A stretch of 64,000 bases of DNA from Clostridium sp. 'deep sea' (GTDB lineage Bacteria; Bacillota; UBA994; PWPR01): assembly GCF_014931565.1 (NCBI RefSeq), contig NZ_CP063353.1, forward strand, positions 682,001 to 746,000, read 5' to 3'. How positions within the stretch are numbered: position 1 is the first letter of the stretch; each line of letters begins with the position of its first letter. Below are positions 1-64,000 of this stretch, piece after piece. The notes under the pieces are model-generated. The model was not told the origin of the DNA. It saw only the letters and a list, made by a program, of their open reading frames with translations, and did no database searches. A program made the position numbers and the translations under genes.

Positions 1-535
1 TAGCTTCTATTAACATTGCCTTAACTTTAAGGTTAGTAGCTCCCGAAGCTATTACTATTACTCCCTCAATTTCTGGAGACTCAACCTCTAAAAAAACTGT
101 TTTATAACCACTACTTGAGCTCTCTTGAACTGTTTTTTGAATAATTCTTACTTCTTTAGTAGTTCTTGTAATGCCAGTAGAATCAATTTCTTCTATAGTT
201 TTTTCTGTTTTATCTTCATCTATTGCCCTAATTTTAGACTCATCTTTGCTTATTCTAATCATTACTTGTACTCTACCGCAGTTTTTTATATCACTTAAAA
301 ACTTAGATAAATCCTTTTCTAGTTGCTGCTCCATCTCTCTCCAAACAGTACCTTTTACTGTAGACATTGTAGGTGTTATTTCTTCATTTATAACTAAAGG
401 AGCTTTAACTGGCTCAGATGATGGTGTTATCATTTTAATTGCAACTAATGCTACAACAGCTACTAACAATAATGAAAATATCACTTTATTATCTTTGATT
501 ATTTTAGTTAATTCCTCTTTAAAACCACCTAGCAT
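1..535 (-). CDS. spoIIIAG: Stage III sporulation protein AG (partial, C-terminus beyond window)
   Basis: SpoIIIAG is a component of the SpoIIIA-SpoIIQ channel that links mother cell and forespore during engulfment and supports late forespore transcription. Translation starts at the ATG at 535 and gives a short cytoplasmic N-terminus, one transmembrane helix at about residues 17-36 (VIFSLLLVAVVALVAIKM), and then an extracytoplasmic region containing FLSDIKNCGRVQVMI, which matches the ring-building part of the AG family. The frame stays open to base 1, so roughly 178 residues are visible. It is the last gene of the spoIIIA operon seen here and starts two bases after the spoIIIAF stop. Identity rests on both protein pattern and gene order. 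Confidence 0.93.
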   Translation of the reverse strand, partial: MLGGFKEELTKIIKDNKVIFSLLLVAVVALVAIKMITPSSEPVKAPLVINEEITPTMSTVKGTVWREMEQQLEKDLSKFLSDIKNCGRVQVMIRISKDESKIRAIDEDKTEKTIEEIDSTGITRTTKEVRIIQKTVQESSSSGYKTVFLEVESPEIEGVIVIASGATNLKVKAMLIEA

Positions 536-537
536 AT

Positions 538-1107
538 TTACCCCTCACTCTCTAGCGAGATTTTAAGATTCACTTCTTTTCCAAAGTTTGTTGTTAACCA
601 CTTTTTTATTTCACTATGCATTGTATTAGTATTCTCATTTACAGCCATTACTTCAGCGGTGTCTTCACTAGAACTCTGCATAACTTTAATACTTACATTT
701 TGAATATAACCAAACTCTTTACTATTACTATCTTCATTTATGACTAAATTAGTTACCGTAACAGTATTATTAGTTAAAATACTTAAGTCATTTTCAAGTC
801 GCTCTATTATTTTTTGTTTATATAAATTTACAGCATCTTCATTATTGTTTAGGGTTTGTGACATAGCATAAACTCTATTTTCTTGAAACTCAAAGTTCTT
901 TTGATGTTGCATCCAAGAGTTTACTAAAAAATCTGAACCCTTAACGGCCTCTACCACAGGCTGAACAATTAACAGCATTACAACTAAGCTTAAAACAAAT
1001 CTAATGTAGCTTTTTATTTTACCTGAAGGCATAATTAACTTGACCATGGTTATTAAAAAAATAACTACAATTAGGTTACTTAGCCATGACTCAATAAAAC
1101 TCAGCAT
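538..1107 (-). CDS. spoIIIAF: Stage III sporulation protein AF
   Basis: This 189-aa protein belongs to the SpoIIIA feeding-tube complex of the mother-cell membrane. Two hydrophobic segments at the N-terminus (about residues 10-27 and 35-53) are followed by a soluble domain, the usual SpoIIIAF layout, and the length is normal for the family. The ATG at 1107 is preceded by an AGGAG Shine-Dalgarno about nine bases upstream. It lies between spoIIIAE and spoIIIAG, as in other spore formers. The exact role of AF inside the channel is less well established than that of AG or AH. Confidence 0.93.
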   Translation of the reverse strand: MLSFIESWLSNLIVVIFLITMVKLIMPSGKIKSYIRFVLSLVVMLLIVQPVVEAVKGSDFLVNSWMQHQKNFEFQENRVYAMSQTLNNNEDAVNLYKQKIIERLENDLSILTNNTVTVTNLVINEDSNSKEFGYIQNVSIKVMQSSSEDTAEVMAVNENTNTMHSEIKKWLTTNFGKEVNLKISLESEG

Positions 1108-1120
1108 TCTTATGTCTCCT

Positions 1121-2284
1121 TTATCTAAACATTACAGTGGCATTACCGGATATTAAAATTATTGTTAAAGTAATAAACAGCATTACTCCAACTGCTAAAA
1201 TTGCAGCCATTATATAAGTTAAAACTCCCGAAACTGAAAACATTAAAGGTGATATCCGATTATTATCTATTGGCTGTAAAAATGCTCCGGCAATTTTATA
1301 CATAAAAATCATTACTATTAGCTTTAAAGCTGGCAATGTGCAAATAAAAAATAATGTTAACAGTCCAAATATACCAACGGCATTTTTTACAACTAAAGTA
1401 CAACCAAGAATTGTATCAAAAGCATCAGATAGCATAGAACCTATAACAGGCAAAAAACCCTTTGTTAAGAACTTTCCTGTTCTTAAAGCTACACCATCAG
1501 CTACACTTCCCGCAGTTCCTCTTAAGATAGTTATTCCGGAAAAAACAGTAAAACAGATACCTAAAATAAACGCTCCAAAATTTCTAACTAGCTTCGCTAA
1601 CTTTGAGATGCTTATTTCTTCACTTAGGTAGTCTACAACTTGTAGAATTCCAGAAGTAAAAAACAGTGGTAAAACTGTAAAGTTAATAGCTTGGCTGACA
1701 AACTGACTGCCTCCAACTAATAAAGGATCAAACAAAGTGGAGCTTACAACATGTCCTAAGCTAACCATTAGGGTTATCAATACCGGCCATAAAACTAACA
1801 TAAAGTTAATCATATAGTTAATAGCATCAGCTGCTGTTTTCAAACCTATAGATAGGCTTTGAATGATAAAAGCCATTAGTGTTAGATAAATAATTTTAAA
1901 AACGATATCAGAAACCTTACTATTAAAAGCCTCTTGAATTTTTATTATTAACACAGCTAACAGAGTAAGTATGAAAATACGAGTAAAAACTAGCAATTGT
2001 TGTTTAATTTCTTTAAAGAAGTAATTCTTAATAGTCTCTATAACACTATTGAAAGAAGCCTCATTACCCCCTTTAAACATCTCCCAAATACTTTGAGGGC
2101 TAAGCTCTGGCAACTTATATTTTTCATTGATTTTTTGCATCTCAACATTTATGTCAGAAAAATCAATTTTTTCAAACTGACTTCTAATCACATCTTCTGC
2201 ATTAAAGTCCTCTTCTGCATAAACTATGTTTATATTTATTAATACAATTACAAACAAAAATAAGGTGAAAATTTTATTCTTCAT
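1121..2284 (-). CDS. spoIIIAE: Stage III sporulation protein AE
   Basis: This is the large polytopic membrane subunit of the SpoIIIA complex. A cleavable-looking signal peptide (KIFTLFLFVIVLININIVYA) precedes a charged region and then about seven or eight hydrophobic segments, consistent with the permease-like SpoIIIAE family at its usual length of roughly 390 residues. I prefer the ATG at 2284 because GGTGA lies six bases upstream and the signal peptide then begins MKNKIF. The in-frame ATG at 2296 directly abuts the spoIIIAD stop and lacks a ribosome site. Sequence and operon position both support the call. Confidence 0.94.
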   Translation of the reverse strand: MKNKIFTLFLFVIVLININIVYAEEDFNAEDVIRSQFEKIDFSDINVEMQKINEKYKLPELSPQSIWEMFKGGNEASFNSVIETIKNYFFKEIKQQLLVFTRIFILTLLAVLIIKIQEAFNSKVSDIVFKIIYLTLMAFIIQSLSIGLKTAADAINYMINFMLVLWPVLITLMVSLGHVVSSTLFDPLLVGGSQFVSQAINFTVLPLFFTSGILQVVDYLSEEISISKLAKLVRNFGAFILGICFTVFSGITILRGTAGSVADGVALRTGKFLTKGFLPVIGSMLSDAFDTILGCTLVVKNAVGIFGLLTLFFICTLPALKLIVMIFMYKIAGAFLQPIDNNRISPLMFSVSGVLTYIMAAILAVGVMLFITLTIILISGNATVMFR

Positions 2285-2296
2285 AGTCATCACCAT

Positions 2297-2686
2297 TTAC
2301 TTTGGTACCAGTTCAAGTACTGTATCTAGCACCATAATTATTAAAGGTACAGCCAAAACTAAAATAATAACTTTAGCGCTTAATTCAATTTGGCCAGCAA
2401 TAGCAGACTCACCAGCATCATTACATAATTTAACGGCAAACTCTGCAATTAAACCTAATGCTATTATTTTCAGAATTACATCTAGGTGTAAAAGCTCAGT
2501 ATCAGCTCTTGCTGTTACAGAGTAAAAAGCATCAATAACAACTGTAAGCTTACTTACTATTACAATTAAAACTATTACTCCGGTTGTTAAGCTTAATAGA
2601 AATGCATACTCTGGTTTATACTGTTTAAGAACAATAGACAAAAGAACTGCACATATACATACTGCAATAACAGATATTAAGTCCAT
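2297..2686 (-). CDS. spoIIIAD: Stage III sporulation protein AD
   Basis: This 129-aa integral membrane protein has four hydrophobic segments. It is the usual partner of SpoIIIAC, which it resembles in its C-terminal half. Length, hydropathy and position between spoIIIAC and spoIIIAE are all canonical for AD. Its stop codon abuts the spoIIIAE start region, which suggests translational coupling. The ribosome site is weak (GGGCGAG four bases before the ATG), so translation may depend on coupling to spoIIIAC, whose stop lies 12 bases upstream. Confidence 0.93.
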   Translation of the reverse strand: MDLISVIAVCICAVLLSIVLKQYKPEYAFLLSLTTGVIVLIVIVSKLTVVIDAFYSVTARADTELLHLDVILKIIALGLIAEFAVKLCNDAGESAIAGQIELSAKVIILVLAVPLIIMVLDTVLELVPK

Positions 2687-2698
2687 AATACTCGCCCA

Positions 2699-2893
2699 TT
2701 AAAATTGAAACATAGTTTTAATTGTTTGAAATAAATTGCCAATTTCAACTAAAACTCTTGCCATAATAATAGTTACCCCAATTAAAGTAATAGCCTGACC
2801 AAACTCATCTTTACCAGCTTGTTTAAGAATTGTGTTAAGTACAGATGTAATTATTCCGATTACTGCAATTTGAAAAAGTAATGTTATTTGCAT
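2699..2893 (-). CDS. spoIIIAC: Stage III sporulation protein AC
   Basis: SpoIIIAC is a roughly 64-aa protein with two transmembrane helices and belongs to the SpoIIIA channel. The start is placed at the ATG at 2893, because AGGAG at 2901-2905 lies seven bases upstream and the resulting protein, beginning MQITLLFQIAVIG, has the normal family length. An upstream in-frame start at 2911 would add six residues but would bury the ribosome site. The AGGAG overlaps the stop codon of the full-length spoIIIAB frame (TAA at 2905-2907), so AC translation is probably coupled to ribosomes that complete the frameshifted AB product. Confidence 0.94.
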   Translation of the reverse strand: MQITLLFQIAVIGIITSVLNTILKQAGKDEFGQAITLIGVTIIMARVLVEIGNLFQTIKTMFQF

Positions 2894-2904
2894 GTGTTTA
2901 CTCC

Positions 2905-3425
2905 TTACCAAAGTAAAATTACTATTGTTAAACCACCAAGAATACCTAACATGTTCCAGAGCTTAACTTGTTGTTTTTTTTCTAAATTTGATTTTTTTCG
3001 TTTTCTACTATTTTATTTTGGGTTATATTTAATATTTTTAGCTGATTATCTAAATTAGATTGCCCTAACTGACTTGCTAAAAGCCTTAAACAATCTATAT
3101 CTTCATTAGATAATGAAAGCAATTTTTGATTATTTATTAACTCTCTCTCAAAAGACTGTTCAAAGGCATTACCTAATAGAATTTCTTTACTAACACCCTG
3201 CCACAAGTGTTTTACTGGATATATTGTTTCACGTGCCATTTTGTGTACTATTGAAGGCAGTAACTCGTTAGAAAAAACCATTTCATTGCTGATATTTTGA
3301 AGTGAATAGGTTATTTGCTGAAGTGTTTTGGGTCTATTTCGATAAAATTTTACTTTAGTTCTGCATAACATCACCACTGCGTATTCTACTAAGATAGCTA
3401 ACAGAATCTTGGCAAATAAAATCAT
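2905..3425 (-). CDS. spoIIIAB: Stage III sporulation protein AB, with a -1 frame break near the C-terminus
   Basis: SpoIIIAB is a small membrane-anchored protein of the spoIIIA operon. The ATG at 3425 is preceded by AGGAGG and overlaps the end of spoIIIAA by 71 bp. An N-terminal hydrophobic segment leads into the family's helical domain. In the zero frame the protein stops at 2982 after ENEKNQI (147 aa), short of the usual 170 or so residues. Shifting by -1 at the A7 run (2992-2998) continues as KKSNLEKKQQ and then a C-terminal hydrophobic tail (MLGILGGLTIVILLW) that ends at 2905, giving 173 aa. That tail is exactly what the family normally carries, so the shifted product is the ancestral full-length protein. 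Whether the shift is programmed, a mutation or a sequencing error cannot be decided here. Confidence 0.88.
2991..2999 (-). other. Candidate slippery site in spoIIIAB (A AAA AAT)
   Basis: On the coding strand the codons GAA AAA AAT contain the heptamer A AAA AAT in the X XXY YYZ phase used by -1 ribosomal frameshifting, inside a run of seven A. A single -1 slip restores the conserved C-terminal membrane tail of SpoIIIAB. An A7 run is also prone to polymerase slippage and to sequencing error, so the biological meaning is open. Confidence 0.5.
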
Positions 3426-4353
3426 TTTTGATTCCTCCTATTTCATCACCATTTTCATCATAAATACCATTAACCTGCCCTTGATTTTTAACCAAAACAA
3501 TTCGTTTAAACAGCTTTCTATCTAGTATTCTTTTAAGAGTTGGTCTTTTTTTGAGTTGTTTGATGGAACTAGCATGAGCTGTTGCAAATAAAACTACTCC
3601 AGCATTTAAACACTCTTCAACTATCTCAACATCTCCTGTGCTACCTAATTCATCTACAACAAGTATCTGGGGCCCCATAGAGCGTAACATCATCATGGCA
3701 CCCACTGTTTTAGGGCATGAATCTAAAACATCCGAGTTTAAACCAATGTCTAGCTGAGGTTCTCCTAAATAGCAACTTGCTATTTCACTTCGTTCATCAA
3801 TGATTGATACCTGATGAGGTTTAATTTTTAATTCTTTAATGCCATTGCTACTGATGCGAGCTAAATCTCTTAACAGTGTTGTTTTGCCTCCTCCAGGGGG
3901 TGCGATTATTAATGTACTTACCAAAATATTTTCATTTTGCAGATAACATTTATCAATAATTGCTTTTGCTACACCCTTTATTTCTCTTGCTATTCTTATA
4001 TTTAAACTGCTATAGTTCTTAATTCTATTAACTTCACCCTTATCAATAATTACTTGACCAGCTAAGCCAATGCGATGTCCACCTTGAATAGTGAAATAAC
4101 CAAGCTTTAATTCATTTTGATATGCATAGTACGATGACTGGCAGATATTTTGAACAATTATATTAATTGACTCTTTTGTCACTATTATTCTTTTCATTTC
4201 TTTGTAGGCTGTTTCACCCTTTAAAGAAACTGGTTGTCCTACCCTTAGTCGTATTTCATAACACTTAAACACAACACCTTTTAAGGTATTAATCCACTCT
4301 TTTGGTAGTATATTTAGAATCTCTGCTGGTATATGTCTTATCATTTTAATCAT
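3355..4353 (-). CDS. spoIIIAA: Stage III sporulation protein AA, secretion-type ATPase
   Basis: SpoIIIAA is the cytoplasmic ATPase of the SpoIIIA complex and is related to type II/IV secretion ATPases. The 332-aa product has Walker A APPGGGKTT at residues 151-159 and a Walker B strand ILVVDELG further on, with conserved arginine and histidine positions of the family. It is the first gene of the spoIIIA operon and overlaps spoIIIAB by 71 bp. Two starts are possible, ATG at 4353 or at 4344, because the weak GAG-containing ribosome site sits close to the first. About 165 bp upstream is free of genes and should hold a mother-cell (SigE) promoter, but I could not identify one convincingly. Confidence 0.95.
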   Translation of the reverse strand: MIKMIRHIPAEILNILPKEWINTLKGVVFKCYEIRLRVGQPVSLKGETAYKEMKRIIVTKESINIIVQNICQSSYYAYQNELKLGYFTIQGGHRIGLAGQVIIDKGEVNRIKNYSSLNIRIAREIKGVAKAIIDKCYLQNENILVSTLIIAPPGGGKTTLLRDLARISSNGIKELKIKPHQVSIIDERSEIASCYLGEPQLDIGLNSDVLDSCPKTVGAMMMLRSMGPQILVVDELGSTGDVEIVEECLNAGVVLFATAHASSIKQLKKRPTLKRILDRKLFKRIVLVKNQGQVNGIYDENGDEIGGIKNDFICQDSVSYLSRIRSGDVMQN

Positions 4354-4518
4354 CTCAACTTATCTTTATTACTGTTTTTTTCTATAGTAATAAGGTATAG
4401 GCTACGCTTTTTCCTTACCTTTATTTATACATATCTATTAAGGCTTGTATCAAAATATAACCACATTTTTTAATTTATTTAGGAAAATAATTGGGAAATA
4501 TAAGTCTCTTTTAGGGTA

Positions 4519-4553
4519 TAAAAAAACTGAGACTCAAAAGATCTCAGTTTTTT
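4519..4553 (-). terminator. Rho-independent terminator after the CPBP-family gene (probably bidirectional)
   Basis: AAAAAACTGAGA and TCTCAGTTTTTT form a perfect 12-bp inverted repeat around a short loop. On the minus strand it follows directly after the gene ending at 4556, and the A and T flanks would let it work in both directions. Confidence 0.8.
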
Positions 4554-4555
4554 AA

Positions 4556-5296
4556 TTATAAACAATGTTTTATAGTTTTTTGCTTCTCTTTGTATTTGTA
4601 TATTGAATATACGAATATTAATAAAAGCAATATTATTGACCTCAAAAAAGGATATTGAACAGTTGTAACCACCTTAGATTGTAATAATACATCAAATGTA
4701 GCACCAACCCCCCAATAGAATGGGTATATTGAAAATATGTTATTTGTAAGACTTACAACTATTGCATAGAGTAGACCAACAAAAAACAGTTTAATAAACT
4801 CAGGCTGAAAACCAACATGATGTAAAGAATAAAATAGTGATACCATTATAATAGCTGGTATTTTTCCAAAACATTTTGCAAATACAACTCGCTGATAAGA
4901 ATAATAAAATAGAGCCTCAAAAACGCCAGCTAACATTATATAAACTATAGTAGAAATACTCTCAATAGATATGTTAATTATTGGACTATCTAATTTAATA
5001 TACATTACAAAAAAGAGTAAAATAGCTAAGACAATATTTATTGTAATATTTTTAAAAAGATGTTTAGAGCTAATTCCAAACTCAGCAAATGTATTATTAT
5101 TGCTGATTCTATTAATAACAAAACAAATACCTAGTATAAAAATCATTAACCAATCTCTTATTATAATAAATAAAAAAGGCTGTTTGTTAATAAAGCCATT
5201 TTTTAACAAAAGAGATAAAGCTATAGCAACCAAACCAGCAAGGAATGCAATCTTACTTTCCTTATTGGATTTAAATTTTAGCATACTATTTAGCAT
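4556..5296 (-). CDS. CPBP-family intramembrane protein with a degenerate active site
   Basis: This 246-aa protein has about seven transmembrane segments and resembles the CPBP (CAAX protease and bacteriocin-processing, ABI/Rce1) superfamily. The segment FEALFYYSYQR corresponds to motif 1 (EExxxR), but the second glutamate is Ala. FYSLHH fits motif 2 (FxxxH). The third motif appears as GATFD rather than HxxxD/N. Proteolytic activity is therefore uncertain and the protein could be a catalytically dead or divergent member. It overlaps the 3' end of the upstream PadR regulator gene by 11 bp and has CGGAG eight bases before its ATG, so the two form a regulator-target operon. CPBP proteins often act in bacteriocin self-immunity or stress, which is inference here. 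Confidence 0.7.
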   Translation of the reverse strand: MLNSMLKFKSNKESKIAFLAGLVAIALSLLLKNGFINKQPFLFIIIRDWLMIFILGICFVINRISNNNTFAEFGISSKHLFKNITINIVLAILLFFVMYIKLDSPIINISIESISTIVYIMLAGVFEALFYYSYQRVVFAKCFGKIPAIIMVSLFYSLHHVGFQPEFIKLFFVGLLYAIVVSLTNNIFSIYPFYWGVGATFDVLLQSKVVTTVQYPFLRSIILLLLIFVYSIYKYKEKQKTIKHCL

Positions 5297-5825
5297 AACT
5301 TATATCTCCGTTTTCAATATACTGCTTTAAACTCAATAGCCACTTATTTTCAGCTCTAAGATGTTCAAGCGAATGTAATATAATAATTTTGGCATGATAT
5401 TGATTAGCTTTTTCAGCTATTTCTTTAATATGACTCTCTAAATACTTTATGGCATTTTCAGTATGTGTAATACGCTTCATTATATATTTTTTATAGTCAG
5501 TTTTATCTACAAAATTAGAGAAAAATACAGCCTCATCAATTGCATAAAACGGCCTTTTTTGCTCTTGTAATCTCCGGTAAATTAAATCTACAAAACGGCT
5601 CTTACCCGAATCAGTAATTTCATATAATTTTCTTTGTGGTCTATTACCTTTAACCTCAATAGATTTTTGATTAATAAAGCCATTTTTACATAGTTTATTT
5701 AAAGCAAAATAAATGGACCCAAATTTATAGTCTGTAAAATGTCCCATTCTCTCTTCTAAGACCTTTTTTATGTTATAACCATACATCGGTTTCTCCATTA
5801 AAACACCTAATATAACGAGCTCCAA
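5286..5825 (-). CDS. PadR-family transcriptional regulator
   Basis: This is a winged-helix PadR repressor-like protein with the family signature LELVILGVLMEKPMYGYNI at the N-terminus, followed by GSIYFALNKLCKNGFI and a C-terminal dimerisation helix, typical of PadR subfamily 2. I place the start at the TTG at 5825, because AAGGAAGGGA lies six bases upstream and the protein then begins at the conserved LELVILG. An in-frame ATG at 5849 would add eight residues, but its own ribosome site is absent. The gene is co-transcribed with the CPBP membrane protein. A 20-bp palindrome at 5852-5871 lies just upstream and is probably its own operator. Confidence 0.9.
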   Translation of the reverse strand: MELVILGVLMEKPMYGYNIKKVLEERMGHFTDYKFGSIYFALNKLCKNGFINQKSIEVKGNRPQRKLYEITDSGKSRFVDLIYRRLQEQKRPFYAIDEAVFFSNFVDKTDYKKYIMKRITHTENAIKYLESHIKEIAEKANQYHAKIIILHSLEHLRAENKWLLSLKQYIENGDISYAK

Positions 5826-5851
5826 CTTAATCCCTTCCTTATACAACATTT

Positions 5852-5871
5852 AATATACAACATTGTATATT
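5852..5871. promoter_or_regulatory. Palindromic operator upstream of the PadR gene
   Basis: AATATACAA-CA-TTGTATATT is a perfect 9-bp inverted repeat with a two-base centre, 26-45 bp upstream of the chosen TTG start. PadR proteins bind such ATAC/GTAT dyads near their own promoters, so autorepression is the natural reading. The AT content makes a chance palindrome possible but not likely at this length and place. Confidence 0.65.
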
Positions 5872-5875
5872 AATA

Positions 5876-5930
5876 TTAAAATAAAATCAATAAAAAACTT
5901 TTTTATAGTTTTTTATTGATTTTATTTTAA
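5876..5930 (-). terminator. Long perfect inverted repeat, terminator of the DUF2809 gene
   Basis: Bases 5876-5899 and 5907-5930 are exact reverse complements (24 bp) around a seven-base loop. The right arm overlaps the stop codon of the gene ending at 5927. The inner A/T runs give a U-tract, so it can end minus-strand transcription before the PadR promoter and could also act on the other strand. Confidence 0.7.
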
Positions 5931-6301
5931 ATATTTTGATAGTTTTTAGTAAATTTTTGAAGAGCCATACATAACAACATTCCTATAAAGTAACAAAAGA
6001 TATCTTTTACATCAAAGGTTAGTCCTAAAATAATGTTTGCTATTCTACAATTTTGCAATCCCAAATATGCAATAAAATTAAAATACTGGCTTATTTCAAC
6101 TAAAAATGCAACTACAAATAGTAAGATAGGCAGGCATTGAAAGCTTTTAACAAAACATCTTACAAAGCTATACATTAATAAAATAACTAAAACATCTCCA
6201 ACATATGGTCTTATAAAGTTATCTTTAATATATAGTGCGATAAAAAGTTCGGTTAAAAATAAAACTAGAAAAAATGCAAAATACTTTTTATTAAATCTCA
6301 C
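5927..6301 (-). CDS. DUF2809 family membrane protein
   Basis: This 124-aa protein has four hydrophobic segments. The pattern IRPYVGDVLVILLMYSFVR, then a segment with VEISQYF, then LGLTFDVKDIFCYFIGM, matches DUF2809 (VanZ-like small membrane proteins) over its whole length. The start is a GTG at 6301 with AGGAG six bases upstream. The function of the family is not known. It follows the gene at 6313-6882 by 11 bp and is probably co-transcribed with it. Confidence 0.85.
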   Translation of the reverse strand: MRFNKKYFAFFLVLFLTELFIALYIKDNFIRPYVGDVLVILLMYSFVRCFVKSFQCLPILLFVVAFLVEISQYFNFIAYLGLQNCRIANIILGLTFDVKDIFCYFIGMLLCMALQKFTKNYQNI

Positions 6302-6312
6302 CTTTAGCTCCT

Positions 6313-6882
6313 CTAATAATTCATACTATCTCGATATCGTTGCTCTTTAATTTTTTGGTATTCTGCTGTACTAGTAAACTCAATTTCATGATCATCATCT
6401 TCAATTTGCTCTATTAAATCTTTTATAGTCATTTTAGTACCACCAGATATATTTTTAATAGTTAGAATAACTACATAAATGGGTCCTCTAGGAAATGCCC
6501 ACAATCCAAATAATATGGTAAGCAAAATATTAACTATTTTCATTATAACTGCTTCAAAGGTTCCTTTAATAACTATTCGTGAACGCATAACTTGCGTAAA
6601 GAACAATGCTGAAACACAGAACACATAAGAAGAAATTTTTGTGTTTAAATTAATTTGATTTCCATTATACTCAGCAACACCTTGCTCTATATAGTATTTA
6701 TTGCTTGTAACCCATTCTATAAAGCTCTTTATTTTCTTTTTTTCATTATTTATGTAAAAAACTAAAGCAACTAACACAAAAGCAACAAATAAACAAGAAT
6801 AAAAGCCAAACATGTCTGCTGCCATTGCATTAGATATGCCAACAATAAAAAACAATATAGCTAATACAGTAGTAATTATCAT
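6313..6882 (-). CDS. Unidentified membrane protein
   Basis: I do not recognise this 189-aa protein. It has two transmembrane segments at the N-terminus (about residues 2-20 and 27-43), a region with NGNQINLNTKISSYVF, a second hydrophobic region at about residues 113-142 with the motif FGLWAFPRGPIYVVILTI, and an acidic C-terminal tail (EQIEDDDHEIEF). It precedes the DUF2809 gene by 11 bp on the same strand. Confidence 0.55.
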   Translation of the reverse strand: MIITTVLAILFFIVGISNAMAADMFGFYSCLFVAFVLVALVFYINNEKKKIKSFIEWVTSNKYYIEQGVAEYNGNQINLNTKISSYVFCVSALFFTQVMRSRIVIKGTFEAVIMKIVNILLTILFGLWAFPRGPIYVVILTIKNISGGTKMTIKDLIEQIEDDDHEIEFTSTAEYQKIKEQRYRDSMNY

Positions 6883-6994
6883 TTTGAACTCCTTAAACTA
6901 TTATATTATTAACTAATACATTTAAACAAACAACATAACTATTTTTACTAACTAAGTCTAATTACTATTTTATTAAATCTACAAAACTACAATG

Positions 6995-7567
6995 CTATCT
7001 CAAATCAATAATTGCAGCCAAATTAAAGGTTTCATTGCCTTTATTAAACACAGCAAAACTCCCATTATTTAATGATTCAAAAAAAATAAACTCACTATCG
7101 TTTAAAATTAATAGACATGATTCATTATCTTTTAAATCTTTTACATGATCTTTGATTTCATTATAAATAGTTCTAGTGTCGTTTGAAGCTATTAGTGAAT
7201 TATTATCAAAAAAACTTTTATCTAGATCTTTAGGTTTAATAACTCTAAAGTCAGCTATATTTTCAAACATTTTCTTTAGATTAACTGGTAACTCATTTTC
7301 TACTTTGAATTCTAAGTTTAATGGAATATCTTGTTTTTGATATGTAAATCTAATATCTTTGCCTCGCTCTTCATTGCCTGAGATAAAATTACGAATAACT
7401 ACTAACTCAATATTTATTAACTTTTTAAAATCCTTTATGTTAGTTTCTTTAACAGCACTTATAAAGCTCTGAGCTACCTTTTGCTGTTCTGAGTATTTTT
7501 CTGTTTTACTACAACCTACATTAATTAACATTACAGCAAATAAAATAATTACTGCCCATTTCTTCAT
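6995..7567 (-). CDS. Unidentified lipoprotein
   Basis: The N-terminus MKKWAVIILFAVMLINVGCSK is a lipoprotein signal peptide with lipobox INVGC, so the mature protein should be lipid-anchored outside the membrane. The remaining 170 or so residues are soluble and mixed alpha/beta, with no motif I recognise (DIRFTYQKQDIPLNLEFKVE, then LNDSEFIFFESLNNGSFAVF). The 46-bp gap to the upstream Imm50-like gene suggests co-transcription. Confidence 0.6.
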   Translation of the reverse strand: MKKWAVIILFAVMLINVGCSKTEKYSEQQKVAQSFISAVKETNIKDFKKLINIELVVIRNFISGNEERGKDIRFTYQKQDIPLNLEFKVENELPVNLKKMFENIADFRVIKPKDLDKSFFDNNSLIASNDTRTIYNEIKDHVKDLKDNESCLLILNDSEFIFFESLNNGSFAVFNKGNETFNLAAIIDLR

Positions 7568-7612
7568 CGTTATTAATCCTCTCTTTCATACAATATATAT
7601 TTATCTATTTTT

Positions 7613-8005
7613 CTAAATAAATAGTTCTTTATTTATATACCCTTCTACCTCTTTAATCAATCCAATTTCTGACTTTATAATTCCATTGATATTTCCGCTA
7701 ATTATTAATTTAACAGATTGGTTTTTTTCAAATACAATATTACCAACTATGTTTTCTTCATTATTTGAGCAAAACTTAAACTCACTAACATTAAGAAATT
7801 CACAGGTAACTTTTGTTGCGTTATAACCCTCTCGTATCCAACTGGTCGGCGGATACTCTGCAAACTCGGGCATATCAAATGTAATGGAGGCCCTTTTACC
7901 ATTTTCATAAACTTTTATTTCATGAATATTTACATTGCTTAATTTAGGCACTTCACTATATATACTTTTTATTAAATAATATTTTTCTAAATTTTTATAC
8001 CACAT
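7613..8005 (-). CDS. Imm50-like immunity family protein
   Basis: This is a 130-aa soluble protein. The arrangement NIHEIKVYENGKRASITFDM, then PPTSWIREGYNATKVTCEFL, then a beta-rich C-terminus recalls immunity protein 50 of polymorphic toxin systems (conserved PP-x-x-W and a following Asn). The match is by eye only. If right, it would neutralise a secreted toxin made by kin or rivals, but no toxin gene adjoins it. The nearest toxin-like genes are over 20 kb away. It sits upstream of a lipoprotein gene on the same strand. Confidence 0.45.
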   Translation of the reverse strand: MWYKNLEKYYLIKSIYSEVPKLSNVNIHEIKVYENGKRASITFDMPEFAEYPPTSWIREGYNATKVTCEFLNVSEFKFCSNNEENIVGNIVFEKNQSVKLIISGNINGIIKSEIGLIKEVEGYINKELFI

Positions 8006-8102
8006 ACTAAACCTCCATTTAAATTAACTACTAATAAAGTAGTACTTATAATTATAACTCATGTTCTTACAATTTTATATGAACATACTATTAATTTTAC
8101 AC

Positions 8103-8130
8103 AAAAAAAAGAGGCCTATCTAATCCTCTA
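8103..8130 (-). terminator. Terminator after the membrane protein gene at 8153
   Basis: On the minus strand AGAGG and CCTCT pair around a ten-base loop and are followed by a run of eight T. The stem is short, but the T-tract and the position just after a stop codon support it. Confidence 0.6.
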
Positions 8131-8152
8131 TGACTATTATGTTTATAGTCTG

Positions 8153-8680
8153 CTATTTTATAAATTCCCTGCTACTGTAAGCTCTTTTAACTACACTTTC
8201 ATTACCATAATTGTTAGCTGTTTTTATGATGCTAAAATTCTTAATTAAGTAACTCACAATTATTATTGCTAAAACATTAACACCAATAATATAACCCTCA
8301 AATGCATTATAAAAACTAAAAGCAAATTTACTGCCCAACTTAAAATGCATATCTATCTTTGTTAAAAAAGGCATATGAATAAAAGTTAGCCAAAGCTTAG
8401 CTCCAGATGTTATGTGATAATTAAGAGCACTAGTTATTATAACAGGAATTTGGCAAACATATGAAACCATTACAAAAACATAACCTAATCTTTTATTTTT
8501 AAAAAGTAAAATGCCACCCATTAAACTCAATAAATACACAGTAAACACAAATGTTACAATAGCAATAGACATTGGATTTAACAAACATATGATTCCAATT
8601 TTAAAAACCACAGTATGCCAATACTTCAAACCTAAAATTCCACCCAAAAAACTTAATAAGGCAATCAACTTTATTCTCAA
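8153..8680 (-). CDS. Four-helix membrane protein, paralogue of 9222-9770
   Basis: This is a 175-aa protein of unknown function with four hydrophobic segments. It shares its N-terminal pattern (KLIALLSFLGG against KLIALISLISGG), a central region and the C-terminal motif SREFIK with the gene at 9222-9770, so the two are paralogues. Translation probably begins at the TTG at 8680. GGGAGGG lies 13 bases upstream, which is longer than usual, so a rare ATT or ATA start slightly upstream cannot be excluded. It follows the YwqK-like gene by eight bases. Confidence 0.6.
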   Translation of the reverse strand: MRIKLIALLSFLGGILGLKYWHTVVFKIGIICLLNPMSIAIVTFVFTVYLLSLMGGILLFKNKRLGYVFVMVSYVCQIPVIITSALNYHITSGAKLWLTFIHMPFLTKIDMHFKLGSKFAFSFYNAFEGYIIGVNVLAIIIVSYLIKNFSIIKTANNYGNESVVKRAYSSREFIK

Positions 8681-8688
8681 CTTTATAA

Positions 8689-9150
8689 TTATTCCCTCCC
8701 AATTTTTTTAAAATATAGATACGCTTTTTTAATTACAAGTAACTCTGGTTCTGTTGGTTCAAGTTTTTGCTTTAATAATATTCCACGTTGATCCCACAAC
8801 ATTTCATGTAAACATATACTATATTTATATTCACCAATAGACTTAACTTTACCATTTTTATAACGAACTTGTTTAACTCCTGTTAGTAATCCAAATTTAC
8901 GTGTTTCTATTAATGCTAAGCTTCCGTTATCATAAAATTTTACATGTAAACCGTGTTGTAGTCCATTTTCAAAATAGCTATAAAAGCTAATATCATCACT
9001 ATCATTTAAATCATAAACTAAGCCCGTAAAGGCTACTCCACCTTCATCAGGTGGTTTACTTAATACTCTATTACTACTATGCTCAATATAAAGCAAATCA
9101 TATTTAACTCCGTATTTAATAATATGTTCTTTAGTTAATATATCTTTCAT
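8689..9150 (-). CDS. YwqK-like MORN-repeat protein
   Basis: This 153-aa soluble protein carries MORN/YwqK-type repeats of the form Y-x-x-NG-x-x-HG-x-x-x-x-x-Y-x-NG (YFENGLQHGLHVKFYDNG, then VRYKNGKVKSIGEY). YwqK-family proteins are often labelled antitoxins, and in Bacillus YwqK lies in a polymorphic toxin locus, but the biochemical role is unproven. It lies between two paralogous membrane protein genes and may form an operon with 8153-8680. Confidence 0.6.
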   Translation of the reverse strand: MKDILTKEHIIKYGVKYDLLYIEHSSNRVLSKPPDEGGVAFTGLVYDLNDSDDISFYSYFENGLQHGLHVKFYDNGSLALIETRKFGLLTGVKQVRYKNGKVKSIGEYKYSICLHEMLWDQRGILLKQKLEPTEPELLVIKKAYLYFKKIGRE

Positions 9151-9182
9151 AATACACCTTTTATTTAAACTATTTCATTACA

Positions 9183-9216
9183 AAAAATGCAATGAATATT
9201 ATTTTTTCATTGCATT
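9183..9216 (-). terminator. Terminator after the membrane protein gene at 9222
   Basis: AATGCAATGA and TCATTGCATT form an inverted repeat around a 12-base AT loop. On the minus strand it is followed by a T run and lies six bases after the stop codon of the gene ending at 9222. Confidence 0.75.
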
Positions 9217-9221
9217 AACAT

Positions 9222-9770
9222 TTATTTTATAAATTCACGACTACCATAAATAACCTGTTTACGATCATTCTTATCTTTATAGTTCCGTTTTTTATCAACA
9301 AACGTTTTGATTTTTGTTGATTTAAGTCCTGCAAATAAAATTATAATAACAACAATGGCAAAAATATTAAATCCTACTATGTCTTCATATGCATTAATGC
9401 TTGTATTATAAGTAAAATATGATCCGTATATATTTTTAAATTCCACTAATGATGAATTTACGACATATATCCATGAACTAAAGCCTGCAGTTAAATCATA
9501 TAAAAGTTCTTTAGTATAGATATATGGTACTTGAAAGAGATATGCAGTGATTACCATGATAAATCCAATTTTTTTATTGGCTAAAATCATTAGCCCACCA
9601 ATGACTAATAATACATACACCATAAATGCTATTGCCATAATAATTTCATTGGAATTATTAAGTAATGAAGCTATATTGCACGTATATAAATATTTAACAA
9701 ATTTTACAAGAGCTGATCCTCCACTAATTAAGCTAATTAAAGCAATTAATTTTACTAAAAAATTTTTCAC
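9222..9770 (-). CDS. Four-helix membrane protein, paralogue of 8153-8680
   Basis: This 182-aa protein has four hydrophobic segments and ends IYGSREFIK, like its paralogue at 8153. Translation starts at a GTG at 9770, with GGAGAG about seven bases upstream. It follows the gene at 9784-10491 by 13 bp and is followed by its own terminator, so the two form a short operon. Function is unknown. The duplication with a MORN protein between the copies looks like an accessory module rather than core metabolism. Confidence 0.6.
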   Translation of the reverse strand: MKNFLVKLIALISLISGGSALVKFVKYLYTCNIASLLNNSNEIIMAIAFMVYVLLVIGGLMILANKKIGFIMVITAYLFQVPYIYTKELLYDLTAGFSSWIYVVNSSLVEFKNIYGSYFTYNTSINAYEDIVGFNIFAIVVIIILFAGLKSTKIKTFVDKKRNYKDKNDRKQVIYGSREFIK

Positions 9771-9783
9771 TATTCATCTCTCC

Positions 9784-10491
9784 TTAATAATTCAATGCTA
9801 AAAAATACATTACAGTAGCTGCTATTGCTAAAACAATATTACTAAATACCTGACTTTCTCTATAATAACTACTTGGCTCTGCATTTTTTACAAAGCGAGA
9901 ATGACGCAAATTAAATAAAAACTGAGGATACTTAATTTCAATAAAAAGTAATAATGAGACTAATAATGCTCCAGTTAAAAAGCTAAAATCACCTCTGTAA
10001 GTATCATTGTGATAACTCGCCATTTTAACTATATTATATAAAGATATTTTATAGTATGATTGATTATTGCCTGTCTTGTAGCTAAAAACAGGCATACCAT
10101 CTCTATCATATAATACTCTACGATCTCTACTATAGGATCCTTCAAATAAAACGTCTCTCTTAGAATCTAAAACTTTTGCAACTCCTTTTTCCCAGTTATT
10201 TGCATCTTTAAATTCAACTATGTACTTTTCTTGAGATTGATTTTCAAACTTATAGTCCAGCTCAACTTCTTTGCCACTGTTTAATAAACCATTTACAATA
10301 ATCTCAATGTGACCTTCATCACTATTTCCTCGGTAATAACTTTGATTATTGTACACCTGCTTTTTTAAAAATATATTTTTAAAAAACACTCCTCTGGTAA
10401 AAAATTCAGTAAAATAAAACACAATAATCACTAATAATAAAATAACTAAAATACTTTTGATTCCAAACTTTTTCTTACCAGCACTTAACAT
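9784..10491 (-). CDS. Membrane protein with a DUF6199-like C-terminus
   Basis: This 235-aa protein has one N-terminal transmembrane helix, a soluble middle of about 120 residues facing outside by the positive-inside rule, and two hydrophobic segments at the C-terminus. The C-terminal stretch with IKYPQFLF followed by NAEPSSYYRESQVF resembles DUF6199 proteins (aromatic-rich helix, then AEPS and a second helix). That match is by pattern only and no function is known. It heads a probable operon with the gene at 9222. Confidence 0.5.
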   Translation of the reverse strand: MLSAGKKKFGIKSILVILLLVIIVFYFTEFFTRGVFFKNIFLKKQVYNNQSYYRGNSDEGHIEIIVNGLLNSGKEVELDYKFENQSQEKYIVEFKDANNWEKGVAKVLDSKRDVLFEGSYSRDRRVLYDRDGMPVFSYKTGNNQSYYKISLYNIVKMASYHNDTYRGDFSFLTGALLVSLLLFIEIKYPQFLFNLRHSRFVKNAEPSSYYRESQVFSNIVLAIAATVMYFLALNY

Positions 10492-10592
10492 ATAACTCTC
10501 CTTATATTAAAATTGCTACTTAATTATTCATACCCCTTTATTTTATTAAACTATCAGTAATGTTTACATTAATTTACCCTACTTGTGCTTAA

Positions 10593-12503
10593 TTAATAAT
10601 TATTTTTGTAACCTAAATCTATCTCTAATCTTTTATAATAATTGTTTATACAAAGTCTATAAACTATAAAATGGATTGAAGCAAAAGCTAATGTTGTTAA
10701 GAGAGCATAAAACAAACTTCTTAAACTGCTCATTAAATAGCTATACCCAATATTGATAATTATTGCATAAATAAAGGATATTGAAAAAATAGTTTTTATT
10801 TTTTGAGATACCATCTTATTAATTTCTTTATTTGTTATACCTAGCCTATATAAACTAAAGTATTTCTTTTTATCATCCTCATATTCCATTTCTACCTTAA
10901 AATAAATCATTATAACTGTTGATAAATATATTAACAAACAAACATAAATCACAATAAATAATAAAAAGTTGGAGCTTTTTAAAGCAATCTTGTATGCATT
11001 TATTAACGAACTTATTTTAAAGAAATTATCATCTTCATTGATATTATTTTTAATTAGTAGCTTATTCCATACATCATTTATGATATTTTGGGAGTTACGC
11101 CAGTATTCAAAATTATATAATTGCAACCTTCCTTTAATATAATAATCTACACCATTTTTACTAATCCAATTATAGTCTTCGCTGTTAACTAATATAATGT
11201 AACTAGATATGCAGTTAACATGACCAAAAAATGGTTTAACAATTGTATTTGTTATATTAAATTCTTTTTTAGTAGTGTTAGTTTTAATTCTTAATGTAGA
11301 CATTGATTGATTGGTGTTGTGATCATAACCATCATTAATATCATATGGAAAAACAAATAAACAGGTATTAGAATCAATGCAATAACTCTCGTTGAAAATT
11401 GTGTTTATATCATTAACATCAAATATAGTAAAGGTATTATTTCTCATAAATTTAACACTATCATAAGCAGTTATTTTATTGCCATAGTGTAAAGCAATGT
11501 TCTCGATTTCATTTTTTGCTAAAGCCTGCATATCATTATCTATACCAGCATAAGTCATATGATATGGGTGATAAGTAATTGCGTTACTTGTTAAACTAGG
11601 ATATGAATATAAACTAAATGAGAACAAAAATAAGATAACAAAAAATAACCAAGTAGTAGTTAAATATATCTTTTTATTTTTACCATAATAATATTTTAAA
11701 TCAGAAAATAAAAAAATGTTTTTTAGGTATTTTTTATTATTCTTCTTTTGAAATTTTTTAATTATGGCCTCACCATTATAAAATATAAGTACTGAACCTA
11801 ACACACATGTTAATAAACTTAAAAACCAATAGTTACTGTCTTTTTGATACAAAACAATCATTATTACAATGGAAGCCACCGTAAATAATAACCCCAAAAC
11901 TGCTAAGATAATACTATTACAACTAGATTTTTCAGCCTTTTCAGTGTATTTTATTTTATCTAAAATGGTTCTTTTGCACATAAAAATAACATTAAGTATT
12001 ATTGAAAATATAAATACTGACAAAACATAAATAATTATTATTTTATATGATACTATAGAAATAGTGATATTAATAACACTAAATCCCAATAGATATTTAA
12101 TAAAACTAAAAAACAATAGTGACAAACCTGTACCTAATATCAAACCACTACCTAAAGCTAGTAAAATCATAGTTATGTTCTCTAATAATACACTTTTTAA
12201 AACCTCATTTTCAGTCATTCCTATAGACAATAAAATTCCATAGTCTTTTTGTCTAGATTTTATAAATACACTTTGTGAATAAGTAATAAATATGCCAGTA
12301 AAGAAAAAAACTAACATAGTTGGCGCATATATATTACTTGATATCATGGGGTTTACTATAGAAGAATTCATAAACTGTTTATTTACATAGATAGAAGTAA
12401 AACTATACAGAATTGCAATAGCGCATAAATTACATAAAATAAATAGCTTATATTTTTTTGCATCAGTTTTAAACATTTTTAATGTAATTGAACCTAAAGT
12501 CAT
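10593..12503 (-). CDS. FtsX-like ABC transporter permease (BceB type)
   Basis: This 636-aa permease has about ten transmembrane segments in the 4+4+2 style of the BceB/MacB-FtsX group. A large extracytoplasmic domain lies between the first four and the later helices, at about residues 310-500, and the N-terminus reads KKYKLFILCNLCAIAILYSFTS. In Firmicutes such permeases sense and expel or detach peptide antibiotics such as bacitracin and lantibiotics. It lies 59 bp downstream of its ATPase gene. No two-component BceRS pair adjoins it, so how it is induced is not visible. Confidence 0.8.
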   Translation of the reverse strand: MTLGSITLKMFKTDAKKYKLFILCNLCAIAILYSFTSIYVNKQFMNSSIVNPMISSNIYAPTMLVFFFTGIFITYSQSVFIKSRQKDYGILLSIGMTENEVLKSVLLENITMILLALGSGLILGTGLSLLFFSFIKYLLGFSVINITISIVSYKIIIIYVLSVFIFSIILNVIFMCKRTILDKIKYTEKAEKSSCNSIILAVLGLLFTVASIVIMIVLYQKDSNYWFLSLLTCVLGSVLIFYNGEAIIKKFQKKNNKKYLKNIFLFSDLKYYYGKNKKIYLTTTWLFFVILFLFSFSLYSYPSLTSNAITYHPYHMTYAGIDNDMQALAKNEIENIALHYGNKITAYDSVKFMRNNTFTIFDVNDINTIFNESYCIDSNTCLFVFPYDINDGYDHNTNQSMSTLRIKTNTTKKEFNITNTIVKPFFGHVNCISSYIILVNSEDYNWISKNGVDYYIKGRLQLYNFEYWRNSQNIINDVWNKLLIKNNINEDDNFFKISSLINAYKIALKSSNFLLFIVIYVCLLIYLSTVIMIYFKVEMEYEDDKKKYFSLYRLGITNKEINKMVSQKIKTIFSISFIYAIIINIGYSYLMSSLRSLFYALLTTLAFASIHFIVYRLCINNYYKRLEIDLGYKNNY

Positions 12504-12562
12504 TTTATGTTTTACATGATAAAATTCATGTTTTCCTTTCTTACCTTATGAATCTTGTAGTA

Positions 12563-13300
12563 TTAATTATTAATATTTTGAATAATATCAATTATTTCAT
12601 TATAAAAATTGGAGCTGTTTTTTTGCTTTACTATTTGCTGCACAGTTAAGCCATCTTTAAAAAACACGACTCTATCAGAATAACTAGCGGTATATGCATC
12701 ATGAGTTACCATTAGTATGCTTGCGTTACTATCCTTGCGAACCAAATCAAAGGAAGACATTACATTCATTGATGATTTTGAATCAAGATTTCCGGTTGGT
12801 TCATCTGCAAATAATATCTTAGGCGTGTTTATAATAGCACGACAAATAGCTGCACGTTGTTGTTGACCACCAGAAATTTCATAAGGATAACTATTTAAGA
12901 TATCTGTTATGCCTAATAAATTAGCCAACTCCTCAACTTTATTGCTCTCAATAATATCAATTTTTTTATCTAAAATTAAGGGAACTAATATATTTTCTTT
13001 TAGTGTTAAACTACTTAATAAGTTAAAATCTTGAAAAACCATGCCTATATTTCTTCTTCTTAATAAAGACAGTTCGTTTTTTTTCATTTTACAAATATTA
13101 TTATTTAGTAGGTATACATCACCAGAGTTACACTTATCTATGCCTGATGCTATATTTAACAAGGTAGTTTTACCACTACCTGATGGACCCATAATTGCTA
13201 CAAACTCCCCATCTTTTAGTGTTAAATTAACATTATTTAATATGCAGGGCTTATTTCTGCTATACTTTTTTGTTACATTATGTATCTCTAATATCTTCAT
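12563..13300 (-). CDS. ABC transporter ATP-binding protein (BceA type)
   Basis: This is a 245-aa ABC ATPase with Walker A GPSGSGKTTLLN at about residues 37-48, Q-loop MVFQDFNLL, signature ISGGQQQRAAICRA, Walker B ILFADEPTGNLD and H-loop MVTHDAYTASY. The ADEPTGNLD form is typical of the MacB/LolD/BceA family that pairs with FtsX-like permeases. It is the first gene of a two-gene operon with the permease at 10593 and probably energises antimicrobial-peptide detoxification. Confidence 0.9.
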   Translation of the reverse strand: MKILEIHNVTKKYSRNKPCILNNVNLTLKDGEFVAIMGPSGSGKTTLLNIASGIDKCNSGDVYLLNNNICKMKKNELSLLRRRNIGMVFQDFNLLSSLTLKENILVPLILDKKIDIIESNKVEELANLLGITDILNSYPYEISGGQQQRAAICRAIINTPKILFADEPTGNLDSKSSMNVMSSFDLVRKDSNASILMVTHDAYTASYSDRVVFFKDGLTVQQIVKQKNSSNFYNEIIDIIQNINN

Positions 13301-13376
13301 ATTTCTATTCCTAACCCATATTTATCTAGCCTATGTAAAATTTATTATACCATTTTAGTAATCAATAAAACACAAC

Positions 13377-13410
13377 AAAAGGACTAATACTTAATTTAGT
13401 ACAGTCCTTT
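13377..13410 (-). terminator. Terminator after the amidohydrolase gene
   Basis: AAAGGACT and AGTCCTTT form a hairpin which on the minus strand is followed by TTGTTGTGTTTT, 19 bases after the stop codon of the gene ending at 13429. Confidence 0.75.
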
Positions 13411-13428
13411 ATCATAGTATTAATATTT

Positions 13429-14469
13429 TTATCTTGGAATATTAAGAAGATTACATGCGTTATTTATTAAAATATTTTCTCGTGCATTATAATCCTTTTC
13501 GGTAGCAAGTAATACTCTTGAGAGGGTAAATGCTTGAGGTAAAGCTGGCCAATCAGAGCCAAACAATAACCTTTTATCTCCTACTTCATTGATTAAGTAT
13601 TTAATGCTATCTGCCGATTGGCAAGATAGCTCTGCATATGAAGCAGGAAATATCTTAAGATATTCTGCAACTTGTTTATAATCTTGTATACCACTATGAC
13701 CAAATATAAACTTAAAATCTTGGGGCATCTTTTTTAGTAGCTCCCCAAAAATACTAACCCTAGAAGATTGAAACAGTTTCCACATAAGCTTAGAGCAGTT
13801 TTTTTGCTTTAAATAGGTTAAAGAACCAGTGTGTAAAATAACAGGTAAGTCTTCTTCGTAACATATTTTAAATAGTTTAATAAGTGGCTCATAATTATAC
13901 TTTAATTCCATATCGGATATCTTCAGTTTTAGACCTTTAGCTCCTAATTTTTTGTATTTTAATATTTTTTCCTTAAGATTATAATCATAAGGATGTACAG
14001 AACAAAAAGCTATAAATTTTGTAGGATATTGCTTAGCTAACTTAAGCGCCTCGAGTGACCGGTCATTCTTTTGTGAACTAATAGGTAAAACTATATTCAT
14101 TTTTATCTTATTATCTTGCTGTGATTTTAAACAGTTATCGTAGGTACCACACATAATCATTTTCTGGAATATTTTATAGCCATTATAGGAGAACTTTATC
14201 ATTGAGAGTAAACTTTTATGTTTTTTATGTGGGTCAACTTTATGCCAGTAAGGCACATTTAAATCTAATTTATCTATAGCGGGTAGTGTTGGATAGCTTA
14301 TTTTTCGCCCTGTATTATTTGGATTATTAACTTTTAAAGGTAATACATTAGACATATGAGTATGAAAGTCAATTATTGCTACGTCATCTGTGTAGTCAAT
14401 AACAAACTCATCATCATCATTAAGTTTTAAGTACTTTTGCTGTTTGACCCATTCTTGTTTACTTAACAT
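13429..14469 (-). CDS. Amidohydrolase family (Amidohydro_2) metal-dependent hydrolase
   Basis: This is a 346-aa TIM-barrel amidohydrolase. The metal-binding HxH appears as IIDFHTHMSN at about residues 32-41, a strand VILHTGS supplies the later histidine, FIFGHSG another, and LLFGSDWPA the catalytic aspartate, all in PF04909 order. Substrate cannot be inferred. Related proteins include aminocarboxymuconate-semialdehyde decarboxylase-like enzymes and lactone hydrolases. It lies downstream of a TetR regulator and an alpha/beta hydrolase on the same strand and ends at its own terminator. Confidence 0.8.
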   Translation of the reverse strand: MLSKQEWVKQQKYLKLNDDDEFVIDYTDDVAIIDFHTHMSNVLPLKVNNPNNTGRKISYPTLPAIDKLDLNVPYWHKVDPHKKHKSLLSMIKFSYNGYKIFQKMIMCGTYDNCLKSQQDNKIKMNIVLPISSQKNDRSLEALKLAKQYPTKFIAFCSVHPYDYNLKEKILKYKKLGAKGLKLKISDMELKYNYEPLIKLFKICYEEDLPVILHTGSLTYLKQKNCSKLMWKLFQSSRVSIFGELLKKMPQDFKFIFGHSGIQDYKQVAEYLKIFPASYAELSCQSADSIKYLINEVGDKRLLFGSDWPALPQAFTLSRVLLATEKDYNARENILINNACNLLNIPR

Positions 14470-14556
14470 TGTAATTAGCTCCTTTTATAAAAATTAATCC
14501 ATAAGCATAAATACTCATATTTTTACTAATAACATGTATAATATGTCAATCTTATA

Positions 14557-15327
14557 TTAAATGCTTTCTACAAACCTTTTTATTATTTGTACAACTTTAT
14601 TTGGATTGCCAATGCATAACTCACCATGTGAATAGTTTTGCAAACATAAGATTTTCATGTTAGCTACAAGCTTTTTCATATCGTTATAAGGTTTAACTAA
14701 ATATTTTTCCTTTGTACTATAAATTACTAATATTTTAGCAGTAGTGTATTTAATATTATCTTTTAAGCTATAATTACAAACTAAGCTCTGAACATTGTTT
14801 AAAGTTAGTTTTGTCATATGGCTTAGTAAATCTTTTGTATTTTTATACAACTCTTTGGGCATTCCTAAATTTGCTAAAAATCTGTTTAAAATTAGTCTAT
14901 AAAATCGGTTACCCCTTACCCCATAATACATTGTCTTTACTGTTGCTTTAGTTAGAAAATATGCCGTAACTCTATTAATCCCTAATGAACCCGATTCAAT
15001 TACTGCATATTTAACAAGGTCGAAACTTTGGCTTAGTATCTCTAAAGCAATATCTGCCCCTAATGATGCACCATATAGAATCTCTACTTTACTAATGTTT
15101 TTGTTATTAAGGTATTTAATTATTTGTTCAGCTTCTTGCTCTATTGATAGGAGCTGTGAATTATCATTAAGGTTATGACCATTAAGTAAAGGTACTATAA
15201 CATAGTATTCTTTAGCTAATAACTCTGTTTGAATCTGTAATGTTCTCCATGTAACATAACCTCCATGAATTAGCAGAGCCTTTTTATTATGCCTATCTCC
15301 AAACTCTTTAAATTGCAAGATACTCAT
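14557..15327 (-). CDS. Alpha/beta hydrolase
   Basis: This 256-aa protein has an alpha/beta-hydrolase fold. LLIHGGYVTW provides the oxyanion-hole HGG, YGASLGAD is the nucleophile elbow (G-x-S-x-G), and NYSHGEL near the C-terminus supplies the catalytic histidine. The acid is probably in the segment before the final strand (VIYSTKEKY region). Substrate is unknown. Its start overlaps the end of the TetR gene by 20 bp, so it is the likely direct target of that regulator. Confidence 0.82.
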   Translation of the reverse strand: MSILQFKEFGDRHNKKALLIHGGYVTWRTLQIQTELLAKEYYVIVPLLNGHNLNDNSQLLSIEQEAEQIIKYLNNKNISKVEILYGASLGADIALEILSQSFDLVKYAVIESGSLGINRVTAYFLTKATVKTMYYGVRGNRFYRLILNRFLANLGMPKELYKNTKDLLSHMTKLTLNNVQSLVCNYSLKDNIKYTTAKILVIYSTKEKYLVKPYNDMKKLVANMKILCLQNYSHGELCIGNPNKVVQIIKRFVESI

Positions 15328-15928
15328 CCTTATAATAGTTACGCTTAAGAGAATTAACTATTGTCTCCAGCTCTTTTATTAAAAACTGTTCATCAATACA
15401 GTCTATTTCTGTATTAAATAACTGACCTTGAGCGAAATAGAGCAGTATTTTTACGCAGTTATTAATTTCAGTTTCATCTTTAAACTTACTTTTATCTATT
15501 CGTTTAAACAAATCTTCATAGGGTTTATTTAAGATTACCTTTATTTTTTCTAAGTCGTCTTTAAGGCTTTCATCTTTTTCATAGTAAATTCTTTTAATTA
15601 AAGTATAATAAAGCTGTAAATCTTTAACATAAGATTGTTTTACCTTAATTATAGCTGTAACCATCTCAAATAAATCATTGCTATTAATCTCTTTAATTGC
15701 AGATAACAGTCTCTCATTCCAATGTTTCGCAACCTCGTTTAATACATAAAAATAGTATTCTTTTTTATTTTTAAAGTAGTAAAACAATAATGATTTAGAT
15801 ATTCTTGCTTCATCAGCAACCTTAGACATAGATGCCTTTTTATAGGTATTATTAGCAAATACCTTACATCCAGCGTAAAATAAATTTAGTTGTTTTTCTT
15901 TAGGCAGTGTATAAAAACTATTATTCAT
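15308..15928 (-). CDS. TetR/AcrR family transcriptional regulator
   Basis: This 206-aa protein has an N-terminal TetR helix-turn-helix (MSKVADEARISKSLLFYYF at about residues 34-52) and a helical ligand-binding domain without recognisable ligand motif. It leads the unit regulator, alpha/beta hydrolase, amidohydrolase and probably controls its own operon. No clear palindromic operator stands out upstream. Confidence 0.88.
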   Translation of the reverse strand: MNNSFYTLPKEKQLNLFYAGCKVFANNTYKKASMSKVADEARISKSLLFYYFKNKKEYYFYVLNEVAKHWNERLLSAIKEINSNDLFEMVTAIIKVKQSYVKDLQLYYTLIKRIYYEKDESLKDDLEKIKVILNKPYEDLFKRIDKSKFKDETEINNCVKILLYFAQGQLFNTEIDCIDEQFLIKELETIVNSLKRNYYKDEYLAI

Positions 15929-16276
15929 AATACTACCTCCTCTTTATTCAATTCTATTTTGGCTGACCGATTTTGTAAAGACGGGCTAAATAACTTTTTT
16001 AAAATTATAGACCACATCATTAAAACAACATTACCTTAAATTGTTATAGTTAAACGATAAAACTAATAATAACTATCTTATGTAAACAACAATATCCTTT
16101 ATTATAAAGTTAAACACTTAAGTTAATTGATCATTTATAACACACTTAACTACTTATTATTGTGAGCCTTATAAAATGGAATTGCATGTAAATGTATTCG
16201 TTATTAAAACATAAAACTAAAAGGTTTAAATTAATCTAAATTAAATTTACAAACTTACTTATAGATAAGTAAAATA
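15929..16276. other. Gene-free AT-rich stretch upstream of the TetR gene
   Basis: About 350 bases contain no open frame of note on either strand. The part next to 15928 must hold the promoter and ribosome site of the TetR operon (GAGGAGGTAGT lies just upstream of its ATG on the minus strand). I see no repeat or RNA gene in the rest. Confidence 0.5.
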
Positions 16277-16309
16277 CAAAATCAGTAGCAGTAGGCTACT
16301 GATTTTGAT
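16277..16309 (-). terminator. Terminator of the ECF/ABC transporter operon
   Basis: AAAATCAGTAGC and GCTACTGATTTT are exact reverse complements around a five-base loop. The hairpin lies 41 bases downstream of the last operon gene (stop at 16351) and is followed on the minus strand by GTATTTT. Confidence 0.85.
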
Positions 16310-16350
16310 TAAAATAATTTATTATGTTTTAACCTTATAATATGTTATCT

Positions 16351-18060
16351 TTATATAAGCATCTTCGACGCTTTCCACATAGCGGCATATTTACCTCCAA
16401 GATTGATAAGCTCTCTGTGGTTTCCACTTTCTGCAATTCTGCCTTCATCTAAAACAAGAATTTTATCAGCGTTTTTAACAATAGACAAAGTATGTGCTAT
16501 CATAATTACAGTTCTATCAGCATTCAATAAATTTGTAACTGCTTGCTTTACAAGAAGTTCATTTTCAATATCTAGAGATGCAGTTGCTTCGTCGAGAAGT
16601 ACAATAGGGCTATTTTTAAGAATTGCGCGAGCCACTGAGATACGTTGTCGCTCCCCACCCGAAAGTTGATTACCGTTTTCGCCAGTTTCAGTATCATAAC
16701 CGTTCTTCATTTTACAAATAAAACTATCACAGTTAGCAAGACAACAAGCATGCTCAACCTCTTCATTTGTTGCACTAGGTCGAGCATAGCGGATATTATT
16801 TCGTATAGTATCATTGAATAGAAATACATCTTGATCAACAGTAGATATATAGGAAAAAACCTTTTCTGATGGCACCTTTTCAATATCGTAACCACCAATT
16901 TTAATACATCCTTTTTGAGGCAGATAGTATTTTGAAATTAAGTTCAGTATTGTAGATTTACCTGAGCCTGAGTCACCCACAATAGCGGTTAGGCTGTGTT
17001 CTGGAATAATAAAACTGGTATTTTGCAAAACCGGTTCTCCCTCAATATATGAAAAATCTACATTGTTAAACTCAATTTCTGTGCTTTTTGGGGTAAACTC
17101 TTCATTACTAATATTTTCTTCTTGCTCATTAATGATTTTTGTAATGTTGTTCTTTGAAATGGTCAAATCTTTATAAGCCAAAAGATCAATAAATAATGCA
17201 ATATTAATTTTACATATAAACAATGGAAACATCAGCAGTAAAATAAGGTCTGGTACTGGCAGTGCATTGTTAACCCACATATCTCCAGCTAAAAATACTG
17301 AAACTGGAAATGCCAACCAGTTTAGTGTCATGTAAATTGAGCCAATGGGTATAACAGACCGTTCGTAAAGATAGCTAATATTTGAGTAATCTTTCATTGC
17401 ATCTGTAACTGTTTTATTTTTTTTGCCACTCATACCATAGGCACGAAGTGTCTGTATTCCGCTAATATACTCTGCAATACTACTAATACTCTCTGAATTG
17501 GCACTATTTTTTTTATTTCCATAAAATTTTACTATACGTGCAGTAAAAATTATTGTTGGAATCAAGAGAATTGATGATATCATTAATGTAATGCCTACTG
17601 GCAGATAAATTGTGCAAGCAAATAAAGCAACCATTATTACAAGAACAATATACTTTATAATATCAGCAGTTTTATGAGTTAACATCTTCTCATAATTACT
17701 AACCCCACTAGTTGCTACATTAATATAAAAACCAGTATGTCTTTTAGTAAAAAGCCCTAGTGGTATATTTTTTAACTTATCACCTAGTGCAATTCTAATA
17801 TTACGACTTACATCAGCTCCACCAATTTGACTTCCTATAAATCCAAAAGAATAAAGTATAATTCGTAATGTAAGTATTAATGCCACAATCCCAGTTAGCG
17901 TCATTAGTTTATTTAAGGTAACTCCATTCCCAAATACAAGCTGAAGTACTTGATGTAACACAATAAAATTACATCCGCCTAGTAGTCCTTCAAAAACTAT
18001 AATAACAATAGATTTCTTCAACTTTCTGTTCATTGCAAAAATTAACTTACTATTTTGCAT
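16351..18060 (-). CDS. Half-ABC transporter, permease fused to ATPase (second subunit)
   Basis: This is a six-helix ABC transporter subunit followed by an ATPase domain, about 569 aa from the chosen ATG at 18060. GAGGG about nine bases upstream supports that start, whereas a start at 18090 would lack one. Walker A is GDSGSGKSTILN, signature LSGGERQRISVARA and Walker B IVLLDEATASLD. It overlaps the 3' end of the partner gene at 18042, which points to a heterodimer. Its linkage to an AraC regulator and an ECF module recalls YbtP/YbtQ/Irt-type half-transporters that import siderophores despite an exporter fold. That role is an inference. Confidence 0.88.
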   Translation of the reverse strand: MQNSKLIFAMNRKLKKSIVIIVFEGLLGGCNFIVLHQVLQLVFGNGVTLNKLMTLTGIVALILTLRIILYSFGFIGSQIGGADVSRNIRIALGDKLKNIPLGLFTKRHTGFYINVATSGVSNYEKMLTHKTADIIKYIVLVIMVALFACTIYLPVGITLMISSILLIPTIIFTARIVKFYGNKKNSANSESISSIAEYISGIQTLRAYGMSGKKNKTVTDAMKDYSNISYLYERSVIPIGSIYMTLNWLAFPVSVFLAGDMWVNNALPVPDLILLLMFPLFICKINIALFIDLLAYKDLTISKNNITKIINEQEENISNEEFTPKSTEIEFNNVDFSYIEGEPVLQNTSFIIPEHSLTAIVGDSGSGKSTILNLISKYYLPQKGCIKIGGYDIEKVPSEKVFSYISTVDQDVFLFNDTIRNNIRYARPSATNEEVEHACCLANCDSFICKMKNGYDTETGENGNQLSGGERQRISVARAILKNSPIVLLDEATASLDIENELLVKQAVTNLLNADRTVIMIAHTLSIVKNADKILVLDEGRIAESGNHRELINLGGKYAAMWKASKMLI

Positions 18061-19826
18061 TGCACAGCACCCTCTTTCAAAACATAACAAATATCTCTTG
18101 CTTCATTGTAATCCTTCCATGCTTTTGAAAAATAAGTATTGTTTTTAAGCATATCTTCCCATGTTCCTACTCTACTAATTGTACCGTTTTCAACAACGGC
18201 AATCCTATCACAGCTCTGTACAATACCAAGACGATGTGCAACTACTATAACTGTTTTTTCTTTACACAAGTTCTCTATTGCTTTATCAATATCGACCTGA
18301 TTCTCTGGATCAGCAGCACTTGTTGCTTCGTCGAGAATTAGAATTGGAGCATTTTTCAATATTGCTCTCGCAATACAGATTCTTTGTTTTTGACCACCAG
18401 AAAATCGTGTTCCATAACTGCCCACAAGTGTTTCATAGCCGTTAGGTAATCCCATAATAAAATCATCAATCTGGGCTTCTTTTGCAGCATTACGAACACT
18501 ATCTATTGTTGCTGAGCTGTTTCCCATTGCAATATTCTCAAACACACTTCCACGAGTAAGAAAACTCTTTTGAAATACGATTGATACATTGTTAAGCAGT
18601 TTTTCATAGTCAATTTCCTTAACATTTTTTTCACCAATCAGGATTTCACCACTTGTTACATCATAAAAACGAGAAATAAGCTGTACAACCGTTGTTTTAC
18701 CCGCTCCAGATTCTCCTACAAAAGCTATTTTTTCACCATGTTGTATCTGGATATTACAGTTTTTTAGTACTTCTTTTTCTTTATTATAGGAGAACATAAC
18801 ATTATGTAGCTCAATATAATGGTTCTCGGGAAAATCACATCCCCCTTCATAAACTGGTGTATCGAGAATTTTTTTAACTTGTGTTACAGCATTCATTACA
18901 TATGCAAGGTTTGAACCTAATTCCTGCAGAGGACGGATATCTGTAAGATACTGAGTTCCAACAAAAGCAAATAACAATAAAACACTTGCTGATATTGATC
19001 CCTTCATAAACCAGTAACCTCCAAGCGGAACAAGGAGCAACAATGCGCTTTCGAGAACAACAGTATATGAGGCATACATCGGCCCAAGTTTTCTTGACAT
19101 TTCTAGCCACAGTGAATGAAATGAATCAATTGCATAGGAATACTTTTTAAAAGACTTTGATCCCATATTGTAAGCTTTAATTAATCGCATACCCCTAATA
19201 TACTCAATAATTGCATTGTTTAGAGCAGCAGTTGATTTATTTGCTCTTTCCATTAGCTTTGAGTTCCGTGCAAACATAACCATCATAACACTTAGTGCGA
19301 GCGGAAGTGGTATAAGGCTGATAAGCGCAAGAGGAATATTTATGGTACAAAGATAAATAAACATTACGATTGGACCAGTCATATACATGACAAGCTCTGG
19401 CATATTGTGAGCCAAAAATAGTTCTAATTTTTCTATGTTTTCGTTCATAATTGTTTTTATTTCTCCGGTGCTACGTTCATTTAGACTGCCTAGAGGCATC
19501 TTTGCCATATGCTCTGTCACTCTGCAACGCACTTTAAATAACGTGTGATATGCACCTTTATGTGAAAGAATACCCGATAACGCAGAAAGTAGATACCTTA
19601 CAACAAGGCTTGTGATAATTAAGACCACATACTTTATAATAAGTTCTTTGGTACAAATTTTTAAATATACTGCATCGATTATTTTATAAAAACAATAATA
19701 AGGTATAATTGACAAGAGGCTCGTAATTAGAGCACATGCAATTGAAGTATATAAATAATACCTATCTCTTCCTGCCCATTGTAAAAGCAAGGCTAATCCC
19801 TTCTTTTCTTTACTCAATTTACTCAT
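18042..19826 (-). CDS. Half-ABC transporter, permease fused to ATPase (first subunit)
   Basis: This 594-aa subunit has six transmembrane helices and an ATPase domain with Walker A GESGAGKTTVVQ, signature FSGGQKQRICIARA and Walker B ILILDEATSAAD. It is the partner of the half-transporter at 16351. The ATG at 19826 lies inside the stop region of the preceding gene (ATGAGTAA overlap) with GGGAGG directly abutting it. A TTG at 19817 would have ideal nine-base spacing, so the true start may be three codons later. It may import or export a small compound, perhaps a metal chelate given the operon context. Confidence 0.88.
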   Translation of the reverse strand: MSKLSKEKKGLALLLQWAGRDRYYLYTSIACALITSLLSIIPYYCFYKIIDAVYLKICTKELIIKYVVLIITSLVVRYLLSALSGILSHKGAYHTLFKVRCRVTEHMAKMPLGSLNERSTGEIKTIMNENIEKLELFLAHNMPELVMYMTGPIVMFIYLCTINIPLALISLIPLPLALSVMMVMFARNSKLMERANKSTAALNNAIIEYIRGMRLIKAYNMGSKSFKKYSYAIDSFHSLWLEMSRKLGPMYASYTVVLESALLLLVPLGGYWFMKGSISASVLLLFAFVGTQYLTDIRPLQELGSNLAYVMNAVTQVKKILDTPVYEGGCDFPENHYIELHNVMFSYNKEKEVLKNCNIQIQHGEKIAFVGESGAGKTTVVQLISRFYDVTSGEILIGEKNVKEIDYEKLLNNVSIVFQKSFLTRGSVFENIAMGNSSATIDSVRNAAKEAQIDDFIMGLPNGYETLVGSYGTRFSGGQKQRICIARAILKNAPILILDEATSAADPENQVDIDKAIENLCKEKTVIVVAHRLGIVQSCDRIAVVENGTISRVGTWEDMLKNNTYFSKAWKDYNEARDICYVLKEGAVQCKIVS

Positions 19827-21282
19827 CCTCCCTTTTCACAAATATATTATTTAACTTAGTATTATTTTTAACGTTGATAGTGAAATCGTCTATCAGTTGT
19901 CCGCCATTCATTACAAGTACTCGGTTGCAAACACGGCAGATAAACTCATAATCGTGTGTGACTATTAAAATCATTCTGCCTGATTTAGGTAACATTTTTA
20001 TTAGCTCCGTTACCTTAATCATGCTTTCAAGATCAAGCCCACTTGTTGGCTCATCGAATATAAGTAATTCTTTGTTGCACAGCATTGCTACAGCCACTGC
20101 AAGTCTTTGTTTCTGCCCACAAGAAAGCGTTGCAGGGTGTTTTTCTGTAAAATCTGTAAGGTACAAACTTTGGAGCATTTCTTCTGCATCTTTTTCTTTT
20201 ATACTATTAAGACCATAAAGACACTCGTTCTTTACACTATCTGCAAAAAGCTGATAGTCTACATCCTGAAAAACCATATAACCTAAAGTTATACGTTGCT
20301 TTGTAGATATGAGTTCTCCTTTGTAGCGAAAATCTCCACTAAGTACTTTATTTAATCCACAGAGAGTCTCTGCTAGTGTAGATTTACCTGCTCCATTACT
20401 TCCCACAATTGCTATAACCTCTCCAGCACACGCCGTGAAAGATATATTCTTGATAACAGCACTTTTTTTGTATCCCGCAGAAACATTACTTATTTGCAAT
20501 ATCGGCTTTTTAAAATATGGTTTGTTTTCTGGAAAAACTGTAGAAATATCCACGGTTCTAAGCCCCATTTCAAGCCGTTTGCTTTCATTCATTGTAAAAA
20601 ACTGATTAGACGGCATATCAGCTGTAATTTTTCCTCTGTTCATATAAATTACTCTATCAACAATACCATTAAGGTAATAAAGACGGTGTTCTGTAATAAT
20701 TACAGTTTTACCTGCTTCTTTCAACTCTGTAATCCGCTTTCGTAAACTTTGAGTTGCTTCTGCATCAAGGTTTGCTGATGGCTCGTCAAGTAATATTATT
20801 TGAGTTTCCATTGCGTAAATTGAAGCAAAAGCAATTTTTTGCTTTTCACCACCAGAAAGTTCATAAATACTTTTTCCCATAAGACTTTCCACACCAGTTT
20901 GAGCAATAGCAGTATTCATTCTGCGAATTAACTCTTTCCGTGGATAACTCAGGTTTTCAATGCCAAAGGCAATTTCACCGTCTGTATCGATGTTGAAAAA
21001 TTGAGAACGAGGATTTTGATACACAGTGCCAATCATTTCTGCAATCTTATACATTTGTGTTTCCATTATATTCATATTATTTACTGTATCAGTACCCTCA
21101 ATTTCTCCCTCAAAAAAATGAGGAATTAACCCATTGATTAGTCGTAAAATACTTGTTTTGCCACAACCACTTCTACCCGAAAGTAAAACACATTCCCCAC
21201 TTTTAATTTGCAGGTTAATCTTTTTAAGATTAATCTCCTTGGAGTTTTTATATCTGAACGACAAATTACTTATTTCAATCAT
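19819..21282 (-). CDS. ECF transporter double ATPase (two fused EcfA domains)
   Basis: Two ABC ATPase domains are fused in one chain of 487 aa. The first has Walker A GRSGCGKTS, signature LSGGEKQKIA and Walker B ILLDEPSANLD. The second has GSNGAGKSTLAE, signature LSCGQKQRLA (Cys in place of the second Gly's neighbour) and LLIFDEPTSGLD. The start is set at the ATG at 21282, because GGGGGA lies seven bases upstream and the protein then begins MIEISNLSF, the normal start of such ATPases. It overlaps the next gene downstream and is three bases from the EcfT stop, so the genes are tightly coupled. It energises the ECF importer. Confidence 0.92.
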   Translation of the reverse strand: MIEISNLSFRYKNSKEINLKKINLQIKSGECVLLSGRSGCGKTSILRLINGLIPHFFEGEIEGTDTVNNMNIMETQMYKIAEMIGTVYQNPRSQFFNIDTDGEIAFGIENLSYPRKELIRRMNTAIAQTGVESLMGKSIYELSGGEKQKIAFASIYAMETQIILLDEPSANLDAEATQSLRKRITELKEAGKTVIITEHRLYYLNGIVDRVIYMNRGKITADMPSNQFFTMNESKRLEMGLRTVDISTVFPENKPYFKKPILQISNVSAGYKKSAVIKNISFTACAGEVIAIVGSNGAGKSTLAETLCGLNKVLSGDFRYKGELISTKQRITLGYMVFQDVDYQLFADSVKNECLYGLNSIKEKDAEEMLQSLYLTDFTEKHPATLSCGQKQRLAVAVAMLCNKELLIFDEPTSGLDLESMIKVTELIKMLPKSGRMILIVTHDYEFICRVCNRVLVMNGGQLIDDFTINVKNNTKLNNIFVKREDE

Positions 21283-21284
21283 AA

Positions 21285-22004
21285 CTAAATCCCCCAAACG
21301 CAAAACATAACAAAACAGGTTGCAAAAAGTGTACAAAACAAGTCTACAAAATGAAAACGTACGTCTTCAATACTTGTTCGTGGCTTGGGATTTTCTATTC
21401 CTCTCGTTACTGCCGCGCTTGAAAGCTCATCAGCACGTCGTGACGCCGACATCATTAGTGGAACATACAAACATTCCACACTTCTTATAGGGTGTTTAGT
21501 AAAACAGCCATTAAGTCCCCGCAATGCCATTGCCTTTTTAATTGCCTGACGATCCTCTGCTACCGCTGGAAAATATCTAAGCAAAACAGTGAGCGGAATC
21601 ATAATGGATTTTGGTACTTTCATTTTTGTAAGGCATGCCATAAACTCCCCAACACTTGTTGTCATAATAAGAATTGCACTAATCATTGCAGCAGGAAACA
21701 CTTTTCGCATAAAGCGAAATGTTAAGGCTATGTATATTAAATAAGTATCACCTAAACATATTGTTATTAAATAATCCAACCCAAGTAGGAGAAAGTAAAT
21801 AGCTCCTAACTTAAGTGAAAAGCCAAAAACACCACAAAGCAAAGCAAGGGTAATAATCATTGCCATCAGCATAATTTCACCTATCACCGATGGCATCAGA
21901 AACACTGCTATATTTACAATTAAAAGCAAAAAAAGCAGTGTACGAGAATTAAGTTTAATAAGACCTATCCTCTTTTTATCAGTTTTTAACTGAAAAAAAC
22001 TCAT
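21285..22004 (-). CDS. ECF transporter transmembrane subunit EcfT (CbiQ family)
   Basis: This 239-aa membrane protein has five or six hydrophobic segments and the two short arginine motifs that couple EcfT to its ATPases, here ALRG and VTRG (family A-x-R-G). Length and position between the S component and the ATPase are typical. Its start overlaps the stop of the MptD gene by four bases, and its stop is three bases from the ATPase start. Confidence 0.9.
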   Translation of the reverse strand: MSFFQLKTDKKRIGLIKLNSRTLLFLLLIVNIAVFLMPSVIGEIMLMAMIITLALLCGVFGFSLKLGAIYFLLLGLDYLITICLGDTYLIYIALTFRFMRKVFPAAMISAILIMTTSVGEFMACLTKMKVPKSIMIPLTVLLRYFPAVAEDRQAIKKAMALRGLNGCFTKHPIRSVECLYVPLMMSASRRADELSSAAVTRGIENPKPRTSIEDVRFHFVDLFCTLFATCFVMFCVWGI

Positions 22005-22609
22005 GCTGTCATTCCTGCTTTCTCAAAGTGTTTTTTTAACATTGCTTTTCCAATAAAAGCACTAATAAGTCCTGCAATAATAATTGAAATAATCATAGCA
22101 GGTAACATCCATCCCTGGGCGGCTGTACCCATTGTGTTAACATATACCTGCTCAGCTCCCTTGCTGACCATATACTTAAAGTAATTTTTCTTGTTAATCC
22201 AAAGCATCATATAGGATCCCATGGGGTTCATAGAAAACACCAAAAAGCTTAAAATATTGAGTTTCATGCTCTTAAAACTTTTAGTGCCTGCAATAAAATT
22301 AGCAATAACACTCAATACTATATAGAAAATACTCCACATCCAATACATACCTGTTAAAAATGTTAAAAAGCCCATGAGTACCCCAAGTATAATAATTGGA
22401 CCGTGTTTAGGCACCTTTGCTACAAGCAAAAGATATGCAGGCCCAGTAAGAAGTGCTACTGCACATGGCATAACAAATGTTAGTACAGGATTCGGTACAA
22501 AAAACATTCCTCCGATCATTGTAAATACAAAGAATACTGCACTAAAAATGCCTGTTGTTACAAGGTCTCTAACAGTAAGCTTTTTGCTTTGATTATTGAT
22601 TGTTTGCAT
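22001..22609 (-). CDS. MptD-family ECF transporter substrate-binding (S) component
   Basis: This 202-aa membrane protein has about six hydrophobic segments, including VRDLVTTGIFSAVFFVFTMI at the start and a glycine-rich region MNPMGSYMMLWINKK. The pattern matches the MptD/TIGR02185 S-component family. The substrate of these proteins is not settled. Some lie in siderophore-like or metal-linked clusters. GAGAGGAG lies upstream of the ATG at 22609. It is the first gene of the transporter operon and diverges from the AraC regulator. Confidence 0.88.
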   Translation of the reverse strand: MQTINNQSKKLTVRDLVTTGIFSAVFFVFTMIGGMFFVPNPVLTFVMPCAVALLTGPAYLLLVAKVPKHGPIIILGVLMGFLTFLTGMYWMWSIFYIVLSVIANFIAGTKSFKSMKLNILSFLVFSMNPMGSYMMLWINKKNYFKYMVSKGAEQVYVNTMGTAAQGWMLPAMIISIIIAGLISAFIGKAMLKKHFEKAGMTA

Positions 22610-22663
22610 AATAATTACTCCTCTCTACAATCTATATTTTAGTTATCGTGAACTAGCAAAAGC

Positions 22664-22693
22664 ATTGTATTACAAAAATAAATATGTTACAAT
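22664..22693. promoter_or_regulatory. Two overlapping divergent sigma-A-like promoters
   Basis: On the plus strand TTGTAT (22665-22670), a 17-base spacer and TACAAT (22688-22693) form a promoter for the AraC gene. On the minus strand TTGTAA, a 17-base spacer and TACAAT occupy the same bases (22664-22692) for the mptD operon. The -35 of one is largely the complement of the -10 of the other, so RNA polymerase cannot use both at once. Only sequence matching supports this. Confidence 0.6.
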
Positions 22694-22757
22694 TACTTCA
22701 CACATTTATCGTCTATTTGTGATAAATAAACGTCTAATTTGTATATTGGAGGAGCTA

Positions 22758-23726
22758 ATGAAAGGAATTGTTTACGAATATTACGAGCCAAAACTTACAA
22801 AAGAAAAATTTATCCCCTGCGACACTCCAAGTCAGCTTCCAAACAATGGTAAATGCTGGAAACTACATAGCTCCATCGGAAAAGGTTATTTTTGGATTTT
22901 TGATTCAGGAAAGCACTTTAATATAAAAATACATGATTTTTACATGCACAAGGATTCTTTGATTGATATGAGTGTGCCTGAATGCCTTAGTACCACCTAT
23001 TATGAGTCTGTTTTAGGTGAAGAACTCAACCCATACAAAAGGTTGAACTGTAATGTAGTTAAAAGCTTTCTGGGAGGATACAAACCATTCAACGCACTAA
23101 TACATAAAAAAATACCAATTAAATCAATCGGCATTGAATATGAACCAGAGTATTATGAAAAATACCTAAAGGCAAATTACAGTAATCAGTATCAAAGCCC
23201 TCAGGATGCTTTTAGGTGTATTGATGAGACTTCGGATTTTCACGAAATGGTATTGCTATTAAATCAAGTAAAAAACTATAGAGGAAAAGGTATTTCTGCA
23301 GAGCTTTTTTTTGAAGCAAAGGCGGCAGAAGCTCTTTCACTAGTATTTGAGAGGCATATGAAGCTGAATTCTGTAAAAAAAATTAAGATATCGAAACAAG
23401 ACAAAGAGATGATTAAAAGCGTTTGTGCTTATATAAACAATCATTATGCAGATAAACTATCGCTTGAGCTACTAGCTAAAATAGCGCGTATGGGAACAAC
23501 TAAATTAAAAAGCTGCTTCAAAGCATACAATAACTGTACCATAACCGAGTATATCCAGAACTGCCGTATCGGTCAGGCTGAACATCTTTTAACATATACA
23601 AACTTGTCTATTTGTCAGGTAGCAGACGCAGTTGGTTACCGCAACGCTGGACGCTTTGCGGATCTTTTTAGAAAAGCAAAAGGTATTCTTCCTGGTGAGT
23701 TTAAAAAAATCGCAGGCAAGAAATAA
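22758..23726 (+). CDS. AraC family transcriptional regulator
   Basis: This 322-aa regulator has a C-terminal AraC double helix-turn-helix: KLSLELLAKIARMGTTKLKS, then LSICQVADAVGYRNAGRFAD, then the family ending FRKAKGILPGEFKK. The N-terminal 200 or so residues form a sensor domain without recognised motif. The ATG at 22758 has GGAGGAG immediately upstream and is preferred over an open-frame start at 22596 that would run through the promoter region. Divergent from the ECF/half-ABC operon, it probably activates that operon when its ligand is present, as YbtA-type AraC proteins do for siderophore uptake (inference). Confidence 0.92.
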   Translation: MKGIVYEYYEPKLTKEKFIPCDTPSQLPNNGKCWKLHSSIGKGYFWIFDSGKHFNIKIHDFYMHKDSLIDMSVPECLSTTYYESVLGEELNPYKRLNCNVVKSFLGGYKPFNALIHKKIPIKSIGIEYEPEYYEKYLKANYSNQYQSPQDAFRCIDETSDFHEMVLLLNQVKNYRGKGISAELFFEAKAAEALSLVFERHMKLNSVKKIKISKQDKEMIKSVCAYINNHYADKLSLELLAKIARMGTTKLKSCFKAYNNCTITEYIQNCRIGQAEHLLTYTNLSICQVADAVGYRNAGRFADLFRKAKGILPGEFKKIAGKK

Positions 23727-23826
23727 CAGCAAGTAAAAATAAGCAGTAAACACTCTATTTATTTATAATAAATGGAGATTGAAAATGAGGCGAAAAATCA
23801 AAATTTTTATAATGAATATTTAAAAG

Positions 23827-23869
23827 AAAAAACACCGCTTGCATGCCTTGCAAAAAGTGTTTACTTTTA
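23827..23869 (+). terminator. Probable terminator after the AraC gene
   Basis: AAAACAC pairs with GTGTTT, with a further TTGC/GCAA pairing inside, and T-rich sequence follows on both sides. It lies about 100 bases downstream of the AraC stop. The rest of 23727-24056 contains no gene that I can support. Confidence 0.45.
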
Positions 23870-24056
23870 TATGCTGACCTATTTCATCTAGTTCTCCAAT
23901 AAAACTGCCAAAGAAAATTACCTAAATAAAGATATACTATTTTTCTTACTCAAAATTTTTACCATTTAAATAATTTACTTTGTTTTAAATAATAGTAGTT
24001 TTACAATTTATACTTTTAAGTATTTATTAAATATAAAAAAATTATCACTAAATACT

Positions 24057-24085
24057 TTGAAATAGTAAACAAAAATAATTATAAT
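24057..24085 (+). promoter_or_regulatory. Sigma-A-like promoter of the FUSC-like gene
   Basis: TTGAAA (24057-24062), a 17-base spacer and TATAAT (24080-24085) form a near-consensus promoter 36 bases upstream of the start codon at 24122, oriented toward that gene. Confidence 0.7.
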
Positions 24086-24121
24086 AGAATAATAAAAATT
24101 AAATGATAGGATAAATATCTA

Positions 24122-24607
24122 ATGTTAAAAATAGGTGCTAGAAATCTAAAGACAGCAATCTCAGTTTTTATTTGTATAATTTTATGTGATATTTTAAAAC
24201 AACCATATCCCTTTTATGCGTGTATAGCAGCAGTAATATGTATGCAAAATTCAGTTGAAAACTCATTTATTATAGGCAAAAATAGAGTAATAGGAACTAT
24301 AGTAGGTGGTATAGTTGGATATTTGTTATCAGTATTATTTGGCAATACCCCAGCAATATGTGCTTTGGGAATTGTTTTAGTAATATACATTTGTAATTTG
24401 TTAGATAAAAAAGGATCTGTAGTGATATCATGTATAGTATTAATCGCAATTATGGTAAACCTAAAAAATGTTACAGCATTTGAATATGCAGTTCTTAGAG
24501 TAATAGATACTATTATTGGGATAATTGTTTCAATATTAGTAAATAAATATTTTAGGATTGAAAAGATAAATTTTTCAAAGATATTTAAACGTAGTAAAAC
24601 TGATTAA
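24122..24607 (+). CDS. FUSC/aromatic acid exporter (ArAE) family membrane protein
   Basis: This 161-aa protein has four or five hydrophobic segments. The pattern IGARNLKTAISVFICIILCD, then YPFYACIAAVICMQNS, then GTIVGGIVGYLL matches the N-terminal membrane half of FUSC/ArAE-type proteins, and short versions without the C-terminal domain are common in Firmicutes. Some export aromatic acids, but the role here is unknown. AGGAT lies ten bases before the ATG, and a good promoter precedes it. It is one of few plus-strand genes in the window. Confidence 0.8.
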   Translation: MLKIGARNLKTAISVFICIILCDILKQPYPFYACIAAVICMQNSVENSFIIGKNRVIGTIVGGIVGYLLSVLFGNTPAICALGIVLVIYICNLLDKKGSVVISCIVLIAIMVNLKNVTAFEYAVLRVIDTIIGIIVSILVNKYFRIEKINFSKIFKRSKTD

Positions 24608-24679
24608 TGAAAAAGATATTGTAAATAATTTTCTAAAAGTACATTAGATTTCTGATATTATTAATATTCTTAAAAATGA

Positions 24680-24922
24680 GCTAGAAATAGCGAGTTAGCC
24701 TTTCGAAATAAACGTGCTTCTAGAATCCAAATAAGAGTTTCAGCTTTTCCTTTTGAGAAAGAGTTATCTGATTTTAACTTTTAATTTCAACCATCTATAA
24801 ACAAAAAACAGATCTATGATCTAGCGACTCTAAGGTTTATTGAGGAAACTGAGAATATTTTGTTCTTTAGATCTTTGGGAGTTGGCAAGACTCATCTTGC
24901 CATTTTCCTTGCTTATAAATGA
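24680..24922 (+). pseudogene. Relic of an IS21-type IstB helper ATPase
   Basis: Translation of this stretch gives an IstB-like segment: FPFEKELSDFNF, a stop codon in place of a residue, then FQPSINKKQIYDLATLRFIE and ENILFFRSLGVGKTHLAIFL. The last part is a damaged Walker A (family pattern GxPGVGKTHLA, here SLGVGKTH). Both ends are missing and an internal stop is present, so the gene is dead. No matching istA or IS21 ends are visible. It marks an old insertion beside proS. Confidence 0.8.
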
Positions 24923-24966
24923 AATAATTAATGCTTAAATCACTAGCTAATATAAGTAATATAAAA

Positions 24967-26412
24967 CTAATATGACTTAGCTAAGTAAACCATACATTTT
25001 GCTTTTTTGCCACAAAAATGACAATATTTACCTAAATCTTCTTGTTCAAAAGGAATACAGCGTATTGTAGCGCTGGTATTTTCTTTAATTTTCTCTTCAC
25101 AAGATTTGTCTCCACACCACATGCCTTTGCCAAATCCACCAGAACTATCTATTTTGCTTTTAAAATCTTGATAGTTATTAAATGTAAATGTTTTATGATG
25201 TAGATTATCTTGAGCCTTATTAAACATTGATTCCTGTACTTCTTGTAATAGTAATGGTATTCTGTCTTCAATACTATCTATTGAAACAGTTATTTTTTCT
25301 AAATTGTCTCTTCTAACTACTTGTACGACATTTTTTTCAATATCTCTTGGACCAACTTCAACTCTTAATGGAATACCTTTCATTTCATATTCATTAAACT
25401 TCCAGCCAGAAGATGTATTGATATCGCTATCAAGTTTTACTCTATTACCTTTTTCTTTAATCTTATTATAAACATAGGTAGCCTTTGTTAAGACTTTGGG
25501 TTTTTTCTGGGCAATAGGTACTATAACTACTTGAATTGGAGCTACTTTAGGCGGTAAAACAAGACCTCTGTTATCACCGTGCACCATTATTAAAGCTCCG
25601 ATTAATCTTGTGGAAATCCCCCAAGAAGTTTGATAAGGATTTTTAAGTTCACCACTCTTAGCTTGATAAGTTATATTAAATGCGTTGGAAAAGTTCTGAG
25701 CTAAATGATGTGTAGTTCCAGACTGTAATGCTTTTCCGTCATACATTAGGGCTTCCATTGTATATGTAGATTTAGCTCCAGCAAATTTTTCTCTCTCAGA
25801 TTTTTCACCAACTACCATGGGTATAGCTAAGAGATCCGCTGCCATTTTTTTGTAAATATCTAAAATAAGTAAAGCTTCTTCACAGGCTTCTTCCTCTGTT
25901 TGATGTAAAGTATGCCCTTCTTGCCATAAGAATTCTGATGTTCTTAGAAATGGTCTCGTGGTCTTCTCCCATCTCACTACTGAGCACCATTGATTATAGA
26001 GATATGGTAAATCCCTGTAAGAAGAGAGCCATTTAGCGTACATTGAACATACGATAGCTTCAGATGTTGGTCTTATACACAACCTTTCACTTAACTCATT
26101 ATCTCCACCATGAGTTACCCAAGCTACCTCAGGTGAAAAGCCATTTACGTGTTCTTTTTCTTTATTCAGCAAACTCTCTGGAATTAGCAGTGGAAAATAA
26201 CAGTTCTTATGCCCCGTCTTTTTTAATTTTTCATTAACATAGAGCTGTATCCCCTCCCATATCTCATATCCATAAGGTCTTATAACCATGAACCCTTTTA
26301 CTGGTGAATAATCTACTAATTTTGTTTTTCTTATCACATCAGTATACCATTGGGCAAAATTTTTCTCCCTATCGGTTATTTCGTTTACAAATTTTTTACT
26401 AGATGTAGTCAT
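24967..26412 (-). CDS. proS: Prolyl-tRNA synthetase, archaeal/eukaryotic-like type
   Basis: This class II synthetase charges tRNA-Pro with proline. At 481 aa it is the short form without the bacterial editing insertion, and it has the C-terminal zinc-type module WCGDKSCEEKIKE followed by CHFCGKKAKC. Motif 2 is visible around RWEKTTRPFLRTSEFLWQEG, the RPTSEA segment precedes it, and motif 3 lies in GWGISTRLIGALIMVHGDNR. The ATG at 26412 has AGGAG seven bases upstream and is preferred to an ATG two codons earlier or the open-frame start at 26472. No T-box-like GGGTGG...ACCGCG element is seen upstream. This type of ProRS occurs in a subset of Clostridia and other bacteria. Confidence 0.95.
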   Translation of the reverse strand: MTTSSKKFVNEITDREKNFAQWYTDVIRKTKLVDYSPVKGFMVIRPYGYEIWEGIQLYVNEKLKKTGHKNCYFPLLIPESLLNKEKEHVNGFSPEVAWVTHGGDNELSERLCIRPTSEAIVCSMYAKWLSSYRDLPYLYNQWCSVVRWEKTTRPFLRTSEFLWQEGHTLHQTEEEACEEALLILDIYKKMAADLLAIPMVVGEKSEREKFAGAKSTYTMEALMYDGKALQSGTTHHLAQNFSNAFNITYQAKSGELKNPYQTSWGISTRLIGALIMVHGDNRGLVLPPKVAPIQVVIVPIAQKKPKVLTKATYVYNKIKEKGNRVKLDSDINTSSGWKFNEYEMKGIPLRVEVGPRDIEKNVVQVVRRDNLEKITVSIDSIEDRIPLLLQEVQESMFNKAQDNLHHKTFTFNNYQDFKSKIDSSGGFGKGMWCGDKSCEEKIKENTSATIRCIPFEQEDLGKYCHFCGKKAKCMVYLAKSY

Positions 26413-26795
26413 TTTCATTCTCCTGTCTATAATAACTAAATCATTCACTAAAAGCTTAATTGTGAATATCAATTCGATAAATATTAATTATTTCCTGCTA
26501 ATTTTATAATTAATTAATTTGTTATAATTTACTTGCATTGCATATAATCATATAAAATAAAAAAGATATACTAGCGTTGCATAAGAAGATGTAAATAAGT
26601 TACTAGTGTTGCATAAAAAGAATATGCTCCAGATAGTCACCTGTATTTATACATACTTATTATTATATAAGCAATTGTTACATATTATGGGTTGTGATTT
26701 TATCTAAAAAAATATAAAAAAGAAACGCGAAGCAAGGCTCCTTTGTATAGTGCAAAAACTATATTTAGATTACTTCTATTTATGTCAGAAACAGC
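26413..26795. other. Gene-free stretch between proS and the IS256-family element
   Basis: The stretch contains no coding frame. It must hold the proS promoter near 26413-26560. The 15-base motif ACTAGYGTTGCATAA occurs twice, at about 26570 and 26602, of unknown meaning. The last bases before the insertion sequence (GAAACAGC) partly match those after it. Confidence 0.5.
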
Positions 26796-28388
26796 GGGTT
26801 TGTCAAATAAAGTGTGTAAATTTATTTAATTTTGGATCAGTGATCATTTATTTGACCACTGATTTTTTATAAGTATAATTTATTGATCCAATTTTTTAAG
26901 ATTAATTAAATAGTATATTATAAATAATATAGTAGTTTATTCCTGGTAATGCCATTGATGTTAAACTATTAATCTTTTATCCATCTACGAAAATCTTAAG
27001 AACAAGCTTATCAAACTCAATGGTGTTTCTTCTATCTGCGTTCGTATTTCATTATTCGTGCTTGCATATTTTCATTTATAGACAGTTGATTTCTAACCAT
27101 TGCCCAATTATTTACCGGTCGATCATTCCATTTTTTATAGAGCTCAGTAACCCTAAGGTATAGGACTTTTAACAATGCATTTTCACTTGGAAATGAACCT
27201 TTCTTTGTTACCTTTCTAAAACTTGCATTTATACTTTCAACTGCATTGGTAGTGTACATAACTTTTCTTACTGCACCACCGTAATTAAATAATTGTTCCA
27301 CATGACTCCAGTTTCGAATCCATACATCAACAGCACCTGGGTAGCTACTCCAAGCTTGTTTAAACTTCTCAAATTCAGCCTCAGCAGTCTTTAAACTGGC
27401 TGCTCCATATACTTTCTTCAAATGAGCAGTAAATGCTTTGTAGTCTTTACTTGGGACATATTTAATAGAATTTCTGATTAAATGAACAATACATCGTTGT
27501 ACTACAACATCTTTAAAGATCGCCTTAGCTCCAGCTTCTAATCCCGATACACCATCCATAGAAATAAATAATATGTCTTTAACTCCTCTCGTTTTAATTT
27601 CATCGAATATTTGCATCCAAACATGCTTACTCTCTGTTTCGTTGAGCCACAATCCTAACAGGCCTTTTTTACCATCTACATCATATCCAAGAATTGTATA
27701 AACAGCATAACTCTTAGTTTCATATTCTTTTTTAACAGAGACATACATACAATCAACGAACAAGAATGTATAAAATTTCTTTAACGGTCTATTCTGCCAT
27801 TCTGAAACTTCTTCTAAGACACGATCCGTAATTGTAGAGATTTTTTCGTGAGATATTTCGAAACCATAAATATCATTGATTGTTGCGGAAATATCACGCT
27901 GACTCATACCTCTTGCATACATAGCTAGTACTTTATCTTCAATACCACTGACGTCTCTTGTTCGCTTAGGAATAATTTGTGGGTCGAAGCTTGATTCTCT
28001 GTCACGTGGAACTTCAATAGATATTTCTCCATGAGTTGTTTTTACATTCTTCTTACCATAGCCATTCCTGCGATTTTTAATATCTTTACTACTTCTCTCA
28101 TTCGATTTATATCCTAGATGACTATCCATTTCTCCTTGCAGCATTGATTCAAATATTGGAGCAAATACATCCTTAATAGCTTCTTGGATATCTTCTTGAG
28201 TTTTAGGTGCATACTCTTTCATGATTGCTTCTACAATTGCATTTGACTTTCTGTTTCTTTGTTTTCTTGATGCCATTATTTTTTTTACCATCCTTTGTAT
28301 CCTTTCATGAGTGTAGCACACTTAGCAGATAAAAAAAAAGTGTGCCATCAGATTTAATTCTGATTTACACACTTTATCTTACACTCCC
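26796..28388 (-). mobile_element. IS256-family insertion sequence
   Basis: The element is bounded by imperfect terminal inverted repeats. The left end begins GGGTTTGTCAAATAAAGTGT and the right end, read inward on the other strand, begins GGGAGTGTAAGATAAAGTGT. About 21 of the first 26 bases agree. It carries one transposase gene that appears intact. The flanks GAAACAGC (left) and GAAACAAA (right) agree at the first six positions, compatible with a decayed eight-base target duplication. Confidence 0.85.
27032..28291 (-). CDS. IS256-family (mutator-type) transposase
   Basis: This DDE transposase of about 419 aa moves the insertion sequence that contains it. The three acidic residues can be placed in YTFLFVDCMYV (first Asp), ILFISMDGVSGLEAG (second Asp) and TTNAVESINASFRK (Glu). 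The N-terminal RRNGYGKKNVKTTHGEISI and VPRDRESSFDP are standard for the family. The start at ATG 28291 has AAAGGAT nine bases upstream. An earlier start at 28321 is possible. The frame is uninterrupted, so the enzyme may be active. Confidence 0.93.
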   Translation of the reverse strand: MVKKIMASRKQRNRKSNAIVEAIMKEYAPKTQEDIQEAIKDVFAPIFESMLQGEMDSHLGYKSNERSSKDIKNRRNGYGKKNVKTTHGEISIEVPRDRESSFDPQIIPKRTRDVSGIEDKVLAMYARGMSQRDISATINDIYGFEISHEKISTITDRVLEEVSEWQNRPLKKFYTFLFVDCMYVSVKKEYETKSYAVYTILGYDVDGKKGLLGLWLNETESKHVWMQIFDEIKTRGVKDILFISMDGVSGLEAGAKAIFKDVVVQRCIVHLIRNSIKYVPSKDYKAFTAHLKKVYGAASLKTAEAEFEKFKQAWSSYPGAVDVWIRNWSHVEQLFNYGGAVRKVMYTTNAVESINASFRKVTKKGSFPSENALLKVLYLRVTELYKKWNDRPVNNWAMVRNQLSINENMQARIMKYERR

Positions 28389-28542
28389 GAAACAAAGCTC
28401 AGTCTTTAATTTTTTTATAGTTAAATAAATTTGATTCATAACACCGTTTTCACTGTAGCGTAAAAATGTTTAACTGTGAAATGTTGCTTATTGTAAATTG
28501 TAAAATAGAATTGAGTAATTATTGTAATCAGGACCACCCGTC

Positions 28543-28698
28543 AGCTACTCCAAGCTTGTTTAAACTTCTCAAATTCAGCCTCAGCAGTCTTTAAACTAGC
28601 TGCTCCATATACTTAGAAGTAAATGCTTTGTAGTCTTTACTAAAAAAAAGTGTGATATCAGATTTAATTCTGATTTACACACTTTATCTTACACTCCC
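28543..28698 (-). mobile_element. Internally deleted remnant of the same IS256-family element
   Basis: Bases from about 28543 to 28640 match an internal part of the transposase gene (near 27343-27457, with a further small deletion). They are joined directly to a copy of the right end (28640-28698, matching 28330-28388 with few changes). It has the terminal repeat ACACTCCC but no matching left end. It is a dead derivative lying 150 bp from the full element. Confidence 0.85.
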
Positions 28699-28702
28699 TT
28701 TA

Positions 28703-29060
28703 TTTAGATAAGTCTAAGGAGCTTAAAGCTAATTACTATTTGTATCATAACTTACATTATGCAATCTCTACCAATGATATTGAGATGTGAATACTATATA
28801 AGTAATCTTGATGATAATATCTCTAAATATTTGATTACATCTATTAATTCTTATAAAAGGTACCTATCCTTTATTAAAAACTCTTTTGCTCATCCTCTTT
28901 CAAATGGTAAATTAGAAGGTTTAATTGGTAAAATTAAGGTTATTAAACGCATTGCTTTTGGCACAAAAGTTTCTTTTGGTTCAAAACTAGAATTTTTATT
29001 ACTCAAAAAATGCTTTATTCTAATATTTAAGGCTGCCTTACTTTTCAGTAAAACAGCCTT
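28703..29060 (+). pseudogene. Relic of an ISL3-family transposase (C-terminal part)
   Basis: Two reading frames together give an ISL3-type C-terminus: SKELKANYYLYHNLHYAIS, a frame break near 28786, then ISKYLITSINSYKRYLSFIK and FAHPLSNGKLEGLIGKIKVI, KRIAFG. The family motif is NGxLEGxNNKIKxIKRxxFG. The N-terminal and catalytic portions are missing, and the remnant abuts the IS256-family fragment. It is not functional. Confidence 0.75.
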
Positions 29061-29112
29061 GCAATTACTCTATTATTTTCTGACCCACACTATTTGACGG
29101 ATATCCTAGAAA

Positions 29113-29143
29113 AGCTGACAAACTATTGAATAATCTGTCAGCT
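29113..29143 (-). terminator. Terminator after the DUF6985 immunity gene
   Basis: AGCTGACA and TGTCAGCT pair around a 15-base loop. On the minus strand the hairpin is followed by TTTTCT and lies ten bases after the stop codon at 29153. Confidence 0.75.
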
Positions 29144-29152
29144 CTCTTGTTA

Positions 29153-29659
29153 TTACATTTTTTCTTTATCTTCTTCTGCTATCCACGTCATGAAAGCTGT
29201 ATCTGCACCACCAACTTCTACAACTCTATCTTTATACAGCATTATGCCAAGACCATGTTCTTCGTCCCATTTACATCTAAATTGAACTCCAATGTATGGC
29301 ATCTTTTCAACTTCGACATCCATGATCAATACTTTCTCTGGATATATTAAAGGTTTTAAATCTGTGGCATTCGAGATATCAGGCATAAAAGTAACCTTCT
29401 CATCCTCGTCATAATCATACTCATCCTGCCATGATGAATACTGCTCAAATACAGCATTTAAAATAATCTCTAGTATTTCTTTTTGCTCAGAAATCAGATA
29501 ACTATAGCCTAACTCATGAATTTCTGTAACTTCATCAATAATGCTGTCGCCACCAATATTTAACGTTAACTGTATTTCTTCTCTATAAAAGTCATTCCAA
29601 TTATCTAGGAGAAGCTTTCCTTCCCAAAAGATATCTCTATGAACTATATTTGGTATCAT
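29153..29659 (-). CDS. DUF6985 family protein, probable immunity protein for the WHH nuclease tail
   Basis: This 168-aa acidic soluble protein has the DUF6985 signature FRCKWDEEHGLGIMLYKDRV followed by VEVGGADTAF, and an N-terminal beta-rich domain. DUF6985 proteins are common as immunity partners in polymorphic toxin loci, and this gene lies 18 bp after a WHH-nuclease toxin tail, exactly where an immunity gene is expected. The reading frame is intact although the toxin is broken. Retention of the antidote after loss of the toxin suggests continued protection against neighbours that make the WHH toxin. Confidence 0.75.
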   Translation of the reverse strand: MIPNIVHRDIFWEGKLLLDNWNDFYREEIQLTLNIGGDSIIDEVTEIHELGYSYLISEQKEILEIILNAVFEQYSSWQDEYDYDEDEKVTFMPDISNATDLKPLIYPEKVLIMDVEVEKMPYIGVQFRCKWDEEHGLGIMLYKDRVVEVGGADTAFMTWIAEEDKEKM

Positions 29660-29677
29660 ATAATTTCCCCATCCTTT

Positions 29678-30380
29678 CTAAGGTCTTATACCTTTTCTTA
29701 TTAATGATGCCCCGCCAGTATGTCTAACGGTTTTATGCAAGTCTGTTGGTACTAACATCATTGTAGTTCCATCTTCAACATGATGCCACGTATATCCTTT
29801 TGGTGTTGACTTATATCCAGCCGCTTGATTTGCTTTAATGAAATCATAATATGCATCACCTTGCATTACATCAACTTTTATTGTCTTTGTAAGGGCTAAA
29901 ATCAGGGAATCCATCACTATTAAACTTTACACCATCGGGATACTTCTTCGCAAGGTCACCAGATAACTCGAAGACATCATCAGCATATTTCTTGTTGATA
30001 ATTCTCACACCATCGAGACCATTACTCGTCTCCTCAACAACGTTACCAGCATCATCAACTATGTGCTTAGTTATTGCCTCAATTTTTCAACTGTTTCATC
30101 TACTACTTCTTTACCAAGCTTTATTGACCCTGTTTCTTCTTTTAGGAATTTCTTTATGCCATCTACTAAGTTTTCACCCTTTTTAATTAGGTCTTTACCA
30201 GCAGGTGATTCTAAAAATTGTTTTATTTTACCTGAGTAATACTTTATTCCAGTTTCTGCTAAGCCAGGTGTAACCAACATCCATACACCCATTACTACTT
30301 TCTCAGTATCATCCTTAACACCCCTCAAGCAATGTAATATATATCACTTACTACATCTGTAACTGGGTTTAGACTTAATA
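29678..30380 (-). pseudogene. Decayed Rhs toxin tail with a C-terminal WHH (HNH-like) nuclease domain
   Basis: Three frames must be joined to read one tail. From 30380 the order is NPVTDVVSDIYYIA, frame break near 30327, RGVKDDTEKVVMGVWML through VVDETVEK, break near 30085, then EAITKHIVDDAGNVVEETSN through KFNSDGFPDFSPY, break near 29905, then IKVDVMQGDAYYDFIKANQA and YTWHHVEDGTTMMLVPTDLH ending HTGGASLIRKGIRP. The last part is a textbook WHH nuclease domain (GYTWHHxxDG, LVPxxLHxxVxHTGG), intact in itself. No Rhs core or start remains upstream, so this is a displaced and decayed tail. Confidence 0.82.
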
Positions 30381-30511
30381 ACACCTCATTACAAAATTCA
30401 TTTAAACTTTTAATCTAAATTTATATTTAAAGATCAATATTCTTGTAATATGGTCTTAAAAATTTTTAACTTTTAGCTATTATTTAAATCCATATTCAGA
30501 CATAAATAATA

Positions 30512-30793
30512 TCATTTTTTGTATTTAACTATAGGAGTGACATATGTTCCAATAAGCAAAATTATTATAAAGCTTATACCAAATAACATAATTTTTATAA
30601 GAATATTCATGTTGCTTAAAAATATACCTAAACCTACCAATCCATCAATAATTACTTGTATCATACCCAAACTTGATTCTATTAGTTCACTATTACAATT
30701 TCTACATGTTATTGTTGTTTTAACTTTGTAATCAGTCTTAAACTTATCACTAAATGATATAGTGTTCTTACCACATACAGGGCATTTAAACAT
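30512..30793 (-). CDS. Zinc-ribbon plus two-helix membrane protein, probable immunity protein A'
   Basis: This 93-aa protein has an N-terminal zinc ribbon (FKCPVCGK ... CRNCNSE, two CxxC pairs) and two transmembrane helices, ending TPIVKYKK. It is a paralogue of the protein at 37804-38094. Each of the two follows an Rhs tail whose ends are also paralogous, so toxin and partner were duplicated together. The start looks damaged. GAGGAGG is present, but where the paralogue has its ATG this copy reads ATA, and the first available ATG (30793) lies about 16 bases from the ribosome site. Expression may be weak. Confidence 0.65.
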   Translation of the reverse strand: MFKCPVCGKNTISFSDKFKTDYKVKTTITCRNCNSELIESSLGMIQVIIDGLVGLGIFLSNMNILIKIMLFGISFIIILLIGTYVTPIVKYKK

Positions 30794-30814
30794 TTTATTT
30801 ATATAAAACCTCCT

Positions 30815-32897
30815 CTAATTTTTATTATTAAAATAATACTTTTCACCCGTAGCTAACGTAATATCAGGTATAGGAACATCTTGACCTCTACTTATAGGAT
30901 TAGGTGGTATACCTAAACTATAAACTGATATATCTGTCTTACTAAATAACTTTCCTGTAGGATCAAATCTATATCTTTGTGTATCATATATACCGTCTTT
31001 TTCTATGGTTATAGCCATATCTTCATAATCGACTAACTCTTTAGATCTACTAATAGATTCATAAGTACTTTTAATGAACCCTAATCTTGAAAATTTTCTA
31101 GTAAAAACCTTTGTAAAATTTTTGTCTTTAAATTTAATCTGAGATAAACCCAAGAGCGCACCATCTATTGCATTAGATACTGAAAAATCAGTATTTGGTT
31201 CAGCTAAATCATCTTTCACCCCAACTGACAACATATAGCCCAAGATATTATATGGAGGGGGAGCTGAACTAAATATTGTAATAAATGCTCCAACCAATGC
31301 CATACCCGTAGATGGCTTTATATTTTTACTAATAGATATTTTAGACTCTATCTTCTTATTATGGTAAGTATACGTACTTACACAATTACCATCATCATCA
31401 CTGAAATCATATTTACCTTTGTATTCTTCTTTCTGCCTTATTGTATCAATAGCTCGTAATCTAGCATATGCCTTATCTGTATCTTTATTTTTTATATTTG
31501 TAAGATAACTCTGTTTATGCTAATACAGACATATGGTCTTCCTTTGTTAATACCGTTTGATCCTTGTACTTCAGGATTAGCTATATTCTTAAATAAGGTT
31601 TCAGGAGACTCTCCTGTTTTATTATGATGTTCAATAACCTTTTTCTGGAACTCTTTTGAGTATTCATTTCCTACATTGTACTTATCTAATATCTCCTTAT
31701 CACTAAGAACAGATTTACTTTGTTTACTACCACCTTTTTTAGGTACATAAACTGTATCATCTTTTTTATTATAGTGAACTTCAGCTCCAGCATTTTGGGT
31801 AGTCTCACGAATTCTTACTTGTACTCTTCCATCTGTAGTTCTAAAGAATTCTGTTCCATCGTCTGCTTTTGCAGTACCACCATTTTTAACTTTATTTAGA
31901 TCATAAGTAACTGTTTTTGTGCCAATTCTTGTTGTAACAGTATTGGTCTTGCCATCGTAGTCAACTTTTCCACCTAGACCTTCAATTACATCTCGTAAAT
32001 TACCTGTAGTACTTTTTCCAGTATACTTAGCATTCCCTACTTCTCTTTCACCTACTGTTATAGCTAAATGCCTACTAGGGTCAATATAGTTAATTGGGTC
32101 ATTTTCACAATAGGTATATAAGTTAAGGCTTAATGGATTAACATCCTCACCCCAATAGCTATCTTCACTTATGAATCTACCTATATAAGGGTTGTAGTAT
32201 CTAGCACGTAAGTAATAAAGTCCTGTTTCATAATCATAAAACTCACCTGAGTATTTTATGTTATTTGTTTAGGTTTCAATGGTTAAAGTTAAGTTACCAA
32301 ATATGTCATAATTATATTGGTTAATAACTTGTCCATCTTTACTTACAGTTTGTACTACATCACCATGACCGTTGTATAGGAAATAGGTAATATTTGTGCT
32401 GTTTTTGCGTGAAATATAGTTAATTCCTCTTACATAACTTGTACTCTTATTACCGTTTTCATCGGTTTCTAGTATGACATGCTGACGATCATAGTAGTAG
32501 TTGGTTGTTTTTTTAATGTTTAGTTTACTTAGACTACTACTTGTTTTTTGAGTACGTAATCCATCACCGTTATATGTGTACGTTACTATATGGCGGTCGC
32601 CCTTGGCAATTCGCTCTACTTTTTTGAGTCTGTTAAAACCATCAAAAGTGTTTTTGGTTCTTTCAATAAGATTATCTATTTCAGTTGACTCTTTGTTTAC
32701 TACACTACCCTTGGTCATTTGTCTTAAAACAATTGTATGGGGGTGTTCGTAGCTGGTGTATTGGCTTAGCTGATTACCGTTATTGTCATAGAGGTAGTTT
32801 ACTGTTTTACGTAATACCTCGTTACCCTTTTATGAATAGCCGTAGTTGCTTGTTTTTTTAGGTATTTAACTTCTTCTTCGGTACTTTTAATTATATT
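30815..32897 (-). pseudogene. Decayed Rhs core and C-terminal tail (A'), homologous to the end of the main Rhs gene
   Basis: From about 32897 the DNA matches the last YD repeats, core, stalk domain and tail of the main Rhs gene, but with clear lesions. These are a roughly 50-bp deletion near 32830, a nonsense codon at 32269-32271 (CTA in place of CTC/TTC-type sequence on the plus strand), DPSGH changed to DPSRH near 32070, and a two-base deletion near 31515. There is no start or signal peptide. The last 160 or so residues (30815-31303) have diverged from the main tail in their middle part, while EKDGIYDTQRYRFDPTGKLF and the ending TGEKYYFNNKN are conserved. It is a displaced tail cassette. 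Confidence 0.88.
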
Positions 32898-32919
32898 TTT
32901 AGGTGTAATATTACAATAT

Positions 32920-32953
32920 AAAAGACTAACATTTTAACAATGTTAGCCTTTTG
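32920..32953 (-). terminator. Terminator after the beta-propeller gene
   Basis: AAAGACTAACATT and AATGTTAGCCTTT form a hairpin with one mismatch around a short loop. On the minus strand it ends in a T-rich run, 15 bases after the stop at 32969. Confidence 0.75.
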
Positions 32954-32968
32954 CACAACATAACCTTT

Positions 32969-34162
32969 TTATTCTGGTAACTGAAAAATCTTTATTTCAT
33001 CAGTACCATCAGTTATTATTAGTTTGTCTTGATATATCTGATAGTTTGAAACATCATCACTAGTATATGTTTTATAACGCCATAATTCTTGACCTGTTTC
33101 TGAGTTTATAACATGAATACCACCTCTAAATGTTTTACCAACATAGTAGTTTTTATACCTATTAAAGCTATCTATTAGTCTATTAATAAAAGCTTTCTCC
33201 CATATTAATTCTCCACTATTAATATCAAACTGTCTCAATCTATAATCATCATAGTCATTAGCGATTAAATAGTCATTATCAATAAAATATCCATATCTAT
33301 TTATGGCTTTCGTCCATATTTTTTCACCATTATTCTGGCTTACCCTTGACATACTTTCTCCCCATATTACAGTAAACATTTTGTCATCTACTAAATCTAT
33401 ATCTTGGGCATGTAGATTATAGCTCTTTATTTTCTTACCTGTTTTTGAATTAAGAATATGTGTAGTATAAGTATTATTAAAGTAGACACTATTATTTCCA
33501 AAGCCAATTCCTGGGCTAGTTCTACTAGTTGATTCAACATATTTCCAAGTTAATTTCAACGTTTTTATATCATAGGCATATATGCTATTTCCTTCTCCCC
33601 AGCAATATAATATATCGTTATAGATTTTAGAAACTCTGAAAAAATCTACTTTATTTGATGTTATTTCGTTTTTAGTTAAATCTAAAACTTTAAGATACAT
33701 TTTATATCCTGTCATAACTAATTTGTCTTTATATAAAAATACATTTTGATTAATTAAAGAATCTCTTTCATATTCAAACAAATTATGCTCTAATGTTTTG
33801 AAATATATTTTTACTAATTCATTATCATTTATTACAAAGTATACATACTCATTGTTATTTACTACATTAAAGTTACTGATTTTATTCTGTAACCCTATTG
33901 TCTTTAACGTTTTTTTAGTATTAATATCAATTATGTTTATTTCCTTTGTAGTAGCACAATATAATACACCTTCTTTAGTTATTAGCCACTTTTTATTTAC
34001 ATTTCCATTAACTTTTACATTACTTATCTCATTAAGATTAATTACATTTTTAAAAGTGTCTTGCTTCATGGTACTTGTAACAGCTATTATTACTACTACA
34101 ATAATAGCTGTTAATACTATAAAGCCCCCTATCATCAATTTATTGCGATTCATTTTACTCAT
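32969..34162 (-). CDS. Membrane-anchored PQQ-like beta-propeller protein
   Basis: This 397-aa protein has one N-terminal transmembrane helix (LMIGGFIVLTAIIVVVIIAV at about residues 9-28) followed by about seven blades of PQQ/YVTN type, with repeats such as INSETGQELWRYKTYT, INSGELIWEKAF and SQNNGEKIWTKAI. It should sit on the outer face of the membrane as a binding or scaffold domain. No catalytic function is implied. GAGGTG precedes the ATG at 34162. It lies between Rhs tail cassettes and, unlike them, is intact. Its link to the toxin system is only positional. Confidence 0.75.
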   Translation of the reverse strand: MSKMNRNKLMIGGFIVLTAIIVVVIIAVTSTMKQDTFKNVINLNEISNVKVNGNVNKKWLITKEGVLYCATTKEINIIDINTKKTLKTIGLQNKISNFNVVNNNEYVYFVINDNELVKIYFKTLEHNLFEYERDSLINQNVFLYKDKLVMTGYKMYLKVLDLTKNEITSNKVDFFRVSKIYNDILYCWGEGNSIYAYDIKTLKLTWKYVESTSRTSPGIGFGNNSVYFNNTYTTHILNSKTGKKIKSYNLHAQDIDLVDDKMFTVIWGESMSRVSQNNGEKIWTKAINRYGYFIDNDYLIANDYDDYRLRQFDINSGELIWEKAFINRLIDSFNRYKNYYVGKTFRGGIHVINSETGQELWRYKTYTSDDVSNYQIYQDKLIITDGTDEIKIFQLPE

Positions 34163-34236
34163 AGTTCACCTCATTGCCATAATCACTTTTATTATTGCTG
34201 TTTTTGCTTACTATTTTATTATCTAAGTCTTTATTA

Positions 34237-34338
34237 TCAATAAACTACTACTATCATTTTTAACAATAACGGAATGTAAAACACTATTATAGTTAACATT
34301 AGCCCCAATATTTCTGTGTCTCTCGTATTCTTACCCAT
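34237..34338 (-). CDS. Possible 33-aa single-helix membrane peptide
   Basis: An ATG at 34338 opens a 33-codon frame encoding a charged start (MGKNTRDTEI) and one hydrophobic helix (LMLTIIVFYIPLLL). No good ribosome site is visible. It lies between a truncated immunity fragment and the beta-propeller gene. Small membrane proteins follow Rhs tails elsewhere in this locus, so it may be real, but it may equally be chance in AT-rich DNA. Confidence 0.25.
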   Translation of the reverse strand: MGKNTRDTEILGLMLTIIVFYIPLLLKMIVVVY

Positions 34339-34353
34339 CTTTGTTTCTAAATA

Positions 34354-34448
34354 ATTCTATTATATGGTCTGTTTGCTAACTCATTTTATTTTTCGGTTTA
34401 TATTACTGTTATTTAATAAATATTGAAAGATAAAAAAAGACTAACACC
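34354..34448 (-). repeat. Direct repeat, copy 1 (tail of a small immunity-like gene)
   Basis: About 90 bases here recur at 34695-34788 with only a few differences (TTATATGGTCTGTTTG through GATAAAAAA). The repeat covers the 3' end of the 25-aa fragment gene at 34413-34490 and its downstream DNA. It shows that this cassette was duplicated or misaligned during recombination. Confidence 0.85.
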
Positions 34449-34490
34449 CATAGGTATCATATAGTGAAAAAATTTATCATTGTTTTTCAT
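34413..34490 (-). pseudogene. Truncated small membrane protein, homologue of the 59-aa immunity candidates
   Basis: A strong ribosome site (GGGAGG) precedes an ATG at 34490. The 25-aa product MKNNDKFFHYMIPMGVSLFL ends after SFNIY. It aligns with the start of the 59-aa protein at 35011-35190 (MSNEDKKFFLFIIPASLLGF), so it is a shortened relative. It directly follows the tail fragment ending NNGYYNLN, in the usual toxin-then-immunity order. Confidence 0.6.
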
Positions 34491-34509
34491 TGTTTTCCTC
34501 CCTAATTTA

Positions 34510-34700
34510 AATTGTAGTATCCGTTATTACTAGAATATTTATTACCGAAATTGTCATTATTATGTGTACCTAAAGTTTTAAGGCTTACTACATGAAAAAC
34601 CATTCATCTTTTTTATTATAGTGAACTTCAGCCCCTGCATTTTGAGCAGTCTCACGAATTCTTACTTGTACTCTTCCATCTGTAGTTCTAAAGAATTCTG
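34510..34700 (-). pseudogene. Fossil Rhs fragment: end of the stalk domain and a short unknown tail (C)
   Basis: Bases 34600-34700 match the Rhs stalk domain end (GRVQVRIRETAQNAGAEVHY, NKKD) found in the three other copies. After a break, another frame reads KTLGTHNNDNFGNKYSSNNG and YYNLN, then stops just before the truncated immunity-like gene at 34490. Nearly all of the tail has been deleted. This is the remains of a fourth type of toxin cassette. Confidence 0.7.
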
Positions 34701-34788
34701 TTATATGGTCTGTTTGGTAACTCATTTTATTTTTCGGTTTATACTGCTGTTATTTAATAAATATTGAAAGATAAAAAAGACCAACACA
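34695..34788 (-). repeat. Direct repeat, copy 2
   Basis: This second copy of the repeat described at 34354-34448 is fused directly to the Rhs stalk fragment, in the middle of the codons that normally continue EFFRT in other copies. One base fewer in its A run puts any coding frame out of register. The junction marks a past recombination event. Confidence 0.85.
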
Positions 34789-34809
34789 ATATTTTTATGT
34801 TAGTCTTTT
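34775..34809 (-). terminator. Terminator after the small membrane protein gene at 34815
   Basis: AAAAGACCAACA and TGTTAGTCTTTT pair with one mismatch around an 11-base AT loop. The hairpin lies five bases after the stop codon at 34815. Confidence 0.75.
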
Positions 34810-34814
34810 ACACT

Positions 34815-34994
34815 TTATTTCTTAGAAATTTTCTTATCAATTACATGTGCTATTAATGTTAAAGCTGTAAATCCAATAGCAGCATAATTAATAAAAGAGG
34901 TTGACTGTTCTGGATTTATTTTTCCTGATGAAGATAGGTAAAAATATACCATTATAGTGATTGCAACTACTATGCTTATTATTTTTTTGAACAT
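34815..34994 (-). CDS. 59-aa two-helix membrane protein, candidate immunity protein B2
   Basis: ATG at 34994 with GGAGG nine bases upstream encodes a 59-aa protein with two hydrophobic segments (IISIVVAITIMVYFYL and a second around INYAAIGFTALTLIAHVI) and a basic end (DKKISKK). It follows the 59-aa gene at 35011 by 16 bp, with the ribosome site lying just after that gene's stop, so the two are co-transcribed with the orphan Rhs gene upstream. It matches no family that I know. Position suggests immunity to tail B or stabilisation of its partner. Confidence 0.65.
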   Translation of the reverse strand: MFKKIISIVVAITIMVYFYLSSSGKINPEQSTSFINYAAIGFTALTLIAHVIDKKISKK

Positions 34995-35010
34995 TATCTA
35001 TTTCCTCCAA

Positions 35011-35190
35011 TTACCATGGATTTTTTCTTATAATATACTTAAATAATATTATACCTACCACAATAATGTAAGCAATAAATAAAATTTTATCATATGGCTT
35101 ATATAATGAGAAAACTTTATCATCAAGTATAAATCCCAATAAACTGGCAGGTATTATAAATAAAAAGAATTTTTTATCTTCATTACTCAT
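35011..35190 (-). CDS. 59-aa two-helix membrane protein, candidate immunity protein B1
   Basis: ATG at 35190 has AAAGGAG seven bases upstream, and the stop of the orphan Rhs gene (35203) is 12 bases away. The product MSNEDKKFFLFIIPASLLGF continues with DDKVFSLYKPYDK, then a second helix IAYIIVVGIILF and the ending IIRKNPW. A truncated homologue occurs after fossil tail C at 34413-34490. A gene placed directly after an Rhs tail is normally its immunity gene. A membrane location implies that tail B acts at or enters through the membrane (inference). Confidence 0.7.
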   Translation of the reverse strand: MSNEDKKFFLFIIPASLLGFILDDKVFSLYKPYDKILFIAYIIVVGIILFKYIIRKNPW

Positions 35191-35202
35191 ATAAACGCTC
35201 CT

Positions 35203-37731
35203 TTATTCATTATTAATATCACTACCACCATAATGTCTAATATTCTCTTCACCATTTTTCACTAGATTATCAACACTACTTACATGATAGTAAGAATTTT
35301 GCACGCTTGCACTAAACTCAGCTGGGATAAGTCCACCCTTAAAAGCAAAACTATTAGCTATAGGTCCATTTTCTGGATTACGCTTGTCATAAGATCTGCT
35401 AAACTCATAGCTACTAGTACCCGTAGAAAAATAGCCTGTAGTCTTACTAGATATACCATTCAAATCCTCAACATTCTTAGCTTGAGATACAAAGGTTCCT
35501 CCAATACCGCCTCCTAAACTTACAAGTTTACCTGAACTACTTATGGTAACTCCATTGTCATAATGTATACCAACTGCAACAGACTCTCCAATTTTTCTGT
35601 CTCTACCATAAACATCAAGAAAGTCTAGTTCTATATATAGACCAATTCCCGCATCAAAACGATAGTTTCCTAATACAATTGTACCATTTATCTCAATTCC
35701 AACTACTTTGTCTGTAAAATCATATCCCTTTTGCTGATACACAGGGATATTATTATCCCAGTGTTCCATTATAGCCTTTACTGCTGCATCTTTCTCTCTT
35801 GCTTCTTCAGAGAACTCCATATTTTTAATAAACTCTAATGTTGGATCTTTATATAGCCCTGCTTTTTTCATCTCCTCAAGGAGTTGTTTTTCATCAAGTT
35901 TGATTATTATCTTTGAACCTGTATTATTAATATCATTCTTAACAGCTTTATTTGAGTACAGCAAATTACGAGTTGTATTACCCACTTTACCAGCATACTG
36001 ATTATGGTTCCATAATTTGTTTGTATTTTTAAATGCATTTACTGCATACTCTGTAGTTTCATCAAATAATCCATTTTCAGATAATGCATTACCATTATTA
36101 TCTGTATATCCTAACTCATTCAGTCTGCGCTGCATATCCTGAACTGATGCATCGTAAGCTGGTTTTTCTTGCCTTTGTAGTATTCTATTTGTTTCTTTAA
36201 CTACAGCATTGTTAGTTTTTGAATGACTACCCGTATATGATGATGATCCATGACTACTTGAATGTGACGAACTACCTGAACTACTAGTTCTTCTACTACT
36301 ACCACCTTTTTTAGGTACATAAACTGAATCATCTTTTTTATTATAGTGAACTTCAGCCCCAGCATTTTGGGCAGTTTCACGAATTCTTACTTGTACTCTT
36401 CCATCTATAGTTCTAAAGAATTCTGTTCCATCGTCTGCTTTAGCAGTACCACCATTTTTAATCTTATTGAGATCATAAGTAACAGTTTTGCCTTTTATTT
36501 TGGTTGTAACAGTATTTGTTCTTCCATCGTAGTCAACTTTTCCACCTAAACCCTCTATTACATCTCTTAGGTTACCAGTAGATACTCCATTTTCTACTTT
36601 CGCATTTCCTACTTCTCTATCACCAGATTTTACTTTTATATGCCCACTAGGGTCAATATAGTTTATTGGGTCATTTTCACAATAGGTATATAGGTTAAGG
36701 CTTAATGGATTAACATCCTCACCCCAATAGCTATCTTCACTTATGAATCTACCTATATATGGGTTGTAGTATCTAGCACGTAAATAATAAAGTCCTGTTT
36801 CATAATCATAAAACTCACCTGAGTATTTTATGTTATTTGTTTCGGTTTCAATGGTAAGTGTTAAGTTACCAAATATATCGTAATTGTATTGGTTAATAAC
36901 TTGTCCATTTTTACTAACAGTTTGTACTACATCACCATGACCGTTGTATAGGAAATAGGTAATATTTGTGCTGTTTTTGCTTGAAATATAGTTAATTCCT
37001 CTTACATAACTTGTACTTTCATTACCGTTTTCATCGGTTTCTAATATGACATGCTGACGATCATAGTAGTAGTTGGTTGTTTTTTTAATGTTTAGTTTAC
37101 TTAGGCTACTACTTGTTTTTTGGGTACGTAATCCATCACCGTTATATGTGTACGTTACTATATGGCGGTCGCCATTGGCAATTCGCTCTACTTTTTTGAG
37201 TCTGTTAAAACCATCAAAAGTGTTTTTGGTTCTTTCAATAAGTTTATCTATTTCAGTTGACTCTTTGTTTACTACACTACCTTTGGTCATTTGTCTTAAA
37301 ACAATTGTATGGGGGTGTTCGTAGCTAGTGTATTGGCTTAGCTGATTACCGTTATTGTCATAGAGGTAGTTTACTGTTTTACGTAATAACTCGTTACCCT
37401 CTTCATCATACATTTTTTCTACATGTTGTAGTAGTAGGTTTGCTGATGAATAGCTGTAGTTGCTTGTTTTTTTAAGGTATTTAACTTCTTCTTCGGTACT
37501 TTTAATTATATATTTAGTTGGTTGCTGTGTTTTATATATTTGCTCACTATTTTGTCTGTTACCTGCTTTATCGTAGCCATAGCTTGTTGTATAGCCTGGA
37601 GCCTCTACTTGTTTTATTCTGCCTGCGGCATCGTAGCTATAAGTAGTTGTACCATAACTGTCTGTTTTGTTTTTTTGTCTGCCTGCTTGGTCATAGGTAT
37701 AGTTATAGCAACTAAAAGAAAAGACCTGCAC
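35203..37731 (-). CDS. Orphan Rhs core with stalk, peptidoglycan-binding domain and unknown toxin tail (B)
   Basis: This open frame of 842 codons begins at a GTG (37731) with no ribosome site and no signal peptide, in the middle of a YD repeat (NYTYDQAGRQ), so it is a displaced 3' end of an Rhs gene. Residues 1-360 cover the last YD repeats and the Rhs core (LYYLRARYYNPYIGRFISED, ending YIDPSGH). Residues 365-480 form the stalk domain with GNLRDVIEGLGGKVDYDG. A Ser-rich linker follows at about 480-515, then a PG_binding_1 domain (MQRRLNELGYTDNNGN at about 535). The last 240 residues are a tail I do not recognise, with KVVGIEINGTIVLGNYRFDA and a Gly/Ser-rich beta segment. Two small membrane protein genes follow. 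Confidence 0.85.
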   Translation of the reverse strand: MQVFSFSCYNYTYDQAGRQKNKTDSYGTTTYSYDAAGRIKQVEAPGYTTSYGYDKAGNRQNSEQIYKTQQPTKYIIKSTEEEVKYLKKTSNYSYSSANLLLQHVEKMYDEEGNELLRKTVNYLYDNNGNQLSQYTSYEHPHTIVLRQMTKGSVVNKESTEIDKLIERTKNTFDGFNRLKKVERIANGDRHIVTYTYNGDGLRTQKTSSSLSKLNIKKTTNYYYDRQHVILETDENGNESTSYVRGINYISSKNSTNITYFLYNGHGDVVQTVSKNGQVINQYNYDIFGNLTLTIETETNNIKYSGEFYDYETGLYYLRARYYNPYIGRFISEDSYWGEDVNPLSLNLYTYCENDPINYIDPSGHIKVKSGDREVGNAKVENGVSTGNLRDVIEGLGGKVDYDGRTNTVTTKIKGKTVTYDLNKIKNGGTAKADDGTEFFRTIDGRVQVRIRETAQNAGAEVHYNKKDDSVYVPKKGGSSRRTSSSGSSSHSSSHGSSSYTGSHSKTNNAVVKETNRILQRQEKPAYDASVQDMQRRLNELGYTDNNGNALSENGLFDETTEYAVNAFKNTNKLWNHNQYAGKVGNTTRNLLYSNKAVKNDINNTGSKIIIKLDEKQLLEEMKKAGLYKDPTLEFIKNMEFSEEAREKDAAVKAIMEHWDNNIPVYQQKGYDFTDKVVGIEINGTIVLGNYRFDAGIGLYIELDFLDVYGRDRKIGESVAVGIHYDNGVTISSSGKLVSLGGGIGGTFVSQAKNVEDLNGISSKTTGYFSTGTSSYEFSRSYDKRNPENGPIANSFAFKGGLIPAEFSASVQNSYYHVSSVDNLVKNGEENIRHYGGSDINNE
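36650..37712 (-). repeat. Long direct repeat of Rhs core DNA, copy in the orphan gene
   Basis: This stretch is nearly identical to 39365-40425 in the main Rhs gene at a constant offset of about 2714 bases. Several hundred bases in a row match without change, although the flanking stalk and tail regions differ. Such identity implies recent duplication or gene conversion and gives a substrate for homologous recombination that would exchange the tails. Confidence 0.9.
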
Positions 37732-37803
37732 AAATTTGCCATGCTGGTCTCTACTATTTCTTAATATTTGTAATAATATTGTTTCTTGTATAACTACAAG
37801 TCC

Positions 37804-38094
37804 TTATTTTCTATATTTAATTAAAGGTACATAATACTTATTAATATATATTGCTGGTAAAAATGTTATTACATAAAGTATTATAGCTATATATAGCTTC
37901 ATACCTAAAAAAAACACTGTCATACATAACAAGCAATGTATAAGAATTCCGACTCCTGCCAAATTAGATTCTATTAATTCACTACCACATTTCTTACAAA
38001 TGATAGTAGTTCTCAGTCTATAGTTAGTTTTGAACTTATCTTTAAATGTAATAGTACTATTCTCACATACAGGGCATTTAAACAATTTTTTCAT
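37804..38094 (-). CDS. Zinc-ribbon plus two-helix membrane protein, candidate immunity protein A
   Basis: This 96-aa protein has the zinc ribbon FKCPVCENSTITFKDKF with a second pair CKKCGSE, then two hydrophobic helices (LIHCLLCMTVFFLGM and AIILYVITFLPAIYI), ending VPLIKYRK. GAGGAG lies six bases upstream of the ATG at 38094. The stop of the main Rhs gene is only 11 bases upstream, so the two are translated from one message. Its paralogue at 30512 follows the paralogous tail A'. It should protect the producing cell from tail A. I know no named immunity family with this architecture. Confidence 0.75.
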   Translation of the reverse strand: MKKLFKCPVCENSTITFKDKFKTNYRLRTTIICKKCGSELIESNLAGVGILIHCLLCMTVFFLGMKLYIAIILYVITFLPAIYINKYYVPLIKYRK

Positions 38095-38105
38095 ATAAAT
38101 CTCCT

Positions 38106-41100
38106 CTACTTATTGTTAAAATAAATATTTTCTCCAGTAGCTAACATAATATTTGGATTAATAAGATCACTTCCAGCACTAATGGGTGCTGGTGGTATTC
38201 CATAGTCATAAACAGAAATATCTGTTTTACTAAATAATTTGCCTAAAGGATCAAATCTGAATCTTTGAGTATCGTATATCCCATCTTTTTCTATGCTTAT
38301 AGACATATCTTTAAATCCATTCCATTTTTTTACATCTCCTACAGTATCATAAATACTTTTAATTATCCCTAATCCAGTAAAAAAGTGAGGAGTATATTCA
38401 GATATATTGTCTTTTATGAATTTAATATGTGACAACCCTAACAATGCTCCATCAACTGCATTTGATGCTGTAAAATCAATATTAGGTTCTGATAATTCGT
38501 CTCTAGCTCCAACAGATAATAAATATGCCAATATATTATATAATGGAGCTACGCTTAATGCTGTAAGACCTGAACCAATTAATGCAGCACTTTTAGATGG
38601 ATCAAGATCAAAACTAATAGATATTTTAGACTCTATCTTCTTATTATGGTAAGTATAAGTACTTATACAATTACCATCATCATCACTGAAATCATATTTA
38701 CCTTTGTATTCTTCTTTCTGCCTTATTGTATCAATAGCTCGTAAACTAGCATATGCCTTATCTGTATCTTTATTTTTTATATTTGTAAGATAACTCTGTT
38801 TAAGTGCTAATACAGACATATGGTCTTCCTTTGTTAATACCGTTTGATCTTGTACTTCAGGATTAGCTATATTCTTAAATAAGGTTTCAGGAGACTCGCC
38901 TGTTTTATTATGATGTTCAATAACCTTTTTCTGGAACTCTTTTGAGTATTCATTTCCTACATTGTACTTATCTAGTATCTCCTTATCACTAAAAACAGGT
39001 TTACTTGGTTTACTACCACCTTTTTTAGGTACATAAACTGAATCATCTTTTTTATTATAGTGAACTTCAGCCCCTGCATTTTGGGCAGTTTCACGAATTC
39101 TTACTTGTACTCTTCCATCTGTAGTTCTAAAGAATTCTGTTCCATCGTCTGCTTTGGCAGTGCCACCGTTTTTAACTTTATTTAGATCATAAGTAACTGT
39201 TTTTGTGCCTATTCTTGTTGTAACAGTATTGGTCTTGCCATCGTAGTCAACTTTTCCACCTAGACCTTCAATTACATCTCGTAAATTACCTGTAGTACTT
39301 TTTCCAGTATACTTAGCATTCCCTACTTCTCTTTCACCTACTGTTATAGCTAAATGCCCACTAGGGTCAATATAGTTTATTGGGTCATTCTCACAATAGG
39401 TATATAGATTTAAACTTAGAGGATTTACATCCTCACCCCAATAGCTATCTTCACTTATGAATCTACCTATATATGGGTTGTAGTATCTAGCACGTAAATA
39501 ATAAAGTCCTGTTTCATAATCATAAAACTCACCTGAGTATTTTATGTTATTTGTTTCGGTTTCAATGGTAAGTGTTAAGTTACCAAATATATCGTAATTG
39601 TATTGGTTAATAACTTGTCCATTTTTACTAACAGTTTGTACTACATCACCATGACCGTTGTATAGGAAATAGGTAATATTTGTGCTGTTTTTGCTTGAAA
39701 TATAGTTAATTCCTCTTACATAACTTGTACTTTCATTACCGTTTTCATCGGTTTCTAATATGACATGCTGACGATCATAGTAGTAGTTGGTTGTTTTTTT
39801 AATGTTTAGTTTACTTAGGCTACTACTTGTTTTTTGGGTACGTAATCCATCACCGTTATATGTGTACGTTACTATATGGCGGTCGCCATTGGCAATTCGC
39901 TCTACTTTTTTGAGTCTGTTAAAACCATCAAAAGTGTTTTTGGTTCTTTCAATAAGTTTATCTATTTCAGTTGACTCTTTGTTTACTACACTACCTTTGG
40001 TCATTTGTCTTAAAACAATTGTATGGGGGTGTTCGTAGCTAGTGTATTGGCTTAGCTGATTACCGTTATTGTCATAGAGGTAGTTTACTGTTTTACGTAA
40101 TAACTCGTTACCCTCTTCATCATACATTTTTTCTACATGTTGTAGTAGTAGGTTTGCTGATGAATAGCTGTAGTTGCTTGTTTTTTTAAGGTATTTAACT
40201 TCTTCTTCGGTACTTTTAATTATATATTTAGTTGGTTGCTGTGTTTTATATATTTGCTCACTATTTTGTCTGTTACCTGCTTTATCGTAGCCATAGCTTG
40301 TTGTATAACCTGGGGCTTCTACTTGTTTTATTCTGCCTGCGGTATCGTAGCTATAGGTTGTTGTGCCATAACTGTCTGTTTTTGTTTCTTGTCGGCCTGC
40401 TTGGTCATAGGTATAGTTATAGCTAGATATTGTGTTAAAGCCTTTTTTGTTAGCTAGGCTAGTTATTTGGTTGTTTTTGTTGTAGCTATATTCTTCTTTT
40501 ACTCCTCCAGGGTATTCTATGGATTCTCTGTTACCATTCACATCGTAACTATAGGTTGTTGTTAAACCAGCTCGCTTTACTGTTTTCATCCTGTTGGCTT
40601 TGTCATAGCTGTATTCTGTTACATTGTTCTTTGTATCTGTAACGCTAGCTATATTACCAAGTTTATCGTAGCTGTAGCTTATTTCAAGCTCACCATTTTT
40701 TGTTACTTGTAATAGTTTGTTTATTTCATTGTAGCTATACTCACTAGTACCACTTTCGTCTTGCATTTTGGTTCTGTTGCCTAAGATATCATAGTCATAG
40801 GTTATGCTGTCGTTAGTTTCAGTTACTGTTTTTTCTGTTAGTTTATTACGACTATTGTATTTGTAGTTATGATGATTACCCTTTTTATCTATTTGCTGTG
40901 AGATATTTAGATGTATATCATAACTATATTTTATAGTTTTTTGCTCTGGATTAATTACTGTTAGTAACAAACCAAAGTCTCCATAGTTATAGCTGGTTAT
41001 TTTTCCTTTGCCATTACGTTTAAAAGTTTTGTTATTAACTTTGTTATAGCCATAGCTTGTTGTTACACCTAAAGCATCTATTACTTTTATTAGTCTACCA

Positions 41101-44100
41101 ATATTATCGTACTCATATCTTGTTGACTCTGCTAAACCATTTGTTTGTTTTGTTTTTTCACCATATTGGTTGTACTGCATTGTTATGGTATTGCCTTCGG
41201 CATCGGTTATTGCTGTTACTTGGTTAGCTAGGTTGTATTGGTAGCTAATAGTATTGCCTTTAGCATCTGTAATGGTTTTTATTCTACCCTTTTTATCGTA
41301 ACTATTTTGTTTAATTACTTTGTTATAAGGGTCGATTGTTTTTGTTACTCTATTTAGCTCATCATAGTCATACTGCATACTATTGCCTAGGTTGTTGGTT
41401 TCTTTTATTTTGTTACCTGCTAGGTCATAGTCATATGTTAAGCTACTGCCCCGTGGGTCAGTTATTTTTTTAACTCGATTTAGTTCATCATAACTATATG
41501 TTGCTATATTACCTTTAGGGTCTTTTTCTTTTATTTTATTGCCATTTTCATCGTAGTAATATTCTATAGTGGCCTGTTCACCATTGTAAAACATTACTAC
41601 TTTTTTAGGTCTATTGGCTTTATCATAAGAATATGCTGTGGTATATTCTTTTCTTCTAATATCTTCTTTTGAGTATAGCTGCCCCTTGGGTGCTACTTCT
41701 TTTGTTTTGTTGCCTAAGATGTCATATTCATAGCTTGTTTTTAGCTGAACTTTTGCTGGATACTCATTATCTGTTAAAGAACTTATATTATTCTCACTTT
41801 TTATAGCTATTTTATCTACTAGTTTTATATTAGATATAAGTCTGTTTGAGCTATCATAAACAAATTTTTCAATGTTGTATTGACCTTCTTCACGTAGGCT
41901 TATTGTTTTTATGATATTGCTGTTTTTATCATAGCTATAGTTGATATTTGCTCCACTATTATAGGTTACTGATTCTAGTTTATTGTTATCTAAGTAAGCA
42001 TAATAGGTTTCACGTTTATTGTTTATGTTTTTAGTACCAGTTAGAGTTTTTTTGGTTACTCTACTAAGGTTATCGTAGCTGTATTTTTCTAAGCTATATA
42101 ATGTACTGCCTTGTTTTTCGATTGGTATTTTCTTTTCCACTACTCGGTTTAAGGCATCATAGCTAATATAGGTTTTCGCCCCTGCTTCATCTGTTAGTAC
42201 TACTTGGTTACCTATCAAGTCACTTTTTATTGTTTTACTGTCACCTAAGGGATTTGTAACTTTTTTTATTTTACCAAGTTTATTATACTCAAATAAAGTA
42301 GCATTACCTCTTTGGTCAGTTTGAGTTATTATACGGCCTTTTTTATCGTATACGTATAAGACCTGTGCGCCATCGACATAGGTTACTCGTGATACGGTTT
42401 TATCTGGATTATACTCAAATCTAGTAATATTTCCTTTTTGGTCAGTTTGTTTAGTAATATTTCCTAAAACATCATAGCTATAGTGTTTACTATTACCAAA
42501 TACATCGCTTTCTTTAACTACCCTACCTAAGGCATCATATTCATACACTGTTCCTTCGTTGGCCTCTAATCTTAAACCATCGATTGTTTTTTGCACATTA
42601 CCATTTGGGCTATATTCTATTTTTTGCAGTATTTCACCCTCGGGGTTTATTACCTGCGTTTTGCGATTCATTATGTCATAGCTATAGGTTAGCCCTTTTA
42701 GTTCATGTATTTCTGCTTCGTTATCTTTAGCTGCATTATATTGGTTTGGTGCTATTTCTTTGATAATATTACCTAAAGTATCATAAACATATCTTGTTAT
42801 TACATGGTCACCTTTGCCAAAAGGCTGTTTGGTACGAATAAGTCTATTTAAATTATCGTACTCAAAGAAAGTAGAAATGTTTTGGGCATTTCGCTCTTCG
42901 ATTATATTGCCATTTAAGTCATATTTATAGCTTGTTATGTTCTTTAAGGCATCTGTTTTGGCTACTAAACGATTATCTAGGTCGTAGCTATAACTTTGTT
43001 TATTTCCATTAGCATCTATAGTTGTTTTTACTGATCCGGTGCTATAATAGCTATATTTTGTTGTTGCTTTTATTAATGCTGGGTAGTCGTTATCAAACTC
43101 GGAATTAGCTAATAGCTTAGACTCTATATCGCAAGTATTTAGCAACACGCTACTTTCAATTAAGTTACCCACTACATCATAGCTATATTTTTCTATGTCA
43201 TAATCTGTGTTATTTACTTTTACTTTTTTAATGTTTACATTACCAGCAGCATCATAACCTATTATGGTTTGTTTATCATTAGGCCCTTCAGTAGCTACTA
43301 ATTGATTGTTTTCGTTATAAGTATAGCTTACTTTATCACCCATGCTTTTCTCTACACGACTGCTTTTAGTTTTATTTTCAGTTACTTCAAAGGTTTCAGT
43401 TGTTAACATATTACCTAACTCGTTATAGCTGAATTTAGTTAGTTTATATTGTATATAGGTATTGTCTTCAGCAATGTATTCTAGGCTCTCTATAAGGTTA
43501 GAGGCTTTATCATATTTAAAATATTTAGAGTTTCCTTCTCTATCTATGCTTTCTAGTAAGTTACCTTTATTATCATAAATAAAGTTTTCCTCTAATCCAT
43601 CTGGGTGAATAATTTTATAGGGTTTACCAAATAGGTTTTTATAGGTTTTTATTTTTCGGTTAGCCCTATCTGTTTCTGCTATATAAAACATTCCTAATAA
43701 GTCATAAACATAACTAATGCTTTTATGGTCTGGAAATGTTTTTTGTTTTACTTGATTATTCATGTAGTATGAATACTCAGTTACATTGCCATTGCCATCT
43801 ATTTCTTTAATAACATTGTCATTGGCATCGTACTCATATTTTTTGGTGAAAAAGCCATTATAACCATTGTCTTTAACTGTTTGTGCTGAAATATAAGTAA
43901 TGGGTCTGTCATGTACATCATACTCATAGTAATTACCTACTGAGTTTTGAACAGCTAAAGAGTTGTATCCCTCTCCAGATCCTTCTTTAATAATATTGCC
44001 TCTAGCATCGTAAGCTTTAAAAGTTAGTACCTTTGTTTGATTATTGCTAAAGGTTTCTGTTCTTATTAATCTGTTAAGACTATCATATACATAAATAAGT

Positions 44101-47100
44101 CCTGGAGCTGTATTTTTATTTTGCTGCGCATATCTGGCATCAATTTGTTTTATAAGATTGTTATTACAATCATACAAATAGCCTGTGTTATTGTTTAAGG
44201 CATCTGTTTTTGTAACTATATTGCCCAAACCATCGTAGCTATAGCTAGTTTTATGTTCTTTGCCATTAACAAATACGCTTTCTGATTTTAGGTTTCCTAC
44301 TTGGTCATAAGTATATTTAGTTTTTTTGTTTAAGCTTTCATTAATGGTCTCTAACTTGTTTAACACTCTGTTGCGGTAATCATAACTAAAGCTTGACGTT
44401 TGGTTATCTTCTCCATTGTATTCAATTTTAGAGAGCATATTACCTTCTTCATCATAACTATACTTTACTAATGTGCGACCTTGCTCACTAATAGTACTAT
44501 CGTCTTGTTTTGCTTGATAGCTAGTACTGTTTTCTATTACCCTGTTTGCATAATCATAAACTGAGTTTTCTTTAATATAGCTCTTTTCATCGGCTGTTAT
44601 ATAGGTTATCTTCTCTATTAAATTACCTACTTTATCATATTTGTAATTTATATGTGCTTGTCGCTCTTCATCTACTTTTTGGTATTGATCAGTTATGTTA
44701 TTCATTTTATCGTAAACAAAAGTTATATCTGTTGTTATAGTATTGATATCATTTTTCACTTCACCTTTTAAGTGTTTAAGGGTGTTGTCATTATTATCAT
44801 AGCTATATTTATTGTATATATAGTTACTTTCGCCCTTTTTAAATACCCTGCTTTCTATTAATCTTCCTAAAGTGTCATAGATATTTTTGGTTATTTTATC
44901 TGCGGGTTCTATAATTTCAGTTACATTGTTTAGGCTATCATAGTTATATTGTACTCTGTTATTTAAGGGGTCACTAACTGCCTTTAGTCTCCCCAAATCA
45001 TCATACTCTTTTTTATGAGCATTACCCTTGGGGTCTACTGAAGTTAGTTGTTTTCCTGTGTAGTCATAACTAAAAATGTTATTATGAAAATTTATTTTAT
45101 CTTGGGTGACACTATACTTTATTAGTCTGTTAGCTATATCATAGTGCATTTGTTTTTTATAACCTTTATCGTCTGTTAAAGTTAATAAAAGCTTTGTATT
45201 TGAGCCTGGGTTTATGGTATAACTTAAACTCACACTCTCTTTTGGCACAGATCCATTCTCTTTATCATAGAATGATTTTTTTACAAGCCTATAGGCACTA
45301 TCATATGTAAAAGCAACACTATTTTTATTGCTATCTGTTTCTTTAATTTTATTGCCTTTGGCATCGTATTCTATTGTATTGGTAACAATCCAATTATTGT
45401 TTTTATTAATGCTATATTTAACTCTACAACCCAAGGTATCATATTCTGCTAAAGCTTTAACACCTTTTTCATTGATTACTTCAATTTTTCTATTTTCAGT
45501 TTTATTATCTATATAATTATATTGTAATTGTGTGTTATTTGTTTGTTTTGTTTTAATAAGCCTTTCTACATCATCATATTCATAAGCTGTATAGTTACCA
45601 TTGCCATCTATCTCTTTAATTAGGTTTCCTGTTTTAAAGTTATAGGCAAAGTTTTTCTCTATTTCAGCGCCATTAACAGTGGCAATTTCTTTTGTTAAAT
45701 AAGCTCCTTTATGGTCTACACCATTTATGTCTGTTGAGTAAACATATTTTTTGATACTATTTTCAGTTGTGTTTTTAACAGTGCTATTTACTAAATTACC
45801 GTAAGTATCATACTGGTACTCAGTGACTATATTTTTATTATTATTTGTGTTATTAATTTGTTTTTTAGATATTATATTACCGTTTGAATCAATGTTAAAA
45901 ACTGTTTGGCAAATACTATTTTCGTTTTGATTAAATGTTTTTAATTTTAATACATGATATTTTTTATAGTCATAAGCGTAAGTAATTGTATGTTTATCAT
46001 CTACTGGATAACCCTGCTCATCTCTATCTGCTAATGGACCTGTGTAGTTAAGTAAGTTACCATAAGTATCGTATCTATAATTCTCTACTTTATTTGCTGG
46101 CTCACCAGTTATAACGCCATTTTTTTTGTTGTAAATGGTATTTTGCTTTTTCTTAACCAGCTTCATTTCATCATACTCAGAGGTGGCAACTTGTTTGTGA
46201 TTGTCTCCCTCTTTTACAGAGTTTATTAGCTGATGAAGCCCATCATAAGTATAGGTATTTGTACTACCATTAATATCTTTTACTTCTGTAGAATATTTAA
46301 AGCTATCTTTTAAGTAAGTATAGTCATTATTATTGTATCCTTCTGTACCATAACCGTCTGGCTCATTATTATAGCTATACTGAGTTTTATCTTTAACCTC
46401 TGTAATAAAGCTATTTAAAAAGTCAGTGTTATTATAGTTAAAATCTTTTTTTATTAACTCTTCTGCTCTATATATTTTACGGTACTGCATACTACCCTGA
46501 CTAAGCTCTTTTGTATAAGAGTTGTAGGTATATCTTTTAATTCTGTTCTGTTTACAGTAATCTATTTGTACTAGGTTTTCATACTTATTGTAGGCTGAAT
46601 AGTTATTAGCATTGGTAAAGGTAAAGCCTAAATCGGGTTGCTCATACCAAAAATGGTATTTTGGTTGATTATCCATATCTATTACGCTTTGTAACCTTGT
46701 TCTTATTACATGTTTGCTATTACTCACTAATACCGCTGATTTATGGTAAATAATATGTTTATTATTAGGTAAAGTAATTGTAACTTTAAATTTATTTTTT
46801 AAATTACCAGAGTCAATGTTATTTGGATTTTGATAAGCGGTATAGCTATTGTGCAGATTATAAGTAGGGTTTTCTTTAGCCCCTACCTTATAGTTTGCAT
46901 CATCTGAATACTCAATTTTAATTTTGCGACCAACTGTATCAATTATTTCTGAAATTAGTCTTTTGGTAATTTTAGTATTATCTACTTTGTAAGTTAGGGT
47001 AGTATATTTAAACTGAATTGTATTACCGTATCTATCTACAATACCTAATATTCTCCCATCTTTAGCAAAGTAGGTATTTTTGCCGGCTTTATTTGTCATT

Positions 47101-47732
47101 ACATATTTAGATATACCATCACTCTGTCCATTATTAAAATGGGTAGATTCACGTAAGTATACATCTTTAACTGTTTGAGCAGCTGGCACATAAGTAAGTA
47201 CTGCATCTCTTAAAACTGGATTAAGGCTATATACATCGCCAGCCTCGGTATGTAGATACATGTGTTTATAACCTTGATTCGTTTCTTTTATTTCCATTGT
47301 CGGAAAAGAAAATCTGGTACCTATACCTAAGTTATAACGTTTTTCATAAAAAGAAACTGTTTTAGCATCATACTCAACATAGTCTACCCAAGCACCATTA
47401 ACATACTTAACATTCATGTTTTGAACGTTAGATGTTCCACTTTTATAAATTCTTTTTATTTCTACATCTAAGCCATTTCTACCGGGTAAATAATAGTCTG
47501 TTTGAGTAATAGTTAAATCTCCACTTCTGGGGTTAATGTATTCATCTGTATAGTTGTTTCTTAAAAATACAGGTGATAAACTAGTATTATACAGTTTACT
47601 AGGGCCTACTAAATTGTTTAAATAACCCTCAAGTGACTCTTGTGGTGATTCTGCTTTAGCAAATGTAGTATTTATTGTTAATATCATTAAAAGGACTATT
47701 AGTCCAAATGATATTTTCTTTAATTTAATCAT
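38106..47732 (-). CDS. Giant secreted Rhs/YD-repeat protein with unknown toxin tail (A)
   Basis: From the ATG at 47732 (AGGGGAG six bases upstream) the protein has about 3208 aa. An open-frame start at 47819 lies inside the preceding gene and is rejected. A signal peptide (LKKISFGLIVLLMILTINTT, then FAKA) sends it outside. Residues 30-400 form an N-terminal domain with NPRSGDLTITQTDYYLPGRN. About 410-2730 carry dozens of YD repeats (Y-x-YD-x-x-G-N/R) that should fold into an Rhs shell. The core follows at 2730-2790 (LYYLRARYYNPYIGRFISED, YIDPSGH), then a stalk domain at 2790-2910 and the tail at 2910-3208. The tail has a hydrophobic stretch near SAALIGSGLTALS and ends ATGENIYFNNK. It lacks the PAAR/VgrG links of type VI Rhs proteins. 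Confidence 0.93.
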   Translation of the reverse strand: MIKLKKISFGLIVLLMILTINTTFAKAESPQESLEGYLNNLVGPSKLYNTSLSPVFLRNNYTDEYINPRSGDLTITQTDYYLPGRNGLDVEIKRIYKSGTSNVQNMNVKYVNGAWVDYVEYDAKTVSFYEKRYNLGIGTRFSFPTMEIKETNQGYKHMYLHTEAGDVYSLNPVLRDAVLTYVPAAQTVKDVYLRESTHFNNGQSDGISKYVMTNKAGKNTYFAKDGRILGIVDRYGNTIQFKYTTLTYKVDNTKITKRLISEIIDTVGRKIKIEYSDDANYKVGAKENPTYNLHNSYTAYQNPNNIDSGNLKNKFKVTITLPNNKHIIYHKSAVLVSNSKHVIRTRLQSVIDMDNQPKYHFWYEQPDLGFTFTNANNYSAYNKYENLVQIDYCKQNRIKRYTYNSYTKELSQGSMQYRKIYRAEELIKKDFNYNNTDFLNSFITEVKDKTQYSYNNEPDGYGTEGYNNNDYTYLKDSFKYSTEVKDINGSTNTYTYDGLHQLINSVKEGDNHKQVATSEYDEMKLVKKKQNTIYNKKNGVITGEPANKVENYRYDTYGNLLNYTGPLADRDEQGYPVDDKHTITYAYDYKKYHVLKLKTFNQNENSICQTVFNIDSNGNIISKKQINNTNNNKNIVTEYQYDTYGNLVNSTVKNTTENSIKKYVYSTDINGVDHKGAYLTKEIATVNGAEIEKNFAYNFKTGNLIKEIDGNGNYTAYEYDDVERLIKTKQTNNTQLQYNYIDNKTENRKIEVINEKGVKALAEYDTLGCRVKYSINKNNNWIVTNTIEYDAKGNKIKETDSNKNSVAFTYDSAYRLVKKSFYDKENGSVPKESVSLSYTINPGSNTKLLLTLTDDKGYKKQMHYDIANRLIKYSVTQDKINFHNNIFSYDYTGKQLTSVDPKGNAHKKEYDDLGRLKAVSDPLNNRVQYNYDSLNNVTEIIEPADKITKNIYDTLGRLIESRVFKKGESNYIYNKYSYDNNDNTLKHLKGEVKNDINTITTDITFVYDKMNNITDQYQKVDEERQAHINYKYDKVGNLIEKITYITADEKSYIKENSVYDYANRVIENSTSYQAKQDDSTISEQGRTLVKYSYDEEGNMLSKIEYNGEDNQTSSFSYDYRNRVLNKLETINESLNKKTKYTYDQVGNLKSESVFVNGKEHKTSYSYDGLGNIVTKTDALNNNTGYLYDCNNNLIKQIDARYAQQNKNTAPGLIYVYDSLNRLIRTETFSNNQTKVLTFKAYDARGNIIKEGSGEGYNSLAVQNSVGNYYEYDVHDRPITYISAQTVKDNGYNGFFTKKYEYDANDNVIKEIDGNGNVTEYSYYMNNQVKQKTFPDHKSISYVYDLLGMFYIAETDRANRKIKTYKNLFGKPYKIIHPDGLEENFIYDNKGNLLESIDREGNSKYFKYDKASNLIESLEYIAEDNTYIQYKLTKFSYNELGNMLTTETFEVTENKTKSSRVEKSMGDKVSYTYNENNQLVATEGPNDKQTIIGYDAAGNVNIKKVKVNNTDYDIEKYSYDVVGNLIESSVLLNTCDIESKLLANSEFDNDYPALIKATTKYSYYSTGSVKTTIDANGNKQSYSYDLDNRLVAKTDALKNITSYKYDLNGNIIEERNAQNISTFFEYDNLNRLIRTKQPFGKGDHVITRYVYDTLGNIIKEIAPNQYNAAKDNEAEIHELKGLTYSYDIMNRKTQVINPEGEILQKIEYSPNGNVQKTIDGLRLEANEGTVYEYDALGRVVKESDVFGNSKHYSYDVLGNITKQTDQKGNITRFEYNPDKTVSRVTYVDGAQVLYVYDKKGRIITQTDQRGNATLFEYNKLGKIKKVTNPLGDSKTIKSDLIGNQVVLTDEAGAKTYISYDALNRVVEKKIPIEKQGSTLYSLEKYSYDNLSRVTKKTLTGTKNINNKRETYYAYLDNNKLESVTYNSGANINYSYDKNSNIIKTISLREEGQYNIEKFVYDSSNRLISNIKLVDKIAIKSENNISSLTDNEYPAKVQLKTSYEYDILGNKTKEVAPKGQLYSKEDIRRKEYTTAYSYDKANRPKKVVMFYNGEQATIEYYYDENGNKIKEKDPKGNIATYSYDELNRVKKITDPRGSSLTYDYDLAGNKIKETNNLGNSMQYDYDELNRVTKTIDPYNKVIKQNSYDKKGRIKTITDAKGNTISYQYNLANQVTAITDAEGNTITMQYNQYGEKTKQTNGLAESTRYEYDNIGRLIKVIDALGVTTSYGYNKVNNKTFKRNGKGKITSYNYGDFGLLLTVINPEQKTIKYSYDIHLNISQQIDKKGNHHNYKYNSRNKLTEKTVTETNDSITYDYDILGNRTKMQDESGTSEYSYNEINKLLQVTKNGELEISYSYDKLGNIASVTDTKNNVTEYSYDKANRMKTVKRAGLTTTYSYDVNGNRESIEYPGGVKEEYSYNKNNQITSLANKKGFNTISSYNYTYDQAGRQETKTDSYGTTTYSYDTAGRIKQVEAPGYTTSYGYDKAGNRQNSEQIYKTQQPTKYIIKSTEEEVKYLKKTSNYSYSSANLLLQHVEKMYDEEGNELLRKTVNYLYDNNGNQLSQYTSYEHPHTIVLRQMTKGSVVNKESTEIDKLIERTKNTFDGFNRLKKVERIANGDRHIVTYTYNGDGLRTQKTSSSLSKLNIKKTTNYYYDRQHVILETDENGNESTSYVRGINYISSKNSTNITYFLYNGHGDVVQTVSKNGQVINQYNYDIFGNLTLTIETETNNIKYSGEFYDYETGLYYLRARYYNPYIGRFISEDSYWGEDVNPLSLNLYTYCENDPINYIDPSGHLAITVGEREVGNAKYTGKSTTGNLRDVIEGLGGKVDYDGKTNTVTTRIGTKTVTYDLNKVKNGGTAKADDGTEFFRTTDGRVQVRIRETAQNAGAEVHYNKKDDSVYVPKKGGSKPSKPVFSDKEILDKYNVGNEYSKEFQKKVIEHHNKTGESPETLFKNIANPEVQDQTVLTKEDHMSVLALKQSYLTNIKNKDTDKAYASLRAIDTIRQKEEYKGKYDFSDDDGNCISTYTYHNKKIESKISISFDLDPSKSAALIGSGLTALSVAPLYNILAYLLSVGARDELSEPNIDFTASNAVDGALLGLSHIKFIKDNISEYTPHFFTGLGIIKSIYDTVGDVKKWNGFKDMSISIEKDGIYDTQRFRFDPLGKLFSKTDISVYDYGIPPAPISAGSDLINPNIMLATGENIYFNNK
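39365..40425 (-). repeat. Long direct repeat of Rhs core DNA, copy in the main gene
   Basis: This is the partner of 36650-37712. A third, more diverged copy lies at about 32080-32880 in the decayed A' cassette. The repeat ends near the start of YD repeats NYTYDQAGRQ upstream and near the DPSGH motif downstream, the classic breakpoints of Rhs tail exchange. Confidence 0.9.
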
Positions 47733-47763
47733 CTTTTTCTCCCCTAATGCTATGTTAATGTAT

Positions 47764-48522
47764 TTAGTTATATAGTTTTTGTAAGATATTAGCGTATATT
47801 TTCTCGTGGGTATCTCCATTACAAATCATTTTTATTACTTCTAAAGGTTTTACATTAAACTTATTAGCTAACACAAATGCCTCAATAACTTGGTCTTGAT
47901 TAATACTATACTTTTTTATGTAATAAGCTATTTGCTCATTTGTTATTTGAATTTTGAGTAGAGTCTCTTGACTATTTAGGATTTCATACTCTTCATTAAT
48001 TGTTTTAAAACTCTCCCCTTCAACTTTTCTCATTAGTATAGTAAAAAAATCTTCTTCTGTTACAAATGATATTCTGTCAGCAATCATTATGTCATCTGTA
48101 GTTATAAGTGAACTACTCATTAATTGGTGTAGCTTTTTAAAGTCGAATGTTCTTGGAGTAAATTCAGGATTATTTTTTGTGTATTCTTGAAAAATCTTTG
48201 ACCATGATGACTCTTCTTTATGGCTTTTAAGTAATTGCTCTAGGCTAGCCATTTTGCCATATTTATCGTTTAAAAAGCTATAAACAATTTGAATATTGCA
48301 AAGTTGATAACCCTCTTCTATTAATCTATTAATTTCAGTAACAAATTTATCTTGAATACTGTAAGTAGCTATAAAAGTTTTTAAGTCTATGCTTTTTTTC
48401 TCAATTGTAGTTTTTTCTTTTACTAAGTTTACAATGTTATCCGAAGGTAATGCATATACAACCCCTTGCATCGCTATGCAAAGTAACAATACACTAGTTA
48501 TAAATTTTATTTTTTTGTTCAT
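47764..48522 (-). CDS. Secreted helical protein of unknown function
   Basis: This 252-aa protein begins with a signal peptide (FITSVLLLCIAMQGVVYALP). The mature part is almost wholly helical, with repeated modules such as ITNEQIAYYIKKYSINQDQV followed by EAFVLANKFNVKPLEVIKMI and CNGDTHEKIYANIL. The neighbouring 299-aa protein carries a similar module. It precedes the giant Rhs gene by 31 bp and follows the 299-aa gene by two bases, so it is in the same operon. It may help Rhs secretion, folding or surface retention (inference). Confidence 0.65.
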   Translation of the reverse strand: MNKKIKFITSVLLLCIAMQGVVYALPSDNIVNLVKEKTTIEKKSIDLKTFIATYSIQDKFVTEINRLIEEGYQLCNIQIVYSFLNDKYGKMASLEQLLKSHKEESSWSKIFQEYTKNNPEFTPRTFDFKKLHQLMSSSLITTDDIMIADRISFVTEEDFFTILMRKVEGESFKTINEEYEILNSQETLLKIQITNEQIAYYIKKYSINQDQVIEAFVLANKFNVKPLEVIKMICNGDTHEKIYANILQKLYN

Positions 48523-48524
48523 GT

Positions 48525-49424
48525 TTATCTGCCTTTCTCATTCATGGGGTTAATTGTTGATATCTCTTTATTTAATTCATCTTTTGGATTTAGAGGTTTC
48601 ACACTATTTGGTGTAGGCACAGTAACAAGTGGTACCTCAGGATTATTATTTTCTGTTTGTTTATCACTATTAATATTTTCTTTTTCTGTTGCATTACTAA
48701 ACTGCTTTTCGTTTTGCTCTTGTAGTTTTATTAATAATTTTTCCTCAATTAAAGCTAAAGTAATGCGCTCTTTGCCTACAAATAATAGTTGTTTTTCGCT
48801 TTTTTGCTCTTGATATTTTTCTTTATCTTTTAAGTATAGTTTTAAATCTATATTAAGCTGTAATGAATACAGGTATTCATTTAAGGCTTCTTCTATGTTG
48901 TTAAAATCTTGTTTAAGCTTTAAGATTAGTTCTATGGCACTATCTATTTTAAATTCACTTAGTAATTCTTTAAAAGGCGTTAGGTCTTCTTCTTTATTAA
49001 AAATATCTACAACAGGATTTGGCTCAGGTATTATTGTATTATCCAAGTCCGAGGTTAATTCTTCGAGCTGATATACTGCTCTGTTAACTAATAACTTTAC
49101 CTCAGAGATTTCATCTTGTTTAAACCCCATAGCCAAATAGTTTTTATTAGCATACAATAAACTTTCAGCTTGTTCGTCACCTTTAAAAGTTTTGAGAATT
49201 GTATTAAAATCTTGACCATATTCTCTTAATTTTTTAATGTCTTCTATATCTGCACCTGTCATATTAGCTATTTCTGCTGCTATTTTTATATCTTCTTCTG
49301 TAAGCTTGCGTTTAGTTAAGCTATGTTTAGTACCTAAAGACATAGCTACAGCAGAAAAGACCATTGTAAAAACAATAATTAAAGCTAAAATTTTAGGTAA
49401 AATACTTCGTTTTTCTTTAGCCAT
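48525..49424 (-). CDS. Membrane-anchored helical protein of unknown function
   Basis: This 299-aa protein has one N-terminal transmembrane helix (ILPKILALIIVFTMVFSAVA at about residues 9-28) and a predicted extracellular helical part with the module EEDIKIAAEIANMTGADIED, then KLREYGQDFNTILKTF, like that in the next protein. A Lys/Glu-rich coiled region follows (about residues 180-240), and the C-terminus is rich in Pro and Asn (VPLVTVPTPNSVKPLNP). I recognise no family. It sits between the VWA protein and the 252-aa protein in the operon. Confidence 0.65.
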   Translation of the reverse strand: MAKEKRSILPKILALIIVFTMVFSAVAMSLGTKHSLTKRKLTEEDIKIAAEIANMTGADIEDIKKLREYGQDFNTILKTFKGDEQAESLLYANKNYLAMGFKQDEISEVKLLVNRAVYQLEELTSDLDNTIIPEPNPVVDIFNKEEDLTPFKELLSEFKIDSAIELILKLKQDFNNIEEALNEYLYSLQLNIDLKLYLKDKEKYQEQKSEKQLLFVGKERITLALIEEKLLIKLQEQNEKQFSNATEKENINSDKQTENNNPEVPLVTVPTPNSVKPLNPKDELNKEISTINPMNEKGR

Positions 49425-49436
49425 TATTTTCTCCTC

Positions 49437-52400
49437 TTACTTCTCTTTTATATTTAAGTTTATGGTGGCCTGTCCTGTTATTTTTGGTTTAAATACTATT
49501 GTAGTTATTTCACCAGACCATGATTTACCCGGAATTATATTTTTATTTACTTTTATGGACACTTGTGAATCTTGTTTAGTTACAATTAAGTTAGTATTTT
49601 TAATTGGGCCTGATTCTGTATCTTTTTGAGGTGTAAAACCACATAAATCTACAATTTCAAGCTCTGCAGTATCGTACTCCATATTAAATGTTATATCACC
49701 AAAGTCTTGTACATTATCTACAATAATAGACAGCTCAAATGTTTCACCTTGTTCACAATTTATTAGGTAATTAGGATTCTCGGTGCTTATTATGACAGCA
49801 CTGCTCCAAGCTGTGATACCAGCTTGTCCCTTAGACCTTACTCGGTAAATATGTGATGTTCCTGGTTCTAAAGGAGTATGTATATATTTATTTAGCTCAG
49901 TAGCTATAATTGAATTACCATCGATTTCAATTTCATAAGCTTCTGCACTATTAACTTTATCCCATTTAAGCTCTATACTATTATAAGTAGCTATTGCCTC
50001 TACGTTTTTTGGTGTTTCTGGTGGATCAGGTAATGTTGACAATGAAAGTACACCACACCATTTAGAGCTATTATTAAGTGACTTAACCCTTATTTTATAG
50101 GTATGATATTCATTTTGAGTTAGTGCTAAATGCTCAAATGAGGTATCTGTTCCTATGTCTTGTAAAACTCCATCTACCTCTATTTCGTATTCAGCTTTAT
50201 AGGCAACTGTATCCCAAGATATATTTATAGAGTCATTTGTTACCACAGCCATTACATTTGTTAAAGAAATTGTTTCGTTTTCATCTTCTACAGGCAGCGT
50301 TCTACTGCTAACTGGATTCGACCACTCACTTTTGCCAGTTATATTTTCGGCCTGTAGTTTGTAGCTATGTTCTTCATCTGGCTTTATATTTTTATGAATA
50401 AACATTGTTCCTTTTATTTCTTTGATAACATTATCATCAATACATACATAGTATTTTTCGGCATAAGGTACATCATACCACGTTACAGTAATGGACTCTG
50501 TATCTGATGTTGTTAATATGTTTTTGGGAGCAATGGGTTTTTCGGGATGAGTAGTTACATCTACTTGCTCACTCCAGTCTCCCTCTACTTTTCCGTTTGC
50601 TCTAGTAGCTTTTACCTGATAACTGTGTCCACTAATGGGTTCTAAACCCTCATGCAGGTAAGATGTTTCTGTGCCAACATCAATTTTAGTACTACCATCT
50701 ATTTTTATATAATATCCTTCTGCTTTTTCTACTGGTGTCCAAGTAAGGAAAACACTATTTTTGGTTATTTGGGTAGTTAAGTTTTGAGGTACTGCTGGTG
50801 GATTAGGTAATGTTGATTGAATTAAAACATCACTGTATTCACCTTTACCTCCTATGTTTATAGCTCTTACAGTAACCTGATACTCTGTTTCTGGAACTAA
50901 GTCGTTTATAGTTATACTTGTATCATTACAAACAATAGGCTCTTGTTCATCTATTTTAACCTCATAATATGTTGCCCTAGTGGCAGAGCTCCAAGTTAAC
51001 TGCATACTAGTTTGACTATAGTCAGTTACTGTTATGTTCTCGACCTTAGTTGGTGGGTATGGTAATGTTGAGATATTTATAACCTCACTCCAATTGCCTG
51101 CTCCACTTGAGTTAACTGTTCTTATCCAAAAGCTATAGGGTGTGTTTGCCTCAAGACCACTAAAAGTATGTGTGTTATTATTTGGGTTAATGTTTGTAAT
51201 ACCATTAGCATCTTTAATTTCATAAAATTGAGCCCCAGTTATTTTATTCCAATACAATGTAATGCTCTCTTGAGTTTTTTCGTGGTCTGTAAAAGCTGGT
51301 GGTTCAGCTAATGTTGTTATGTTTATAGCCCTACTTAATGGTGTTATTTCACCATTATGGTTTTTTGCTTTGGCAACAATAGTATAGGCTTTATTTTGCT
51401 GCAATCCTTTTATGGTTTTGCTCTTATTGATAAAGGTAATCCACGATTCATTGTTTGTTAAGCTACCATCATTAGCTAAATACTGATTATTAACTTTAAC
51501 AAGGTACTCTGTAACAGATGGATTATTATCTTTAACAACTATACTTAAAGTATCTTTGCTAACTGTATCAATATCTAAAACTGGTTTTTCTGCTGCTGTA
51601 TATATTGTTTTCTGTAAGGTGCTAATATTAGAGGCATTATCTATCGCCTCTAACACCACGTTATAGCCTGTGTTGGGCAGTAAGTTAGTTTTTGTGGCTT
51701 GATTGTTATTTGTAAATACTGCTGCGTTATCATCTATATTTATTTTATAGGGTTTAGCTGCCAAACCAGAGCCATTATCTTGGGCTGTCATGGTTAAGTT
51801 TATGCTATTTTCAGTAGTATTTGTTTGGCTAATATTAATTTGGGGTCCTGTTTTATCTATTTTAAAATTCACAATATCTTGCACTGTATCGCATTGGTCA
51901 TAAACTGTAAACTTTAATTTATGGTTACCTTCGCTGAGTTGTGCTAAATCAATTTGCTGGATATCTACAACAATTGCAGTTTTAGTATTAGGCACATCTA
52001 CCTCATAATGAGGTGTTGTAGCATTATCTATAAAGCACTTAATTGTTAATGTATCACTATCGGGGTCAGTTACTTTAATTCTGGGATTAAAACCTTTTGT
52101 TCCTGGTACCCATTGGTTATTTAGTGGTTTAAGAATGTCAATTATCGGTATTTTCTGTATGTCTTCAAAAATTGTTGTTAGTTGATTTGAGAATGATCCA
52201 CCTAAATCTAGTTTTAAACCATCTGTTGCATTTACTAAATAATTAAAAGTACTATGTCCTATACCTGTTAAAGTTATATCTTTATTATTTAAGATATTAC
52301 TAACTGATTTGTGACTATAGCCATGTCTACTAGTTATAGGCTCGTCTCCAATGATAATAAAATATTTGGCTGCATTCTCATAAAAGGTATAGCTATTAAT

Positions 52401-52745
52401 TGCTGTCATTATTGCATCTAGGCCATTCTCTGTGCCACCAAATGTATTAACATTACTTAAATTGTTTCTAAATGTATTTACACTACTAGTTAAATTATAT
52501 TTTTTGCAATGTGTCTCATAAGTTATTAAGCCCAGTCTATAATCAATACCTTGAGCTACCATTAAATCTACAAAATTACCAATATTACGTTTAACATTAT
52601 TAATATCATCACCCATACTTCCTGATTGGTCGATAATAAATACTATTTCTATACGACTTTTTGCATAAGCTGGCTGTAGTTGGATAGTACTAATTAATAA
52701 AAAAGCAATTAAAAAGAAGCCTATTATTTTTTTTATGTTTTTCAT
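49437..52745 (-). CDS. Secreted VWA-domain and fibronectin type III repeat protein
   Basis: This 1102-aa surface protein has a signal peptide ending near AYA (residue 28). A von Willebrand A domain follows at about residues 33-215, with the MIDAS motif D39-x-S41-x-S43 (IIDQSGSMGDD). A loop domain comes next, then about eight fibronectin type III modules (repeated WNKITGAQFYEIK-like and TPYSFWIRTVNSSGAG-like segments). It ends in a beta-rich domain with LEIVDLCGFTP and IKNTNLIVTKQDSQ, close to the end of the 2995-aa protein. VWA plus FN3 suggests metal-dependent adhesion to protein or polysaccharide. No LPxTG, SLH or choline-binding anchor is visible, so retention on the cell is unexplained. 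Confidence 0.9.
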   Translation of the reverse strand: MKNIKKIIGFFLIAFLLISTIQLQPAYAKSRIEIVFIIDQSGSMGDDINNVKRNIGNFVDLMVAQGIDYRLGLITYETHCKKYNLTSSVNTFRNNLSNVNTFGGTENGLDAIMTAINSYTFYENAAKYFIIIGDEPITSRHGYSHKSVSNILNNKDITLTGIGHSTFNYLVNATDGLKLDLGGSFSNQLTTIFEDIQKIPIIDILKPLNNQWVPGTKGFNPRIKVTDPDSDTLTIKCFIDNATTPHYEVDVPNTKTAIVVDIQQIDLAQLSEGNHKLKFTVYDQCDTVQDIVNFKIDKTGPQINISQTNTTENSINLTMTAQDNGSGLAAKPYKINIDDNAAVFTNNNQATKTNLLPNTGYNVVLEAIDNASNISTLQKTIYTAAEKPVLDIDTVSKDTLSIVVKDNNPSVTEYLVKVNNQYLANDGSLTNNESWITFINKSKTIKGLQQNKAYTIVAKAKNHNGEITPLSRAINITTLAEPPAFTDHEKTQESITLYWNKITGAQFYEIKDANGITNINPNNNTHTFSGLEANTPYSFWIRTVNSSGAGNWSEVINISTLPYPPTKVENITVTDYSQTSMQLTWSSATRATYYEVKIDEQEPIVCNDTSITINDLVPETEYQVTVRAINIGGKGEYSDVLIQSTLPNPPAVPQNLTTQITKNSVFLTWTPVEKAEGYYIKIDGSTKIDVGTETSYLHEGLEPISGHSYQVKATRANGKVEGDWSEQVDVTTHPEKPIAPKNILTTSDTESITVTWYDVPYAEKYYVCIDDNVIKEIKGTMFIHKNIKPDEEHSYKLQAENITGKSEWSNPVSSRTLPVEDENETISLTNVMAVVTNDSINISWDTVAYKAEYEIEVDGVLQDIGTDTSFEHLALTQNEYHTYKIRVKSLNNSSKWCGVLSLSTLPDPPETPKNVEAIATYNSIELKWDKVNSAEAYEIEIDGNSIIATELNKYIHTPLEPGTSHIYRVRSKGQAGITAWSSAVIISTENPNYLINCEQGETFELSIIVDNVQDFGDITFNMEYDTAELEIVDLCGFTPQKDTESGPIKNTNLIVTKQDSQVSIKVNKNIIPGKSWSGEITTIVFKPKITGQATINLNIKEK

Positions 52746-52869
52746 TTAATTTCTCCTAATAACTTTACAATGAAAGATAAGAACATCCAGCCTTATTAAC
52801 TATGTTAAGCTTTTAAGGCTGTAGTTCTATTCTTTATCCTCTCTAAATATTATGGAAACTATTATATAT
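52746..52869. other. 124-bp gap between the two giant surface protein genes
   Basis: It contains a weak hairpin (AGCCTTA with TAAGGCT, 52789-52820) without a T run on the minus strand, and the ribosome site AGGAG just before 52745. I see no convincing promoter, so read-through from 61900 is plausible. Confidence 0.4.
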
Positions 52870-55800
52870 TTACTCTACACAATAAGTTACTTTGCTATCA
52901 TTACTACTATTAGCTAATAACTTAATACTATTTACTAATGTTTTAGTAACATTTTTTGCTAAAAACACTATTTCACCCGGCTTGTATGAAACAACACTAA
53001 GATTTGTGCCCTTAATATCTCCAACCTCTGTTTCAATCTCTGGTGTTATGGCACATAAATCAACTATTTCAATCTCTTTTACATCATAGGTAAATGTTAT
53101 TTTACGTTCATTTGTATCTTTTAAATAAGGTATAACCATTACAAAGTTAATTTGTTTGCCTTCACCTACATTAAGGGTAAGTTCAGGAATAGTTGCCTTT
53201 TCGTATATTTCAGTCCACTCACTAATAGCAGTTTCATTTTTCACTCTTACTCTATACTGATGAATAGTATTTGAATCTAGCCCTTCATGTAAATACTTAG
53301 CTTCGGTAAGATTCTCAAAAATTTTACCATCTACCTCAATATCAAAGGCTTTTATCTCTTCTTTTTTATCCCATTCTAGGGATATTGAACTGGTAGTTAC
53401 TTCAGTGAACACTAAATTAACATCTATACTTGGTACTGTCATAACCTTTATAAGCTCCGACCAGTCACCTTTTCCTCTACTGTTGTAAGCCCTTACTCTA
53501 TACTCATGCCAAGTATTAGGTAATAATCTTTCATGTTTATACTTTACTTCATTATTAATATTTATAATGTTTCCATCTACTTCAATTTCATATCCTAAGG
53601 CATCTTCTACAGGGTTAAAACTAATTAATATTTCATTAACTGTAGGTTTATTTACAATATTCTTAGGGATATCTACCATTGTAAATTGTTTAATTGTTTC
53701 GGTAGTACTGTCGCCATTTACTATGGCTTTAACTCTATATATATAAAGGTTATTTGGCTCTAAGTTTTTATCTGTATAGGAGGTTTTTGTACCTACAGAT
53801 TTCCACTTACCATCTATTAGTACTTTGTAACTTGCCCCATTTACTTCGCTCCAGCTTAAGTCTACTGTAGTACTTGTTGCTTTAGAACTAAGAACAAGAT
53901 TTATATCTCTCTTAGTTTTAGCTGTTAAGTAACCACTCCAAGCTGTACTTCCACCTGCATTGCAGGCCCTAACTCGATATGTATGTGAGGTGTTTGCTGC
54001 TAAGTGTTTATGGTCATAGTAGTCACTATCACCCACATTAATAACTTGTCCATCTACTTCTATTTCGTAGTGAGTAGCGCCAGTTAATTTATTCCATGAT
54101 ACCTGTATATAGTTTGTTGTTCTAAATGCTTCTAACACAAGTTCTCCTTGCACTAAGGCAGTAGTGTGGATTTTATCACTCCATATACCAGTGCAGTTTA
54201 TATTTACAGCCCTTACACAGTAACTATGAACACTGTTTGCAACCAAATTTTCATGTTTATAAGTTAGTTCAGCTGTTTTAATTATTTCTCCATCAATTTC
54301 TATTTCGTACTGAGTTGCTTCTGCTACCTTATCCCAGCTTAAGTTTATATAGTTTGCTTTAGCAGTAGCTTTAAAGTTAGTTGGTTTTGATAACATTGCA
54401 CTGTTTGAAATAAGACTGCTCCAATCGCTTGCTCCTAAATTACTTTTTGACCTTACTCTATAGCTATGCACTGAGCCTGGAGTCACTGAGTTATGTACAA
54501 ACTCATTTGCAATTACTTCTTGTATTACACCATCTACTTCAAGATCATATGCTGAAGCACCTGAAACAGTATCCCAGTTTATTTTTAGTTGATTATCCGT
54601 TGCTGTTACATTAATATTTTTAGGAATATCTGTTAATGTTTTTTGGGCATAAACATTACTCCAAAAACTCTCTGTGTCCTCATTTTTTGCTCTAATTTTA
54701 AAAGCATACTGGGTATTTGGGGTTAAATCATTCATTACAAAATCAGTATTACAACCACAATAAACAACCGTACCATAGTTCTCTACTTCATACATTGTGG
54801 CATTTTCTACAGCACACCAAGCTAATTGTATTTTTGTTCTATACGGTGTTAATACAATATTTTGAGGTGGTGTTAATTCAACAACTTCAGCAAAAACCTT
54901 TGTTATTGGTTCACTCCATTCACTTGTACCACATTCATTTATCGCTCTAACTTTAAATGAATACTTATTATTTAGCTGTGGATTGTTAAAAATATATTTT
55001 GAGTCGTCTACTTCAACCAAATTATCATTTATTTTAATTTCATAACTTGTTGCACCTAGTACTAGGTTCCAATTAAGTTCTATACTATTGTGTTTATTAA
55101 TTGCTTTTACACCCTGAGGTATTTGTGGTATATCACTATTTATTACAATTACACTACAAGTATCTGTAAAGTCACCATCTGCTGTTTTAACAGTTATTAT
55201 GGCCTCACCTAATCCTACAGCAGTTATGTTGCCATGTTTATCTACAGTTGCTACCTGTTCATTCGAACTGGTATATTCTACTAATTTATTAGTTGCATCG
55301 TTAGGATTAATATTCAGCTCAAGTTGTTGCTTAACAGTTTGTCCGTCTTGTAGTTTTAAGGTATATGAATCACAGTTAAAGCTTACAGATTTAACCATAA
55401 TATATTCACTACTACCTAACCAACTAGGTTTATCTAGGCTACTTAACCAGGGGTAGGTAAAGCCACTTATAATATTCCAAGTATGAGCATAACTATGGTT
55501 TTCAGCTATATCCCAATTATTAAATGTACTTAGCTGTTTAAGATTTTCAGCACTTATTGGCTTATTATACTTGTTCTCATAAAAATGCTTATTGATATCG
55601 GTATTAAAATAACAATCATCAACATTTATCGCTCTATCTACATAACCAATAAAACCATTTGCTTCATTGTTAGCATAAATAACATCACTGGAAGCATAAG
55701 AATTACTTATGCTACAATCACTTGAACTTTCATTACAAACCATGCCAATAAAACCTCCAGCATAGTCTTTAAACATAAAGTTAAAAGCAACTACCTCGCC

Positions 55801-58800
55801 AACTGCAAAAGAATTTTTAATAGCAAAACTTGAGCCACTAGAGGCTGTTACTTTACCTATAAGTCCACCGACTTGATTACTCGCCCTTACAATACCCGAG
55901 GCATAACAGTTTTCAATTTTGCCATTTTTTAAATAGCCAATTAAGCCACCAACCCTACTGCCTAAAAAGATTTTGTTGAAGTTAATATTTGCTTTATTGA
56001 AACAGTTTTTTATAAGGCAATTATTATTAGTAAAGTTAACATAACCAAATAACCCTCCAACATTGTCAAGTCCAGCAATATTTCCACCCGAAATTGAAAC
56101 ATTTATTATCTTAGCATTAGCTGCTTTTACATAACCCGCTAATCCACCAACTTGATTTAGTCCTGTGACACCGTTACCACCTATGTTAATTTTTAAATTA
56201 TAAATATTACAATTATCTCCCAATGCTGCAAATAGTCCTATATTACTATTAAAGTTTGCAGAGATTGAAAGGTTACTAACTGTATAATTATTTCCATTTA
56301 AACTACCTGTAAATGGGGCATTTTGGGTTGCGATTGCCCACCAGTGATTATCCGGCAAATCAATATCTTTTTGTAAGGCATAGTTTGCCTTCAAGCTGTA
56401 CCTTATATTAGATAGATGTTTAGCATTACTAATAAGATAGGGGTCTTGCAAAGTGCCTAATCCTCCTGCCATAATGTTATTTATATTTGGCTTAACATTT
56501 GGCTTTTTTAAGCTCTGCAAATATGGATATGACAAACCTTCATCTATAGCCCAAGTATTTTCGAAGTCTAACCCTTTTAAGTTCTCTTGTTTTACCATTT
56601 CTATGGTTAGTTTAGAAACTTGTACCTCTACACTGTTTTGTGCTTCAACACCTGCTACAATACCATCTATATATAAATCTTGCATATTTATGTATTTTTC
56701 TGAATTGCTATTACCACATACTAAACCTGATTTTAAATAATTGTAATCTTCATTAGGTAATTGAACTGCACAAATAGCTTTTGTTATATTAAACTTTGCG
56801 TTATCTACTTCATCAATATAGCCAACTACAGTTCCTATAAAGGTGCTAGCTAACAAATTGCGAGCATTAACACTACCATAAACAGATATGTTATATATGG
56901 TACTTTCAATACTACCTTTAACAAAGCTAGAACCAATAAAGCCCCCAACATAGTCATAAGCCTCAACAAAACCATTACTATATGAATTTTTTATTACACC
57001 GTTATTAAAACTACCTGTAAAACCACCTGCATGGTTTAATATCGCATTTACATTTATCTCTGCATAACAATTAGAGATTGTAGCATTTTGACTTTTATTG
57101 TTTATCTGCCCAATCAGTCCCCCTACATAAGAGCTACCTCTAATCTTACCTTTTCCTGTAACACAACAGTTATTAATACTACCTTGATTTAATGAAACAT
57201 AACCTGCTAAAGCTCCAACTCTATCTAAAGCTTTTACACCTGTTTCACTTATTGAAATTTTAGTATTTATTACCTCTGCATTGTCTGCAATACAACCAAA
57301 AAGACCTTGATTGTTGCGCAAACTATTAATAGTTAAATTTGAGATAGTAAAATTTCCACCATTAAAGGTTCCTGTAAATGGTTCCTTCACGTCTCCTAAA
57401 GCTAACCATTTATAGCCGCTTAAATCGAGATCATTTATTACTTTATAACTAGCCTGAAGGTTATCTTTAACCCTTATCAGTTTTTCTACAGAATCTATAA
57501 GATAAGGATTCTCTTTAGTACCTTCACCAGCGTACATGGAAGAGTCTTTAAGTATTGTTACCTGACAGGTGTCTTTAAAAGTACCATCGTTAGAAGTAGC
57601 TGTTATGGTAGCTGTTCCTAATGATACTGCCACTACTTTTCCATTTTCATCTACGGTAACCACACTTGAGTCACTTGATATATATTTTAGCTGCTTATTT
57701 GAGGCATTGTGAGGTACTATTTCAACATTTAAATATTCATAAACTTCAGTACCTTGTTTTAATTGCAGAGTAATATTTTTATTAATAATATTTATACCAG
57801 TAACAGGTATGTCGCCAACAGAATTATATGGATTTACCATAGTGCTTAGCCATGGCAAAGAGTTATTTTGGTTAATAAGCCAAACAGTATCTGCATTATT
57901 ATTTTCACTCATGCTCCAATTACTATAAGAATTAATCTCCATCATTTCTGTTTCTGTTAGCCCTTTGTTATAGGAATTTGTCTCAAAATTTGAGTTAATG
58001 GTTGAATTAAAATAACTATCTAAAACAGATAAGTTGTTTTTTTCTATACAACCTACTAAACCATTAGCTTGTTTTTTAGAGCTATTAATACTTACAGATG
58101 CGTATGAGTTTTGAATTTTTGAGCTATTTTTACTATTTACTTTACCAATTAGTCCTCCAGCATAAGCACCAAAAAATGAATCGGCAGCTAACAAATCACC
58201 TGTTGCAAAACAGTTTATAACAGTAAAAGAATTATTGTAAGTACTTGAAGCCGTACCTATAAGCCCTCCTACACATCTTTTACCTTGTACGGTACTATTG
58301 GCATAACACTTGCTAACAGTACCATTCTTTAGGCTACCTATTAAGCCTCCAATGTTGTATAGCTTTAAATCGTAATTAGAGTTAATAGTTGCGGTACTAT
58401 AACAGTTTTCTATTAAGCAATTTTCACTATTATTAAACTCAGCTTTACCAAATAGCCCCCCAACATCGCTAATTCCTGTAATAGAGCCACCTATAATTGA
58501 TACATTTCTTATTGTAGCTGTAGAAGCAGTTATAGCACCAGCTAAGGCTCCTACCTCGTTTAAGCCATTTACACCTTCATTACTTAGCTCAATTCTTAAA
58601 TCTTTTATTTTACATCCTGTACCTAAAGATGAAAATAAGCCAGCCCGAATAGCCATAACATTCTTAACTGTGAAGTTTTTAATTGTATAATGGTTACCAT
58701 TAAGAGAGCCTGTAAAAGGAGACAATAATGATCCAAGTGGTTTCCATACTCCGTAATCAATCATATTTATATCATTTAATAACTTATAGTTAGCGTTTAA

Positions 58801-61800
58801 ATCAAATTTAATATTTGCCAATTGTTTAGGGGTGCTTATTAAGTAGGGATCATTAACCGTTCCACTACCCCCAGCCATCATTTCAGCTAAACTAGAATCA
58901 CCGAGTCCCAATAGTTGGGCTAAATATGGATCTATCTCAATACTATAATTATTAAAAAAATCTTTTAAACTAAAATCCCAGTTAAAGATATCTAAATTAC
59001 TTATACTGCTATTACCATAATCAAAGCTCGGTACATCATTAGCTAAATTTCTCGGAACACCTATAGTACTATAGTTAGAGCGTATTGCTTTTTTAGAATT
59101 ACTACTATCCTCAACATAACCTATTAGTGAACCGATATTTTGGCTTTGACTATTTGTAATATTTAAACTTCCTAATACAATGTTATAAGAGATATCACTT
59201 AGAATAGAGTCAGTAGGGAAAAATGCTCCTAGTAATCCACCAACATAATCACTTCCGCTTACACTTGAGGTACTTACACAATTCTTAATCCTACCATTTT
59301 TAAAGCTACCAGCTAATCCTCCCACATATTGATTAGCATTTACCTTAACACTTACATAACAATTAGCAATATAGGCATTGGCATTAGTGTTATTAACCTC
59401 TCCAAATAAAGCACCTACATAGTTATTACCACTAACTAAACCATTGCCAATTACATTACAATTTTCTATTTTCCCCTCATTAAGATTTACAAAACCTACT
59501 AGAGCACCTACTCTGTCATTTCCATGAATATTATTACTGCTAACTTCTATGTCTAGATTTTTAATAACAGCATTTTCAGCTACACAACCAAAAAAGCCTT
59601 GATTATCTTGTTCACTATTAATACTTAGGTTTGTAATTTTAAAATAATTACCTTTAAATTGACCTGTAAAAGGCTTTTCTAGTGAACCAATTGCTTGCCA
59701 ATTTGTAATACTATGCAAATCAATATCTCTAACCAAGAGATAACAAGCACTAAGTTCATTTCTAATTCCAGTTAGTTTTTCAACACTATCTACAATGTAA
59801 GGATTATCCGCAGTACCTTCTCCTTCATATAAGGTTTTCTGTTTAGGTGTATATACAAGTTCATCACTTAAATCACTTTCTAATTCTCCTGCTACTGCTT
59901 TTACTGTGATTGTGTAATTCGATTCATTATTTGAGTTATATATGTATTGTGGCTCTGTGGTTTCATACTCTGCTCCATTAATTGTAAGCACATATGATTG
60001 GGCATTCACCACTGCTTGCCATGTTATTTTTAAACTATCTTCTTGATTTTCTACTTGTAAATTTTGTGGCTTACTTAGTTGTTTAGTAACATATGAAACT
60101 TCATCACTTAAATCACTTTCTAATTCTCCTACTACTGCTTTTACTGTGATTGTGTAATTCGATTCATTATTTGAGTTATATATGTATTGTGGCTCTGTGG
60201 TTTCATACTCTGCTCCATTAATTCTAAGCACATATGATTGGGCATTCACCACTGCTTGCCATGTTATTTTTAAACTATCTTCTTGATTTTCTACTTGTAA
60301 ATTTTGTGGCTTACTTAGTTGTTTAGTAACATATGAAACTTCATCACTCAATTCACTTTCTAATTCTCCTGCTACTGCTTTTACTGTGACTGTGTAATTA
60401 GATTCGTTATTTTTGGTATATATATATTGTGGCTCTGTGGTTTCATACTCTTCTCCATTAATTGTAAGCAGATATGATTGAGCATCCTCCACTGCTTGCC
60501 ACGTTATTTTTAAACTACCTTCTTGATCTTCTACTTGTAAATTTTGTGGTTTGCTTAATTGCTTAGTAACATAACTAAACTCATCACTCAATTCACTTAC
60601 TAATTCTCCTGCTACTGCTTTTACTGTGATTGTGTAATTCGATTCGTTATTTGTGCTATATATGTATTGTGGCTCTGTGGTTTCATACTCTGCTCCATTA
60701 ATTGTAAGCACATATGATTGGGCATTCACCACTGCTTGCCATGTTATTTTTAAACTCTCTTCTTGATTTTCTACTTGTAAATTTTGTGGCTTACTTAGTT
60801 GTTTAGTAACATATGAAACTTCATCACTCAATTCACTTTCTAATTCCCCTGCTACTGCTTTTACTGTGATTGTGTAACTTGATTCATTATTTGAGTTATA
60901 TATGTATTGTGGTTCAGTTGTTTCATAGTCTGCTCCATTAATTGTAAGCATATATGATTGGGCATTCTCCACTGCTTGCCATGTTATTTTTAAACTATCA
61001 TCTTGATCTTCTACATGTAAATTTTGTGGCTTACTTAGTTGTTTAGTAACATATGAAACTTCATCACTCAATTCACTTTCTAATTCTCCTGCTACTGCTT
61101 TTACTGTGACTGTGTAATTAGATTCTTTATTTGTGCTATATATGTATTGTGGCTCTGTGGTTTCATACTCTGCTCCATTAATTGTAAGCACATATAATTG
61201 GGCATTCTCCACTGCTTGCCATGTTATTTTTAGACCATCTTCTTGGTTTATTACTTGTAAATTTTGTGGTTGACTCAACTCACTAATACTTGCCGGTGTT
61301 ACATTATTTTTTTCTACTACCTCATTGTTTTCGTTAACATTACTATCAATTTCTTGTTCATTCTTGATGTCTTCTTCTTGATTATTTTCCTCAGTATTTT
61401 CTATTTCACTTTCTAAATTATCTTCATCCTGTTCTATTTCTTCATTTATTATTTCATCTATCTCATCTGTTTTTTCTGCTATTTTTATATAATCTGAGAC
61501 AACTATATGTTGTTCATCTGTCCACTCACTTATATTAATATCATTTTGAGCCCTTACTTTTAGAATAAGTTGCTTTTTATCTAAATTCTCTAATAAATTA
61601 ATATTAAAGCTACACTCGTCTCCATTATTTATTATTTCTCCATCTAAAAATATTTCATAACTTGTAGCATTCTCTACAGCCTGCCATTCAATAGTAATAC
61701 TTTTTTGATTAGCATTAATAACAATTCCTTGAGGAATACTCAAACTACTCTCATAAGTTTGAATATCAGCATTTGCGTATGCTAAGGTTATCATCTGTAC

Positions 61801-61857
61801 AACTAATGTAACAATCAAAAAAGCTTTTGTTAGTTTACTGCTTTTTAACCAGCCCAT
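52870..61857 (-). CDS. Giant secreted surface protein with FN3, GLUG and Big_2 domains
   Basis: This is a 2995-aa protein with a signal peptide (AFLIVTLVVQMITLAYA, residues 12-28). In order it carries one FN3 module (about 37-125), a very acidic linker rich in Glu and Asn (about 126-190), six nearly identical 80-residue FN3 modules (about 192-669), and GLUG-repeat beta-helix blocks (segments like VGGLIGYLKNGKIENCYA) at about 690-1340, 1450-1850 and 1850-2140. Big_2 immunoglobulin-like domains lie near 1350-1440 and 2150-2240, more FN3 modules at about 2245-2895, and a C-terminal beta domain shared with the VWA protein. It looks like an adhesin. AGGAGA lies just before the ATG at 61857. No sorting signal is visible. 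Confidence 0.92.
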   Translation of the reverse strand: MGWLKSSKLTKAFLIVTLVVQMITLAYANADIQTYESSLSIPQGIVINANQKSITIEWQAVENATSYEIFLDGEIINNGDECSFNINLLENLDKKQLILKVRAQNDINISEWTDEQHIVVSDYIKIAEKTDEIDEIINEEIEQDEDNLESEIENTEENNQEEDIKNEQEIDSNVNENNEVVEKNNVTPASISELSQPQNLQVINQEDGLKITWQAVENAQLYVLTINGAEYETTEPQYIYSTNKESNYTVTVKAVAGELESELSDEVSYVTKQLSKPQNLHVEDQDDSLKITWQAVENAQSYMLTINGADYETTEPQYIYNSNNESSYTITVKAVAGELESELSDEVSYVTKQLSKPQNLQVENQEESLKITWQAVVNAQSYVLTINGAEYETTEPQYIYSTNNESNYTITVKAVAGELVSELSDEFSYVTKQLSKPQNLQVEDQEGSLKITWQAVEDAQSYLLTINGEEYETTEPQYIYTKNNESNYTVTVKAVAGELESELSDEVSYVTKQLSKPQNLQVENQEDSLKITWQAVVNAQSYVLRINGAEYETTEPQYIYNSNNESNYTITVKAVVGELESDLSDEVSYVTKQLSKPQNLQVENQEDSLKITWQAVVNAQSYVLTINGAEYETTEPQYIYNSNNESNYTITVKAVAGELESDLSDELVYTPKQKTLYEGEGTADNPYIVDSVEKLTGIRNELSACYLLVRDIDLHSITNWQAIGSLEKPFTGQFKGNYFKITNLSINSEQDNQGFFGCVAENAVIKNLDIEVSSNNIHGNDRVGALVGFVNLNEGKIENCNVIGNGLVSGNNYVGALFGEVNNTNANAYIANCYVSVKVNANQYVGGLAGSFKNGRIKNCVSTSSVSGSDYVGGLLGAFFPTDSILSDISYNIVLGSLNITNSQSQNIGSLIGYVEDSSNSKKAIRSNYSTIGVPRNLANDVPSFDYGNSSISNLDIFNWDFSLKDFFNNYSIEIDPYLAQLLGLGDSSLAEMMAGGSGTVNDPYLISTPKQLANIKFDLNANYKLLNDINMIDYGVWKPLGSLLSPFTGSLNGNHYTIKNFTVKNVMAIRAGLFSSLGTGCKIKDLRIELSNEGVNGLNEVGALAGAITASTATIRNVSIIGGSITGISDVGGLFGKAEFNNSENCLIENCYSTATINSNYDLKLYNIGGLIGSLKNGTVSKCYANSTVQGKRCVGGLIGTASSTYNNSFTVINCFATGDLLAADSFFGAYAGGLIGKVNSKNSSKIQNSYASVSINSSKKQANGLVGCIEKNNLSVLDSYFNSTINSNFETNSYNKGLTETEMMEINSYSNWSMSENNNADTVWLINQNNSLPWLSTMVNPYNSVGDIPVTGINIINKNITLQLKQGTEVYEYLNVEIVPHNASNKQLKYISSDSSVVTVDENGKVVAVSLGTATITATSNDGTFKDTCQVTILKDSSMYAGEGTKENPYLIDSVEKLIRVKDNLQASYKVINDLDLSGYKWLALGDVKEPFTGTFNGGNFTISNLTINSLRNNQGLFGCIADNAEVINTKISISETGVKALDRVGALAGYVSLNQGSINNCCVTGKGKIRGSSYVGGLIGQINNKSQNATISNCYAEINVNAILNHAGGFTGSFNNGVIKNSYSNGFVEAYDYVGGFIGSSFVKGSIESTIYNISVYGSVNARNLLASTFIGTVVGYIDEVDNAKFNITKAICAVQLPNEDYNYLKSGLVCGNSNSEKYINMQDLYIDGIVAGVEAQNSVEVQVSKLTIEMVKQENLKGLDFENTWAIDEGLSYPYLQSLKKPNVKPNINNIMAGGLGTLQDPYLISNAKHLSNIRYSLKANYALQKDIDLPDNHWWAIATQNAPFTGSLNGNNYTVSNLSISANFNSNIGLFAALGDNCNIYNLKINIGGNGVTGLNQVGGLAGYVKAANAKIINVSISGGNIAGLDNVGGLFGYVNFTNNNCLIKNCFNKANINFNKIFLGSRVGGLIGYLKNGKIENCYASGIVRASNQVGGLIGKVTASSGSSFAIKNSFAVGEVVAFNFMFKDYAGGFIGMVCNESSSDCSISNSYASSDVIYANNEANGFIGYVDRAINVDDCYFNTDINKHFYENKYNKPISAENLKQLSTFNNWDIAENHSYAHTWNIISGFTYPWLSSLDKPSWLGSSEYIMVKSVSFNCDSYTLKLQDGQTVKQQLELNINPNDATNKLVEYTSSNEQVATVDKHGNITAVGLGEAIITVKTADGDFTDTCSVIVINSDIPQIPQGVKAINKHNSIELNWNLVLGATSYEIKINDNLVEVDDSKYIFNNPQLNNKYSFKVRAINECGTSEWSEPITKVFAEVVELTPPQNIVLTPYRTKIQLAWCAVENATMYEVENYGTVVYCGCNTDFVMNDLTPNTQYAFKIRAKNEDTESFWSNVYAQKTLTDIPKNINVTATDNQLKINWDTVSGASAYDLEVDGVIQEVIANEFVHNSVTPGSVHSYRVRSKSNLGASDWSSLISNSAMLSKPTNFKATAKANYINLSWDKVAEATQYEIEIDGEIIKTAELTYKHENLVANSVHSYCVRAVNINCTGIWSDKIHTTALVQGELVLEAFRTTNYIQVSWNKLTGATHYEIEVDGQVINVGDSDYYDHKHLAANTSHTYRVRACNAGGSTAWSGYLTAKTKRDINLVLSSKATSTTVDLSWSEVNGASYKVLIDGKWKSVGTKTSYTDKNLEPNNLYIYRVKAIVNGDSTTETIKQFTMVDIPKNIVNKPTVNEILISFNPVEDALGYEIEVDGNIININNEVKYKHERLLPNTWHEYRVRAYNSRGKGDWSELIKVMTVPSIDVNLVFTEVTTSSISLEWDKKEEIKAFDIEVDGKIFENLTEAKYLHEGLDSNTIHQYRVRVKNETAISEWTEIYEKATIPELTLNVGEGKQINFVMVIPYLKDTNERKITFTYDVKEIEIVDLCAITPEIETEVGDIKGTNLSVVSYKPGEIVFLAKNVTKTLVNSIKLLANSSNDSKVTYCVE
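59850..61280 (-). repeat. Six tandem 240-bp repeats encoding FN3 modules
   Basis: The unit beginning TAATTCTCCTGCTACTGCTT recurs at 59881, 60121, 60361, 60601, 60841 and 61081, exactly 240 bases apart, with few differences. Each unit encodes 80 residues of an FN3 domain (SKPQNLQVENQEDSLKITWQ and so on). Length variation by unequal recombination is likely between strains. Confidence 0.95.
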
Positions 61858-61914
61858 ACCTATCTCCTTAATGTTAATTTTATATACTTAAATTTTTGTT
61901 TAACAATAACTAAC

Positions 61915-61942
61915 ATTATATCTATATTACTTAAAATGTAAA
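61915..61942 (-). promoter_or_regulatory. Sigma-A-like promoter of the surface protein/Rhs operon
   Basis: On the minus strand TTTACA (61937-61942), a 16-base spacer and TATAAT (61915-61920) precede the start codon at 61857, leaving a leader of about 50 bases that ends in AAGGAGATAGGT. It could drive all genes down to 37804, about 24 kb. Confidence 0.6.
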
Positions 61943-62158
61943 GGTTCTCTTTTTTTATAAAATTATTCTAAATTAATTTATATTTACATTGTTATTTTAT
62001 TACCTTGTCGTTGTGTTTATGTTAAATTTTAAAATAAAAATGAATTTATTCATTATATTACATTTAACTTTATTTTTAATATACATACTTTTATTATGCC
62101 AATTGTATTATTTATGTTATTATTGATATTTATCTATATTGATGGGTGTTATTTTTAG
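61943..62158. other. AT-rich gene-free stretch upstream of the surface protein promoter
   Basis: There is no open frame of note here. The stretch is extremely AT-rich and could carry upstream promoter elements. The remaining bases to 62550 hold only the inverted repeat listed separately and short fragments of open frame with many stops, with no recognised homology. Confidence 0.4.
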
Positions 62159-62210
62159 TTTTTTGATAATACACTTCTTTATGGTTGCTAGTTTGTGTAG
62201 TATCAAAAAA
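62159..62210. repeat. Near-perfect 16-bp inverted repeat of unknown role
   Basis: TTTTTTGATAATACAC (62159-62174) and GTGTAGTATCAAAAAA (62195-62210) match as inverted repeats at 15 of 16 positions around a 20-base loop. The T-rich outer flanks would allow it to act as a terminator on either strand, but no gene ends next to it. Confidence 0.55.
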
Positions 62211-62552
62211 TAACCATTTCTTTAAATAGAAAATGGTCAAGTAATTATTTATGAGTTGAATAATATGCTAATATGAAAATTATGTATTTTTGAAAAAAAC
62301 CTAAGAAATAGTTTAAATAATGTTACATTAATGAATAGGAATAATAGAAGAACATCTCTTACTTATTAATAAACACAAAGTAGCTATTCATGTTATATTA
62401 GAAATGATAAAGCAAGTTACTACCATTTAGTTTGTAATAGAAAGAGAGAACTTATCAAATACAGTAGGACTTCAATCTGGAAACATTAAAAAACACATTC
62501 AAAACAAAAACAAAGTTAAAAGTAATAAAGGTAATACAGCTTTACTTATAGA

Positions 62553-62579
62553 AAAACCACCCGCTTTTCGGGTGGTTCT
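62553..62579 (-). terminator. Terminator after the M42 peptidase gene
   Basis: AACCACCCG pairs with CGGGTGGTT around a tight loop, followed on the minus strand by TTTTTC. It is a GC-rich stem in AT-rich DNA, 14 bases after the stop codon at 62591. Confidence 0.9.
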
Positions 62580-62590
62580 GTATTAACCAT

Positions 62591-63673
62591 CTAATCTAAA
62601 AAACCTATATCTCCATGTTTATCTAACTCTCTAGCTACTGCCATTAACAGCTTATATCCATTAATTGCATCGTTAATATCCATCATTTCTACTGGTGAAT
62701 GAGAGTACCTGCGAGGGATTGTTACTGCCCCAGCTAGTATTCCATCTCGCTCGAGATGCATTGAGGATATATCAGAAGTTCCTCCTAAAAATAAGGCTGC
62801 TTGTACAGGCAAGTTATGTGCTTTAGCTGTGTCTAAAAGCATTTTTTTCATGCCTGGATGTAAGAGATTACCTCTTACTCCACCACCACTGGTTAGGGGT
62901 ATTACAGGCCCTTTACCTAGGTAAATATTTAACTCGACCTCGGTATTTATCTCGGGAGTATCCCCTGCTGGTACGGTATCTAAAGCAATTGCTATATCTG
63001 GATTAATGCCAAAGGTAGCAACCTTAGCGCCTCTTAAACCAACCTCTTCTTGAGAAGAGAATACGGCGTAAAAATCACCCGCTAGTTGATCATCTTTTAA
63101 GTCCTCTAACATTTGCCATAAAATAGCACAGCCTAAACGGTTATCTAAAGCCTTGCCACAGAGTTTATCGGTATTGGCAAAAAAGTCTATTTGGCTTTTT
63201 TGAGTTATAGGATCACCAACGTTAATGCCCATATCTAAAACCTCTTGTTTTGAGTTAGCACCAACATCAATGTACATTTTTTTATAGCTTACTACTTTGT
63301 TTTTTTCCTCTGGCAATTGAACATGACCAGCTTTAACACCAATAATACCTAAGTTACCATTTACAGTTACTTTACGTCCTGGCATTAAGGCATCTATCAT
63401 GCCGCCAATTTTATTAAAACGAATAAATCCTAAGTTATCTATGCTTTTTACTATTAATCCTATTTCATCGGTATGGGCAGCTATCATTAATGAAGGCCCA
63501 GTACTTAAACCTTTTTTAACAGCAATTAGATTACCCAGGTTATCTACTCTCAAATCATCTACAAGTGGCTTCACTTCATCTTTTAGCAACTTAACAACAG
63601 GTTGTTCTTGACCAGATATTGCGTTCAACTTCTGTAAAATTTGCAATTTTTCAAGTAGATTTTTTTTAATCAT
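62591..63673 (-). CDS. M42 family metallopeptidase (glutamyl aminopeptidase/endoglucanase M-like)
   Basis: This 360-aa cytoplasmic aminopeptidase of the M42 family forms large tetrahedral complexes and trims peptides. Metal and catalytic residues are visible in MIAAHTDEIGLIVKS (His, Asp), in KALDNRLGC (bridging Asp), in FSSQEEVGLRGA (catalytic Glu pair), in IALDTVPAGDTPE (Asp) and in RYSHSPVEMMDI (His). Length is typical. It follows the CobO gene by 12 bases and may be co-transcribed, though the pathways are unrelated. Confidence 0.94.
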   Translation of the reverse strand: MIKKNLLEKLQILQKLNAISGQEQPVVKLLKDEVKPLVDDLRVDNLGNLIAVKKGLSTGPSLMIAAHTDEIGLIVKSIDNLGFIRFNKIGGMIDALMPGRKVTVNGNLGIIGVKAGHVQLPEEKNKVVSYKKMYIDVGANSKQEVLDMGINVGDPITQKSQIDFFANTDKLCGKALDNRLGCAILWQMLEDLKDDQLAGDFYAVFSSQEEVGLRGAKVATFGINPDIAIALDTVPAGDTPEINTEVELNIYLGKGPVIPLTSGGGVRGNLLHPGMKKMLLDTAKAHNLPVQAALFLGGTSDISSMHLERDGILAGAVTIPRRYSHSPVEMMDINDAINGYKLLMAVARELDKHGDIGFLD

Positions 63674-63684
63674 TATTTATCTCC

Positions 63685-64000
63685 CTAAAATTCTATTCCT
63701 TTAGTAGCTGGAACACCATTATTATAGTGGTGTTTTATCTCTTTAACTTCACTTACCATATCTACATAGTCTATCAATTCTTCAGGGAAACCTCTGCCAG
63801 TCATTACAATATGTAATTTCTCTGGTTTGGTTTTAAGGAAATGCAATACATCCTCTATGTCTACTAAGTCATAGTTCATGGCAACGTTAATCTCATCCAT
63901 AATTAATACATCAATTTCGCCGCTCATAGCTTTTTCAGTTGCTCTTTTAAAGCCTTCACGAGCAGCATTTACATCCATAGGGTCGGGAGCAACTTGGTTA
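63685..64000 (-). CDS. cobO: Cob(I)yrinic acid a,c-diamide adenosyltransferase (partial, C-terminal part)
   Basis: The visible 105 or so residues are the C-terminal half of a CobO/BtuR-type enzyme, which adds the 5'-deoxyadenosyl group to cobalamin precursors. EIDVLIMDEINVAMNY is the Walker B-like segment, followed by HIVMTGRGFPEELIDYVDMV, the ending VKEIKHHYNNGVPATKGIEF, and upstream PDPMDVNAAREGF. The N-terminus with the P-loop lies beyond the window, and the frame is open to base 64000. It indicates a cobalamin-using or cobalamin-making organism. Confidence 0.92.
   Translation of the reverse strand, partial: NQVAPDPMDVNAAREGFKRATEKAMSGEIDVLIMDEINVAMNYDLVDIEDVLHFLKTKPEKLHIVMTGRGFPEELIDYVDMVSEVKEIKHHYNNGVPATKGIEF

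What the first reader, a model, noticed from the sequence alone, without database searches (positions are those of the whole stretch)
35203..37731. Orphan Rhs gene without signal peptide or ribosome site, sharing about 1.05 kb of nearly identical core DNA with the main gene
The orphan frame begins within a YD repeat at a GTG with no Shine-Dalgarno. Bases 36650-37712 match 39365-40425 almost exactly, while stalk and tail differ. This allows a single crossover that would delete about 2.7 kb, including immunity gene A, and connect tail B to the secreted shell.
Basis: partly seen in the sequence, partly recalled or inferred. Interest (0 to 1): 0.8.

Follow-up and report, generated by a model that had tools for sequence, protein, structure and literature searches.

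The report
Silent spare toxin tail, recombination-linked
Behind a large secreted bacterial toxin gene lies a headless spare toxin end that shares 881 identical DNA letters with it, so the two have recombined recently and could swap ends, a known trick of Rhs toxin genes seen here in a little-studied Gram-positive bacterium.

Summary
The orphan frame 37731-35203 (minus strand) has no signal peptide and no Shine-Dalgarno at its GTG, which lies inside a terminator-like hairpin after immunity gene A. Its core matches the main gene at a constant 2714-base offset. An 881-base stretch (37593-36713 = 40307-39427) is identical (0 of 172 synonymous sites changed), with homologous flanks at synonymous divergence 0.40 and 0.89. 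A third, broken copy downstream gives a three-block mosaic: main=orphan in the core, orphan=third at the core's end, main=third in the stalk. This shows homologous exchange among the copies, not one clean duplication. Best reading: a stack of displaced Rhs tail/immunity modules, B being the intact silent one, still able to recombine with the secreted main gene. A crossover in the tract would give an in-frame main/tail B gene and remove 2714 bases including immunity gene A; this switch is inferred, not seen. The same architecture and recombination were shown in Salmonella in 2014, tail displacement was described in 2009, and a Gram-positive orphan in 2025. Tandem repeats also occur in 19 of 20 other Rhs loci picked here. 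New member of a known kind.

The parts
38106..47732 (-). Main Rhs/YD gene with tail A; likely start ATG 47732, signal peptide MIKLKKISFGLIVLLMILTINTTFAKA (judged by eye)
   Evidence: Frame 38106-47819; RHS_repeat E 1.2e-144, Rhs_assc_core; ATG 47732 preceded by GGAG at 6 nt
39427..40307 (-). Main copy of the 881-base identical tract
   Evidence: Pairwise alignment, shuffles, dS 0
36713..37593 (-). Orphan copy of the 881-base identical tract
35203..37731 (-). Orphan B frame: spacer codons, Rhs core fragment (to about 36637), stalk (about 36594-36316), PG-binding domain (about 36150-36013), unique tail B
37804..38094 (-). Putative immunity gene A (96 aa, weak zinc-ribbon matches, hydrophobic C-terminal half)
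   Evidence: AGGAG at 6 nt; position after tail A; zinc-ribbon matches below cut-off
37717..37755 (-). Terminator-like hairpin after immunity A; holds the orphan's GTG
   Evidence: -13.5 kcal/mol, z -2.7; not listed by the simple terminator scan
35011..35190 (-). Putative immunity gene B, first (59 aa, hydrophobic)
   Evidence: Reading; AAGGAG before ATG; role inferred from position
34815..34994 (-). Putative immunity gene B, second (59 aa, hydrophobic)
   Evidence: Reading; GGAGG before ATG; role inferred from position
34775..34809 (-). Terminator-like hairpin closing module B
   Evidence: z -8.4
34285..34787 (-). Two fragments with stalk sequence, debris of further modules
   Evidence: Self-comparison
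32920..32952 (-). Terminator-like hairpin just before the third core
   Evidence: z -4.6
30815..32905 (-). Third copy: broken core, A-type stalk, tail A' (stop and frame shifts)
   Evidence: 85.1% to 37806-40234 with immunity A' included; frames
30512..30793 (-). Putative immunity gene A' (93 aa, open frame)
   Evidence: 42 of 93 residues identical to immunity A; AGGAGGT before ATG

Best explanation
The orphan is a displaced C-terminal module (core fragment, stalk, tail B, putative small membrane immunity proteins) of a Sec-secreted Gram-positive Rhs/YD polymorphic toxin, now silent behind the main gene that carries tail A. Homologous recombination through the shared core built the stack and has recently made 881 bases of main and orphan identical. 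Shown: the module architecture, the mosaic history, the identical tract, and the lack of export signal and of a recognisable start. Inferred: that tail B is a toxin, that the orphan is not expressed, and that a crossover in the tract can switch the secreted shell from tail A to tail B, in frame, with loss of 2714 bases and of immunity gene A.
For: 881-base identical tract with dS 0 between flanks of dS 0.40 and 0.89; run beyond 100,000 shuffles, also at third codon positions alone; three-copy mosaic of 21 main=orphan, 7 orphan=third and 41 main=third consecutive sites, each 0 of 20,000 shuffles; constant 2714 offset and same frame; core fragments that begin after hairpins; no start codon with Shine-Dalgarno in the orphan; a relative with the same core and another tail; tandem repeats in 19 of 20 other picked Rhs stretches; the same event demonstrated in Salmonella (PMC3967940).
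Against: No junction was seen and no second strain exists in the collections searched. Tail B has no recognisable toxin domain and no relative beyond its PG-binding part. The intact orphan frame could also mean that it is expressed. The flank divergences rest on 24 and 12 synonymous sites.
Confidence: 0.72

Rival explanations
1. The orphan is expressed inside the cell from an internal promoter and start as a toxin-antitoxin pair, as reported for Salmonella Rhs orphans, and is kept for that use and not as a spare tail.
For: Frame open over 842 codons while the third copy is broken; putative immunity genes with good ribosome sites; precedent PMC7043789.
Against: None of 13 in-frame ATG/GTG/TTG codons has a Shine-Dalgarno; promoter-like sites at chance level, 101 against 106.9; hairpin just upstream. 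CTG starts, used in Salmonella, were not scanned.
Confidence: 0.15
2. The orphan is only decaying debris of past tail displacement, and the identical tract is a chance by-product of recombination without later use.
For: The third copy, two stalk fragments and a lone WHH piece nearby are broken or partial; two further headless tails lie elsewhere in the genome.
Against: Module B is unbroken over 842 codons, and its tract is identical while its flanks are old, so an exchange came with or after the insertion.
Confidence: 0.25
3. The perfect identity is an assembly or polishing artefact: two copies that differ slightly were collapsed into one consensus over the middle of the repeat.
For: The two copies share no difference at all in 881 bases, and no reads were available.
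Against: The third copy, which differs at 20 of about 640 bases of the tract, was kept apart; sharp diverged flanks are resolved; the genome is one contig. Perfect runs of 242 to 571 bases occur in other genomes.
Confidence: 0.07

Closest known systems
Salmonella Typhimurium LT2 rhs-main / rhs-CT-orphan pair (PMC3967940)
   Same: Main gene followed by its immunity gene and a headless orphan with shared core; orphan lacks translation start and export signals; a crossover would delete the main immunity gene
   Different: There 522 bp at 95% identity and junctions were detected; here 881 bases at 100% within 1413 at 95%, no junction data, Sec-type secreted Gram-positive shell, and a third copy plus debris
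Enterobacterial Rhs C-terminal displacement arrays (PMC2935791)
   Same: Strings of dissociated tails, each with a core fragment of varying length, behind one full gene
   Different: There core regions within an E. coli locus were reported as always identical; here only the middle is identical and the ends are diverged, which shows exchange tract edges
Streptococcus suis WapA-CT1 and orphan CT2 (PMC12704120)
   Same: Gram-positive, Sec-exported, over 3000 aa, with an orphan lacking signal peptide and with incomplete core
   Different: That protein has DNRLRE and LysM parts, which did not appear in the scans here; no core mosaic was reported in the passages seen

Membership tests
Rhs/YD polymorphic toxin locus | YD repeats closed by an Rhs_assc_core domain ending in a DPxG motif, followed by a variable tail | tested here: met
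   RHS_repeat and TIGR03696 above cut-off in main and orphan; core ends in DPSGH; tails A and B differ, and relative L011 has another
Rhs/YD polymorphic toxin locus | Toxin activity of the tail and protection by the next gene | not testable with these tools
   No tail domain match; small genes follow each tail
Gram-positive Sec-secreted (WapA-like) Rhs protein | N-terminal signal peptide | tested here: met
   By eye at ATG 47732 with GGAG; no signal-peptide program was run
Gram-positive Sec-secreted (WapA-like) Rhs protein | Cell-wall binding part such as DNRLRE or LysM, as in S. suis WapA | tested here: not met
   Only RHS_repeat and Cu_amine_oxidN1 matched in the main protein
Orphan Rhs-CT module | Core fragment identical or close to the main gene, then a different tail and immunity gene | tested here: met
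Orphan Rhs-CT module | No translation start and no export signal | tested here: met
   No Shine-Dalgarno before 13 in-frame start codons; no signal peptide seen in the translation
Orphan Rhs-CT module | Recombination with the main gene yields a fusion in the population | not testable with these tools
   No reads or sister strains held
Rhs toxin-antitoxin with internal expression | Internal promoter and translation start before the tail | tested here: inconclusive
   Promoter-like sites not above chance; no SD-preceded ATG/GTG/TTG; CTG not scanned

The most novel reading that the evidence does not exclude
Repeated gene conversion between the main gene and its silent orphans keeps the cores recombination-ready while tails and immunity genes diverge, so the stack is a maintained, switchable arsenal in Gram-positive bacteria, comparable to silent-cassette systems. 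The mosaic here and identical runs beyond chance in 9 of 19 other tandem Rhs pairs do not exclude it.
Probability: 0.25. Interest if true: 0.6.

Novelty: new member of a known kind. Interest (0 to 1): 0.38.

Why it matters
It gives a clear case, outside the enterobacteria, of exchange between a secreted toxin gene and its spare tails: a tract with zero synonymous change between flanks that have long diverged. It would let one test directly whether Gram-positive cells switch toxin tails by recombination, and how they survive loss of the old immunity gene. The module layout (core fragment, stalk, tail, immunity, hairpin) also suggests why orphans are silent.

Tried and rejected
A simple recent duplication of the whole module was rejected: it would leave even identity along the repeat, not a perfect middle with old flanks. 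Purifying selection as the cause of the identity was rejected: synonymous sites are also unchanged, and the third copy differs from the orphan at about 14 of 127 synonymous sites in the same stretch. The direction of exchange could not be told: the outgroup locus L011 matches the orphan at 3 and main at 6 of 11 sites 5' of the tract, and 3 against 3 of 8 sites 3' of it. The fold of tail B was predicted from one sequence and is unusable (pLDDT 34.7), so no fold search was made. Searches for relatives of tail B and tail A found nothing of use in viral contigs, plasmids (tail B only) or 398 phylum genomes. The organism was not identified; a guess (Alkalicella) was looked up and led nowhere.

Full report
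Where it is. The window is part of a single-contig genome of 3.83 Mb, about 30% G+C. The Rhs genes of the window lie on the minus strand. Reading from high to low coordinates: main Rhs gene (47819-38106; likely start 47732), immunity A (38094-37804), hairpin, orphan B (37731-35203), two small hydrophobic genes (35190-35011, 34994-34815), hairpin, stalk fragments (34787-34285), a BamB/PQQ-like gene (34162-32969), hairpin, third copy with tail A' and immunity A' (32905-30512), a WHH nuclease fragment with a DUF6985 neighbour (29917-29153), and a Mutator-type transposase (28321-27032).

The observation. Orphan and main share 1417 alignment columns at 95.1%. Column by column, 881 bases are identical (37593-36713 against 40307-39427). 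The 116 bases before it hold 11 differences, and 8 differences fall at 36712-36676 just after it. Synonymous divergence is 0 over 172 sites in the tract, 0.40 in the 5' flank (24 sites) and 0.89 in the 3' core end (12 sites); the flank values rest on few sites. A run of this length did not occur in 100,000 shuffles of the 30 mismatches in 1108 bases (largest 418), nor with third codon positions alone (293 of 369 in a row, largest 211).

The third copy is the key to the history. In 1092 aligned columns there are 108 variable sites. In the core, 21 consecutive sites have main=orphan against the third. At the core's end, 7 consecutive sites have orphan=third against main. In the stalk the longest run is 41 sites with main=third against the orphan. 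Each run was reached in 0 of 20,000 shuffles. So neighbouring blocks have different histories, and recombination has worked among the copies. Tails A and A' differ much more than their stalks: 97 of 160 residues are identical in the last part of the tail, with synonymous divergence about 1.1; immunity A and A' are identical at 42 of 93. The recombining part is the core and stalk; the payloads stay different.

How it was probably built. Jackson et al. (PMC2935791; passages seen) proposed that a circle carrying a core fragment and a new tail inserts by one crossover, pushing the old tail downstream. By my reasoning that model predicts an orphan with foreign sequence at the 5' end of its core and a main gene with foreign sequence at the 3' end of its core, which fits what is seen. 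It does not by itself give a perfect middle between diverged ends, so a conversion tract at or after the crossover is needed. I cannot separate 'crossover with conversion' from 'later conversion', nor name the donor copy: the outgroup L011 matches the orphan at 3 and main at 6 of 11 sites in one flank, and 3 against 3 of 8 in the other.

Is it silent? The GTG at 37731 is only the first start codon of the mechanical frame. It lies upstream of the Rhs homology in the 3' arm of a hairpin that follows immunity A (-13.5 kcal/mol, z -2.7; the simple terminator scan did not list it). Similar hairpins precede the third core and close module B (z -4.6 and -8.4). None of 13 in-frame start codons has a Shine-Dalgarno, against 31 of 37 window ORFs near their starts; the chance rate inside the main gene is 6 of 47, so none in 13 is only mildly surprising. 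In the two headless tails at the genome's second Rhs locus (L035), 4 of 17 and 6 of 18 start codons do have one, so internal starts are possible there. Promoter-like sites are at chance level (101 against 106.9). That the orphan is silent is an inference.

What a crossover would do. Main and orphan read in the same frame through the tract, at a constant offset of 2714 bases. A crossover there would put tail B on the secreted shell and drop 2714 bases with tail A and immunity A. In Salmonella the authors argued that duplication of the locus comes first, so that main immunity is kept (PMC3967940, passages). Here a diverged immunity A' remains downstream; whether it protects is unknown.

Relatives. 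Among the genome contigs one close relative was found, MAG Clostridia bacterium PL23a_bin.55 (L011; core 64% identical in the best segment), and one distant one in Paenibacillus. L011 has a different tail, by eye lipase-like, and an ankyrin-like neighbour gene (both labels from recall). Of 398 genomes drawn from the phylum, 92 have an Rhs_assc_core match, the window's genome included. From the rows listed I picked 20 stretches, mostly with two or more nearby matches, not at random. 19 of 20 hold a tandem repeat of at least 200 bases and 75% identity. In 9 of these 19 the longest identical run was reached in fewer than 5 of 5000 shuffles. This shuffle does not correct for uneven selection, and some best pairs may lie outside the core. 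The window's own 881 bases are the longest; the next is 571. So the arrangement is common in this phylum and this case is at its extreme end.

Prior work. Salmonella: 522 bp at 95% identity, junctions detected (PMC3967940; abstract and passages). Displacement arrays: PMC2935791 (passages). Internal expression as toxin-antitoxin: PMC7043789 (passages). A Gram-positive orphan in S. suis: PMC12704120 (passages). Recombination among tandem immunity genes in Firmicutes: PMC9484751 (abstract). A search for 'gene conversion' with Rhs, toxin and orphan listed two papers: PMC5361080 on Vibrio cholerae type VI effector arrays, and one on dog and human genes (listing only). I did not find this locus described, which cover open-licence papers only.

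Verdict. Observation confirmed and sharpened; interpretation partly supported; a new member of a known kind.

Noticed in passing
L035:4003-5793 and L035:6863-7822 (genome C1 about 769-773 kb): A second Rhs locus in the same genome holds two headless Rhs tails with neighbouring small genes and no full-length Rhs gene in the stretch read, close to a serine-recombinase-like gene (label by eye).
   Followed up: partly
29153-29917: A WHH nuclease fragment (79 aa) followed by a DUF6985 gene: remains of another toxin module, next to a Mutator-type transposase at 27032-28321.
   Followed up: no
32969-34162: A 397-aa BamB/PQQ-like beta-propeller protein with a hydrophobic N-terminus sits between displaced modules; it may be an immunity protein or unrelated cargo.
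   Followed up: no
34285-34787: Two similar short stretches (81% alike) each carry a piece of the stalk and hairpin-like sequence, debris of modules that lost their cores and tails.
   Followed up: partly
L047 (G025:C34:104500-119000): Another genome of the phylum shows the same signature: a 571-base identical run inside a 2907-column Rhs repeat that is otherwise 88% identical.
   Followed up: partly
49437-61857: Two very large fibronectin-III proteins (one with VWA, one with Big_2 and GLUG) lie just upstream of the Rhs locus, perhaps surface proteins.
   Followed up: no

Follow-up and report, generated by a model that had tools for sequence, protein, structure and literature searches.

The six minus-strand genes which occupy positions 61857 to 37804 of the 64,000-nucleotide stretch of Clostridium sp. 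'deep sea' DNA analysed here (referred to as the window) form a fixed module that is kept together across distant species. Its ends are swappable, namely the head of the first adhesin on one side and, on the other, the toxin tip together with the small gene behind it; conserved are the middle parts, i.e. the FN3 stalks with their cohesin-type C-termini, the two helical proteins P4 and P3 and the shell of the Rhs protein. We consider it probable (roughly 0.6) that this is a dedicated operon by which a Gram-positive cell exports a giant polymorphic Rhs toxin, displays it and aims it. The initial annotation had described a co-directional block of six genes with gaps of 2 to 124 bp, and all six open reading frames are indeed present on the minus strand, the gaps amounting to 124, 12, 2, 31 and 11 bp in the direction of transcription. 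The features of the block are as follows:

61915-61942, minus strand: likely operon promoter, TTTACA-16-TATAAT, 11/12 matches
52870-61857, minus strand: adhesin A, 2995 aa
52770-52838, minus strand: hairpin in the intergenic gap between adhesins A and B, -24.2 kcal/mol, z = -4.9
49437-52745, minus strand: adhesin B, 1102 aa
49458-49754, minus strand: cohesin domain (PF00963) at the C-terminus of adhesin B, 1.6e-8, 35.3 bits against a cut-off of 24.1
48525-49424, minus strand: P4 (P0004), 299 aa
47764-48522, minus strand: P3 (P0003), 252 aa
38106-47819, minus strand: Rhs gene as called, with a likelier start at 47732
38106-47732, minus strand: Rhs toxin with signal peptide, YD shell up to the DPSG motif, Cu_amine_oxidN1-like pretoxin domain and unique toxin tip
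38109-38627, minus strand: polymorphic C-terminal toxin domain with a hydrophobic segment, matching no known family
37804-38094, minus strand: putative immunity gene, 96 aa, zinc-ribbon-like plus a hydrophobic (transmembrane-like) region

At 61915, where a promoter had been claimed, a near-consensus site is found. Since sites of this kind turn up in such AT-rich DNA about as often as chance predicts (94 observed, 100 expected), it is weak evidence on its own; together with a hairpin and T-run behind the gene preceding adhesin A, however, it brackets the start of the operon. No terminator inside the six-gene block is convincing. The hairpin in the 124-bp gap between the adhesin genes lacks a good T-tail and may be an attenuator or a processing site which tunes expression. 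Structured gaps at this position are also seen in several relatives and could set an expression step.

The conservation of the gene order was analysed by aligning the Rhs N-terminus with other Firmicutes Rhs proteins and scanning 84,980 species genomes (GTDB). The 25 nearest N-termini, 57-70% identical, belong to Clostridia, Paenibacillus, Cohnella and a Bacillaceae genome. In their loci adhesin A, adhesin B, P4, P3, Rhs and a variable small gene follow each other on the same strand, the exceptions being contig ends (L121, L136, L140) and one duplicate copy (L134). The initial annotation had linked the adhesins to the Rhs gene; its absence from all other genomes would have refuted the claim, yet it is found in these 25 nearest loci apart from the exceptions named, and the order is kept in some two dozen further species of Clostridia and Bacilli. 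The duplicate copy, from UBA1305, is a second full-length Rhs of the same family which is accompanied by a 107-aa truncated remnant of P3 and by no adhesins. It resides in the same genome as locus L132 and may use the partners encoded there in trans. A profile search with P4 provided a test which does not start from Rhs. Within 346 Paenibacillaceae genomes P4 is present in 18, with one copy each, and never outside the module: all 18 copies lie inside it, with gaps of -4 to 82 bp. In two of these loci a contig end truncates the adhesin side, and the species overlap in part with the first set. Between the five families, pairwise distances are correlated (r 0.48-0.70, p <= 0.001), as is expected if the genes are inherited or moved together, shared species history contributing to this correlation. 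The module as such is uncommon, since the cohesin-domain sequence at the tail of adhesin B has no other match in 398 genomes of its own phylum, compared to P4 occurring in about 5% of Paenibacillaceae.

The Rhs protein most likely starts at the ATG at 47732, yielding a product of 3208 aa. We prefer this start over 47819 because the ATG is preceded by AGGGGAG and opens straight onto the signal sequence. The RHS repeats which had been assigned to the toxin gene are recovered by Pfam; matches to PF05593 (1e-144) and TIGR03696 (4.9e-22) are accompanied by a core-end sequence, ...NDPINYIDPSGH, which holds the DPxG motif. In relatives the C-terminal domain varies and is followed by a different small gene, as is typical of polymorphic toxins; by the features tested, the protein is a member of the Rhs polymorphic toxins. 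In its N-terminal region Pfam reports a weak match to DUF6531 only, no wall-binding (CWBP/LysM) domain, and in the protein as a whole neither a PAAR or VgrG part nor NHL, whose propeller marks teneurin-like proteins along with FN-plug and TIP domain. The N-terminus thus differs from that of T6SS Rhs effectors, which carry PAAR or VgrG and no Sec signal, as a signal sequence is predicted here. The shell comprises about 2800 aa, the core ending at residues 2786-2908 in all relatives where it is readable, and is larger than T6SS Rhs chains in the PDB, which mostly measure 1100-1900 residues in all; T6SS shells are exceeded more than twofold.

The main toxin tip, not found among 328 other genomes, is present twice in the window, each copy being followed by a related gene (96 and 93 aa). 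This twofold pairing of tip and putative immunity gene fits the reading favoured here. Tips which have been displaced from an Rhs gene, the second copy of the main tip among them, are located downstream of the operon:

35203-37731, minus strand: displaced Rhs tip 1 (open reading frame), of which 36297-37709 is 95% identical to the Rhs gene and is followed by PG_binding_1 and another tip
35011-35190 and 34815-34994, minus strand: two small hydrophobic open reading frames, putative immunity genes of tip 1
34809-34775, minus strand: hairpin terminator after the two small hydrophobic open reading frames
30822-32905, minus strand: displaced Rhs tip which matches the Rhs 3' end at 88% identity and carries a toxin with 61% identity to the main one
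30512-30793, minus strand: immunity gene paralogue, 45% identical, paired with the second copy of the toxin tip
29678-29917, minus strand: remnant of a WHH nuclease tip
29153-29659, minus strand: DUF6985, putative immunity gene

The orphan tips share the 3' core of the Rhs gene at 88-95% nucleotide identity, a further property of polymorphic toxins. They would provide material for recombination, in support of the reading favoured here. Possibly, the operon transcript reads on through displaced tip 1 to the terminator at 34809-34775; this option had escaped the initial annotation, as had the cohesin-type ends of the adhesins and the hairpin between their genes. The region 27032-34800 (minus strand) as a whole appears as a decaying array of displaced tips and putative immunity genes, among them the WHH nuclease, DUF6985 and a PQQ-propeller membrane protein, and is bordered by a transposase-like open reading frame (27032-28321). 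Fragments of Rhs tips are also clustered with small genes at a second site about 50 kb from the operon (L234, genome positions 769003-773519), which is unlike the main Rhs except for a 161-bp stretch of 72% identity. Among the tips of relatives are Tox-REase-3, Ntox30, Ntox50, papain-fold Gln_amidase, VgrG3-like_C and cell wall hydrolase, sometimes sitting behind PG_binding_1 or LysM. Because of its hydrophobic segment and its membrane-protein partner, the main tip might conceivably act on membranes.

The FN3, GLUG, Big_2 and VWA domains ascribed to the two giant proteins were retrieved by Pfam. Adhesin A consists of a signal peptide, FN3, a GLUG/Big_2 head, an FN3 stalk and a cohesin-like C-terminus, and adhesin B of a VWA head, an FN3 stalk and a cohesin C-terminus to which the C-terminal domain of adhesin A is related. 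PF00963 is matched by 9 of 18 tail domains of A and B; adhesin A of the present operon is not among the matches of this genome. An FN3 stalk is found in every ortholog of both adhesins. The heads of adhesin A, swappable on a conserved FN3 stalk, vary across its 19 orthologs (PA14 in 11, CBM3 in 5, GLUG in 2, malectin in one), and VWA is present in 11 of 21 adhesin B orthologs. In line with the claim that a classic wall-anchor signal is missing, none of the operon proteins was reported to contain an LPXTG, SLH or CW-binding domain. A classical cohesin-dockerin assembly was rejected as the operon proteins contain no dockerin according to Pfam; outside the operon the genome encodes only one clear dockerin protein. 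A search of viral contigs with the cohesin-domain sequence yielded nothing. On a Monoglobus plasmid it matched an RCC1-type secreted protein with the same cohesin-like tail (L014:17271-20312), which has no Rhs nearby and is followed by secreted protease-like and GLUG-like proteins.

P4 is composed of a hydrophobic helix at the N-terminus, in which a signal-peptidase site is often not obvious, helical repeats, a disordered (low-confidence) linker and a conserved C-terminal tail with the consensus DVKPxNPA...EIxxINPN. P3 is predicted to be a secreted all-helical repeat protein (structure model, pLDDT 88.7), and, more generally, signal or anchor helices are predicted at the N-termini of the operon components. 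Common to P3 and P4 is a helical repeat of about 48 residues present in several copies; a profile of it which was built from other genomes only recognises P0003 at an E value of 1.6e-4 and P0004 weakly at 0.03. A similar helical-repeat gene is situated directly upstream of far more distant Firmicutes Rhs genes, including loci outside the construction of the profile. The repeat alone is not diagnostic, since weak matches in other Clostridia are stand-alone small proteins away from Rhs. That both proteins belong to no known family, as initially noted, holds for P0004, which has no curated family; P0003 has only a doubtful LOTUS/OST-HTH match (27.2 bits, cut-off 23.8). The model is an all-helical repeat without such a fold match; the similarity to this RNA-binding domain is probably that of a helical look-alike. 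Profile and fold searches of the PDB with P3 and P4, and a comparison of P3 with a viral fold library, revealed nothing above noise. Likewise, no convincing relatives outside the own genome came up when 60 relatives were searched with P0003 or P0004 as single sequences, or plasmids with P0003. A hint at UBA-like three-helix units was too weak for use. Because neither protein matches a known structure, any role assigned to them is a guess.

Among the more distant Firmicutes Rhs loci, 22 of 41 encode upstream, on the same strand, a protein with a YD hairpin of the YDxNGNL type at its end. Such an end occurs in 24 of 90 upstream same-strand open reading frames, compared to 0 of 69 on the other strand, and in none of the 228 open reading frames of cohesin-type loci. 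In these 22 loci (L147-L196) the upstream proteins are secreted and the hairpin comprises two units, as if capping or completing the Rhs shell. The two kinds of tail, cohesin and YD, therefore look like alternatives for capping the partner proteins and may serve as a lead for docking. One could extend this to a widespread two-part weapon by which Firmicutes arm and aim Sec-exported Rhs cages, separate head-swappable adhesins docking onto the cage or the helical adaptors via a C-terminal cap (cohesin here, Rhs-like YD hairpin in distant lineages); we put this generalisation forward tentatively, as its chances fall somewhat short of even.

Several known systems resemble the operon in part. T6SS Rhs effectors (Tse5, TseI, Tre23, RhsA) share the homology of the YD shell, the polymorphic tip and displaced tips downstream; the Rhs of the operon differs in its N-terminal signal sequence, in the missing PAAR/VgrG module and in a core which alone extends to residues 2786-2908. 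Contact-dependent inhibition (CDI) by CdiA/CdiB makes use of a long adhesive stalk, a variable receptor-binding part, a polymorphic tip and an immunity gene, one polypeptide carrying both receptor binding and toxin and an outer-membrane transporter being used. The operon is alike in stalk, variable binding part, tip and immunity, yet these roles would be split among several proteins. WapA of Bacillus subtilis and Streptococcus suis likewise has a Sec signal, a YD shell, a DPxG-bounded polymorphic tip and an adjacent immunity gene. S. suis WapA, however, is reported to possess a LysM/wall region of its own, with a SecF-like gene and the sortase SrtB upstream (PMC12704120), whereas the operon pairs an Rhs without wall-binding domains seen in its N-terminus with two adhesins and two helical proteins. 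Bacterial teneurin-like proteins also enclose a polymorphic toxin in a YD shell with downstream immunity; those of Gram-positive bacteria use Sec, and adhesion domains have been noted. Their adhesion and wall-binding domains lie in the same polypeptide (PMC13018210), whereas in the operon, which also has the larger shell, the adhesion parts are genes of their own. Cellulosome scaffoldins of the ScaO/ScaP type combine cohesin, FN3, VWA and Rhs modules; in the passages of PMC6780208 consulted, these are single scaffoldins with dockerins and peptidases, described without toxin tip or immunity gene; the operon, in contrast, lacks a dockerin partner according to Pfam.

Taken as a contact-dependent surface delivery apparatus, the operon would work as follows. 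All five large or accessory proteins would exit via Sec, and the Rhs protein would fold into an outsized YD cage around its toxin. P3 and P4 may be helical-repeat adaptors or chaperones by which the Rhs N-terminus is handled or anchored, P4 itself probably being held by its N-terminal helix. The two adhesins would attach to the assembly through their cohesin-type tails and project on their FN3 stalks, the heads binding the target surface or a matrix glycan. Contact would then lead to release of the toxin tip into the neighbour, kin being spared through the immunity protein encoded downstream. What the data show is linkage; display at the surface, assembly and killing on contact are inferred. 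The full-length Rhs at L134, standing with a truncated P3 only, speaks against this delivery scheme, as does the lack of a dockerin among the operon proteins in Pfam.

A secretion and folding operon is the less probable, though by no means negligible, explanation of the same genes. P3 and P4, perhaps together with the cohesin tails, would then be extracytoplasmic chaperones required solely to export and fold the Rhs cage of about 350 kDa, like Eag, and the adhesins would be separate biofilm or matrix cargo. The helical-repeat gene is, in fact, the partner most constantly present, lying immediately upstream of Rhs also in loci whose adhesins differ, and Eag chaperones, which serve T6SS Rhs proteins, offer a precedent. 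This leaves unexplained the constant presence in the operon of two adhesins whose cohesin-type tails are related, as well as the Rhs-like YD-hairpin ends on the upstream proteins of the wider family. We regard it as improbable that the apparatus is directed at matrix or host, its heads binding polysaccharide (cellulose, chitin, plant or animal glycans) and the Rhs hitting eukaryotes or acting as a matrix-bound mine instead of killing bacteria on contact. The CBM3, PA14, malectin and GLEYA-type heads on adhesin A orthologs would fit such a function; known antibacterial tip families, bacterial cell-wall-hydrolase tips, the PG_binding_1 and LysM pretoxin domains and the presence of the downstream small gene do not. 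That the genes are functionally independent neighbours, brought together by chance or regulation, could be argued from the raw co-direction in the window only, and the hairpin between A and B could separate expression; an identical order across two bacterial classes and at 18/18 P4 loci leaves this hardly any probability, and we consider it refuted by the conserved gene order.

No description of this operon was found in the open-access literature searched, nor by a term search of the comprehensive survey PMC3482391. The operon bears on how Rhs toxins are delivered in Gram-positive bacteria without a T6SS. The recurrence of the same four partner genes beside a giant Rhs toxin suggests a hitherto undescribed Gram-positive surface machine which aims toxins at neighbours. 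The module supplies two uncharacterised helical protein families along with modular, separately encoded candidate targeting proteins, and its fixed five-gene arrangement in cultured Paenibacillus, Cohnella and Alkaliphilus species provides named partner genes for direct tests of delivery.
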